From Nautilus pompilius (taxonomy: Eukaryota; Mollusca; Cephalopoda; Nautilida; Nautilidae): 64,000 nt of DNA. The notes under the pieces are model-generated. The model ran no database searches and was not told where the DNA came from. It saw only the letters and a program-made list of their open reading frames with translations. Numbering within the stretch: position 1 is the stretch's first letter; the number at the start of each line of letters is the position of its first letter. The stretch is taken from contig JACATO010001054.1 of NCBI GenBank assembly GCA_018389105.1, positions 437,001 to 501,000 of the forward strand. The letters run 5' to 3'. Shown piece by piece: positions 1 to 64,000 of the stretch. The position numbers and the translations under genes were made by a program.

Positions 1-229
1 GTTATAATGAAATATCATATTATTTTGCTTTCTTGATGAAGTTTAACAATACCATTTAAATTAAAACAATTGTCAATTTATATTGAAAATTGATGTGTTT
101 GTTGTTAAATTAGTAAAAAAACAATGTTGAATATTATAAAAAAAATTCCATAATTATAATTTTGGCGACCCCCTTTCTATGGTTACGCGACTCCCTTGGG
201 GGTCGCGACCCCCACTTTGAAGACCTCTG
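1..229. mobile_element. Right end of a hAT transposon cut by the window edge
   Basis: The stretch ends in a hAT-like terminus. Read from its end inward on the minus strand it starts CAGAGGTCTTCAAAGTGG, which fits the hAT consensus YARNG, followed by the G-rich subterminal part seen in many BED-type hATs. Only AT-rich non-coding sequence lies to its left, and the rest of the element is outside the window. The flank ttctagat right of the terminus could be half of an 8-bp target duplication, but the partner cannot be seen. Confidence 0.6.
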
Positions 230-234
230 TTCTA

Positions 235-1012
235 GATCATAGTTTCTCAAACTTTTATGTCCTATTGCCCCCTTATGGCACTCTACATATCATCCCCCCC
301 TACATCGTATAAAAATAGTTTTTTATAAACAGTTTTATTTCAACTAAATCTGAGCTTCTTGAAGTCACTGTCCATTTTATTTGGATGCATTCTTTTGAGA
401 TGATCTTTTTGAGCTGACTCAGCTTCATTGCTCACTAGAGAAAATGGAACCACAGATAAGACACATTGGACGAGTAGCGTCATGTGGAGCAGTTATAAAA
501 CCAAATTTCAAATAAATACTGTCATATTGACAATTTCCTCCTTTTAATCTTCTGGTGATGCAAGTGTGAGTCACTGCAGAGGCCTTTGACACAGCCTGCC
601 ATTGGAGGCAAGACTTACACCTTCGGCGCTCAGCCTCCCATCAGTGATACTGCTGTATTGGACACAGGTTAATTTTTATCCTGTGCTGAAGTTAGCATGT
701 GATGACAAATTCTTGGTGGACAGCATAGTGACAGAATTTATGCACTAATTTGTACACATTATAATCTTTGCATAAACCTGCAATCAGATGATGCTACTTA
801 GAGCAAGAGCAATATGACGATTGCTTATTCGGCCATGTAATTTTATTATTTAACTCTGTTTTCTTTATCTGAAACTTTCAATATTCATGCGCGGCATAAT
901 TTTTTCTTGTGCGCAGCTTAGAGGCAACACTGTTCCCAAATCCCCCCACCCCCTGAAACCCTAAAATTCCCCCATGGGGGGAATTCCCACCCGGGTTGAG
1001 AACCCCTGTGCT
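235..1012 (-). mobile_element. Internally deleted hAT relic with a BED zinc-finger remnant
   Basis: The left side carries a decayed terminus (tagtttctcaaactttt) and the right side ends with gggttgagaacccctgtg, the reverse of a CAGGGGTTCTCAACC-type hAT end. Minus-strand translation around 390-510 gives a broken BED-finger fragment with a FGF...PMCLICG core. No transposase core remains. Flanks do not give a convincing 8-bp duplication (about 4 of 8 match), so the two ends could come from different insertions. The strand is from the BED fragment only. Confidence 0.45.
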
Positions 1013-1476
1013 ACGATATTCTCAAGAGTCATTTGTCTTCTATCGGCCACCACTACAAAAAAGCATTTGCCACTACCTCTCTCCACTCATCCAAATACCC
1101 AGTGGCCATCATGATATTATTGTCCTCTCTGGTATTTTCAATGAAAAAACTTCCTTTCATCGATCTCGACTATTATTGGAGTTCCATTGTCAGAAATATT
1201 ACCAATTTGGGCAATGTTGTCATTATTATCAAGCCACTGTGCACATAAATTGTGGCAAACATTTGACCAGTCGACATTCGTGACGTTATTGGCCAGTCCA
1301 ATTTCATGTCCACTTGTGGCATATTTTGCAACCAACAATACACAATTAATAACAAACGTAAGTCCATATGGCTTTGATAAAAAAACTAACTGAATCGTAT
1401 GCTTTTACAATGTTTGCAGCCTTTGCAGTACCATCGGAAACCATCGGCACCTTGGTTATACTGATTCAAGTTATAG

Positions 1477-3777
1477 CAGTGGTTCTTAACCTTGTTGGAG
1501 GTACCGAACCCCACCAGTTTCATATGTGCATTCACCGAACCCCTCTTTAGTGAAAAATAAAATATGATTTTTTTCAAATTCAAGACATAGATATGTTTTT
1601 TACTGGTGCACAAAATGAGCCATGCATGAACATCACCTTGTTCAAAGAACAAAACCAACACAATGCATAAACTCACAACAAATTACATACCTGCAAATCA
1701 GTGTGTCTTCTGCTGTTGCCTTTGAGAGACCAGTTCAGATATGCCTGGCTTCACCTTGGCAAGTGCCACACTCGTGTCATTTTCACAGCAAAGTCTGTTC
1801 CTTTTCTTCGTTTTTATGTCCAGCATCCTCAAAAAGGATTGCTCGCAAAGATATGTTGTAACAAATGGTATTAAAAAATCCAGGGCTTTCTTAGCAATAA
1901 CTGGATACTTCTCCATTTGTCGACACCAAAACGTTGAGAGCATTGTTGTTCTGAAGAGTTGCTGTTGAACCTGGCTCTGCTGAATTTCAATGATTTCGTC
2001 GAGGTATTCATCATTGACATCTGCTGTCTCAACAGCAAACGTGAACGGCTGTCTCACCCATGCTGGATATGACTCTCTTGTAGGGAAATATCTGTCAAGA
2101 GACTTTGCAAGCTCATCTAAGTGCGTGGCAATTGTTTGCTTCAGTTCCGTGGATACAGAAATATCTCCGATTCCAGACACATCTTCGATCTTACTTACAC
2201 AGTCGTCCAGAATGGGGAAGTTTGCGAAGTTATTGTTCTCCGTTCGTCGTTTCCATAACGGTAGCTTTTTTTGAAAAGCCTTCAGGTGTTCTTCCGCTTC
2301 CATGATATTGACTCCACCACCCTGCATTTGCTGATTGAGATGATTGAGAGCTGCGAATATATCAGCCATGCACGCTAAAATGAGAATGAACTCAGGATTT
2401 TTGAAGCAATCTGCATGACAGTGTTGGTGCTCTTGCAAAAACAGGGCTAATTCCACACGCATGGCAAAAACACGATTCAGCACCTGTCCCAGGGATAACC
2501 ACCGAACATTAGAATGGTACAGAAGTACCTCGAATTCAGAGCCCATTTCTTTACACAGCTCACTGAAGATGCGGTGCCTCAGAGCACTTTTTCGCACATA
2601 GTTCACACATTCCACCACAGTTTTTAATACTTCTGCCATTTTTGGAGGCAAGGTTTTTGTTGCCAATGCATGTCTGTGCAGAATACAATGCGTCACAATG
2701 ATATGTGGTGCATCGGCCTTTACTAGCGCACCAAAACCAGACTTTCTTCCCAGCATGACTGGAGCTCTGTCCATACAAACTGCAGAAACCATATACCATG
2801 AAAGATTGTTGTCTCTGAAGAAGTCATCCACAAGCTTCTTCACATCGGCTGTCTTAGTTGTTGTTGTAAGAGGCTTACAAAATAAAAAATCTTTTATCAT
2901 GTCGTCTTTCACATAGCGCACAAAAACAGCAAGCTGGCTTAGATTAGAAACGTCTGTGGTCTCGTCGAGTTGAAGGCTGAATTTTGCTGGGCTTAAAATC
3001 AGATCCGCGACTACTTGAGCCAAGATGTCTTTACTCATGTCTTCTATTCTGTCGCTGACGGTGTCATTTGAAAGAGGAATTTGGGATAATTTACCTTCGG
3101 CCGCTGTTCCAAGTATCAGATTCGCCATCTTTAACGCAGCTGGTTTCACGAGTGTTTCACCAATGGTGTGTGGCTTGCCCTGCTTTGCATCAGGTAAGCA
3201 ACTTCGTACGATGCTGTGGGGATCGGTTTGTTAACGGGTACAAATCCAAGAGCAGTCAGAGTGGCCCTTTCATCAAATCTGGCTCTCTTCACCTTGAATT
3301 CAGCAAGTGTTGTGTTCTTGTATTCCCCGTCTCCATGCAGCTTCAAGAAGTGTTCCTTTAGTTTTGCCGGTGCGAGACTAGAGTTGCTCAACTTGGCGTT
3401 GCAAATCATACAGATAGGACGCTCACTCCCATCACATTCCATGATACATGTGAATCCATGTTGTACATATTTGTCCGACCACTTTCTTCTTTTGCCCGAC
3501 ATAGTATGGATTAAAATATTAATAAAGAAATCACACGACGTACTATCACGACAGTCACACATTGACTACTGAGCGCACTAAATTCCCCACAGCACTGATT
3601 GGCCAAGCAGTGTAGCATGATCATCTGCAGCCAGTGATGGCCAAGCGGGGCGTGTCATCACGAATTTACACGATAATTCAGGTGTGTCCGGACCTCCGCG
3701 GCGGAGGCTCTGCCGAACCCCTGAGACCGACTCACCAAACCCCTAGGGTTCGATCGAACCCAGGTTAAGAACCACTG
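1477..3777 (-). mobile_element. hAT-A: complete BED-type hAT transposon
   Basis: The element starts CAGTGGTTCTTAACC at 1477 and ends with the inverse (ggttaagaaccactg) at 3777. Flanking octamers agttatag (1469-1476) and agctatag (3778-3785) match at 7 of 8 positions, as expected for an old hAT target duplication. It is inserted in the IS1595-like relic. About 220 bp lie on each side of the transposase gene, with repeated accgaacccc motifs near both ends. Confidence 0.92.
1698..3502 (-). pseudogene. hAT-A transposase (SCAND3/ZBED5-like), one frameshift
   Basis: The start is taken at MSGKRRKWSDKY (3502), a start shared by sibling elements here. An N-terminal BED-like finger (CMICNAKLSNS...H) comes first, then the RNase-H-fold core. 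D1 is in QLDETTDVS and D2 in VCMDRAPVMLG, where siblings have [10 protein letters not shown]. These are followed by [23 protein letters not shown] and the C-terminal dimerisation region TTYLCEQSFLRM. The only clear break is a single-base shift near 3190 between VAYL and GKPHTIGE. The protein would be about 600 residues, the usual length for this group. It would bind its own termini and catalyse cut-and-paste transposition in the nucleus, but this copy is broken and D2 has altered neighbours. Confidence 0.88.
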
Positions 3778-4273
3778 AGCTATAGTTTTGTTGACAAGGC
3801 ACACGCTGTAAACTGTTCTTGATCAGACAATGTTTGGCCATCCATTCTAGAATGCCGCCTTTATGAATGTCAGCACCTAGTTTAAAAAGCATGAAGTTTT
3901 CCTCGTGAATTGCTTTATTGTCCAATATTTCAGTATTATTGACTATAAATATGCGTGTACATGGACATCCGCCTTTATTTAGTTTCAAATTATTGCGCAC
4001 TGTTTTAGAAAATAATTTACGCTGTTAAAGATTTGTTTCAAATTTATGCCTCTAAAACAGGGGTCTCCAAACTTTTCAATGTAAGGGCCACATTATATAT
4101 TTCCCACATTTATGCGGGTCGAAGGAATAAAAAATGAAAAAAAAACAAATCAGTGCCAGTAATTTAACTTCCTCAAATATTAGAGTATAAACATGGAAAA
4201 ATTAAAACATATCTTGTTGGAAAAAATCAGGGTAAACTGAATAGATTCCTGCCTTTAGTTTTATGCAACCAAA

Positions 4274-6059
4274 TTAGTGTGACGAATGATACTGTCGTTT
4301 TGACTTCAAAATTTCATTAAAATCAGGTTCCAGATTAGATGAGCCAATTGTAAGAATTGATTTCAAATGATCATCAGACAAATTTGCTCGATAGTTAGAT
4401 TTCACATACTTCATTTTGGAAAATGTTTGTTCACACAAGTATGTTGTACCAAAAATGGACACAAAACTACAAGCAAACTTTATCAAATTTGGAAACTGAT
4501 CTGGCTGCAGGCATTTATAAAACTCAATCAGATTTCCTTCTCTATACTTATCTTTCAGTCTGTCATCTGCCTGGAGATCAATAATTTCCATTTGAAATTG
4601 AGTTGGAAGATTTTCAGCATTGCAGTCAAATGGATTATGAAAGAGCCTGATTTCATTTGCTTTGGCATCAAGGTCAGCAAATCGCTCCTGAAACTGTTTT
4701 TTCAAATCTGAAATTATTTCATTTGCAAATGAAGGAAATTCAACTTTACTTTCTGCATGAAATTTTTCACAACATGGAAAATGAGCAAAATTCTTAACTT
4801 TCACCTGGCCTTCAAGTAGCGCAAGTTTTGCTCTGAATGCCTTGACATGAACAAAGTAGTCACTGATCAAATTTGTTTTGTCTTGCAACTTCAGATTCAA
4901 TTGATTCATATGACTTGTTATATCTGCAAAAAATGCCAATTTCCAAATCCATTCACATTCTGATAATAATGGCTGAGGTTTATTTTTCTCTGTGAGAAAT
5001 AAATCAATTTCTAATCTGAGCTCAAAGAAATGCAGCAAAACCTTTCCACAACTAAGCCATCTAACTGCTGTATAATAAGGCAAGTCAACAAACTCGGCAT
5101 CAATTTCTTTCAAGAAATCACGGAACTGGCGATGGTTGAGTGCATGAGATCTAATGAAATTAACCACAGAAACAACAGGTTTCATGACACAAGACATATC
5201 AACATATTTTAGGCACAATGCTTGTTGATGGATAAGGCAATGAAGAAAAATGGGTTTTGAGAATCTTCCACCCTCACAAGCTGTTGTAATTTACCCAACC
5301 AAACCCTTCTTTGTCCCAGACATATTCTTTCCTCCATCAATTGTCACACACTGCACTTGTTTCCATTCCAGGTTATATTCTGTCATAGTTTTACTTACTT
5401 CATTGAAAATGTCCTCTCCAGTTGTTGTGGTGTGCATGCTGTGAACTGATGCTAATTCTTGGGTCACATTAAATTCACTATCAACACCACGAATGAATAC
5501 TAAGACTGGGAGGTATCACACACATCATTTGATTCATCCAATGCAAGAGAATACCAACAAAATCTTTTTGTTTTTTCCTTTATTTGCCGAATTATGTCGC
5601 CTCCTAAATCTTCAATTCTACGAGCAACAGTATTTGACCCAAGACTTATCATTTTGAAGAGGTTTACTTTTTCTGGACATACCTCTCCTGCTGCTTCTAT
5701 GATACTACCATCAGTGAAAGGTTTTCCTTTTTTGGCCAACACATAGGCAACTTTGTAACTGGCTGTAGTTGAAGTTTCATTTTCAGATTTTTTCTTACGG
5801 AAAACAGTTGAGAATGCAGACTGTGCTGAAATGATTCAAACTTTTTAGTGCGTTCTGCTCCTGTGATGTGAGAATAACTTGAGCCATGTTTAGATTCATA
5901 GTGCCGACGAATATTGTATTCCTTCAGAACAGCAACACTGTCTCTACATATGAGGCATAAAGCTTTATCATTTGCTTTCACAAAAAAGTACTTTATCTTC
6001 CATTCGTCATTGAACTGACGACACTCACTGTCCACTTTTCTTTTCTTTATCTTTTCCAT
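4274..6059 (-). pseudogene. hAT-I transposase (GTF2IRD2/ZBED-like), several frameshifts
   Basis: Start MEKIKKRKVDSECRQF at 6059. BED finger: CLICRDSVAVLKEYNIRRH. D1 is in LALDESNDVCDT. The middle is split by shifts near 5740 and 5500 and a stop near 5290. The D2 region reads VTIDGGKNMSG, then HCLIHQQALCLK, LNHRQFRDFL, VRWLSCGKVLLHFFELR, TSHMNQLNLKLQ and FGTTYLCEQTFSKMKYVKSN. This protein line ends in RQYHSSH. It is the same clade as hAT-F, hAT-J, hAT-D and hAT-O. At least three breaks make it non-functional. Confidence 0.87.
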
Positions 6060-6283
6060 ATCTGAAAACATAAGGGTATTAGTCATATATTAGCAGAAAA
6101 AATATGAACAAAAATATAGTTGAGTAGAATATCGAAGCAGATTAAGATGACGCTCAAACGAAAAATAATATCAACAAAAAATAACAGCAAAAATATTCCC
6201 ACAACGCATTCAGCAACACTACGCTTAGGGTGCCCACACCGCGAGCAGTATAGCAGGAGGGAGAGTGCAGCAGTGTGCGGTAA

Positions 6284-6797
6284 GGCCCGTCCACACGAGG
6301 GAGCAAATGCTCCCGTTTTAGGGAACACTTGCTGCCAAACACCAAATTTGCTCCCAAAAAGGAGAGCAAGCAGCAAATGTTCCCTGTTTTTACTGGATGC
6401 TCCTGCTTTCGATCATGATGGAAAGCAGGAGCACTTGCTCGACGAACAATTTTGCTTAATAATTTATGAAGACGGGTATTTAAAACTCTAAAATATGTAG
6501 AAATTTAGCCTTCTAAATTAGTGGAAATAAATTCTACAGGAAAAAACAGCTTGTATGTGGTGATAAAAAGCATAGCGTATTATTATAAAGTGGTAAATAT
6601 TATGGCAACAGCTTTCGTTGATAAACTTAATGGTTACCATTTTAACTATTTTAAACATGCAATATTTTTGGCTACAATAGTATTATTGCTATTTTGTATA
6701 ACTAAGATACAGGCATTGTCAAAGTACAGAGAAAAGAATATTGTACAGTGTTTGTGCTCCCTGAAACGGAAGCATTTGCTCCCTCGTGTGGACGGAG
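6284..6797. mobile_element. MITE with CCGTCCACACGAGGGAGC termini, Harbinger-like
   Basis: The left end reads ggcccgtccacacgagggag and the right end is its inverse (ctccctcgtgtggacgg), with the inverted similarity running about 45 bp inward. Between them the core gcaaatgctccc recurs in both orientations. A TAA precedes the left end, as in PIF/Harbinger insertions, but the last few right-hand bases are decayed, so the superfamily is tentative. No coding sequence. Confidence 0.65.
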
Positions 6798-7241
6798 CTG
6801 TTCTACGTCCATCTTGGAGCGGCCAGCGACACGTGACAACCACACACCACGCAGTCCATGACAACACTGCCTGCAACACGTCATCAGCGATCAAACCCTA
6901 TCAACACCTCAGTTCACTCACCCCCACACTCTCTCTCACATAACCACACAGAATACAGCGAAGCCCCACTCGCCCTCCATCCCCACAATATACAGTTATA
7001 CACAACTGATTGGTTGTAATGCACAGCACATACCTACCAGTACTAGTATCTGTGCGTCACACTATCGAGAGAGAGGGAAACTGACTCGGGCTGAGCGCCA
7101 CCAGTCAGCAGCCCCAGCTTTGAATAATTCAGCGATGCCAGTCGTACGATAATTATTTTTTCAAGGCCACCACACAGGGATTTGTTTGGCGGGCCGGATG
7201 TGGCCTGCGGGCCATAGTTTGGAGAGAGCCCTGCTCTAAAA

Positions 7242-7650
7242 TATAGGATTACCAAAGGTAATTCCAAAAATTTTGAGGGAGCAAAAAAAAATTGAGTTTC
7301 CAACAACTTTAAGGTTACATAAAAGTATTCAAGGATGTCTGCTTCAATCTAATTGTGGTTTACAAAATATTGTGTAAACTATTCTTCCATGATAAATTTT
7401 AATTGATCTAATAACAATTTTGAAAGTAAATAGTCATCCATGCTTTTTACTGCCCAACATGGCCATGACAATATCATCAGCAACACTTTCTACTGCCCTC
7501 TGACTCTGTTTAGCTGTAAAATAATCAGTAAGTTACTGATATATATTTTATGGTCTGACTCTTCACAATTTTCTTGATACTACTACTATGCATATTACTG
7601 ATAGCCATGTGACAGTACTTCATCATCTTTGATTATGCTGACTTTACATA
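7242..7650. other. Non-coding stretch between hAT-I and the MULE relic
   Basis: AT-rich sequence with no open frame, terminus or repeat that I can name. It probably belongs to the 3' part of the MULE relic that follows, since that reading frame runs towards it. Confidence 0.4.
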
Positions 7651-8540
7651 AATGCTTGTGTTGATCAAAAAATGTCAAAGAATGCAACAGATTACAATAT
7701 TATTGTCCCAAACAGTTTCGCACTGTCGTCAAGAAGGAAGGCAAGTGCTATTGTTTGCCTTAGTCTCAGAGCAAACAAAGGGTCTTGGCCATACTTTTTC
7801 CTAATCCTTTTGCCAGCATTCGTCTCCAGATTGACGAGGAAAAATAGTTTAGTTCTGTTTCAGTGAAATACTGATGGAAAGTAGTGATTGCTGCTATTCA
7901 AAAGTTTGTGAGAATACTGTTGGAGGATAATCCTCCTCATCTTTAGCTGTTGGCAAAAAGCAAAAGATGCAGCACACATTTAGCCATTTTTTACTGCATG
8001 GATCATGTATAGTTGCAGGAAATTTTTTCGGGATTGTATCAAATATGCCAGTGACAAACCACTCCACACTTTCTGATAGCCATCTCAGCAGCTTTTTCTT
8101 TGTGAAAATCAGAATGCAGTTGTTACTGGATCTGCTATCCCATTTCAAGTACTGTTCTTCACCCAATTTCTGAAATTGATCAGGAATCATGAAACACCAG
8201 CTTTCAAACCACATTATGTCATCTTTTCCTTATAGTTTGGCAAAGGCATTCTTCTTTTCAGAAGTAGAGCCAGCACATAATCCAAAATCAGCTCCAATGC
8301 ACTTCCCACAATTTGGTGGGGTTCTGAGTGTTGATGCCTTGGGCTTCAGTTACCACTTCATAACAATTTCATTCTGAATGTGGATCCCTCCCTGGTGACA
8401 TTGCTTGCTGAAATGCTGCTAGAAGTCAGCATTTGATCTGACTTCGTCAGATGTAGCTCTCCCATTTTTGTCTATAAACAAATTAACTCTTTTTCTTCTG
8501 CATCTCTCTTAAATCTACCAAAGCACTGTTTATGCTAGCC
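7650..8540 (-). pseudogene. MULE transposase relic
   Basis: Minus-strand translation of 7894-8214 gives EWFVTGIFDTIPKKF, then ATIHDPCSKKWLNVCCIFCF and LPTAKDEEDYP. This is the layout of the MULE transposase core: W.(V)DGTF...P, then TIHG, then a hydrophobic ...LL.  Further downstream (about 7660-7830) RIRKKYGQDPLFALRLRQTI followed by ALAFL matches the conserved C-terminal helix after the core. Upstream (8340-8530) is a broken segment with a possible FLYWCH or C-rich finger. Stops and shifts separate the blocks. Terminal repeats were not found. Confidence 0.6.
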
Positions 8541-8603
8541 ATTATAAGAGTGCTAGCGGGCAAACACAAGGAATGACAACTGAAATGTACATGCTATGGC
8601 ATA

Positions 8604-8690
8604 CAGTAAAACCTCCCATATAGCGAAATTCAAGGGACCAAAATTTTTTTAACTTTGTTATCTGGGAATTCTTTGTAAAGAGGTTCTTCA
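8604..8690. mobile_element. Lone pogo/Tigger-type terminal repeat
   Basis: The motif cagtaaaacctcccatatag followed by cgaaattcaagggaccaaaa and ttatctgggaattctttgta resembles the terminus of pogo-group elements (CAGTAAAACCT..., then ...GGGACCAAAA...). No matching inverse end was seen within several kb, so it is a fragment or one end of a decayed element. Confidence 0.45.
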
Positions 8691-8772
8691 AAAACTTATT
8701 TGGCAAATGTTTTTTATTCCTTGTTAAAATAAAACCATGCATTGTTATTTTTTTATTAACTAGATGAATTAA

Positions 8773-9746
8773 CCCTTTGAACCCTGAGCCAGAATAGATC
8801 ATCTGGTTCCTGATGCAAAATCACCAAAAATTTTAAAAATGAATGTATTAAGCTGAAATAATTTTTAATGCACTTCATGGTGTGATAGAGGTAATGGAAC
8901 AGTTTCACAGAGTTATAGAATCTATCCAGGACCAGTATATGGTTCTTGTTTGCAACACTGCCAATGTCCTACAGTTCATTGACATAAAGGTTGTTGTGCT
9001 TACTGGTATAAATCTCAACGTGTAATATATCCTTTAGTTGGTTCACTTAGCAGGAAAGGCATTATTCCCCATTTGATAGGTTTATCTTTGATATGCTTTA
9101 TTGCAAGCCTATTTTTTCTTGAATTGTACCCTCATTCAGACAGGCATTGCGCTGGAGCAAAGTGATGATGAAATTTAGGTAATAGGATTTCAAGTATAGG
9201 TCTGTTTGACTTTATAAATCTTAGTCTTATCAATGGCTGGGTCTTGTTTGTCAACTAAATGCTGGTAGGTCGAGAGAGCTAAGAAACTTTCATGTTCCAT
9301 AACCTCATTAATTCTGTCCATCAAATGTAATATCCACGGGGGTAAATGGTTTTGACAAATCTGTATCAAGTTCATAAATATTTTATCTTTGCTAATGCTG
9401 CACTTGAAGCAATGATTCATCACTACCTCCATTATTACTTTCACCTTGATCACTAAACCTGTTGTGAAAATGTTCCTCTCTTTGTTTTCCAAGTCAATTA
9501 GATTGTGCAGCTGAGCTGCTGTAAACCTTAGAGTCATGTCCACACTGGGCACAGTATTGTTGCCTTGTCCACTTGTATCTTAACAAAAAAATATCTGCAG
9601 TATTTTTATAAATTTTGACAAAATCTAGTCAGTGGCAGCTTCAATTTGCGGCTTTAGTAATGCAAGCACTGCTTAACTGATAGGTTTCTAGTTTACACAA
9701 ACCATGTGTTCAAAGACCGAAATATTGGTCTGATGGGTTCAAAGGG
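8773..9746. mobile_element. piggyBac-like relic with CCCTTTGAACCC termini
   Basis: Left end CCCTTTGAACCC follows TTAA (8769-8772). The right end GGGTTCAAAGGG is the perfect inverse and is followed by TTGA (9747-9750), one change from TTAA. A TTAA target and CCC-starting termini are the signature of piggyBac-type elements. A 120-codon minus-strand open stretch inside (9190-9552) has no motif I recognise, and the DDE core is not visible. It is probably a deleted, non-autonomous copy. Confidence 0.6.
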
Positions 9747-9859
9747 TTGATGTTATAGTAATATCAAAATGACTTGTTTAGTATTGCCAAATTCAGCTTT
9801 CAGATTGTCCTCTCTTAAAGACACAAATTCTGTTTATGCCTCAATTTTGTCATTTGGCA

Positions 9860-10390
9860 GAACATGTCTCTACAGATAGAGGTCTCAAAATCAAATTATT
9901 TTTAATTTTCTCTTCCATGTTTTGGAGAAATAACTGGACATAGTTTCATGAACGGAACTTAAACTTTCTTTGATTTCATCATGTAAAAGATAATTACTAT
10001 TGGAAGTCTCAAATTGCATGACCATTTCTGGAAACACTTATCTCCAACAATCATTCTGTGCTTGTATAGCTGTAATTTTTCAAGGAAGCCAGCCATTGTA
10101 TCTTAGACTGTGAGCATGTTTGTCAACTTACCCTGAAGTGATAAGTTGAGAGAGTTGACCTCAAAAAAATCTGCAAGGTGTGCCAAGTTCAAGATAAACT
10201 GGTTGTCTTGCAACTTCCTGAGAAACTCTTTTCCCCTTTGCTGAATGGCCTTCAAAAAACATTGCAATGTTGTCCTTCAGCTCCAAAACACAATTTGAGA
10301 TTTTACCATCAGAGAACCATCTCGAATTGATAGTATTCCTATGAATGTGATTTACAATCTTCACAACAAGACCTCCAGAAGGTGACTGGG
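9860..10390 (-). pseudogene. Decayed hAT transposase fragment
   Basis: Across two frames the minus strand gives IVNHIHRNTINSRWFSD, then ...LAHLADFF, VNSLNLSLQGKLTNMLTVQD and LEKLQLYKHRM. This is the middle of a hAT transposase: the helical insertion with the LADIF...LN..LQGK motif. Neither the BED finger nor the C-terminal dimerisation region is visible, and no termini were found. Confidence 0.55.
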
Positions 10391-10900
10391 AGTGTTCTCA
10401 CACCTAAAGCATAACAATGTGTGAACATGGTGTGTGATCCAACTTGCTTGACACAGACATGAAACTGAATGTGCATCAAATGCTCCATGATTTTTAAAAG
10501 AGTTTGTTTTTTACTTGTCCCTAGATTAATTTTTATCCATTATGTAAAAAAATAACTCCTGCAATCTTTCACCAAAATTCACCTTTGTTTATGTGGGCCA
10601 CTTGACGTTTGAAAATTTGAGCTGCAAAGCTGTCAAATTCAGCAGATTAAGAGACCCAATTTTTAAATATTTAAATTTTTCATAGCTACTTGCCAGATAT
10701 AGGGATTTTTTTTAAATAGCACTTATGAAATCAATAAAAGGAAGTAAATAAACAACAAATGGCAATATTTTAGCCCAACAGACATGATTTTTGACCAGTT
10801 TACCAACATTTTAATGCAATTTTCATCTATATTACATTAACATTACGTCAATTTACATGTACAGTACACTGTACATAAAGAATACATTGATGTTGTCAGA
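10390..10900. other. Non-coding relic sequence
   Basis: AT-rich, no open frame of note. TAGGG occurs near 10697 and could be a decayed left terminus of element Q, but no matching right end was found, so I do not claim it. Confidence 0.3.
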
Positions 10901-11812
10901 TCTGCAGATATGCATAAATAATTCATGTGGAAAAGTTCTGTTCAGCTTATTTACAATGTTCAGATTGTCTATTTAGCTGTCAGTCTTTGCCTTGCGTTTT
11001 TGCAGATTTGGAAGAGACCGTCAGTCTTCCACAACTTGAAGAACATTTTGGTAGTGATCCTCACTTCTTAATGCAGAGAGAAAATCAGAACTTCACTCCC
11101 CCGCTCAGCACAGTCATTGATGACATTAAGTGCATCACCATGAACTAGGGAGGCTTGATAGGCAGCAGACTCTGACCATGCTTCAACAGGCTGTGCTAGG
11201 AACTCATGATTTATCTCAAGAATATTCATTGTGAACCATGAGTCCCTCAATACTAAATCAGCAAGTGTTGTAGATTCTGAGTTGTCTGAAGGAAATTTTG
11301 GCTTTCCAAAGCCAGTTCCATAACAGTCTTTTGGAGTGACAAAGTCGCTGTTCTGTTGGTACTTTGTTACTGAACAGAGCAGTGGGTACCATTTCAGAAG
11401 TCAGGTATCACATAATGAGTGAATGCTGAAAGTGCACTATCTGAAATGGTTGGATTAACATCCTTGTACTTCAATATTTGTCAATACAGAAGCAGGTCAT
11501 TATATGGAGCATCAGTGGCTGAATCAGCTGCCAGCCACCAAGAACTATACAACAAAGTTACAAAGTTAACAAAGACTCAATTTTGGCAATTGGTGCTTTG
11601 TAGTGATGGTTCCTGCTGGGAGTTTTTGAATTTAAAACTCAAGTAAGCATACGAGTATCTTTAAGGAATACAACAGCTTAGCCATCCACCTAGCTTTGTT
11701 TAGTGCCCCAGACTGCTTGAATTTCACAGTTTGTTCAGCTCCGAGAAATATTAAACACAACTCCACAAACTTGCGATAGTTTTCAAGTGATTTAAGAATG
11801 AAAACAGATTTC
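10900..11812 (-). pseudogene. Element Q, C-terminal half of the transposase-like protein
   Basis: The minus strand reads ENYRKFVELCLIFLGAEQ then FKQSGALNKARWMAKLLYSL. In layout this matches residues about 470-515 of the intact G protein (EDYFEFLQLAALFLGG...PGAIHHARWMSKGIYCLK). Near the end it has NVINDCAERG, matching VVNDAAERG of G. The N-terminal half of the same kind of protein lies at 60811-61750, also on the minus strand, and everything between is younger insertion. The middle of Q (D1 and D2) is missing, apparently through a deletion at about 11812 that also removed the end of element Z. Confidence 0.62.
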
Positions 11813-11814
11813 CA

Positions 11815-13569
11815 ATCCATTCGTATGATTCCGCACATTTTGTCAGCTCAACATCCAGTGAGTCCAGAATCAGGAGGAATGTGTCTACCTTGAATTCTTT
11901 GCTTTTGTCGAGAAGTACCACTTTTGCTGGTCCATCATATCTTGTAAGACGTACACTTCGCATTCCTTTACGTTTGCTCCCTTCTCTATAATCCAAATCT
12001 GGGCACCTGCATTTGGCTTTTAGTTCATAATCATTGAATTTCCTGAAGATAAGATTTCAGAGATTTAAGCAGTTTCATAGCAACCAGTGTATCCACATCT
12101 TTTGATTGTAGAACCTTACTGGTTTTATGCACTTTCGAGAATATCATTCCACAGAATTGTCAGAATAACAGTCTCGAGATGATCCATTTTCTTGCTTAAT
12201 CCACCTGCATCGCATCTTATGTTTATTTCTTGGTCAATGTCTGCCGATAGATTATCCAGCGCATTTTTGATTTTCTCAAAACCTCCATGCAGTACAGTAA
12301 CAGCATCAAAATGCGCCGACCATCTTGTGTCTGCCAGATGTTTAATCACTGCATAATCTTTTCCCAAGGATAACGTCAGAACATTCCAACGATGCGTGGA
12401 ATCTGAGAAAAATGCGTACAATCACTGAACAAAGTCAAAAAAAAAGAGACTACCTGTTGACCGCACTCTGCCGCTTTCAATCCTACTAAGTTCAGGCTGT
12501 GCCCAGCACAAGGGACACAAATGGCAAATTCATTCAGTTGATGGATTTGCACTTGTAATCCTGTGTAGCATCCTGACATATTTGCGGCATTGTTATGAGA
12601 TTGACCGCGGCAGTTTGATAATGGAATGTTATTTTCATTTAGGAAATCTACAACAGTGTTGGCTAAATTTTTTGCGCCATGAGAAAATATGGGGATGAAC
12701 TTCAGAAATTGTTCTACAGGTACATAGCCAAGAATATACCGCATTGTAAATGTAAATGTTAGTTGATCAGTGTGCGAGATGTCTGGAGTGTAATCAACAC
12801 TTATTGAGTAATACTTAGATTTTTTCATTTCAAGAAGAATATCACAAATTACACATTGTCCCATTAATTCAATGAATTCTTCACAAATGTTTGCCGATAG
12901 ATAGGATGGGTTCCCCTTTCCTGCGTTTCCGTACACACTGAGATGCTCTTCCAAAAATGGGTCATATTCACTCAAAAGTTCAAGTATACCTAGAAAGTTT
13001 CTGTTTTTTGTTGACCCAATAGTTTGATTATCTCCACAAAGTGCCAGCCCTCTGGAGGCAAGGAATTGAATGACAGAAACCACATGCGTCAGTACTTTAT
13101 GCCAGTAATCCATTTCTGAACGATGATGTTTAATCAATGCATAATCCACACAACCATTTTCTTTCTGTCGAATAGAGTATGCCATCATGCATCTGTGATG
13201 TTCTTCATTTTCGTGTTCTAAAATAAGATTGCTGTGTTTCCAATCATTAAATCCTAATGTAGCAAAATGGAATGGTGTTTCTTTCTTGGACAATAAGCGA
13301 CATGCAAAGCAGTATAAACAACCTTGAGATGGTGAATAGAGTAGCCATTCATGTTTAATAGATTCACCGTTCCGCAATTGACGTTTGAACACTGTCTTTG
13401 ACAAATACCTCATCTGCGTTAGACAATAAGTCACAATCATGATGTTGGCCCATTACGTATCCAGTAATCCACTGTACTAGCATTCTTAGTGTTCCATAGT
13501 CCAGCATCTGTCACAAGGAGAATCATATTCTCAGTTGCCCTTACTCCGTGTATTTCTTGTGGGTTAGAT
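11815..13569 (-). pseudogene. hAT-Z transposase core (ZMYM1-like, DUF4371 type)
   Basis: Minus-strand sequence with KHEWLLYSPSQGCLYCFACR (TTF-type finger), GFNDWKHSN, the D1 region KYYSISVDYTPDISHTDQL (siblings of this family have D-x-T-x-D), RGQSHNNAANMSG (the second acidic region of DUF4371 hATs, with D apparently changed to a Q-S-H context), AGHSLNLVGL and LADTRWSAHFDAV. A frameshift lies near 12400. After that the frame continues to GMRSVRLTRYDGPAK and ends at about 11812. The C-terminal dimerisation domain is absent. Known relatives are the zinc finger MYM-type 1-like transposases; this is a broken copy. Confidence 0.78.
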
Positions 13570-13876
13570 CAGGCATGTCAAAATGAGGGTCACATGGGTC
13601 ACGTGTATTGTCATGAGGGCCACACGACAACCAATTGCACACATTACAACTAATTGAAGTCATTTAATAAAATTTATTGCAGAATATTTTTGTTACTTAA
13701 ATTTAGAAACAAAGAATGTGCATACAAATGTTTTAGCAGCATTCATGAACACAAAGTAATGAAGTAGTTTGACAAAAAATAAAATTTTAAATGGCAACAT
13801 ATACTTGCAGTTTACAACAGCAACAAATACATTGTACAAAAATTACAACAGTTCAAAACTGAACATTTATTTGCTA

Positions 13877-14336
13877 CTATTCAGTCATTTTTAGTTTTTT
13901 GTCCTGAGGCTTGACACACCTTTTTTGCTGACAATTTTTGGTATGTCTGTGCAGTTTGACTTTGATCAGAGATGACAAGTGTTGATCAGTCAGCCTTGTT
14001 CTCTGAGAAGTTTTTGTTGATTTCATGAAGGAAAATAACTGTTCACACACACAGGTAGAACCAAACATTGCCATAATCTTTGTGGCAAACTTTCTGAAGT
14101 TTTTAAACTCTTCAGGAAGGTATGAAAAGAAACCAGGTATCCCCACTTCAAGATACTTTGCTCTGTGTAGAATCCGACTGCATTTCTAATAGTTCCATCT
14201 GCAGGCTTTCTTCTGCCTTGGCAACATCAAAGGTGAATGGTGCAGAGAATAATGCAAACTGATGTTCAAAAGATGAGAAATTACTAAATCTTTCCTGAAA
14301 TTCCTTTGACAACAATTCCAGGTGACTGTCATACTT
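13877..14336 (-). pseudogene. hAT-J transposase, C-terminal part
   Basis: Reads SHLELLSKEFQERFSNFSSF, then FALFSAPFTFDVAKAEE, a shift near 14150, then FRKFATKIMAMFGSTCVCEQ and LFSFMKSTKTSQRTRLTDQH. The last part is the hAT dimerisation (hATC) region, where CEQ carries the catalytic Glu. It continues directly from the part at 42839-43604. GTF2IRD2-like clade. Confidence 0.85.
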
Positions 14337-15033
14337 TTTTTTCCTCCTTTTTTTGGTGTGGTGCTAAAGTTGGGGGGGGTGTTTGTGAAGTTGCATATGT
14401 GTGTTTGGGAGCTGGGTCAGTTCCACGACCGGCCGCTACAGCTGTTTACAAGTGAGGCCTTATTTCGACCTGTGTATTGTGTGAATGTTCCTCAATGTAG
14501 CAAGAGCAGCGGACTACCCAACTCCTTTGTATTGCACGGCAGGAGGGGTAGGTTTCTCCAGGCTGAACTCTCTATAACAGAGTTTTCTCTGTGTATCCTT
14601 GAACTGAGAGGAAAAGTTTGGGCCACTGTTTATTTTTAAAATTTCGAATTGGAAGTATAGGATGGGGTAGGTTCTATTTTTATTTTTGTAAGTTGATGGA
14701 TGGAGACATGTTCTCCCTCCGTTTTCTGATCTTTATTAGTCCTCCCTTGTAGGGGTATCACAGATTCCCGTGGTTCTTATTAAGAGAAGAAAACAAATGA
14801 TCTTTATGATCATTGTTTTATCCCATGTAGGGGGACCAAAGGTTCCCTAGTTGGTGGTCAAGCTGGGAAGTAGCCCGACTGTTGTGGTGATTGTCATCAC
14901 GACGGCCGGTGCCCCATTCCACATCACTTTTAATTCTTGAATCTTCTTAAGCTGTTAAATGGACTTCTGTGTGTGGAGTTAAATGAAGAAAGAATCATGG
15001 TTAGTCCATTGGGGGATTATTTGGGATGGAGTA
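14337..15033 (-). other. LINE T 3' UTR, distal part
   Basis: Non-coding sequence from the T-rich run (the A-rich tail of T on the minus strand) to the Tigger-U insertion at a TA. No open frame of note. The other part of the UTR is 17446-17864, which contains a purine-rich run of gaaag/gaaga units at about 17690-17760. Confidence 0.6.
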
Positions 15034-17445
15034 CAGACAAACCTCTCATCAACGGAGTAATAGGGGGGAGGGGTGGTCCGTTAAAGCCGATTGTCCGTAG
15101 ATGGGAAGGGATTATTTTTGAGTCATAAAACCACTATAGTAACTATCAGTAGTTATGATCATGATGTAAATAATATAAACGTGTATATATGGCATAAATA
15201 AATATATACTGTATATATACAGTACTAAAAAATACAGTATGACACTTACGTAGAATAGCATCGATAGTGCTCTATCTCTCAAAGGGAATAATATTAATAT
15301 ATACGGTTAAAAAAATACAGTAACATTACATTTATTATAAATATTAAAATGTACACTATAGTGGAAATGGAGTTTTTTTTCTGCAGTGATCACATAGTGG
15401 TGACTCAGGTTGGTTTATTATTCTGAGTCCGAGAAGCTAGAAAGTTCCTCTGAAGCACTGCTGGTGGCTACTACAGGTATTTGTGCAGTGCTAGTGCTTG
15501 GGGTGCTCTGGTCAGGTGTTGGAGAGACGGTTGGGGTGGGTTTAGGTTTAAGAAATGAATCCAACATTAATTGCTTTCCACAAGTATACTGTTCACGAAT
15601 TATTAATTCTCTTAATGTCCGGAGGTGTTGATGATAAGCTTGAATGGAAGAATTATCTGTTGTATTAACGAATTGTAAGAGAGTGTCAATGGAATCTCAT
15701 ATTCGAGACATTTTTGGTTTCACTACCACCTCTTCCTCCGAGTCACTGGAGCTCTCTACTGAATCTTCACCAGCCAGAACTGATTCTGCTATTTCCTCCA
15801 TGGAAAGAACTTGGTAATCGGGATCGGCATCGTTCTCTTCAAGCCAATTTTCGATATCATTAAGATTAACATCTTTTTCTCCAGCATATGATAAAACTTT
15901 GTGAAAATCCTTTGGTTCGAAACCTTCAAAGTCCAGTTCAGGATCTTCACCCATCATTAATTTTTTCCAAGATTTAGAGAGAGTTGTCATTTTGACATCT
16001 TTCCAAGCTGACGCAAAATTGTAGATACCAGATTTCAGATTATAGTTTTTAATATTGTTTACTGTTCGCTGTCCTCTTGTGTTTCCTTTCATATCTTCCT
16101 CTTCCTTGATGACCACTAAGACTTCATCTAGATATTTACGCTGATAATGCCGTTTACATGACACAATCACTCCTTGATCCATTGGCTGGATTAATGAGGT
16201 TGTGTTGGGTGGAAGGAAAATTGCACGGATTCTACCGTCTGCGCTTACGAGTTTTTCTGCGTTCGGATGTGCTGGTGCATTGTCAAGGACAAGAATAGCC
16301 TTAATATCTTCAGGGGCAATATGCAATACTTCCTCTTGAAAATTTCGCACTTCAGGAATGAAATGATTAAAAAACCAATCATAAAAAATGGCACTATTGA
16401 GCCAAGAGTTTTTTGTGTTGTAATACACAACTGGTAACTTGTTTATGCAGTCCTTGAGACAACGTGGCTTAGCTGCCTTCCCTACAACTACAGGCTTGAG
16501 GCGGTGGGTTCCCAATGCATTCACCCCCAATAGAGCAGAAACTTTGTCCTTGCTGATTTTTTTGCCTGGAACTTTGTATTCATGCTTAAGTGCCTGGGTA
16601 TTTCTTGGTAGAGAACGCCAAAACAAAGCAGTTTCATCTGCATTGTAAATCTGTGACAATTGTAGATCTTTCTTTATAAGTTCATTAAATTTCAGTCTGA
16701 ACGGTTCAACAGCACTAATATCTGCACTACCAGCTTCTCCATGTTGCACTTTGTTTTGAATTCCATGACGATTACAAAATCGCCATAGCCAACCATCACT
16801 AGCTTTAAATGAATTAATTCCCAGTTTGCGTGCTAATTTGTTGGCGGCATTAGCAATCTCCGTCCCCCGAACGTTCACGTGCACTGATCAGTGTTGAACG
16901 TACCACTTGTATACCGCTTCCTCCAGTTCCTTACTTTTAGGAACTTTCATATGCTTACGCTTACGAACAACACCTTTCCCATCTTAGCATGGATTGACTT
17001 CAAACTTCACTGCATAACTTCTGAGTTTATCCTTAGCTTTGCATATGTCACTATCTGTTTGTTTCTTTACACCATATTCCTCGCACACTTTTGCAACCGA
17101 AACTCCAGCCTCTAAGTTCTTAAGAAGCTCTAATTTATCACTGATACTTAGGTATGTATGCTCCCGTTTTACACTTTCCTTCTGCTTCGATGACATGATG
17201 AGGGCTGAACAATTAATATATTAATCAAATATCGAAAATAATATATTTCTCACAGCTACTTTCTCACGCACGCGCTAATGTATCGTACTGTATGTTGTTT
17301 ACAATTGAAAGGCCCGCCAACGCCGCCAAGCGGTCACTTTTCGAACTAATGAAATACATTGCTGACGATTTGGAAGTGTTTTTTTTTTTTTTGCCTGCAG
17401 ATTTTGTCCATTGCATCCGAAGTCCGTTGATGGGGGGTCTGTCTG
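15034..17445 (-). mobile_element. Tigger-U: complete 2.4-kb pogo-group transposon
   Basis: Left end cagacaaacctctcatcaac, right end gttgatggggggtctgtctg. They match as inverted repeats with few changes and sit between TA dinucleotides (15032-15033 and 17446-17447). The length of 2412 bp is typical for Tigger1-type elements. The 3' non-coding part holds a perfect 18-bp palindrome at 15207-15224. Inserted in the LINE T 3' UTR. Confidence 0.92.
15697..17196 (-). pseudogene. Tigger-U transposase (TIGD/jerky-like), two in-frame stops
   Basis: Start MSSKQKESVKREHTYL at 17196. An N-terminal pogo helix-turn-helix (SDKLELLKNLEAG...VAKVCEEYGV) comes first, then a second CENP-B-type DNA-binding region ending NKLARKLG and DGWLWRFCNRHGI, then the DDE core. 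Catalytic candidates are YNADETALFW, LVLDNAPAHP and QPMDQGVIV. The tail is acidic (EDSVESSSDSEEE). All 500 codons stay in one frame. The only visible breaks are TAA near 16985 and TGA near 16887. The enzyme would cut the element out at TA sites. Confidence 0.9.
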
Positions 17446-17864
17446 TACTTTACAAATAAATAGAGGCTTACACTGAAGAAGGGGAGGGGTTGGGATGTTA
17501 TTAATATTATTTTGGCAAAGATTAATTATTTATGGTAAAGAAATTCATGATATGAATTTACATACAAGTATGAGGATTGGCATATAAGTCCAAAGATAGG
17601 AACTCTTGGAAAGAGTTATTAAAATCCGAATAGTATCCTATATGAAGAAGGATTTATTAAATCAATTAATGTATGCTTTAAATATAAATGAGAGAAAGAA
17701 AGAAAAATAGAATAGAAGGGAAATAAAAGGAAAGAAGTGAGAAGAAGAAGAGAAAGAAAGATTCTTCTGTTTCAGGAAGCTAAGTTGTCTTCATCTGAAA
17801 GAAAAGGATTAAAATTATACATAACAAGGAAGGAAGGGGTTGACTCAGGGTGGTTGGTCTAAGG

Positions 17865-20450
<2,586 letters not shown>

Positions 20451-20549
20451 GTCTAAGGTGATGTTTGAAGGTGGTGAAATGTCAGAATGTAGTTGTAATT
20501 GTTTTTGTGTATATATCCTAAGGCATTATTAATAAGCCAAATGGATGAA

Positions 20550-20998
20550 TAGGTTAGTCTGTCATTTATACTAGATTTCATGACTATATTTTTGTTGTAA
20601 CCAATTGGTTACGTAGTTTTGAAATAGGTGTTTTGTTGAGGTAGGTTGACCGCCTTCTAAAGCCTTCCGGCTACCCCAAACTATCCGCTGAGCGGTAAAG
20701 ACCAGAAAGTTCGAAAGACAGTCCTTTTTAGTTCTATTGTTAAAACCAAAGATGCGCCAGAATGAAGTAAGTTTGTTCTGGGGACTTTTAATTTTGAAGA
20801 TCAGGTCTCAGACTAGGCACCATAATTCAATATTCATCAAACATGAGAATAAGCAATGGATTGCCGTTTTGTCGTTCTCGTGACAGGCGAGGCATTTTGG
20901 AGAATTTATTAGTTTCCATTTATGTTTGTTCTCCCTTGTGGGAAGAACATTCCTTAGTAATTTCCAGTGGATGTCAGAAGTATATGCATCCACTAGGC
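20550..20998 (-). pseudogene. LINE T ORF2 C-terminus with zf-RVT-like zinc finger
   Basis: Reading continues from 25083 across hAT-F and G into LVDAYTSDIHWKLLRNVLPT, then CLACHENDKTAIHCLFSC, a C..C...H...C finger like the zf-RVT domain after the RT of L1/Tx1 LINEs. After a shift near 20810 it ends with FWRIFGFNN and FTAQRIVWGSRKALEGG, the usual C-terminal tail. Confidence 0.8.
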
Positions 20999-22529
20999 CA
21001 GGGGTCACCAAACATTTTTCACAGTGGGCCGGATAACTGAAAGAATGACGAGCACGGGCCGCATAATCATTCTTTTCAATATTTGCAAGCCAGAATGAAA
21101 GCTCTGGGAAAAAAGACGAAACACTAAGTTTAGCATTCCATGTTAATCATTGGTTAGTGGCGTGCAATGCACAAAAAACAAAGACAACCAACATATTTAT
21201 TTACTAAAAAGTTATCAAAGAAGGTGACGTTAGCAAAAATATAGTTACATCAGACCTAGTGTGCACATATCCGAATCTTACAAACTAAGCAGCAAAAAAG
21301 ATTAGTGAGATTTGTGAAACTGACGTTTGGCTTTCAAGATATCATCAATGTCTGGTTTGGAATTGCTGCATCCAATCAAGAGAATTGCTTTCAAATGTTC
21401 ATCAGTCAATCTCGTTCGATGTGTTGACTTCACATACATCATTTTTGAAAATGTTTGCTCACAGACATAAGTTGTTCCAAACAATGATGCCATACCAGCA
21501 GCAAATTTCTTCAATTTCGGAAACTCAACATCAGGTAAAAAGCGGTAAAATTCAACAAGTTTTCCTTCTCTGTGCTTCTCTTTCAACAAGTCATTTGCTT
21601 GCAAATCAATGAGCTCCAACTGTAGTTCAACTGGCACATCATCAAGGTTACAATCAAACGGATTCTGGAACAGAAGAATGTCACTCTCAATTCTGTCGAG
21701 ATCTGCAAATCTCTCCAAAAATTGCTTCTTCAAGTCACAAATAATCTTTTTAGGAAAATCGAGGTTGACATCTTCAGCAATTGTAGCGCAAAACTCTTTG
21801 AAACAGTGAAAATGAGAGAAGTTTTCTCCTTCCAGTTGTGCTTCAAACAATGACAGCTTTCTCCGAAATCCTTTGATGATTCTGTAGAGATCACAGACGA
21901 GGTTATCCTTTCCCTGAAGTTTCAAGTTCAGTTCATTCATGTGGGATGTAATGTCGACCAAAAATGACAACTTTGACAGCCAGGTAGGATCTGACAGCTG
22001 TGGATCAGCTCTATCCTTTTCAGTGAGAAAAACATCTATTTCATTTCGGAGCTTGTAAAAACAAAACAGGACTTTACCGCAGCTGAGCCACCTTACTGCT
22101 GTGTGATAAGGCAAGTCACAGAAATCAGAATCAATTTCTTCAAGAAAAGCCTGGAACTGACGGTGATTGAGTGTGCTCTTTCAAAACGGCAACACTTTCG
22201 CTGCATACCACGCAACTAGCTTTCTGGTCCTTTGTTTCCACAAAGAAGTACTTTACTCCCCATTCTTCATTGAAAACGCAACACTCGGCGTCCACTTTTC
22301 TTTTCTTTGTAGCCATAATAAAGGGTGAAGAAAAACAGCCTAGAGACCAGCTCGATTAACACCTTGACCAGTGAATTTTTCTGAGCCTTCTTGCCCATGA
22401 TGTGTCAATTATTCATGAAAAAATTTAATTTCACAACATCTCATGTTCCATCCGTTTTATCACACAAATGCAAGTACCGTCGGCGGGCCTGATGAACTGA
22501 CGTCGCGGGCCGCAGTTTGGTGACCCCTG
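20999..22529 (-). mobile_element. hAT-F: internally deleted hAT; right flank displaced by G
   Basis: Left end CAGGGGTCACCAAAC, right end gtttggtgacccctg. The left octamer is cactaggc (20991-20998). On the right only cac follows directly, because element G is inserted 3 bp into the duplication. After G the octamer cactaggc is complete (25080-25087). At 1.5 kb it is about half the length of its relatives. Inserted in LINE T ORF2. Confidence 0.93.
21302..22316 (-). pseudogene. hAT-F transposase with large internal deletion
   Basis: Start MATKKRKVDAECCVF at 22316, BED finger CVVCSESVAVLK, then a direct jump to HRQFQAFLEEIDSDF. The D1 and D2 regions (about 250 residues) are gone. The rest is well preserved: TAVRWLSCGKVLFCFYKLRN, TSHMNELNLKLQGKDNL and GTTYVCEQTFSKMMYVKS, ending KRQFHKSH. 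The deletion also shifts the frame, so only the BED finger part would be made from this start. GTF2IRD2-like clade. Confidence 0.87.
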
Positions 22530-22532
22530 CAC

Positions 22533-25074
22533 TAGGGTGGTCCAAAAAACTGAAAATGATAATTCTTTCTCTCCACAGGGCTAATTTTATTACACTTCAT
22601 GAAAAGGAATTACATGCAAAATTTCGTCTCTCTATCTCATCATTTAGGGGTCGCCCCATTTTTTACTTTTTCGTCATCAGGTTGGTCTTTGAGGGTGTCG
22701 GAATGGCCATTCGGTGTTCGTGAACGAGACGGAAGATGAATTGCTTCTGATCCTCATCCTTCGTCAGCGTCGCATTGTACGCCTCTGCCAGGGCCACTCC
22801 ACGTTCAGCTGCGTCGTTCACCACTCTCAGGCTTTTGGCTCTGGCCTGAAAGTCCTCGTACAGCTTGTCGCCCTTCCAAGTCAAAGGATCCATCTGCAGG
22901 AAGCCCTGCTTCGCTTCCTGGGCTCCGCCTTTCTTCAGGACGTCAAAAACACGATACGACCTTTTGGTGAAGAAGGCATCAAGGCGGATGTCCCGTGTGT
23001 CTTTGATTTTTGCCCGGCGTGGGTGATCTTCAATCGGATTTTCCGTCTTCATCCGGGTCACGCAGTCAGCCTTCATCTTGTCTGGAACCCGGTCGTCCAA
23101 CAGGGAAAAGCCGACCAAGTCTTCCGCCAAGTACCAGAGATGCCGTTGGAGGGCATTGCTCGCGGTTGCAGCGACGTTTATCTTGTTTGTGTACTTCTGG
23201 AGTTCAGTCAGCATCATGATGTCGTTGTGTGGGGCGTGGGATGACAGAGGAGCTTCGTGCCAAAAGCGGACATACACCAGGGCAATGAACAGCGCCATGA
23301 CAGTCACATTCCGCTCCTCTCGTTTCGTTGTCTTGAACTGGTGTCGGAACAGGAACATTTTGAGGCAGTAGATGCCCTTTGACATCCACCTCGCGTGGTG
23401 GATGGCACCAGGGGCACGAAACGATGGTTGAGTCGTTGTGCCCCCTCCGAGGAACAGGGCTGCGAGCTGCAAGAACTCGAAGTAGTCCTCGCGCGGACAC
23501 TTCGTTGGATCAGCCAGGGCAGATGCCAGGTAATCCTTCATCTGGGAGCGGAGCTGCTCCAGATGTCCTTCGAAGAGGGTATCCTCAGCCACTGTGTACC
23601 CTTGCTGGTTGATGGTCGGCCACTCCTTCTGGAAACGCTTGAAAAGGGCGACTTCCGGACCTCCAGTGTCCCCAAAGACGACTCGAAAGACGTCAGAGAG
23701 AACAATCTCCAACACATGATGGCGGCATGCCAACATCGCCAACTCCCTTCCAAGACCTTCTTCGATCCGGGCGCATGCGCCCTTGTGGAGGCCAGTGTTG
23801 CTTGCAGTTGTATCGAAGACCAATCCGACTACTTCATCGCGAATCTTCCAAGACTCAAGCAATTCCAGACACGCTGCAGCCTGAGCTTCTCCAGTACTTC
23901 GTGCAGCGCTTGGAATACCCAGCAACTTCTCGAATCCTTGACCGGTTACCAGAATCGCAACCCTCTCCACTGTCTTCCCTCCCATCTCCTGCAGCATTTT
24001 CCCATCCCAATGCAGGAGAAGGGGACCAGCTGCGTGAAACTTCTTCCGTGCTTCTTCATCTTGGATTTGGCGTGTGTGACTACGCGACCGCCGTATAGAA
24101 CTTCGGGACAACGTCAGATCAGAAATATCGTGGCCCAGGGCTTGTGCAACAGCGCCAGTGACGAACGCAGCACCACGATCTGGGAGATTGACTCTATCTA
24201 AGGCGCCGACGACTTCAGGAGATGTGAAGATGTTCTTGGGCCTCTTTGCAGGAGAACCAGATGTACAGGCAGAAGTTGAAGGTCGGTAGTCGTCATCAGC
24301 CTGTGACTCCTCCGACGATGTGGAGCTGGAACTGAAGGCAGCAGCGGCCCCTTGAACTTTGACCTCTCGTTCGTCGTATCTCCGCTTGAGAGCAGCTTCT
24401 TGCTCATTTCTCTTCCCACGCCTGGCCTCGACTCCAGATTTCTTTGCGTCGATCCCTGCAATGCTGCACGAGAAGACGTCCTCACGCTGCATCTTGAGGA
24501 ACTCCCTGTCTTCTTCGTTGGTCATGGTCTGGAGGGCATCGCTTGTGGCAACATCAAAGAGATCCTGAAGGTCATCCAGGAACATCTTCTCCTTGACACG
24601 GTCCGACTCTCGCCCACGAGTCCGGTGTTTCTTGAGCGCTTGGTATTTGTCGTGGGTTCCTCGAAGTTTCCTGACGCAAGCATCCACCCGCTGTGTCGGT
24701 ATCCTGGCCCTCTCCCATACGGTGAGGACCTTGCCACATGCCAAGTTCAGGCCTTCCATGACGGTCTTCTTTTCCACGACGTGATGGAACAGGTACAATG
24801 ACAGCACATCCCGCTTTCTTGGAAGTCGGGCACATGACAGGGAATCAACAGGCTTCCCGAGAAGCCAACACTCGGGGCTCGAACGATTACTGGTTGCCAT
24901 ATCCTGAAAATAAGAAGAAAAATGAAAAGATTAAAAGTGGGGCGACCTCTAAATATCATTGTATTGTGATGAAATTTTGCACACAAGGAGAAAAATGCAA
25001 CACGAAAACAATCAGTGGTGTGGAGAAAGGATCAGTGCACTATGAAATTTTACACCCCGTTCTGGACCACCCTA
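22533..25074 (-). mobile_element. Element G: intact TAGGG-ended transposon
   Basis: Ends TAGGGTGGTCCA and its inverse TGGACCACCCTA (one base differs inside: ccaaaa against ccagaa). Both sides carry the octamer ccctgcac (22525-22532 and 25075-25082). Size 2542 bp with one open gene filling most of it. TAGGG fits the YARNG start of hAT ends, and 8-bp duplications are hAT-like. It landed on the right terminus of hAT-F. Base composition is clearly more GC-rich than the neighbouring DNA. Confidence 0.93.
22663..24900 (-). CDS. G transposase-like protein, 745 aa, fully open
   Basis: One uninterrupted frame, MATSNRSSPECWLLGK to the end. I cannot assign it to a named family. Visible layout: N-terminal helical region with LPRKRDVLSLYLFHHV (about 26-41), a Ser/Asp-rich linker (188-215), HWDGKML (D299), VGLVFDTTASNTG (D363), ACRHHVLE (C392, H394, H395), PGAIHHARWMSKGIYCLK (498-514), DIRLDAFFTKR and VVNDAAERGVAL (E699). 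The order Asp, Asp with a following CxxH, RW, then a late Glu resembles hAT transposases, so I infer a divergent hAT-type enzyme. There is no BED finger. Open, GC-rich and with perfect duplications, it is probably the youngest insertion in LINE T. Elements N and Q share the motif order. Confidence 0.85.
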   Translation of the reverse strand: MATSNRSSPECWLLGKPVDSLSCARLPRKRDVLSLYLFHHVVEKKTVMEGLNLACGKVLTVWERARIPTQRVDACVRKLRGTHDKYQALKKHRTRGRESDRVKEKMFLDDLQDLFDVATSDALQTMTNEEDREFLKMQREDVFSCSIAGIDAKKSGVEARRGKRNEQEAALKRRYDEREVKVQGAAAAFSSSSTSSEESQADDDYRPSTSACTSGSPAKRPKNIFTSPEVVGALDRVNLPDRGAAFVTGAVAQALGHDISDLTLSRSSIRRSRSHTRQIQDEEARKKFHAAGPLLLHWDGKMLQEMGGKTVERVAILVTGQGFEKLLGIPSAARSTGEAQAAACLELLESWKIRDEVVGLVFDTTASNTGLHKGACARIEEGLGRELAMLACRHHVLEIVLSDVFRVVFGDTGGPEVALFKRFQKEWPTINQQGYTVAEDTLFEGHLEQLRSQMKDYLASALADPTKCPREDYFEFLQLAALFLGGGTTTQPSFRAPGAIHHARWMSKGIYCLKMFLFRHQFKTTKREERNVTVMALFIALVYVRFWHEAPLSSHAPHNDIMMLTELQKYTNKINVAATASNALQRHLWYLAEDLVGFSLLDDRVPDKMKADCVTRMKTENPIEDHPRRAKIKDTRDIRLDAFFTKRSYRVFDVLKKGGAQEAKQGFLQMDPLTWKGDKLYEDFQARAKSLRVVNDAAERGVALAEAYNATLTKDEDQKQFIFRLVHEHRMAIPTPSKTNLMTKK

Positions 25075-25082
25075 CCCTGCAC

Positions 25083-26062
25083 TAGGCAATTAATTGAACT
25101 ATTCCAAATTCTATCCCATGGAAGTGTTCCTGAATTTAGGGTACCTTCTCACCTCTTCCTATAATTCGGTTCCTCAATAGGTCGTGATGACAGAAAGAGG
25201 TAGATATCTCGTGATAATTTGTCTAGATCAATTTTAGTAGTGCCTAAGCTTACTTGGTTATCTGTTCCTATAGATATGTTGCAGTTAATCCAGTGTTATA
25301 GAGCGGTTATATGGTAGTCTGTTAGTAAGTTTTTTGTGCTCTTTATAATTTTAGTTTGTGAGTGAGAACATGTACACCATCGAGGGTGTCATATGCTTTT
25401 GCTAAATGGGTGATAAGGGGTTTTTGCCATCTTGGTCTATTGTTTACTGTTCTTATGATATCTATTATATTTAATATTTGTTGAGCACCTATTTTGCTCT
25501 CTAGATTTATGAGATTTAAACCACTTTGGCTCCGAGGGAGTCTAGTTATCTGTTTATTAGCCAGGTGTTTACGTCCCTGCCACAGAAATCGATTTAACTC
25601 TGTGTCTATGGAGGAGCGTACCCAACCTGGCATTCCTATTATTTTAGATTTATAAAAGATTTTGGAAGCCAAATAGGTGTTAACTAATTCTGTTTTAGTG
25701 AAGAAGGAAAGGTTTAGAGAGGTCCATGCAGTTAGTAAAGCTTTGGCTTTATTAATTACAGGTTGCCAGTTATCATGCTGAATGTTAGTAGAGTTTTTGA
25801 CTGGAAAGAAGATACCTAGTAGTTTGATTTTGTCTTCCACCCATTTGATGTTGTATTCGCGCAGGGGTGTTCGGGTACCCTCGAGCCATGCTGCTGTTTT
25901 CTTTCTGTTTATTATTGCCCCAGAGGCTTTTTCATATACCTCTATGGCTTTGAAAGCTGCATCCAGGCTGGCCGCATCTTGTATCAGGAGGGTGGTATCA
26001 TCAGTGTATTGCTGAATTTTGATACCATTAATCCCCCTGATTGCACTGTACAACAAATTACA
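25083..26062 (-). pseudogene. LINE T ORF2, end of reverse transcriptase
   Basis: Starts with CNLLYSAIRGINGIKI, which continues EPVAALIC at 33698 once element B is removed. QQYTDDTTLLIQ is the RT active-site box (YxDD form). Then come SGAIINRKKTAAWLEG, LLGIFF and the thumb-like region to LTHKL. A stop near 25343 and decayed sequence lead to NCLVDAYTSD at 20998. Confidence 0.87.
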
Positions 26063-27833
26063 GGTTCAAAAAAAGTACAAGTTAAGTAAGACTTGTTTCT
26101 GGGTCAAAAAATTGTCCTGATTCTGAATCTGACCTTTATTTATCCAGATTAGGCACTGTTTTCCTGTGCCATGAACCATATGTTTTATAATATTGCATAA
26201 CACAACATTGTAAATACTGAATATTACAAAAAACAAAACAAAAATTTAGTTGGTATAACAAAACATTTATTGGTTATGAATTAAAAATACACACGTCAGT
26301 TTAAACAACCTTTGTCCTTCTAACCCTTTTGTGTGGAGTGTGATCTTCTGTTTTTATACCCCAGCAGTAGTCTGCCAACATGCCAGGGTTCCATTTTCCT
26401 TTGAATCGTCACTCCATCACTGATATATCCTGATGAAATCTCTCGCCATGTTCATCACTCACATCACCAAGATTTTCCGCAAAAAAATCCAAATGAGAGT
26501 GGAGCACATGAACTTTTAGAGACACGTTACATCCCATGTCATGGTAATGACTCAGCAGATCATTCACAACTTGCACATAGTCTTTTGAACGATATTTGCC
26601 CAGGAAGTTATCGCAAACTTCCTTGAATGATTCAAAGGCAAGCTTCTCTTTTCTCATGAGATGTGTGATGAAGGTTTCATCAAGTACAATTTTTCGAATT
26701 TGGGGACCTATGAAGACACCTTCTTTAATTTTAGCTTGACTCAGGGAAGGGAACTTTTCTGCAAGGTATGCAAATGCGGAGGATTCCTTGTCCAAGGCTT
26801 TCACAAATTGCTTGAACAAACCAAGTTTAATATGCAAAGGTGGTAAAATAATTCTATCACTTTTTACAAGTGGTTTGTGCATAATGTTGTGTTTTCCTTG
26901 CTCAATTTCATCTCGGATCGGCCAATCCTTGCGTACATAATGTTCCGCTCTTGCTCTGGAATTCCATAAGCACAGGAAGCAGCAAAATTTAGTATAGCCA
27001 AGCTGTAGGCCAGTAAGCATGGCCACAACCTTAAAATCTGCACAAATATGCCAGTTATGGTCATCATACTGTATGCTTGTTAGAATTGCTTTCAGATTTT
27101 CATATGATTCTTTCATGGTTGTGCTATAAGCTATGGGAACAGAAGGCAGAGTGTTACCATTGTGTAGCAGAACAGCTTTGATGCTGTTCTTGGATGCATC
27201 TATGAAAAGTCGCCAGTTGGTTATATCGTATGGAATTTCCAGTTGCTCAAAAAGTTCAGTGATGTCATTACAAAAGCATAAGTCACCCTTCATGGTGAAT
27301 AATGCAAGTAGATCCTCTGTACGTTTTCTGTACAGTGTTATTTTCACTCCTTTCTCAAGAAGATTACGTTCTTGAAGCCTTGAAGCCTTGATGCCAGAAA
27401 CTCACTTTTGTCTTTGGTTAAATAGAGATCCCTGCACAAGTCATTTAGAGCCTCTTGAGAAAATGGTATTGGTTTATTTTCGCTTTCTGGATCACTGGGC
27501 TCTATATATTCACCACTGGAATGTTCATCAGCACTGCTGGAAGTCTGCATTTCTTGATCTGGAGGTTGGGGCACAGGCAAATTTTCTGAGTGTTCTACTG
27601 GGCGCACTGCTGATCGCAAATTTGGGTAAACGATGTGTTTCTTTTTCTTTGCTGTAGTACAGCCTGTAAAATCATGCTGACAGAAATAGCAATCATTAGA
27701 GCAGCGTTTCTCAACCTTTGATAGCCCATGGCCCCCCTCACCGAGTGGCTAACACTCGTGGCCCCCTGCCCTTCAATAAAAAAAAAATGCAGATTTTGTT
27801 TTATGTTGTTTATTCAGTCACTAAAATTATAAA

Positions 27834-29595
27834 TCAAAGTAAAAATTTTTGCTGAACAATATAATCAATGAGACACTTGCTGTGGGCTCGTGTGACGAGG
27901 CCTCTTATGTCCGGCTCCGTCTTGGACACAGCAAGGCGAATATCGTTCCCATCATCAAGACGGTTTCTGGACTTCGTTTTAATGGTCGCCAGGTCAGAAA
28001 ATCCAGATTCGCAAAGGTATATTGTGGCGAATTGAGCGTGCATTTCGGATGCCTTCTTGCTGAGTAGTGGATATGCATCCTGAACAGACAACCAGAAGCT
28101 GGAGAGGTCTTCTCTGTTACTGAAGGCCAGCTTCATTGCTTTTGAGACCTTCAATTTCGGTGTTGAATGGGTCTCTGTGCCATGGAACATCCAATGGAGC
28201 ATCGTCGAAATAAGATTTGAACTCAGCGGAGAGAATGTCGAGATGTCCAATGATGCAATCTTTGATGCCGATGGGAAGTTCAATCCTCTGCGTCTGCAGA
28301 TGCTCGTCCAAGAAAGGAAACGAGGCTGTGGATCCGGCCTCGATTCGTGCCTGCCAGACTCCCATTCGAGCAGACAGTCCGGCAAGCTTGTCTTGAACGT
28401 CACTGACTGTCACATCATGGCCTTGCAAAGACTGGTTCATTTCGTTGAGTCGGCCGAATATATCGGCCAGGTAGGCGAGCATCATGACGAACTCTTCATT
28501 GTCGAAGTGGACATGGAGGTTGTTTTCGTTCTCTCGCAGGAAAATTTCTGTCTCCAACCGGAGTTCATACAACCGAGAGAGGCATTTCCCCCTCGATAGC
28601 CAACGAACTTTGGTGTAAAACAGAAGTCCCACATGTTGCGCTCCCATTTCGTTGGCCAGAAGTTGGAAGAGCCGATGATTTTTGGCCTTCGCACGAATGA
28701 AGTTGATCACTTTGACCGCAACGTCCATGACTTCCAACAAACGCGGCGGTAGAGTTTTTGACGCAAGAGCATATCGGTGTAGTGAACAGTGGGAAGACGT
28801 CACGTGGGGCCATTCATTCTTCACAAGCGTGACGAACCCTCCTTTAACGCCAATCATCGCTGGGGCACCATCAGTACAAATGTGCTTGAAATTCTGCCAG
28901 CTGAGTCCATTCACTTCAAAAAAAGAGTCCACGATGGCTTTGACATCTTTTGCTGTCGTTGTGGTTGGCAGGGTATTGCAGAATAAGAACTCTTCCTTCA
29001 TCTTTCCTTCTTTCTCGTAGCGAGCGAAGGCGATCAACTGGCTCTCCAGAGCGGTGTCGGTAGATTCGTCAAGTTGAAGGCTAGCCTGGAGCGTGCTTTG
29101 CTTGATTTCACAGCAAACTTGACGGCACACATCAGCAGCCATGTCATCAATCCGTCGGCGGATCGTGTCATTAGAGAGCGAAACTTGCTGGATTTTCTTT
29201 TTTGCCTCTGGTCCGATCATCAGTTCCACCATTTTCTCTGTACATGGCTTGATAAGTTCCTCAGCAATAGTGTGCGGCTTCTTGCACTTCACAATTCGGT
29301 ATGCCACTTCGTAGCTGGATTGAAGAGCAGGTTTTTCTTCTGGCCGGAATCCAAATTTTGGAAGTGTCGCTTCACGGTCGTACCGTGCTCGTTTCGTAGA
29401 CAGAGCATCAATATTATCATCTTTCCTTTGGGGATGCACCTTGTCGCGATGGTTTGAAAGTTTGGAAGGACGTAGTGATGCATTTGCCATCACCACTGAG
29501 CAGTGCAGACATTGCGCGCAGTCCATGCCATCTCGAATGACCTTCGTGAATCCAAAATTGACGTAGCTGTCATTCCATTTTCGAACCTTCGACAT
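27834..29595 (-). pseudogene. hAT-C transposase (SCAND3/ZBED5-like), one frameshift
   Basis: Start MSKVRKWNDSYVNFGF at 29595. BED finger CLHCSVVMANASLRPSKLSN, D1 in QLDESTDTALESQL, D2 in CTDGAPAMIGVKGGF, HCSLHRYALASKTLPPR, VRWLSRGKCLSRLYELRLE, LADIFGRLNEMNQSLQGHD. One single-base shift lies near 28150, between EIEGLK and AMKLAFSN. It ends with ATIYLCESGFSDLATIKTKS. Codon use is GC-richer than its neighbours A or K. A MITE sits 21 bp upstream of the start codon. Confidence 0.92.
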
Positions 29596-29616
29596 CTGAA
29601 AAAACAACAACAACAA

Positions 29617-29910
29617 CAGTGGCGAGGCTACAGGGGGGGCAGGGGGGGCGACCGCCCCCCTGGTCGGATTTTGGTACCGTCGGTCGGAAATTTACATGTT
29701 GGAAAAAAAATGTACTGTACATAATAGCATTATAGGGGACCATTATAATGGGGACAAATTTTGATGCAGGTGAATTAATTCAATGATGTGATAGTTGTGA
29801 AATAATAGCGCTAGTGAAGAACATTTTTTTTCCAACATGTAAATTTCCGACCGACGGTACCAAAATCCGACCAGGGGGGCAATCTCGCCCCCCCTGTAGC
29901 CTCGCCACTG
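29617..29910. mobile_element. 294-bp hAT-type MITE with arms of about 90 bp
   Basis: Left arm starts CAGTGGCGAGGCTACAGGGG and the right arm is its inverse (cccctgtagcctcgccactg). The match continues inward through ggtcggattttggtaccgtc and ttacatgttggaaaaaaaat, so a single strand could fold into a long hairpin. Perfect octamer duplication aacaacaa (29609-29616 and 29911-29918). No coding sequence. It sits in the 5' leader of the hAT-C gene. Confidence 0.95.
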
Positions 29911-29983
29911 AACAACAATAACACGGTTAAAAATTTGGTTTAAAAAGTGCTCTTTCAAAACAAAACAAAAATAAAGCCTAAAC

Positions 29984-32948
29984 CAGGGGTCGGCAACCTT
30001 TTCGGCTCGCGGGCCGGATTCAAAATTAGCCGCATGTCCGCGGGCCAGATGGTTATGAGTTGCCAAAAATTAATTGCAAAAATTTCACCATTGCTTCACC
30101 CAGAAAATATTGCTGCGTTTTGGCTTTTATATAAATAAAAAACGAAGTAATTGGTAAATCTTTTTTGTCAATTCGAAGATCTCGAGTTATGGAAGTGGCC
30201 AGCATATCGAATTTTACAGCTTCTGTTTCTTTTTTATCAATAACTTTTCACATTTGAATTTCCCAAACAAATTATAATCGCTCTTTTACATTATAAAACA
30301 TTCTATCAAACATTTTCACTATTTAAATGATTTTCAAGGTAGATATCATTTATTAAGAAACCCAATTCGAATTGACCGAATCTTCTTACCACTGCCTCCA
30401 ATGGAAAGTCCATGAGTATAACCCAAAAAAATTTTCAAAAGTCAATTAAAATGCAAGTTTTTATTACAAAAATACAGACGGAATTAGTGGCTTGGTTGTT
30501 TTTGCGCATTGGCGGTCAATTTTTTTGTATCCGGATCAACACAAGTGGCGGCCAGCAAAAGAATGTCTTCGAGGTGATCGTCAGTGAGTTGACTTCGAAG
30601 GTTATTTTTTGTGAATTTAACCTTTGAAAATACCTGTTCACAAGCATACGTACTTGCAAACAACGAAGCAAACTTCTTCGCGTTGTCGACGAGGTGAGGA
30701 AAGCTCCCACTTGGCAGAAGATAGTTCGCATAAAATTCCACTAGTTGTTCGGACTCAAATTTGCTCTTGAGCAAGGCATTATTCTGCAGATCGATCACTT
30801 CGAGCTGAAATTCTGAAGGAAGATTTTCGACAGGTGCGTCAAATGGTCGACCGAACAGAAAAATCAAATCTTTCAATCGACGGAAATCCTCAAAGCGATT
30901 CTTGAATTCAATTTTTAGATCCAGAATGGCGTTGACGAAGAGATTAGAATCGCATTGTTCTGAGTACTCTTTAAGACTAGGAAAATGGCTGAAGTTGTCG
31001 TTACGAAGCTGGGATTCGAAAAGTAAGAGCTTGGTTTCAAATCCTGTGATACGTTCAAACATTTCAAAAACATTCTTATTTCTGCCTTGTAGATGGAGAT
31101 TCAGATTGTTTAAGTGCGCTGTGATGTCGACGAGAAAAGCCACTTTTACGATCCACTGTGGATCGTCGAAAACGTTCGCAAGATCGGAGTGTTTGTGTTG
31201 CAAAAACAGTGCGACTTCATTTCGAAGAGCATAAAATCGAGAAAGCATTTTCCCTCTACTAAGCCAACGAACATTTGTGAAGTAACACAGGTCGCCATAT
31301 TCAGCTTGCGTATTTCAAAGGAACTCCTTGAATTGTCGGTGATTAAGGGACCTCGGCAAAATGAAATTCACGATCTTTACGACATCATTCATAACTTCTT
31401 TAAAATGCAAAGATTTCCCGCAAAGAACATCCTGATGGATGATACAGTGAAGTTTGAAAAGTCGTTGTGCATTACCAATCTTCTCTTGAAGCAATGCGAC
31501 AGCACCGTTCGTGTCTCCAACCATAGCGGGAGCTCCGTCGGTGGTTACTCCAACAAGCTTGGTGAGATCGAGTTTAGATTCATTGAGCCAAGTAAAAACG
31601 CCATCGCACAGGTTAACCCCAGTCGCTGTATCCTTGAGTGGAATAATGCGTGCAAAGTCTTCAAACACGGTGAAGTCAGAGGTAACTCCTCGAACAAATA
31701 CGGCGAGCTGGCAGGTGTCGGAGACATCACTTGTATCATCAATGGCTATTGAAAAAGATTGAAAATTCTCGTACATATCTTCAATCTTAATTCCAACATC
31801 TTCGGCAAGATTCTCGACTCGTCTGGTAACTGTTCTCGATGACAGTGGAATTTGAGCAAATTGGTGTTTTTTCTCTGGACAAAGGATATCAGCAGCTTTT
31901 ACGAGGCATTTTTTGATGAATTCTCCCTCACTTAGTGGCTTCATGTGTTTAGCAATCAGCAGCGAAAGTTCAAAGCTGGCGAGCGTATATTTGTCAGAGT
32001 CGTCAATTGTCACAGTAAAAAATGATGATTGTTTCTGCAGTAATTTTTTCAGCCGCAACGCCTCCTTTTCACGAGCAGCGCCCTTGAGAAAATGATAATC
32101 TTTGAGGTGTAACGTTTCATAATGACGCTTGACATTTTCGGACTTTTTCACAGCAATGGTTCTGTCACAAAGCAGGCAATGACATTGGCCAAAGTGTTCA
32201 ACAAAGAAGTAGTCAATTGTCCATGCGGGATTAAAAACACGGTGCTCGAGATCAACTTTTCGCTGTTTGCTTTCCATAATAGATCTACAAACAGAATATG
32301 AACACAATTTTTATGGTTTACTGGCATCCTGTTGAGAAAACAACGACCCCCTCAGAAAAACCCTATACTTCTGATATTTTGAAATGTTTCATGTTAAACT
32401 TTTGCACGTAAACCGAAGCTTAAGCTTTTTTAATCACAGGAAGGATTTTATACTGCATAGCATCAACCGTTTTTTTAAACTTAAGTAGAGGGGTCTTTAT
32501 TTGAGGGCCTGACTTCCATGAAAACATGCGTATTTAACTGTGAGCAATCGTTTCTATTGCCACTTTACATCTATAAATTAAGTGATTTCTTAACAATTGC
32601 AAGTTAACACAGCTTACCGATGACAAGTAATTAATGCGTAACGCGCTCGCAAAAACTCTGACAGACTGTTATCAACGTGTGCGCTCACGCCATTTTATAG
32701 TAGCCCTGACCTGCTTTCGGACAAAACACCTGAGTCTGCGCGCGCCTTGTCAATTTTGTGCGTGCATCGCACACGTGATCACACGTCTGAGCGCCCACTT
32801 GCAAGCGCGTGCAGCACTCAAGAACGCTTGAAAAATAAAAGGCACACACAGCCATGATTTCTCAAGGACTGAATATTTTGTCATTTTTCCGGAAAGGCTC
32901 CGCGGGCCGGATGAGAGTGCCTCGCGGGCCGTATCGTGCCGACCCCTG
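29984..32948 (-). mobile_element. hAT-D: BED-type hAT, deepest level of the nest
   Basis: Left end CAGGGGTCGGCAACCTTTTC, right end gtgccgacccctg. Perfect octamer gcctaaac (29976-29983 and 32949-32956). GCGGGCCGG blocks lie inside both ends. Length 2965 bp. It is inserted in the 5' non-coding part of hAT-C. Confidence 0.96.
30484..32277 (-). pseudogene. hAT-D transposase (GTF2IRD2-like), one TGA stop
   Basis: Start MESKQRKVDLEHRVF at 32277. BED finger CLLCDRTIAVKKSENVKRH, D1 in AIDDTSDVSDTCQLAVFV, D2 in GVTTDGAPAMVGDTNGAV, HCIIHQDVLCGK, SLNHRQFKEFL, then TGA at 31315-31317, then NVRWLSRGKMLSRFYALRNE, TAHLNNLNLHLQGRN and ASTYACEQVFSKVKFTKNN, ending KQPSH. The whole 598-codon frame is intact apart from this stop. 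Confidence 0.93.
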
Positions 32949-33697
32949 GCCTAAACACTGTGTAAAAAAATCAGGCAAATTGTTTAAAAAAAAACTCTTC
33001 CCCTATGACCGGAGTCTCGTCACCTTAATTATACACTCCAAGCTTCTGCATTCTGAATTGCATTTTTCGGTGTCCGCTCGTGGGCCCCCGGTTGAGAAAC
33101 GCTGCATTAGAGTGATCTTTCTGCTCACGCCAAATCATTGGCACACCAAACTTCATGTGAACATTTTTTCCTGCATACCAGGTACTCAGTGTCTTCACAC
33201 ATGTAAGGCAACACACATGAGGAGCCCATGACTTATCCTGGTCTCCTAAGTAACAATCAAAGTACGCCTTGTACATTTTCTTGATATGGTGTGTAATACT
33301 GCGCTTTTCTTTAGCAAAAGTCAATTCCCCACATATGTAACAAAATGTGTTTGGATCATTTTTGCACTGTCTTGCACTCATGGTTGAAAACAAATAAGAT
33401 CTGAAACAAACAAAATAAAATTAAACACAAGCTTTGAGGTATAAAGTATTAAGTGATCAACTCAATTAAATGTGAGCACACATTAAAATAAGCAAATAAA
33501 TTAATATTAAATTAAATAAAATATTTTATTTAATGATAATAACAAAAAGGGTATACAGTGACAATTCTGTAAAAAACCATGCCTAATTTAACAAAAAGAA
33601 GGCCAGAAATGGATTTCCCATGTAATTTTGCATATAAAGATGGCCACAGATGACTCGTACTTTTTTGAGTGTTGCACAGTGTTGTTGGAGTGGTACA

Positions 33698-34622
33698 AAT
33701 CAAGGCGGCCACCGGTTCTGCAGTCATGACATAGAGCATGGCACTTAGGGGACACCCCTGCCTGATTCCTTTTGTTGGGTGGATAGACGAAGATAGAAAA
33801 CCATTCTGATATATTTGAGTGATGAGATTAGATTGGAAGAGCCTAACGAAGTTAATAAAATACTCTCCGAAGCCAAGGGTTTTAAGTGTCTTTATAAGAA
33901 AATTCCAGTCTACCCTATCAAAGGCTTTCTTCTGATCTATGGCTAGCATAATTCCTATGGAATTTTCCTTGTCTAGACTACTTGTAATTTCTCTGAACAG
34001 TTGAAGTGTATTGGTAATACTTCCTGGAACTAAACAGGTCTGGTCTGCACTGGTAACTTTATCCATAACTTTGGCTAGCCTAGTTGCTAGAGCCTTAGCT
34101 ATGATCTATAATCGCTATTTAAGAGACTGATGGGTCTCCAGTTATCCAAGTACTCGTCGCCCCCCAACAGTATGCACTATTCGCAATCATTGTCAGGTCT
34201 CCTGCTAGGAGATATTCAAATCTCTTAGAGAAATCTGGCGTACAGCCATCATTTCCTGGGGATTTATCTTTATTTGAAGCCCTAATGGCTTGTTTTATTT
34301 CTTGAATAGTTATGGGTCCTTCGCAGAGCTCGGCATCTAGGGGGTCTAATTTATCTTCTAGACATGCCAAGATTTCGTCCTGAGCTGCCTGACAAGTGTC
34401 TTCACTATTGTAGAGTTCACTATAATACCGAGTCTCTTCCTGAATGACATCTTCTATGTCAGTTAAGACGCGACCTTCTTGAGTTTTGAGTTTATTTATA
34501 GATTTCCTTTCTGCCTTAGATTTTTCTAAACCACAGAAAGACATTCTATTTCCTTCGCCATTCATGGCCGGTACTTGGGCCCTAATTCTAGTGCCTTCTG
34601 TTTTGTTAAGTTGCAGTTTCAC
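33698..34622 (-). pseudogene. LINE T ORF2, first part of reverse transcriptase
   Basis: Reads KSPGNDGCTPDFSKRF, then a shift near 34110, ADQTCLVPGS, IMLAIDQKKAFDRVDWNFLI (RT domain A with its catalytic Asp), GFLSSSIHPTKGIRQGCPLS (RT domain B) and EPVAALIC, where element B interrupts. The motif style (KAFDRVDW, GIRQGCPLS) is that of the L1/Tx1 group. Confidence 0.88.
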
Positions 34623-34835
34623 TATTTGGATTTGGATGGCTTTGATTTTCTTTGTTCTATCTATTCCTAAAGAGGCCTTGTTTATTTCTAAATTTAATTC
34701 TACTTTTAACTTATTTTCTAGATATTCCCTATACGCATTTTGCGCCTGACAATATCTTATACTAATTTCCTTAAGTTTAACCTTACCTAAGTCCCACCAC
34801 TCCAGGGGGTCCTCAAACTCATCCCGACGAAGTGA

Positions 34836-35285
34836 TCATTGTTCCCAGAAATTCTGTACACACTCAACGTATTCTGACCCAGTCAGAATAGTATTATTGA
34901 GTTTCCAGACTCTGGTTCCTCTGGTATTCTCCTGGACGAGAAAGCTGGCCTTAGCCTGAGAGTGGTCACTCCACGCGAAAACGTCATGCGTAACATCCTG
35001 GAGTTGTCTAATTGCATGTTTAGAAACATACACTCTATCTATTCTAGTCGCTACTTGATATTTTTTACTATAATGAGTGTATGATTTACTATCAGGGTGT
35101 TTAAATCTAAATGCATCGACCAAGCTGAACCATGAACACAAAGTTTGCAGCTGCAACTTTCCGATCCGATGCGTCCTACTTTTAATGTCTGGTCCCTGCC
35201 TATCTAGGTCATGGGAGGACACAGTTAAAGTCACCTAAGATGTATATATCATCTGCAGGGTAAGACCTAAGCTCTTTATCTAAAG
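34836..35285 (-). pseudogene. LINE T ORF2, second part of endonuclease
   Basis: Continues from 40801: KELRSYPADDIYILGDFNC (the conserved GDFN motif), a shift near 35235, then HPDSKSYTHY, TRIDRVYVSK (R-x-D-R-x-Y/F motif) and FAWSDHSQAKA, the catalytic SDH end of APE-type endonucleases. A stop follows near 34836. Confidence 0.88.
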
Positions 35286-36481
35286 CAGTGGTTCTTAACC
35301 TTTTTACTCCTTCTCTCCACGTCCCCCTTGCATCTATGAATAAAATTCCCTCCCAGATTTTAAATAAAATCTAAAATATGTTTTTAGTCTTTTTATTGAA
35401 TATGAATTAGTCACATATTAATGAGATACTTGACACTGCTTCTTAGCTACAAGATCTTGAATGCCAGAGAGTGCACAACGTAAGTCACTTTCAGCATTCA
35501 GCCTGTTTCTGTACTTGGTCTTGACAGCAACGAGCATGGAAAATGCAGCTTCACAAAGATACGTGGATCCAAACATAGCTAAAATCCGAAGAGCCTGATG
35601 TGAGATCAGAGGGTAAACAGGATGGTACTTGATCCAGAATGTTTCAAGATCCAGTTCTTTGAAGTCTTCCTTAGCTGTGGAGTTGAACTTCAGCTCAAGA
35701 AACTCCTCTTGCACTTCATCCAAAACATCAGTCACTTCACACTGAAATGGGTTCCTGATGAATTTCCAAGCTTCACGCTTTTCATCTATATCTGGGAAGT
35801 ATCTGATGAATTCTGTTTTCAAGTCAGTTAGATGAGTGATTATTTGTTTCTTTAACTCAGAATCAAGATTACTGTGAATGAGAGCAGAATTCAAGTAACT
35901 AAAACTGGCTGTATTTCCCTGCGGAATTCGACATTTCCAGAGGTCGAGTTTGGCCATTAAGGTTCGAATGGTGTTGTGGTGCGTGAGAATGTTAATGTTT
36001 TTCCCTTGTAGTTTAAGGTTGAGGAGAGCATTCAACGCTTCAAAGATGTCCACCAGGTAAGCTAGAGATAGCTGAAAGCCTTCAGACTGGAACTTGTCAT
36101 GGAGATCTGCCTTCTGCTGCAAATCTAGAAATATTGCTACCGTATTTGCCGGTGTATAAGTCGACTCGTTGTATAAGTCGACCCCCTAAAATTCGACGGA
36201 AATTTACGATTTTATGATATATCCTTTGTATAAGTCGAGCTCAATTGTTTTATTATCTTAAACTTTAAAATTCGACGGAAATATGCGAAATTTATTGACG
36301 AAATGTGTTCAAATTCGCGAGTTTGTAGCGAGCGATCTATACGCCATTTTGAATACTATTTACTTTGTAACCCTGTGATATTACGCGCCGAGAGAGACTA
36401 ACAACAATGAACACTCTTAGAAAGTGGTTTATTTTTAGTTAAGAAACAATAAATTAGAATTATAAAGTGCTTACATAGAGT

Positions 36482-37770
36482 TCAAAATCCGTCTTCATCG
36501 TTACTATTTCCAAAAAGCTCGTTCCATTCATTTTCGTTTAGTCTGTCGTCATAAAGGGCATCTTCTTGGTCTTCTTTATCCTCAGTTTCCTCCTCCTCTT
36601 CCCAGATAAGGTCGTCTTCTGTCCCATCGAGAGCGTTGGAAATGCAGCATTTCTTAAAGGAGCGTTCCACAGTAGACAGCGACACATCATCCCACGACTG
36701 TTTAATCCATCCTGTTATTATTTCTAACGATGGTGCTTTCATGGCTCCCCCTTTAGTAAACTGCTTCTCGCCTTCTATCATCCAATTACTCCAATTTCCT
36801 CTCAATCTGTCTTTGAACGGCTTGTTCAAAGAAACATCAAGTGGCTGCACAACACTTGTTAGTCCACCAGGAATAACGGCGACATCAGTGTTGTTGCATT
36901 TAAGTTTTCTTTTGACGGAGTCCACTAGATGGGCTTTGAAAGAATCCCATACGAGAAGACTTTTCTTCTTTAACATTCCTCCAGGTCGAGAGTTCCATAC
37001 TTTTTCTATCCAGATCTTGATTCCCTCCTCATCCATCCATCCTTTTGGATGATTGTGAATTACTACACCAGAAGGGAACTGTCCTTTCGGTAGAGTTTTT
37101 TCTCTTAAAAACGACCATCGGCTTCAGCTTTGTACCGTCAGCTAAGCAGGAAAGAACAACAGTGAATCTAGACTTTTCGTGGCCTGTTGTTCTCACGAGA
37201 ACAGTTTTTTCACCTTTGGCAGATACAGTTTTCGATGTAGGCATATCAAACCATACCGGTGTTTCGTCCATATTTCCAATTTGCGATAAGTCATATTGTT
37301 CTTTTTTTCTCATCTTGATTACGACGGATTGAAAGAGAGTTATCTTTTCCTCTAAATCTTCAGGCAGTTTCTGAGCAAGTTTAGTTCTTTGTCGTAGCAC
37401 AAGGTCATTTCTCTTTAAAAATCGTGAACACCAACTTATAGTTCCTTTGAAATCGGTAATCTTGCTTTGTTTGGCACAAGCCAAAGCTCGCAGACGAATC
37501 ATATTTCTTGTGACGACGAACCCACACTTTCGTTGCTCCTCGACCCAGCATACAAGTTCTTGTTCAAGTGCTGGCCACTGGCAGCTTTTTCCTCTATTAG
37601 CACATTTGTTTCTTGGCATCACTGCTGCTGTGTGTTGCATTGCGTTTCCAATCTCTTACGAGTTTCTCATTTACGCCAAACTTTCTTGAGGCAGCACAGT
37701 TGTTAGTTTCTTCGGCAAAGTTTACAACTTGCAGTTTGAACTTCGCAGAGTATTTCATTCGTTTAGACAT
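36482..37770 (-). pseudogene. Tigger-V transposase (POGK/pogo-like), two frameshifts
   Basis: Start MSKRMKYSAKFKLQVVNFAE at 37770, a BrkDBD/psq-like helix-turn-helix (NNCAASRKFGVNEKLVRDWK). A shift near 37625 leads to GKSCQWPALEQELVCWVEEQ (CENP-B-type second DNA-binding domain), then the DDE core: GNMDETPVWFDMP, and after a shift near 37097 PSGVVIHNHPKGWMDEEG, LLVWDSFKAHL and SVVQPLDVSLNKPFK. An acidic C-terminal tail (EEEEETEDKEDQED) follows. Confidence 0.88.
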
Positions 37771-38119
37771 GGGTAAGTATAATGATAGAATGTTTACGTA
37801 GTTATCATTTTATACCATTCACTTCTATAATTAGATTGATCTTTGCAAAGAATTTTTAGTCAAATGATTGCTTGTTAAGGCAAAAGCAGAGACAACAAAT
37901 GAGATACGAGAAAGGGGAGAAAATTTTCTTCGTATTCTGCACGTACCATAACTACACTCTACAAATAAAGTTATTAGCTACCCAGCAATAACTTCCCCGA
38001 AGCAGTCATCGTCGCTGCCTGGCTTTCGGTGTCCGTGATTGAGGTGAAAATATTTGAAATTGTTGCTGAGGGTGCGTGTCAATGCGACGAACGCTTTATA
38101 ATGATTCAGTTTCTCGCTG

Positions 38120-38480
38120 TTTGATGAGCCTGACGGACGCACACCCACGCACAATGAGATGCATGAGAAACGGCCTTGGTTACCGAGCCATCGGGATGTG
38201 AGAAGTTGTTGGCCTGAGCCGAAACGCTATTGCTGACTTTCTTGGAGTGCCAAGGGCGACTGTCGGCTTCTGGGTGAGAAAGTTCCGGAAGTATGGATGT
38301 CTGGATCGACTCAGCGTGAGTGGTCGTCCAAGAGCTACCAGTTCCAGGGCCGATCGACGACTGATTCGGCTTTGCAGATTGAATCGATTCGCAACATCTT
38401 CGGAACTCAAGAAGAGTTCGAGCCGATATCGATGCGAACGGCGGCCACACGAAGTACTGAGCGACTTCCACGTACGAGAA
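38120..38480 (+). pseudogene. Tc1-like transposase N-terminal fragment
   Basis: The plus strand gives GLSRNAIADFLGVPRATVGF, WVRKFRKYGC, then SGRPRATSSRADRRLIRLCR and FATSSELKK. These are the paired helix-turn-helix domains of Tc1/Tc3-type transposases with the GRPR hook between them. The catalytic domain is absent and no TIRs were found. It is the only coding relic in the window on the plus strand. Confidence 0.68.
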
Positions 38481-39779
38481 CGCATAATGTGTCCTTTTAA
38501 GGGCAGTGAACGCAATATCTGGCCTTGTAAGGGCAACCACATTATTCTGCTCTTACTGGCTAATAACTTTTGTGAAGAGTGTAGTAATTACCATCACATT
38601 TGAAGCGATGAATACGAAGTTGAATTTCATGACTCGGTGTATAAGTCGAGGTCGATTTTTTTATGTCGATTTTTGATCTAAAAAGGTCGGCTTATACACC
38701 GGCAAATACGGTACTTCTCGTAGTTCATAAAGCTGTCCAAGCATGTTCCCCTTTGATAGCCATTGTGCGTTCGTGTGAAAAAGCAATGCTTCATGTTCAG
38801 ATTCCATATCTTTACACAATAGTTTGAAAAGACGACTGTTTAAGGCTCCACCTTTAACAAAGTTGACAACCTTGATAGCCACGTTCAGGACATTTCTCAT
38901 TTCAGTAGTTAAGGTTCTGGATGCTAAGGGTTCACGAAGAAGTATGCAGTGTGTACCTACAACAGATGGATTTTTTTCTTTCACCCTAGTAATGAATCCA
39001 GACTGCAGACCAAGCATGGCTGGAGCTCCATCAGTGCACACCCCTACCAGCAAATCCCACGAAAGTTGGCTTTCCTGAAAGAAGTTTGATACATCACGAA
39101 AAATAGCTGTTGCTGTTGTACAACTATCCATAGAGTGACAGAACAACATTTCCTCTTTTACACAGTTGCCTGACACAAAATGAGCATATACCAGTAGCTG
39201 AGAACACTGAGCGATGTCAGTCGTTTCGTCACACTGGCTGGCAAAAACAGGAGAATCTCTTACTTGGTTGAGAATTTGATCTTTGATGTCTTGAGACAGT
39301 TCATCGATCCTTCCCTTGCCTGTATCGTTCGATAGTGAAATCTGGGAAAGCTTGTTTGCACTATCTTTCCCCAGAATGAGTTCTGCTGCATGGAGTAGAC
39401 TTGGTTTTATAAGAGACTCCCCGATGTTATGGCTCTTCTTGATCTTTGCAACCAACATGGCGATCTCATAGGAAGCCTCAACAACCTTTGAAGTTTGTTG
39501 CTGAAATGCCCCACTACCGCCCAACTTTGCTTGCTTCAAGGAAGTCTTTTTGTTTTAAAGAATGCCTTGGGCTTGTCTGCAAGAGCAGGTTGTGTTGTCC
39601 TCAAGTGGCGTTCCAAGTGTGAGGGTCGCATTCCATCATTGCTCAAAGTTTTGTAACATATCACACACTGGGGAACTTCTGTGTCACCCTTTTGGAGGGA
39701 CATGAATCCAAATCGAATATATTCGTCAAGATACTTCCATTTCTTTGCACTCATTGCGAATTATTTGATGTAGTGGACA

Positions 39780-40450
39780 ACACAAATATGTGAACAAAAG
39801 ATAAGGCACGTGTAAGGTAATGTCAAGGCCCAAGTTAGAACGCTTGGAGTAAAAAGTTCTGAAAAAAAATTAAAACAAAAAAATTTTGGAATAAAAGTTA
39901 AATTAAAAGAAAAGTTATATGAAAAATTTGTACAATAAAATATTGTATTTATTTGTACGAAAATATTTAAAAAAAGTTTCTTTAAAAAAGAAAAGATTTT
40001 GCATAGCTTTTAGTTTTACCTATTACTTTCTGTAATATTTAAATCTGAATTTTAGTTTAACATTTGGCTTTATATTATAATTTTTTTCTTACAAAAAATT
40101 TTGGTTTTATTGTTAAAATTTTTTTTTCCAATCTGTGTTTTAATTTTTTTGAGACTTTATTAAATTGAGCGATAGTAGAACCTATTACATACTTTTTGTT
40201 TTATTTCCTATTTTTAAATATATCATACTTTTCATCTTGCTAATATTTAAAAATAGTTTTCAATTTTTTAAATTAAGTTAATATTTCTTAGTATGTTACT
40301 ATAATGATTTGATAATGTTTCAGCATGTCTCTTGATTTTTAAGAATCACATTATTTCATATATATGAAAACTGTGGATCAAACTTGTTTATAATCTATTA
40401 ACTGAAAAAGATGTTTGTCTTTACACGATGATAATATCTAAGCTTTATAT
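39780..40450. other. Strongly AT-rich island in hAT-H
   Basis: About 670 bp dominated by runs of A and T with few G or C and no open frame. It differs in composition from the rest of hAT-H and from sibling elements, whose 5' leaders are shorter. It may be expanded leader sequence or a separate unrecognised insertion ending near the terminus-like motif at 40451. Confidence 0.5.
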
Positions 40451-40800
40451 CAGTGGTTCTTAACCTGAGTCTTGTTGTAACAAAAAAAATTACAAAATAA
40501 AAGCAAATGTTAAAGATACAATTCAGATTTAGTGAGGGTTTTGAGGGATATGAAGGGGGGCCAATAAGTACAGAAAATGGTAAGCTGCGCTAAGATAGTA
40601 GAATAAGAAAACTAAAGGTATAAGGCGATACTTTTGAATTTTTTCATAAACTTCTCATTTGACCATGCTCTTGTTGAGAGAATAACAAATATAATTAGAG
40701 AAATTCCTGCTTTTTCTCAAGGGCTCGCCCACCCCCCTTGGAAATTACTGACCGACCCCCCCCCCCATAGGGAGGTGCACTCCCATGTTAAGAACCACTG

Positions 40801-41235
40801 ATCTAAAATATCATTGAAGTTTTGAAAGAAAGCTGTCCGTTCCTTCGCTATGGTAGGAGCATACACCGATGCAATCATCACTTTTCTTTGGAACTCATTT
40901 TGGTAACTAGCTATGATAATTCTTCCATTTTTATCACTATAAGATTGTTCTATTTTTACATTAGGACTATGATGAAAGAGGATAGCTACACCTTTTTTCC
41001 TACCTAGAGGGTCTAAACTTGTAATTTTAGGGCCTGACCAGTTGGAAAAGTACCTAACTATCTCTGTGGAGTTTTGCAGGTGTAATTCTTGCATGCAGAT
41101 TATTGTGTTGTAAGAGGAATGTTCTAGGTGATCCAGATAATCATTCCAGTGTTTTTTGAATTTTATCCCTCTTAAATTCAGGGATAAGAATTCCAGGCGT
41201 CTTAACATAATCACTAAATCTAGTTCTTCGTCCAA
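40801..41235 (-). pseudogene. LINE T ORF2, first part of endonuclease
   Basis: Reads FLSLNLRGIKFKKHWNDYLD (the N-L-R-G start of APE endonucleases), NTIICMQELHLQ (catalytic Glu in QE.H), RKKGVAILFHH (KGVAIL motif), KVMIASVYAPT and FFQNFNDILD, where hAT-H interrupts. It continues at 35285. Confidence 0.88.
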
Positions 41236-41412
41236 AGGGCGTTACCAGAGTTGGGACCGAAATATCCTTCCAAAATGAAAGTGACCCAATTTAGGTGGGC
41301 ACTTCCTTGGTTGCAACCCCCTGAGTCGGTTTTGCAGTTTGGGGGGAGGTTTTGGTCATGTTTTTTAGGTATTTAATCGGTGCTTCCAAGGCCTCATCCT
41401 TGTGGACTTCTT

Positions 41413-42339
41413 TCACCCTCTCTTCTTAGGGGGGGTTGATTCCCTCTCAGTTCTCTTGGAGGCTTTACCCTTAACTTTCCTTGGTTTTGGTGGACGGATG
41501 GTGTCCTCCGTATTCTTCGGTTCATCCTCAATGTTAATGACCTCAGTAGGAGTTTCCTGCTGAGCTTCTGTTGTTTTAGGAGTAACCTCCTCTTTGGTTT
41601 GTTCTTGAACTTCTTGCACTACAGGCTCTTGAACTTTTTTGCCTGCACAGCTGCATTTGGTGTGCCCGAATTCAATGCAGCTGCGGCAATATGGAGGCTC
41701 TGTAGGCTGGTCTTTGTAGACAACGGTAAAATTGTAATTTTTACCATTTAGTGTCTCATGGATGTGCCTAGGGATTGATTCTCTCAGAATCATTTTGTTG
41801 CTCCTGACCAGAGAGGAACTGCAAACCTGACAGACGGTCATATTTGAAAGGCACTATCACCTTTCCAAACTTCTCCAGGATTTGTTCGGGAATATCACAC
41901 CCAACAGTGAGTGGAAGATCCCATACCTTTATCCAGGCTACGGGACTTGCACCTCTGAGGGTGTAATTGATTCTGTTAACAGTCAGAGTTTTTGTTGATA
42001 AGTACTCCGCATTTTTGGCGGAGCTGCAGATTATCTCTATCGCTCCACATGACTATTTATTACGGCTTCGACTCTTTCATTTAACTTGGCATCAAGGAGC
42101 GCCTTTCCCACATCCGAGCAAGTTACGGCTCGGATGTGATGTAAGAAGAGCGAACTCTTCCCCTCAAATTTCAAGTTTATTTTGCTTGAAGGATCCATAT
42201 CCAAATCATGCAAAAAATCACTAAAGGACTGTTCACCACTGTTGACCTCATAGTCCTTAAGATTTAAAGTTTCAGCATTTTCCTGAGGCTTGGCAGTCTC
42301 AGCATAAGATGCTGCAGAGGTTGATGGTTGAGGTTCCAT
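41413..42339 (-). pseudogene. LINE T ORF1 (gag-like, zinc knuckle)
   Basis: Start MEPQPSTSAASYAETAK at 42339. Two blocks, 42037-42339 and 41413-41841, joined through a region with shifts. The second block has PPYCRSCIEFGHTKCSC, a CCHC-like zinc knuckle, followed by a Glu/Thr/Pro-rich and then Lys/Arg-rich tail. Such proteins bind the LINE RNA. The position just upstream of ORF2, on the same strand, fits ORF1. Confidence 0.78.
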
Positions 42340-42838
42340 CGTTTACAATTTACACAAATTTTATTTAAAGGCAAGAAAACACTAGAAAAACAATTACAAA
42401 ATTTATTATAGAGCAAGAAAACTAGAAAATAGGAAGGGTTAATTAAAAGTTCGAAAAAAAGAAAAGGAATCTATCAATGGAAAATAAGATCTATAATTTA
42501 AAGGAAATGTTCAGAGAACTTATCAATTAAGGAAAAATAGACTAAGTCTTTAAAAAATGTTAGAGTGAAAAAATAATCTAAGTCCTAAAAGATTATTCTA
42601 AAATATTATTGAAAATAAACTAAGTCCCTAAAAAATTGCAAATTATCAAAAAATAAACTAAGTCCTAACCAAAAAAATAATCTATTTGAAAAATAATCTA
42701 AGTACCTAACTAACAGAAAGTGTTCCTAGGAACTTGTAGCGTGAAAAACTAAACAAACTTATACTAGAAATCGAAGAACAATCAAGTTTTCCGTGACCTA
42801 GTTAACAAAGGAGTCTAATCTAATAACGAAATTCCAAA
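42340..42838 (-). other. LINE T 5' UTR
   Basis: AT-rich and non-coding, with repeated units of the kind aataatctaagtcc and aaaataaactaagtcc (several between 42540 and 42710). Such short repeats in a LINE 5' UTR can act as promoter or spacer units. The end at about 42838 is where the hAT-J frame resumes. Confidence 0.6.
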
Positions 42839-43604
42839 ATTTCAGCAGCATGACCAAAATTGGCAGTGTTTTTCAGCTCTTTGCACGAAGGAAAATGAAC
42901 TAAATTTTCATTTGACAACTGTGACTTCCATAAGCTTAGTTTTGTAATGAAGCACTTGATGTCATCATACAACTGCGTGATGAGTTTGTTTTTACTTTGT
43001 AATTTCAAATTAAGATCAGTTAATTGTGCAGTAACATCCACAGCAAAAGCCAGATCTTGGAGCCAACTTTCATCTTTTATTTCATCTGTGTTTTGACCTT
43101 TCATCTCCAAAAACACAATTATTTCTTGTCTCAACAAATAGAATCTTTTCAGCACTTTGTGACATGACAACCAGTGGACTTCTGTGTAGAATGGAACATC
43201 GGTGAACTGATTATCCATATCTTCCAACAACTGGCTGAACTGACGATGGTTGAGAGCACGGTCTCTGATATAGTTCACTGTCTTTGCGACTAAGCTAAGC
43301 ACATGATCCAATTTTAAAATCTTTGAACACAAATTTTGCTGATGAATAATACAGTGAAAATGTGCAAATGGTGAATCTGGATGCAAGTTTTCAATTTTTG
43401 ATATTTACCATAAGATCAATGGTTCGTTTCATAATGTCTTTTCAAGTTGTACTCTTTTGGCATGGCGATGCAGTTGTTGCAAATTAAGCAATGTATCTTT
43501 CCATTCACCATTGTGCAAAAATACTTTAATTCCCACTTTTCTTGAAACACTCGCCCTTCCTTATTCAATTTCCTTTTTCTCTTAGCTGTAGGAGCACTAG
43601 CCAT
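42839..43604 (-). pseudogene. hAT-J transposase, N-terminal part
   Basis: Start MASAPTAKRKRKLNKEGRVF at 43604. BED finger CLICNNCIAMPKEYNLKRHY, then a large internal deletion (no D1, no D2) and a break at 43387-43415, followed by HFHCIIHQQNLCSKILK, ALNHRQFSQLLEDMDNQF, VHWLSCHKVLKRFYLLRQE, TAQLTDLNLKLQSKN and LVHFPSCKELKNTANFGHAA. LINE T interrupts here. The frame continues at 14336. Confidence 0.85.
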
Positions 43605-44047
43605 TTTAAAGTTGAAGTAGTAGGAAAAAAACTAATTTTCAAACTAGATGACATGGAATCTGAAAAATAAAAATAACATTAGAGTAACTGATCAAAACTC
43701 CGTGGCAAAAACTTCGAAATCAATGAAAATTGAAGCTATTTTCTCAATTACCAAGAATGTCGAAATATTTGCCACAATTTTTAAAATAATATCTTAGTAC
43801 TGTACTAAGTTAAAGTTTGTCGATAATATTAAAATTATTTCAAATAAATTTATGCAGTAAATGATATTCTTATTTGATATTCTATTAAAATAAATCAAAA
43901 TGTAAAAAAAAACATGTGATTTATTTCCTTAAATACTGTAATTTATAAATTATAAAAACTGCAATTTTGGCCATTAAATGACCAAATTAGTATCCTTTGT
44001 GTGGGCTGCAGGTGTGCTTGTAAAGAGCCGCATGTTTGACATGCCTG

Positions 44048-44186
44048 GGTTAGATAATGGTCTATCTGGAACTGGAATATTGAAAGCGGTGTCGGCAGGA
44101 GTGGATGTAGATGTTGCTGTGTCATGTGTCAAGTGGAGCAGTATCTGTTGTAACAGTGGTAGGCGCGGATGTAGATGATATTGCTG
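44048..44186 (-). pseudogene. hAT-Z linker segment
   Basis: Reads SSTSAPTTVTTDTAPLDT, a 7-bp repeat (tgacaca) that shifts the frame, then ATSTSTPADTAF and DRPLS, and continues at 13569 with NPQEIHGVRATEN. It is a Ser/Thr/Pro-rich linker between the N-terminal basic region (60415) and the core (13440). Confidence 0.6.
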
Positions 44187-44213
44187 TTTGTTTGTTTGTT
44201 TGTTTGTTTGCTG
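44187..44213. repeat. (TTTG)n microsatellite, 3' tail of LINE R
   Basis: Several uninterrupted TTTG units. On the coding strand of LINE R this is a CAAA tail at its 3' end, directly next to the target duplication. Confidence 0.85.
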
Positions 44214-44499
44214 AGCAACATGTTCTTGGTTTTTCCATTAAATGCTTGTTGGTTGTGGTTCTACGATCATCTCCTGTCCTGGGCGGGATACCTTCCGGAA
44301 GGTCACTGGCCGCTTTCCATTTTTCCCATAGTTTTAGAGTAGCGCTTCTTAAACTTTTTTCATTCATGACCCCATTTTTCATCACAAGATTTTTCGCAAC
44401 CCCAGGTATTAAATATGAAATAAAACATACAAATAAATACATAAATCATTTATTTTTTTGCTCAACAATATACATATAAAAAAGTAGTTATATTATTTG

Positions 44500-46383
44500 T
44501 CAAAATAAAAGTAGTTTTAGGATTTGTTTCATGTACAAAAATAAACCAAAGTAAAAACCAATGTAACGGATGTGCTTATTTTTTGCTGCATAACAAATTA
44601 AACCTTGGTGTAATATTTGACACTGCTGGACGTAAGCATCTTCTACGTTTTTCAGTGTTGAATGATATTTGGTTTTAATAAGGGTTAAAGCTGAAAAAGT
44701 CGTTTCACATAGGTATGTGGAGCTAAATGACAAAAGAACATGTAATGCCATTTCAGAAATTGTGGGAAATTCAGCTTTAGCTCCGATCCAGAATTCATTC
44801 AAAGATTTTTTTGTAAATTCAAGTTTCAACTTTGAGTCACTCGATAGCTCTGCGAATTCCTCTTGGGCTTTATACGGCAGATGATTAATATCATCAATGT
44901 CAATTGAAAATGGTTTCTGAATCCAAGATAACTTTTTGAAATTAAAATTCGATATGAAGTATTTGCGAAACTGTGTTTCTAGGGTACTTAAGTGCTCTAT
45001 AATAATTGTTGCAATTACATTTTTACAATTATCTTTTTCAATTATAAAATTGTCGATAACCGGAAACATTTCGAATGAATCATTTTTCACCCTATTCTTC
45101 CAAATGTTGATCTTTTTAATAAAACCCTCAATTTTATCATTCGAAGTAAATATATCGTTTTTCTTTCCTTGAAGAGACAAGTTGAGATCGTTTAGTTTCT
45201 CAAAAATATCTGACAAATAGCATAACTTTGAAAGCCATAAGTCATTTTGAAGAAGAGCAGCAAGATCAGATTTTTGTTCGGTTAAAAATATAATAATTTC
45301 GTCTTTTAACAACAATAATCTGTTTAAACTTCGCCCTCTTGACAGCCACTTTACTTCTGTGTGTAATAATAAGTTTTTGTATTCCGAGTCCATGTCTTTA
45401 CAGAGATTTGAAAATAAACGGCTGTTAAGGGCACTGCTTGGTGCTATTTTTTTGCTGCAAGGGCCTCTCGATGGATCATGCAGTGTGTAAACGTTACATG
45501 ATTATTACCAGCAGCTTTAACGATTTAAAACCAATATTTTCACCCGTCATTGCTTTTGCACCATCTGTGCATACTCCAATACAATTTTTCCATTCCAAAC
45601 CTACAGTTTTAAAAAATTCGTCAACTTTACTATATATGTCTTTCCCTCTTGTATGTTCTTCCAAAGGTTGACAAAATAACAATTCTTCATTGGCGTTTTC
45701 TTTATAAATGTATCTGACATATACTAACAATTGAGCCATTTTTGAAATATCAGTTGTTTTGTCCAACTGAATTGCAAATTTTGGGTTTTCTTTAAGTATA
45801 GTAATAAGTTGTTCAAATTGGTCGTTGCTAATTTCAGTAATTCTATTGGCGACAGTGTCGTTCGACAAAGGAATTTTCCGAATTTCATCACCATATTTAC
45901 TTCCGTGAAGTATTTCTACCATCTTCATAGCAGCAGGTAATAAAAGTTTTTCCCAAATGGTGTATGGCTTTTTATTTTTAGCAATTTGATATGAAACTTC
46001 ATATGACACTAATAAATATTTTTTGTTTATAGTCATATATTTCTCAAGTTTATAGTCATATATTTCTCAAAATTTTGTTTTTCTATATTTGAAGATCTTA
46101 ACAGTCTTTCAAAATATATCTTTGGTTTATTGATGTATGAGGGATGTTTGGATTCAAGATGCCTTTTTAATTTTGAGGGTTTCATACTCTCCATGGCCAA
46201 AACGTTATTGCAAATTAAACAAAGAGGTTGTTCCATACCATCGCTATTATTAAAAGTAAAACCAAATTGGAGAAATGACTCATCGTATTTTCTTTTTCGC
46301 ATCTTAGGTGTCTCTTGAACAGACTTTGTAGCATTGCCATCTGCGTCATTACTTTTGTTACTCAAGTTCAGCCATTTATCCAT
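44500..46383 (-). pseudogene. hAT-K transposase, frameshifted by a 23-bp duplication
   Basis: Start MDKWLNLSNKSNDADG at 46383. BED finger CLICNNVLAMESMKPSKLKR, then the duplication at 46025-46070. After it VSYEVSYQIAKNKKPYTI, D1 in QLDKTTDISKMAQL (E changed to K), D2 in GVCTDGAKAMTGENIGF, a broken stretch near 45400-45500, VKWLSRGRSLNRLLLLKDE, LSDIFEKLNDLNLSLQGK and SSTYLCETTFSALTLIKTKY. A further shift near 44640 replaces the normal C-terminus. Confidence 0.88.
46025..46070. repeat. Tandem 23-bp duplication in the hAT-K gene
   Basis: Two adjacent copies of a 23-bp unit starting gtttatagtcatatatttct. Because 23 is not a multiple of 3, the reading frame shifts. Taking one copy out restores EKYMTINKKYLLVSYEVSYQ. 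Confidence 0.95.
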
Positions 46384-46713
46384 GAGTAAAAATATTTTTA
46401 TTCTGAAATATAAATAAAATAACGTTTCATAAAATAATTATTATGAAATTATTTAAATAAATACCGACCTCAATCGAATAAAACAGTAACATGTATTGTT
46501 ATTTATACACTTATTAAGATGAACACAATCAACTACACTGAAAATACATATGTTGTCACTGCACTAGTCGCAACGGGGCCGCAAGCGCATTTTATTACCA
46601 CAGCACTTGCGTGGTGCATCACGTTAAATATTGTGTGTTTGTGAAATAACATATAAACTGAAATTCAAGTGTTTGAATTTAATTTTCACGACCCCATAGT
46701 TTAAGAAGCACTG

Positions 46714-47196
46714 TTTTAGAGTTTCTATGGGTTTTCGCATGAGGGATTGCGGTGGCTGGCCTATCTCCTCCGGGAAGCAGTGTGTACGGGCACAGTGGTT
46801 GATGATGTGTTCCGCCGTCTCATCTCCCATTCCACACTTTCGACAGATAGTGTCCGCCACTCATCTGATTTTTTGTATCCAGTACTTGAGATCTAGGTGG
46901 TGTCTGCTACAGAGGTGACTCAACGTCACCTGGTCTGCTCGGGACAGTTGACTCTCTTCCTTGCGGTTGATTGTCTCACCCCTCTCGCTGTAGATCTCCC
47001 ATAATCTGGTGTGTTGAATCGGCTGACTGTGGGTACTTCATCTTATAGTTGCTTTTGCTGACTTAAATTGACTGTGTGTTGTTTTGGTCTTTCTTCACCC
47101 CTTCTTTCGCTTGGGTATTGGCCAATTCATTCCCTTTAACCCCGCAGTGGCTTTGACACCATGTAAAGGTTAAATGGCAATTCCGTTCATGTAGGT
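46714..47196 (-). pseudogene. LINE R: end of RNase H and C-terminal finger
   Basis: Reads TFTWCQSHCGVKGNELANTQ AKEG (end of RNase H: the H and D/N region of the W.P.H.G..GNE.AD type), then after stops ADTICRKCGMGDETAEHIIN HC, a C..C...H...C finger common at the C-terminus of such LINEs. It joins 44187-44339 downstream and 55682 upstream. Confidence 0.75.
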
Positions 47197-48466
47197 CAGG
47201 GGTCAGCAAATACTTTTGGCCGTTACCCAAATTTGCTTCATCTGGAGTCCTCGTTACCCCATAACTAAAATATTGCTTCATCCGAGATTTTTCATGTGAA
47301 ATAGTAGTGCAACATTTTGGTTCATTTTTTCAAAGAAATAATACTTTTTATGTACTTTCCCTGCAGCTATAAGATAGTTGATGGTAATTAATTAAGACTT
47401 AATTATTTATTAAAATTTATTAAGTGATAAACAAAAATGCTAAGGCAATACACTACCAAAAAAAATTTATTTGAAACAAAACACTCACAAAGTTCTTAGT
47501 GAGAAAAATGATAACGCTTTATTGCCTCCATAATTTCATCAAGACGTGGTGTTTTTGAGGTCAGGGCTATCTGCAGGTCGTTTGCTGGAGCCAAGCGATT
47601 TCTGTATTTTGTTTTTATATTTGCAAGGGCAGAAAATCCTTGCTCACACAGGTATGTTGTAGCAAACAGAAGCAAGACTTTTGTTGCTTGCGAGCGAGCA
47701 AGAGGAAACGCTTCCACTGATCTTGACATCCAAAAGTCTTGTAAGTTCTCTTTTGAATCATATGCGATTTGAGCTTCATTGCAAGCCCGAAGTTCCAAAA
47801 CTGCTTCCGCCAATCCTTCCGGCTCCTCTGGTATGTCAGCACTCATACAAGCGAAAGGATTCACGACCCAACTCTCAGCCTTTTTATCAACATCAGGAAA
47901 ATACTCTGACATACGTTCCCTTATTTTCGCAAGGTGACCAAACACAACGTCAGAGTCTTCCAAAAACTCTGCCAAGGCTGGGAAAGCAGATATTTTCATT
48001 TGTTCAGCCTTCTGGAGCCACAGCTCAAGTTTTGATTTGAATGAAGTGATTTTTCCGCTTGCTGAGATGATGTCATTTTGTTTCCCTTGCAAGTCCTTGT
48101 TCAGAGAATTCACGTGTTCGAAGATATCGACCAAGTAAGCAAAAAGTGCAAGCCATTTGGAATCACGAAAATGCTGTGCAAGACTTTCTTTGTTCTCAAG
48201 AAGAAAGCTCTCAATTTTGTCTTTCAGAATCCATACTTGTTTGAGAACATTTCCACGGGATAGCCACCTAGCCTCTGAATGAAACAACAGGGTGAAAAAT
48301 TGCAACTCCAAACCTTCACAGAAGTCGCGGAATAGTTGGGTGTTGTATACATTTGCTTTTACAAAATTTACTACTTTAATCATGATTCAACACCTCTTCA
48401 AGTTGGGGCTCAAGCCGTTTCACAACCAAGGCTTGGTGATGAATCATACAGTGAGTAGTCACTATA

Positions 48467-50803
48467 CACTGGCTCCCCAACTTACGAACACAATTGGTTC
48501 CGAACAGCTGTTCGTAAGCTGAATTGTTCGTAAGTCATTATATGGTAATTTCCGATCTATAATTAGCAATTAAGGGTATTTAAAACCACTTATATATACG
48601 TATATGGTAAATAAAGAAAGATAAGACATAGAAGATGTAATATTAAAGATTCAAATAATGAGGATAGTTAATGAAAATAATAATGACAATAAATGTTATT
48701 TACCTTTAAAGCGAAGTTGCTGAGCATACGTAGATGGTGGAGGAGGAGGAGAGTCATTGTTGAGAGGAGGAGAAATCATCGGTTGCCTTGTTTACATCGT
48801 CGTTAGACTCTTCTAAAAGAGTTCGTTTAGGCGAAGCTGCTGAGGTGGAAGGCATTGGGGATGGAGGTGCAGACGAAGGTGCAGAGGACTCGGTGGCTGG
48901 GGTCGCAGACCTACGTTTGAAGAAACTGTCTATTGAAGTCTGTCTGGTCTTTTTCTTCTCATCGTAGATGATACGGTAGCACTGTAGAGCGTCGTGAATA
49001 GCGGTTGATACCTTCAAGAACCTCTCAACATTTGGGTCTTGACCCTCCAAAAGCATCAACCCCTCTTCAAACTTCGAAAAGGCAGACGCAAGAAGCTTTG
49101 TTTCGAACTTCTTGGTGGGAAGTGGTTCTTCTTCGGCTTCCTGTTCCTGTTGGCGCTGCATCTCTTCCAACTCCATAAGGTCTTCGTTGGTAAGCTCCTC
49201 TGAGTGCGACTCGAAAAGCTCCTCAAAGTCCTCCAAGTCGAGCTGCAGGTTCTTGCTGATCTCTATCAGGCTGGCAACCACTTTCCTGCTCTCCTCCTGT
49301 GGGTTGAAACCCTTAAAGTCGTGGCAAAACTGTGGGGTCAGGTACTTCCATACACCATGCATATTTGATTGAGAAACCTCACGCCACACAGCATCGATAT
49401 TCTTGATGCAGTCGTAAATGTTATACGACTTCCAGAAGTCACGTAAAGTAGTCTTGGCGTTCTCCTGGTCCACGGCTTGAAGTGCTTGTCTGTGCATCCG
49501 TCGGGGTAGTATTTCTTTAAGTTGGAAATCACACCCTGATCCATCGGCTGTATGAGAGAGGTGGTGTTGGGAGAGAGATAGACCACCTTAACGTCCGGGT
49601 GGAAGTCGTCTAAGTGCGGTGGATGCCCAGGAGCGTTATCCAGGATCAAGAGAATCTTGAAGGGGATCATATCTTCGCGACAATAAAGCTTGACCTCCGG
49701 GATAAAGTGGTGGTAGAACCAATCTTCAAATATCGCAAGAGTTACCAGGCCTTGTTGTTATACATCCAAATAACGGGTAATGAACTCTTGGTCACGTTCT
49801 TAAGAGCTCGGGGGGGGGGGTGCAGCATGATAGACAAGGAGAGGCTTTAGCTTAAAATCACCAGACGCATTTCCGCCAAGCATCAGGGTAAGTCAATTCT
49901 TGGCTGCCTCGTACCCTGGCATGCTCTTCTCCACTCGACTGATGTACATCCTCGTTGGCATCTTCCAGAACAGGCCAGTTTCGTCAACGTTAAAGATCTG
50001 TTGGGGGGTGTATCCGCCAGCATGAATGATACCCTTCAGGGTAGAAGGAAATTCTTCGGCAGCCTTCTTGTCCGCACTTGCAGCCTCACCACTCAGCTTA
50101 AGGTTGTGCAGATTGGCACGCTGTTTAAAACGGGCGAGCCAACCGATCAACGAAAGAGAAAGAGGCATTCGTCTTTGGTTCATGTTGTCCAGCCATATAC
50201 CAAGGAGTTTTTCCATCTCTCCTATGCACTTGCCTCTTTTCTTTGAAATGATAGTGGATGCCATTGACACAGAACTCTTCACATGTTCCATGATACGATC
50301 CTTGCCCTTGTAAGTTGTGCCGATGGTTGACCGATTCAAACCATAGGCACGTGCTACATTAGCCATCTTCTCGCCACTGTCCAACTTCTTAATGATGGCC
50401 ACCTTCGTTTCCATCGAAATTGCCTGACGTTTCCTGCCACTACCACTATCATCACTTGCCTTATGCTTTTTGCCACTATCACTAGCACTAGCACTCGATT
50501 TATTAGCCATGATAACGGATAAAAATGTCTCTGTAAAGTATCCGAGGGGACATAAATGGGACGCACTGAGATGCTTACAGCGACACGTGGAGCAACGAAC
50601 TGAGCGAGATGAGGGAGGCTGGGATGCTGCAGATGGAACGGTTCTGCCCAGCGTTGGTAGCAGCAGAACAGTGAACTAGTCGGATGTGGCGCGCAATCCA
50701 AATGACGGACTTGCGGCAAAATAACGCCATTTTCCGAACACACATATAACATCAGTCAGCTCGCGTTCGTATCTCCGAATGTTCGTAAGTAGGGGAGCCA
50801 GTG
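48467..50803 (-). mobile_element. Tigger-M inside hAT-L
   Basis: Left end CACTGGCTCCCCAACTTACG, right end cgtaagtaggggagccagtg. TA on both sides (48465-48466 and 50804-50805). Length 2337 bp. Inserted between the D2 region and the CxxH region of the hAT-L gene. Confidence 0.93.
48754..50510 (-). pseudogene. Tigger-M transposase (TIGD1-like) with C-terminal PIP-box-like motif
   Basis: Start MANKSSASASDSGKKHKA at 50510. Pogo HTH: METKVAIIKKLDSGEKMANV ARAYGLNRST. CENP-B-type domain to GWLARFKQRANLH, then FNVDETGLFWK, LILDNAPGHPPHLDDF and QPMDQGVISNLKKYY as the three catalytic regions. Breaks are a TGA near 49893 (KN*LTLM), a shift at a G-run near 49810 and a shift near 49500. The C-terminal tail has RQTSIDSFFKRR, matching the PCNA-interacting consensus QxxIxxFF. 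Pogo transposase is known to bind PCNA, so the tail may be functional in the parent element. Confidence 0.88.
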
Positions 50804-51968
50804 TATTTGAATTCTGCTTTTTCACGAGTGCAACAAAACCATTTAAGCATCCGAGCATTGCCGGAGCTCCATCCATGGAAACCGCCACCCATTTCAAGCC
50901 AACCTCAGGAAGATTGAAAAACGAATTTACTTTTTCAAAGACATCCACTCCGCGAGTTTGCAGCTCAAGAGAAGCGCTCAGCAGCATTTCTTCCTCGATT
51001 GTTCCTTCACACCTGTATCTGGCATATACCATCAGCTGAGTGTCGGTACTTGTATCAGTTGTCTCATCCAACTGAATGGCGTGTTTTTATTGCAGAAATT
51101 ATTTGTTTTCAGATGTCTTCGGCCAACATAGAAATTCGATGTTTCACATTTTTCACAGATAAAGCAACTGCATCAATTCGCTTGGATTGCTCCTTGCCAC
51201 ACATAGTTTCCACAAGTTTCAGCGCAGCGGGCTTCATCAATTCCTCTGCGATTGTATGAGGTTTCTTCTCGCAACTAGCCAAGCCACCTCAAGGCTTGCT
51301 CGTACTGCTTCCCTTTGATCAAAAGTACAATTCATCATGTTTTCCAGCCACTGCTTTTTCACTCCTAATTCCAAGTTCTCAAAATAAGCCGGAGGTTTGG
51401 ACGAAAGATCGGGATGAACATTGTCCAGGTGCTTTTTCAACTGATTTTTTTTTCAAGGACTCAACTCCTAGTACCTTCTTGCACACAATGCATTGTGGCT
51501 TCTGCTGTCCTCGATCACTTATTTTCGTGAACCCATATTTCAAGAACTCAGCTTGATACGTTCTTTTTCTGTTCGATGACATATGGGGGTTAAAAATAAA
51601 ATGTTATTTGTAAGATTCAAAATTGGTAATATCTGGAAAAAATGTACTAAAAACTGTAGATGGTTTTACATGTTATTGGAGCATGAAACAGAACCAATGA
51701 ACAATAATGAGCAAATGTGGGTGCAATAGTAAAAATGTAACCTAAAATATTCTCCTGTCAACTTGTTTAACTTGCACTCATAAATCTACTCAAGCCAGGG
51801 TGAAAAAGAGACACAATTGGAGGTTTTGACACAGAAAATAAGCGGTTAGGTTAAGTTACACACGTTTATATAGGAAGCGAGTTAGCCAATTGGGTGTGAC
51901 CTTGGCAGGACGCTGATTGGACGATGTAGCTGTGCACATGTTCGGATCGCCAGCAAGGCAGTGCGCAT

Positions 51969-54900
51969 TAGGGCAGGTCGATTTTCAACTTTTTTAAAAA
52001 TCGCAATATGAGTAAGTATACAGTAGTTGCATCTATTCAAGTAGTACACAATAAAAAAAAATTAGGCTTTTAGGTTAATGTTCCGCTTGCGGATTTGCGA
52101 TTAAAGTTTAATTGTGTTTCAAGTTTATTTCATATTCTATATTTTTTATCATAAGTTACATAACATTTGGAAAAGAGAACAATATATTTCCATAATGACC
52201 CAATAAAACTAGGAATATAAATGATCATATGACTGAGAATAATGTCCTTTTGACATAAACACTGGACGCATTTTCCTGCTCAGCAGTTTCGTAAGGATAG
52301 ATCTGTGTCGGGCCTCAAACCCATACACTGAATGAGAAGCTTCTGTCACTAACTTTACACTCCTTTCAACGCTCTGAGAATGACATGGTAGGTTTGGAAT
52401 ATCCGGTTTTGTGCTCTTGTTGATGAAGGTCTGGATTTCCTCATCAGAAAAGTGTTGTGTAGTTGGTGGCTCCATTGTACCAGCGTCAGGAAGGTCAATA
52501 AGCTCTGGCCAGGTGTCAGTGTCCCAGTTCACTGGAGGAATTTTCTTTTCCATTTCTTGGCTGCTGTTCATTCTGGAAATAAAAAAAATGTATATTAATA
52601 ATATCGGCCTAATAATCAAAACTATTTCCTTATTATTTTTGCTCTGAAAATTCGAAATATAAAAATTCCACAGACGTTGCCTAAGTATTCTGTTCAAATC
52701 TTAATATATTATTTTGAAAATAAAAATATCTAGAATAACAAATTTTGCAAACAATACCTGCGTCTGAGAGTAAGAATTGTGTGAAGTCCAAGATTTCTGA
52801 TCTGGTCATCATCATCTTTCACCATGGCGTAAAGGAAGTTTGCAGGTAGCAGGCAGAAAGCATTCCCCTGAATATTTTGTTTTACAATGCGTCTCACATC
52901 ATCAAACTGAATCAGTTTCAAGTGGTTGATGGTAGAGAAAAGAATGCGAGGTGAATCATGTAGTTTAGAGGACATCTTTAAGCTGAACCATGAGGGAGCA
53001 TAAACCTTGACGATGTATTGGATTAATTTTGTCAGATTCTTGTTTGGACTGTTGTCTCGTGTGTATAGACAAAGAAGTCGTATAGCAAGTGTTAACCATC
53101 GTGCATGGTTGAGTGGACCTATTTTCCAGGCTGCCCATCTATCATCTACTCTTCCCACTCCGATACCCTTACAATATTCATAGAGAAGCCTTTGATCATG
53201 ACTGAGATCCTTCAGTACCTCATCTGGAATGTACTCATCAGTAATTGGTGTTTGAACTGGCTCAAACTGTACTTGTGGTTCACCATGAATATCTTCTAAG
53301 CACCTTTTCCCAAGGGGTCCATTGAAGCTTCTTGGGCCAGTTGTTCCATCCAGTTTTTTAAATAGGGCTCTTAGTGGAAGTTCATTTTGATGAAGGGCAC
53401 AGCCAATTGTGTGCAGCTTCCTCCCAAGAATTTCTTCTAGCTTTACCACCAAACCACTCTTAGAACCAGTGTTTGTTGCTGTATTGTCAAGAAGAATAGC
53501 ATGTATACTCTCAAGGCTGTCATATTCTTGAAGAACACTGAATGCTTCCTGAGCAAGAACATCGCCAGTAGCACCTACAACAGGTATTGTTCTGTGGGTC
53601 AAATAGGTGCCTGGAGATTTTCCATCTTCATATGTGAATGTGAGATGATGTTCTGTAGCAACACACTTTTTGAGAACATTTCCCCCTTCTTGCGCTTCTG
53701 TTTCCTTATATGTCAAGGTTTTATCATCAAGCTTTCCATCTACACCCATGCAAACGAGGTGTGTCTTCGTCTCTGACTCAACTTCTTCACTAATTACTCT
53801 TACTTTTGATTTAGCCCTGTCTAACTTACACTTGTCAATTAAGATTTGATTAATGTCAACCTCTGGCCTCAATAGGTGTTTGATGTCATAGAGCAAGGCA
53901 TTACCAAGAGCTGCCCCAAGACTGGAGGAACATTCAGCTCTGACAAGCTCCATAGCATATCTGGGAAACTTGAGAAGGTTGTAGTCTCCTGAAGTCCTCC
54001 TGTTAGGCTGCCATTCATCTCCCTGAAAATATAAGAATCACAAAAGATTAGATAGGGAATATTACTTCTTCAGCAGATTAAGATACAAGAAAAAATGCAT
54101 TAATTTTTGCATGAAGTAGTTGTGATTCGAAATACTAACATAGCATACAAGGTAATGATCGTTTAGTTCATATATACTAAGGCAAAGAAAAAAAAACACG
54201 AACCTCAGAATTTGATTGTTCAGGGATATCTGTAGGCTGTGTAGAAGGTCCTGCTAATTCAATGTCCTCCTGAGATAAGACATGTTGCTCTCTCAGTTTA
54301 GCTCTCCTATCTCTTTTGGCAGCAGATATGTCCACCGAAGACATCTGAAATGCTCCCTTGGGTCCTGTTTTTGAACGCTGATCTCGAAGATATGCTCTTT
54401 CTTCAATTGGCACCTTTGCAGCTGCTGGACAAACGCAGATGATGTGTTCTTTTGTGCATTTGTCTTTTTTGCAATATATCCTAGAATCGTTGCAAGGCAC
54501 AATTTCCAGAGGACAGGAACAGGCTGATATATCAAAGAGTTTGTCCAACTTAGAATCCAGATTACGCTTAGCATTTGCTTTAGCATGCTTGCGATTTATG
54601 TCTTTCACAGTCACAAAGAGATCTTTAACTTTTCTGTCAATGGATTTTTCATGAATTAATGGTAATCTTGGATTCACAGACAACCAAATTGATTTCAAGT
54701 CCCTGGTAACATGCTGCACTTTAGCCCAAAAATCTGCACAGGGATCGGCACATTCTAGATAATAATAATATTGAATCAATTGTCTGTAGGTGCTGGGATC
54801 TGTGAGCACTAAATCACAAGGACCACCGCCATATTTCTTTCACTTTTCTTTCTTGTTAGCGGCGTTGTTTTCACTTTCGGCATTTTTTCAAAAATATCTC

Positions 54901-55443
54901 AGACAACCTTAAATGTAATTAAATTCAATATTAAAATCTGATATATAAATTAATGATGTTACAAACTCTTGTCTTCAGCTTGTAATATACTCATAATCCT
55001 CCCCCCTTTTTCCGATGATAATAATAGAAACACTCACTAAAATAATTATTATTACAGAGTAAGTTACTATGCAAAACACGGCCTCGCAATGACACTATAA
55101 GCAAGATTCCAGTCCGCCGTCGGCGCAAGGCAATACACCGTATATTTTCTAAAATAAACACAGAGAACCGTCCTTAAACTATAAATATATATATAATAGG
55201 GGGCTGGACACGCAGTGGTCCGTAACATTGACTTTTAAAGCATAGCAAGACAAGGACAGTTGAAAAAAAAATGGTTACATGCACCGAAAACACTAGTGAA
55301 AAAGTAAAATTAAACAGTTATTTCAAAATCCGCAAAAAGATATTCAAGTTAAACTCATATATTTGTGATTTTAACGTATTATACATGGAAATGCAACTAC
55401 TGATTGCTTACTCACACTCCTGTGTCAACATCGACCTGCCCTA
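51969..55443 (-). mobile_element. Element N: TAGGG-ended transposon with a three-exon gene
   Basis: Left end TAGGGCAGGTCGA, right end tcgacctgcccta. Perfect octamer gtgcgcat (51961-51968 and 55444-55451). Termini begin TAGGG like element G. Length 3475 bp. It sits in the 5' leader of hAT-L. The 3' non-coding part is 51969-52208; the 5' part, 54884-55443, is AT-rich and holds no open frame. Confidence 0.92.
52209..54883 (-). CDS. N transposase-like protein, three exons, early frameshift
   Basis: Exons are about 54204-54883, 52758-54022 and 52209-52572. Both introns (54023-54203 and 52573-52757, about 180 bp) begin GT and end AG, and joining keeps the frame: SNSE to GDEWQ (phase 0) and TLRR to RMNSSQ (phase 2). 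Exon 1 starts MPKVKTTPLTRKKSE, has one shift near 54840, then a Cys-rich part (CSCPLEIVPC, CKKDKC, CVCP). Exon 2 has VCMGVDGKLDD, LLDNTATNTGSKSG, IGCALHQNELPLRALFK and GPLNHARWLTLAIRLLCLY. Exon 3 has VERSVKLV. The order DGK, DNTATNTG, CxxH, HARW, ER.V parallels G. I do not recognise a named family; a divergent hAT-type transposase is inferred. Confidence 0.75.
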
Positions 55444-55681
55444 GTGCGCATGTATGTGCAAACGACGTTGATTGGGTGGCGGTCATGCATACGCTGCGTG
55501 ATAACAGCATGCATGTGAATAACAGCATGACTGAATGTAGTGGTAGACTACTTGCAGGCAGTTGCATAGTGCGTACGGCACGCACACGCACATCTCTGAT
55601 CAATTCCGAATTCCTCCATTACCCCCAAAAATTGACATTATACCCCGGCAGGGGTAATTTACCCCTATTTGCCGACCCCTG

Positions 55682-56404
55682 ATGTAGGTGATGGAGTAGT
55701 TCCAGCACCACCAACACCTCATTGCTTTCAAGGGTTGAAGTTTTTGGACATGTTGGAGCACCGACATTCTGTTTGTCATGATCCTGACTTTTCAGGAGTT
55801 TTCATTCTCTTGGATCAGGAGTGCTTTCTTGAGGACTTTGAACTCCGCCTGGAAGGAGGAGAAGCATTTCCCTGCTGGTAGAGTCGAATTTGTGGACTTG
55901 TGGATCGCTGGGTGGGCCAGTTGTGACAATGACGCCTCCGCCGCTGTCGGTTGCTGACCCGTCTGTGTATATGGTCATGTCATACTTTTCCCAGTCTTTC
56001 TCTAGGCAGGTGTATGCCGTTGTTCTATCGGTTTCTGGGTTGTTCGTCTTCTCACCTTCGAGTTCAAACCTGAGCGTGCCGGTCGTCAGCCACGGTGGCA
56101 GGAGTTTGGGGAAGGGCTTTGTGCAGGTCTCTCCAAATATCAATGACCACTCTCTTCTCTCGTTCCAGCTCTTTCTTTGTTCTCTGTCTTGTCTCGGTAG
56201 TCGCTATCTGGTTGCGTCAGAGGGATTTCTCCATGGCAATGATACTCAGTTGCTTGGCATGTGTCGCTATTGGTGGTAAGTTGGCCTCAGCTAAAATAGC
56301 TTCGTCAGGCATCATGTGGAGCTGCCCTGTGATGGCCCTTCCAGCAAAGTGTTGACATCCAGGAGGCCGCTGCATATTCCAGAATGGATCGGCCCATAGT
56401 TATA
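55682..56404 (-). pseudogene. LINE R: start of RNase H domain
   Basis: Continues WGYDKATLRT from 59853 with TMGRSILEYAAASW, a typical region between RT and RNase H. A decayed spacer follows, then LLPPWLTTGTLRFELEG, MTIYTDGSATDSGGGVIVTT (first catalytic Asp of RNase H in TDGS) and FDSTSREML (the catalytic Glu region, S.R.E). hAT-L then interrupts. Confidence 0.82.
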
Positions 56405-57329
56405 CGAGGTGTGTCAGAAAAAAAAAACAGGACTGGAGTCACAAATAATTTATGTTAAATCCAAACTAAAAGTTTTCCCCTTCAAAATAACCCCCCTTGC
56501 GTCTAACGCACTTTCCCATCCTTCTCTGCCATGCCTCCATTCACTCCTGGAAGGATTCTCCGCAGCTCCGTCGTCACGGCCCTCTTGATGGCTTCCACAT
56601 CCGGAAAACTGGTCCCCTTGATGACCCCCTTGAGCTTGGGGAAAAGGAAAAAAATCACTCGGAGCCAGGTTGGGTGAGTAGGGAGGTTGCTCCAGCAAGG
56701 TGATGTTCTTCTCGGCAAGGAACTGCCGGATGCTCAGGGCGTTGTGAGCCGGCGCGCTGTTGTGGTGAAGCAGCCACGAATTGTCCTGCCACAATTCTTG
56801 CCTCTTCTCGCGCACTGAATGAAGCAAACGCCACAGGATCTCTTTGTAGACATGCTGGTTGATCGTCTGGCCCTGTGGCAAGAACTCTATGTGGACAAAG
56901 CCCCTCACATCAAAGAACGCGATCAACATGAGTTTGACTTTGGTGGACTTCGACTGTCTTGCTTTCTTCGGCCTCAGCAACTCCGGACTCTTCCAGTGAA
57001 GGTTTTGATTCTTGGTCTCCGGGTCGTACTCAAAGATTCATGACTCATCACCAGTGATGACTCCCCCCAGCAAGTCTGGTTCGATTTCAAGACGCTCGAG
57101 GATGTCCTGACACACCTGCATGCGCCGCATGCCCAAATCTTCGGTGATAATCTTCCAGACGCTGTCGCGGTTCATGCCCAGCTCACTTGCGATCAGTCGA
57201 AGAGTCAGCTGACGAGCCATGCACCACCTGCCTCACGTGCTCAACATTGGCCTCAGTCCTGCTCGTTGAAGGCCTTCCGCTCCTGCGGTCGTCTTCCACT
57301 TCCTCGCATACCTCTTTGAACCTCTTTTG

Positions 57330-59530
57330 CAGGGTGGTCGAACTCAAATAAGCAAAGGGCCATTATTGATCAGGTTTATGCAAGTGAGGGCCACTCTCCA
57401 AAAAAGTTTGATTAAAAAAGATATTTATTAATACTTATACTAATAGAAAAATTTATTTACTACAGTAGCTAGTGCGAAATTTGAGGTTTTTTGTTTTTAA
57501 CTAATTCTACAAAATCAATTTCTAAGTCAGTTAGTGCAACTCTGACACATGAAGCTAGTGTTTCATCATCTAGCTGATTTCTCTCTTTTGACTTTATTTG
57601 ATTCATAAGAGAGAAGCTGCTTTCACAAACATAGGTTGAAGAAAACATTGAAAGCATGTGAAGTGCAAAGTTATTTAGTTCAGGATATGATTCTGCATTT
57701 ACCAGTTTCCAAAATTCTAATGGATTGTCAAGGTTTTGAGAAAGAAGAAAATGATCTTCTTTCAGCTCACATAATTCCAACTGCAGTTGAGCAGGTGCCT
57801 TATCCACTTCTATAGTAAAGGAATTGCTCAGTATCTTAAGGTGAATTATTTGGAAGTCCTGAAATCTCTCTTCAAATTCAGTAGAAATATCACTAAGTAT
57901 GGAAACGTAATCTGAAAAGTCAGTTTCTTTATCAGCAAATACTTTCTTGCAGCTTGTAAAGTGTGTCAAATTGTTTTCCTTTAATTGTGGAATGAATAGT
58001 TTGTTCAACTTCAAATTGAATGCATCAATTTTACCCACAAGATAACAGATATCATGATTTCTTCCTTGAATTTGTTTGTTCAGAACATTTAGGTGTGAGG
58101 TAATGTCAGTCAAAACAGCTAATGCAGATATGAAATCTGGATTTTTCAGGTCATTCTCAAATTGAGTAGTGTTAGCAGATATTTCACTTTCAAAGAAAAC
58201 AAGAATTTCATTTCTCAATGCAAAGAACCTCTTCAAACAATCTCCAGCACTTAGCCATCTTACATCACAGAAAAGTGACAAATCTGGATAAGCATCATTT
58301 ACCTCTTCTAAGAAATTTCTGAATTTTCTGTGAGTTAAAGCTCGAGCACCACCACGAATAAAATTAACCATTTTAGTGATAGACTTCATTACAGGATGCA
58401 GTCTGGCAGACTTGGCACAAAGAGCTTCTTGATGAATTATACAGTGGTGTACTGGAACTAAGATAATGTTTTTTCTCAGCTCACCCACAAATCCAGTTTT
58501 CTGGCCACACACAGCAGGTGCTCCATCAGTACAGACAGATGAAAGTTTTCCATATTTAAAATCTTCATTTATAAAATTTCCAACTACCATGTCAAATGAT
58601 TCAAATATATCTTTTCCTGTAGTTCTTCCAGACATTGATTTCAGATCCAAGAGTTCAGTTGTCACATTAAAATTGTATTCAATAATTTTAATAAAAATAG
58701 ATAGTTGACATATGTCACAGTTGTCTGTACTTTCATCAAGAGCAGCTGACCAATATGCACAATTAGCTATTTTGTCTTTCAGAGTTTTTTCCAGTTGTAA
58801 GTCAATATCTTGAACTCTGGTAGAAACAGTCTGGTGTGATAGAGAAACGTTTTTAAATTTATCAGCAACTTCTATTTTTCCAAGTGATTTTGCCATTTCT
58901 ATAGCACATTCTTTAACAATCTCTGCTGTACGAAAGGATTTACCCTTTTTAGCCAATAATAAAGATACACGATAGGAGGCATCCAAATACTGAGCACTAG
59001 CAGTAGGAGTTATGATTTTCAAATTCTTAAAAATATTCTTCTGTGCTGTAAGTTTATCAGTTAATTGTTGCACAAGCACCAGTCTAGCAGCTTTTCCTAT
59101 CACAGTCATATTTTTTAGCATGCGTTTTATAATGACGACTCACATTATATTCTTTCGAGCAGCTGATAGTTTGATGACAATCAAGGCATTTAATAATACC
59201 ATTTTCCTCGATGCATAAATATTTATATGTCCAGTCTGCATTAAACTTACGATGTTCAGAGTCAATTTTTCGCTTTCTTGATACATTAGACGCCATGACA
59301 CGAAAACTGATACTAATTCAAATTAAAATGAGATTTATGAATACGAAAAATGTTTGCGAAAAACCTTCAAAATTAACGGAAATTAATTACTATATATGCG
59401 AAAATAATTCATATATAATTTTGTTATAATATGTAAAAATTTATTTAAAGAAGGAAAAATTTTTTAAAATTTAGTATGACCTCGCGGACCACATTTTAAG
59501 GTACTGAGGGCCGTATGTTCGACCACTCTG
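57330..59530 (-). mobile_element. hAT-O: BED-type hAT inside mariner-P
   Basis: Left end CAGGGTGGTCGAAC, right end gttcgaccactctg. Octamers ctcttttg (57322-57329) and ctcttgtg (59531-59538) differ at one base. Excision rejoins FEWHK with RFKEV of mariner. Length 2201 bp, compact. Confidence 0.92.
57469..59296 (-). pseudogene. hAT-O transposase (GTF2IRD2-like), one frameshift
   Basis: Start MASNVSRKRKIDSEHRKF at 59296. BED finger CLDCHQTISCSKEYNVSRHY, a single shift near 59100 (THAKKYD to IGKAARLVL), then 530 open codons: D1 in AALDESTDNCDICQL, D2 in VCTDGAPAVCGQKTGF, HCIIHQEALCAK, LTHRKFRNFLEEV, VRWLSAGDCLKRFFALRNE, TSHLNVLNKQIQGRN and SSTYVCESSFSLMNQIKSKE, ending KKPQISH. Apart from the shift it is well preserved. 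Confidence 0.92.
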
Positions 59531-59852
59531 CTCTTGTGCCACTCGAAAACCCGTGAGCGCAACATCATCTCATCTCCGTACACTTGCTGCAGTAGTCCAA
59601 GTGCTTCTGACAGAGTTTTTCCTAGCCGGACCAGACATTCAGGTTCGTTGCTCTGTGCCCATCGCTTGACGGCCTGAAATTGAGGATCTGTTAACAAAAG
59701 CACATGAAAAAACATACAATGGCTGCAGAGAGCTGAGATCGCATTTATATACTCCCTGGATATTACATCACATGGTGACACAACCCACTAATCCCTACCC
59801 CACTCAAAGCTCACCAGCAAACTAAGTCCTGTTACTTTTCTGACACACCTAG

Positions 59853-60274
59853 TATACGTTCTGAGAGTGGCTTTGTCATATCCCCAGTCTGTGGTTGCCA
59901 GTCTACGGAGGGCACCTACTTGACGCTTTACTTTGTTGCCTACTTTGGCCAAATGCTTCATGAAGATAAGCTGGCGGTTATGGGTTACTCTGAGGAACTT
60001 GGGATTCTCATTGAATTGGATAGGTGCACCAGCCATTGTAAGTGATGGTCACCATTTGGCTTCATGTGAATTGGTGGTGAAAAAGGAGGTCTCTGACTTC
60101 TGTACCGAAAGCGTCATCTTCCATCTATGACTCCAATTGGTTATCTCATCGAGTGCATTTTGGACTGTTGTGGCAGCTTTCTGAAGGCTTTTTTCTTGGG
60201 CCCATATAGCCACCACATCAGCAAATATGCTGGCTTTGGTGTTCAGTAGTTGGTCTGGTAGGTCTTGCAACTCT
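59853..60274 (-). pseudogene. LINE R: truncated reverse transcriptase
   Basis: Begins at DLPDQLLNTKASIFADVVAI, where the RT active-site box FADD reads FADV, then WAQEKSLQKAATTVQNALDE and ITNWSHRWKMTLSVQKSE. After a stop comes FLRVTHNRQLIFMKHLAKV and GALRRLATTDWGYDKATLRT. Everything upstream of the active-site box is missing, as in a 5'-truncated insertion. Confidence 0.85.
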
Positions 60275-60810
60275 TGATGTTGCTGTGTCAAGTGCAGCGG
60301 TATCTGTTGTATCAGTGATGAACCAATCTTTAATCTTTGGAAGTTTGCTAATTTTCTGTTTCTCATCTGCAGCTCATTTTCTCTTCTGTGCTCCACTCGT
60401 ATAGGTACGCTTCATTTTGTTCAAGGAACTGTCCACCTGAAAATAAAAATAAACAGTTTAATTAGAAATTTGGACAGCCTGACTGGTCCTATTTTACGTT
60501 TTAATAGTTCTACAGTTAAGTTTAATTAATTATAATTTAATTGTACTTATGTAAAGGTTGAATAAGAGATATTATACTGCTGACAGGTAAAATTTGTGAA
60601 GATAATTATATTCCCACACAAAAAGTACAAGGAATGTGGTAAGTTATGTTATAATAATATATGTATGTCTAAAGAAAAGAAATGTTTATGTGCTTTCACT
60701 CTGTCAGTGTTTGTGAATGGAATGTACAATGTACCCACTTATTTTGGGGCCCCGCTTTGCGTGGGGCCTTGGGCAACTGCCCATCAAGCCCATTTGTTAA
60801 GACGGCTCTG
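60275..60810 (-). pseudogene. hAT-Z terminus, leader and N-terminus
   Basis: Start MKRTYTSGAQKRK at 60415, one TGA, then AADEKQKISKLPKIKDWF and TDTTDTAALDTATS. This basic N-terminus is typical of ZMYM1-like hAT proteins (SGA.KRK...LPK). Upstream a pyrimidine run ending ttttcag at about 60437 looks like a splice acceptor, so a leader intron is possible. The terminus at 60810 reads CAGAGCCGTCTTAAC inward, with ggccccacgcaaagcggggc as a subterminal hairpin. Confidence 0.68.
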
Positions 60811-61750
60811 AGAACTTGCTATACCTTCACCAAACTTTCTCCTTGATCTGTTGGCAGTAGAATATGACATTGCCACTTTTTAACACATTGCCTCCAGATT
60901 CTTCAATTAAAGCTGCTGTAAAAGAAGCTTGCTGTGTTGGGGTGATGTTCATTCGTGTAGCTATGGATACAAGTTTTGTAGACTGAAGAATGTTGTGGGG
61001 AATGAATGCTTCAGTTCCAGTGTGAACTGTGCAGTGATGACTTTTTGTGGCATTTGTGGATGCAGGCATCGTATTACTATTGGAGGAAGGTGCAGTAACA
61101 TCTCCAGATGCAGATGCTGAAGAACTGCTGGATAAAGATGCAAATGTAGTAGCGCACACATCAATATCACTTGTGTCTGTATAAGTTTCAGTTTCACTAA
61201 AGCTCTGGAGAGTAGCAGATACCCTTGATATCTCTTCATTTTTCTCACGTCTCCTTAATTCTGCTTTAGCACGTTCTTCACTCCACTGAATTCTTTGAGC
61301 CAACACCTTATCACTGGGTCCAAATGTAGCGTACGGTCTGTCTTCATTGATTGCAGAAACTGCAAGTCTTCAGGATTTTTTATCAGTTTCCATGCATTAG
61401 CTTGTCACAGCTGAAAATTTTGATCAAGTTTAGTTTCAACTTGTTGTAATTTAGAGAGGGTAGCTGGTGAAGAACAATGATTAACAGGTATGCTTCTGAG
61501 TTTGTTATTATCATCCACAAGCTTTATTATTTTTTTACATGCCTTGTGTTCTGTAATCATGGAAATATTGGCTTTCCCATAGAATGACACAACTTTGAGA
61601 AGCACAATTTTTGCAAATTCCCACTTTGCTTGGTTCTTTGATGCACCCTTTTGAAGATGGTACATCATGCAGCATAATACTGGTCTACATGTTGGGAGTC
61701 ATGGGCCATTTATTTGTGAATCATCATCAGTAATGCCTTTTCCAAGCCCA
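60811..61750 (-). pseudogene. Element Q, N-terminal half of the transposase-like protein
   Basis: Blocks 61405-61668 (CCMMYHLQKGASKNQAKWEF, ITEHKACKKIIKLVDDN) and 60827-61306 (LAQRIQWSEERAKAELRRRE, a Ser-rich linker, then ILQSTKLVSIATRMN and QQASFTAALIEESGG). The arrangement (helical N-terminus, basic segment, Ser-rich linker, then a conserved helix) parallels residues 20-260 of G. It ends QIKEKVW*RYSKF at the border of hAT-Z. The rest of the gene is at 10900-11812. The far terminus of Q was not found. Confidence 0.6.
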
Positions 61751-61873
61751 AATATGTTTTTGCTTTATGTGTCCCAGGAGTTGATTGTGGTGTATTAGTT
61801 GGGAATGACATGAAAATCAAAAAATAAGAACTGATATAACAAATTCAAATTCAAACAAACAGTAAATTTGAAT
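61750..61873. other. Short non-coding stretch between Q and hAT-S
   Basis: AT-rich. The 3' end of hAT-S should lie here but its terminal CAGTGGTTCTTAACC was not seen, so the hAT-S terminus is missing or displaced. Confidence 0.35.
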
Positions 61874-63637
<1,764 letters not shown>

Positions 63638-64000
63638 TAATGAAAGGTTGATAATCTTGGAAATGGGAAGAAAAGGCGCAGAACCTACATGTAAGATGCT
63701 GATGCTGACAATAATACCTTGTCCGTTTCACGTCTGTGTAACACCAGTCCGTTTCGAAAAATCTTGCCGCTCTCAAAACAAGAAGTTGCTACATGGCAAC
63801 CTCCCCTCTGATTGGCTCCCCGCCAGTAATTGGGAACAGCGTAGCGGCAGGTGATGACCAAATATGGTTATGATGGTCTGATGGGCAATTGTTGTTTGAA
63901 TCCAGGAGGGATGCGGTTTGATTTATAAATTCTTGAGGGAGGCAACAATATCAACTTTGAGATATTTCACGCTGCGAAGGTATCTACTGCTGAGTGCTGA
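63638..64000. other. 5' leader of hAT-S, runs off the window
   Basis: Non-coding. In hAT-E the leader from start codon to right terminus is 561 bp, so the right end of hAT-S is expected just beyond the window. No terminus is visible here. Confidence 0.5.

Follow-up and report, generated by a model that had tools for sequence, protein, structure and literature searches.

How genomes choose and keep a memory of transposons is still debated. In Drosophila, flam-like loci carry insertions of the same polarity; these loci were searched for via LTR elements and detected by their same-orientation content, and among LTR families the bias is described as driven by Gypsy alone (passages of PMC10643416). 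The piRNA clusters of Lymnaea are described, in passages of PMC6128900, as enriched in young DNA transposons including hAT types. Antisense insertions of one retrovirus-like element in the 3' UTRs of Drosophila host genes have been described to start piRNA production (PMC13226689), and large germline piRNA clusters have been reported to be dispensable in flies (PMC8516431). Among the titles and abstract openings listed from the open-licence literature, none was found to describe arrays in which DNA transposons and LINEs all share one strand.

The window, a stretch of 64,000 nucleotides (C1009:437001-501000) in the 727.6-Mb, 2558-contig assembly of Nautilus pompilius, was read with 100 kb added per side as one contiguous stretch of 264 kb; all positions without a contig name count from the start of the window, those to its left being negative. 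It belongs to an array of about three dozen insertions that spans ~145 kb (C1009 ~422-567 kb), is dense to ~541 kb and has one isolated hAT at its far end. This unistranded array, with the nest of elements inside it, is best explained as a flamenco-like piRNA cluster, a reading that we consider probable. The nest is six levels deep and all of its coding elements lie on the minus strand. Insertions were placed by 8-bp duplications adjoining matched termini. A looser scan for TSDs and termini was noisy (47 matches vs 18, 23 and 37 in block-shuffled sequence) and the main scan had no shuffled control, so that only strong termini with coding or copy evidence were used. The features are as follows.

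1477..3777, minus strand: hAT of the array, left of the nest; TSD AGTTATAG/AGCTATAG
4277..6113, minus strand: hAT of the array, left of the nest
Right end probably ~60810, minus strand: Z; DUF4371 E 5.6e-9; uninterrupted relative at C2019
13570..44047, minus strand: J, hAT-type element in Z; TIR 13/14, exact 8-bp TSD GGTTAGAT; site empty in L045
14335..42840, minus strand: T, LINE in J; RVT_1, zf-RVT, endonuclease-like frame; borders approximate
15032..17447, minus strand: Tigger/pogo element; DDE_1 E 1.9e-37, TIR pair, TA duplication
17865..20450, minus strand: K18, hAT-type element; exact TSD GTCTAAGG
20999..25079, minus strand: K21, hAT; TSD CACTAGGC, right copy at 25080-25087; X22 in its end
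22533..25074, minus strand: X22, TAGGG-ended element; TSD CCCTGCAC; intact 755-aa frame
26044..33681, minus strand: B, element with CACTG ends, inserted in T's RT frame; TSD TTG
27702..33104, minus strand: C, hAT-type element in B; exact TSD CATTAGAG
29617..29910, no strand assigned: MITE in C; TSD AACAACAA; present in the C copy at C2029
29984..32948, minus strand: D, hAT in C; exact TSD GCCTAAAC; empty site found
35286..40800, minus strand: E, hAT in T; TSD ATCTAAAG/ATCTAAAA with one mismatch
36140..38711, minus strand: Tigger in E; TA duplication
44190..60280, minus strand: R, probable 5'-truncated LINE hosting H44, H47, a mariner frame and H57; borders approximate
44340..46713, minus strand: H44, hAT; exact TSD TTTTAGAG
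47197..55681, minus strand: H47, hAT hosting a Tigger and X52; exact TSD ATGTAGGT
48466..50804, minus strand: Tigger-type element in H47; TA duplication
51969..55443, minus strand: X52, TAGGG-ended element in H47; TSD GTGCGCAT
56453..57037, minus strand: mariner-type transposase frame; Transposase_1 E 1.3e-13
57330..59530, minus strand: H57, hAT; TSD CTCTTTTG/CTCTTGTG with one mismatch
61877..63695, minus strand: hAT of the array, right of the nest

The first-pass annotation had described a ~51-kb nest of seven levels. The nesting proved real, with six levels; its outermost step, Z inserted in an element Q, was not confirmed: the right end of Z would lie at ~60810 (visual reading of the sequence extends Z to 60.3-60.8 kb) and no left end was found. 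The proposed insertions of D in C and of C in B are both upheld by exact 8-bp TSDs and matched termini, for D also by an empty site elsewhere, and that of J in Z by its TIR, exact TSD and empty site. T was likewise rightly placed in J, as the halves of J on either side of T tile a relative; no TSD was found at the approximate borders of T, whose RVT_1 domain fell below cut-off in one of two Pfam scans and whose zf-RVT domain sits immediately to the left of K21. The duplication of K21 is exact on both sides once the X22 in its end is allowed for. B does sit in the RT frame of T, but with the duplication TTG and not TACA; the latter was ruled out by a near-identical CACTG-ended element, B', which fixes the true ends and has another duplication, TAA. 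B' lies in the same array (window 79485-84219, C1009 ~516.5-521.2 kb) and is interrupted by a different hAT at 80875-83364 (TSD GGTTAAAT). The site of E is empty in a copy of the LINE, T', at window -3723..-2327, and the halves of E tile hAT1698 at 15-258 and 265-510. The MITE in C, being shared with the C copy at C2029, predates the move of C to this site, which rules it out as a separate late insertion. Scans of the window with Rfam and for tRNAs gave 0 matches each.

In the parallel branch of the nest, R is the likely host of the hATs H44, H47 and H57 and of the mariner frame; its placement in Z was not confirmed, and the Z relative at C2019 does not discriminate. With its inserts skipped, R reads as a LINE (RVT_1 E 0.0064, RNase_H E 0.0024, both below Pfam cut-offs) and is probably 5'-truncated. 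A similar stretch of ~43 bp flanks R (window 44110-44160 and 60275-60317), both copies matching the same part of the Z relative at C2019; it may be a target duplication of unusual length or else a repeat that belongs to the threonine-rich part of Z. The expectation that host frames would close on removal of the inserts held in that frames close or tile across the borders.

These borders bear on whether repeats were wrongly joined during assembly. The assembly is imperfect, as C2019 and C2314 look like duplicated haplotigs: they share AGO exons, Z relatives and X52 copies, and the near-constant offset of ~147 kb of the AGO exons and of the checked Z pair suggests the duplication. Random misjoins would not, however, produce exact TSDs, borders over which coding frames close or tile, and sites found empty elsewhere, and an artefact is extremely improbable as the source of the nest.

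An 8-bp TSD with short inverted termini, the hallmark of hAT elements, was found for J, C, D, E, K18, K21, H44, H47 and H57. The hAT dimerisation domain (PF05699) scored above cut-off in E, K21, H44, H47, H57 and the two hATs left of the nest, and just under it in D (21.1 vs 21.4). The scanned frames of J, C and K18 had no PF05699 match, those of C and K18 showing sub-threshold DUF4371; these three are called hAT-type on account of their termini, TSD and similarity to other hAT frames. The Tiggers at 15032-17447 and 36140-38711 possess both DDE_1 and HTH_Tnp_Tc5 and a TA duplication, while in the Tigger-type element at 48466-50804, also with a TA duplication, CENP-B_N was the sole domain found. 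The CACTA-like element B has CACTGT ends and a 3-bp duplication, as does B'; its 330-aa frame had no Pfam match above cut-off, and RT_RNaseH scored sub-threshold. No LTR-type domain, Gypsy included, scored above cut-off in the subset of array frames scanned. The proteins of the TAGGG-ended elements (755 aa in X22, 435 aa plus in X52) have no Pfam match, and a search of solved structures with X22 gave one match at chance level. A third TAGGG-ended element with an 8-bp duplication lies in the right flank (64094-66977). X52 has at least 41 other near-full-length matches at 99-100% identity, indicating very recent movement.

The orientation of the array was assessed by tblastn of 34 transposon proteins of the window against the 264 kb. 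Between -15 and +130 kb, 38/38 blocks were on the minus strand (60,961 bp minus, 0 bp plus); blocks were merged from matches and are not equal to insertions, and those in the window include self-matches, since the queries are themselves minus-strand frames of the window. In the part of the array outside the window, free of self-matches, all 15 of 15 blocks (23,025 bp) were also minus. The fetched flanks contained four blocks, all plus, and no plus-strand relative of the 34 proteins was found by tblastn between -31.7 and +149.5 kb. A minus-strand frame of the flank, beyond the 34 queries, has a sub-threshold RNase H match. In a hand-made list of 38 insertions, two are weak (-11.3 and 67.9 kb); the remaining 36 give a two-sided sign probability of 2.9e-11. 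Repeat-rich DNA commonly contains nested insertions and the elements are for the most part of known types, as would be expected of an ordinary transposon-rich region nested by chance, yet the sign probability and the 15/15 minus blocks outside the window make a coincidence of orientation highly improbable.

Genome-wide, eight families picked from the window gave at least 734 mapped copies after merging, split 376 plus to 358 minus; the best candidates of each search were scored, so the counts are lower bounds. Same-strand matches of the same family within 3 kb were merged, copies on C2314 duplicating those on C2019 were dropped and the T copy of the window was added by hand. Among these best candidates, the clusters of at least three copies (chaining at <=40 kb) were strand-uniform in 9/9 cases; the expected number was 1.38, and none of 20,000 draws exceeded 6. 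They are located on C1009 (17/17 copies), C2097 (9/9), C1354, C2029 and C602 (four each) and C314, C349, C1116 and C605 (three each); those on C314, C349, C602 and C1116 (4/9) contain two families each. The uniformity of all nine clusters also contradicts coincidence, provided that mapped copies are independent insertions. Other chaining distances gave 6/6 (20 kb), 12/12 (60 kb) and 13/13 (100 kb) uniform clusters, and a previous tally, based on six families within 100 kb, found six loci with at least three copies, all uniform. Two-copy clusters were less clear-cut, with the same strand in 29/39. For pairs of different families, leaving aside C1009 and C2097, ratios of same to opposite strand over successive distance classes were 17:1 (<10 kb), 14:3, 12:5 and 22:10 (50-100 kb), then 13:29 (100-200 kb), 43:32 and 51:62 (400-800 kb). 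Opposite-strand neighbours do exist, for example on C2082 and C597.

The second long array (C2097:157778-231964) has 9/9 copies on the minus strand; the families are shared with the window, but most members differ. The identity of its X22, hAT-C and Tigger copies to those of the window is 36-51%, showing that it is no copy of the C1009 array; on this sequence comparison it is taken as an independent array, although a partial X52 (100%) and hAT57 (97%) are close. Near-identical relatives of D and X22 also occur at C623:461446 and C623:479221, separated by 18 kb and equally oriented; they may mark a further array or a donor locus.

Uniform arrays at several loci would equally follow if local replication or chromatin imposed one direction of entry, so that insertion and not selection was polarised. 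The balanced genome-wide split of the eight families speaks against this. Moreover, hAT, the TA-targeting Tigger and mariner, CACTA-like elements and LINEs differ in integration chemistry, and no mechanism is known to us by which all these classes would be given one direction; polarised insertion is very improbable.

To the left of the array, the plus strand carries an HSP70-like frame (Pfam E 1.9e-40), with its stop codon at ~-20.04 kb, ~5 kb upstream of the first array element, which starts at ~-14.9 kb on the minus strand. An actin-like plus-strand frame is found further left at ~-46.8 kb (C1009 ~390.2 kb). The strand bias could equally arise in a transcribed intron or lncRNA: within a long transcription unit, sense insertions would be purged for ending or misprocessing the transcript, with no piRNAs and no extra machinery, and the HSP70-like gene lies close upstream. 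That gene stops before the array, which rules out its introns as the location. AATAAA occurs 161 times on the plus strand and 175 times on the minus strand of the array (Markov expectation ~119 and ~122); not being depleted on the plus strand, it does not point to selection for long transcripts free of interruption. The eight further uniform clusters on other contigs also count against this explanation, as does the completeness of the uniformity over diverse classes, which seems beyond the usual intronic bias, and we judge it unlikely.

The best account appears to be a unistrand piRNA cluster in which antisense insertions are retained whatever their class. Argonaute-type genes are present in the assembly: two PIWI-clade loci (C983 and C865), whose exons resemble PIWI more closely than AGO chains, and a single AGO-clade locus on C2019, with a duplicate on C2314. 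We infer that the array is transcribed from the plus strand, produces piRNAs and is under selection. A plus-strand transcript would cross the region, perhaps by read-through from the HSP70-like gene; elements landing antisense to it would yield antisense piRNAs silencing their own family and would hence be kept, and sense insertions would not be retained. Repeated over time, this would give many families, most with one or few copies, all on the minus strand and nested six deep. The young intact leaf elements X22, X52 and D count in favour of a piRNA cluster; the undepleted plus-strand AATAAA and the lack of LTR/Gypsy domains in the scanned frames count against it. More tentatively, and with somewhat less confidence than doubt, the genome may hold at least nine dispersed flamenco-like traps with strict polarity for hAT, Tigger, CACTA-like elements and LINEs, the present one having grown behind the HSP70-like 3' end by successive antisense capture, which would make the nest a time-ordered record of invading families. 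If true, trap polarity in this animal covers every recognised transposon class, beyond LTR elements.

In common with mollusc piRNA clusters (passages of PMC6128900), the array is hAT-dominated with intact young copies; those passages do not describe strand-uniform nested arrays. The Gypsy/LTR enrichment of Drosophila flam-like loci (passages of PMC10643416) was not seen in the scanned frames. As in the 3' UTR case (PMC13226689), antisense elements lie downstream of a host coding end, here that of the HSP70-like gene, and such an insertion could have been the origin of the array; unlike that case, about three dozen DNA transposons and LINEs are involved and not one retrovirus-like element. At this locus the insertion order can be read from the nesting, one polarity holds for all recognised classes and the pattern recurs on several contigs, which would allow the trap model to be examined in a non-fly animal and for elements other than LTR ones. 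Like flamenco and flam-like clusters (passages of PMC10643416), it is large, multi-family and mostly of one strand, opposite to the presumed transcription; unlike them, it is one of several arrays and is built of hAT, Tigger, mariner, CACTA-like and LINE elements.
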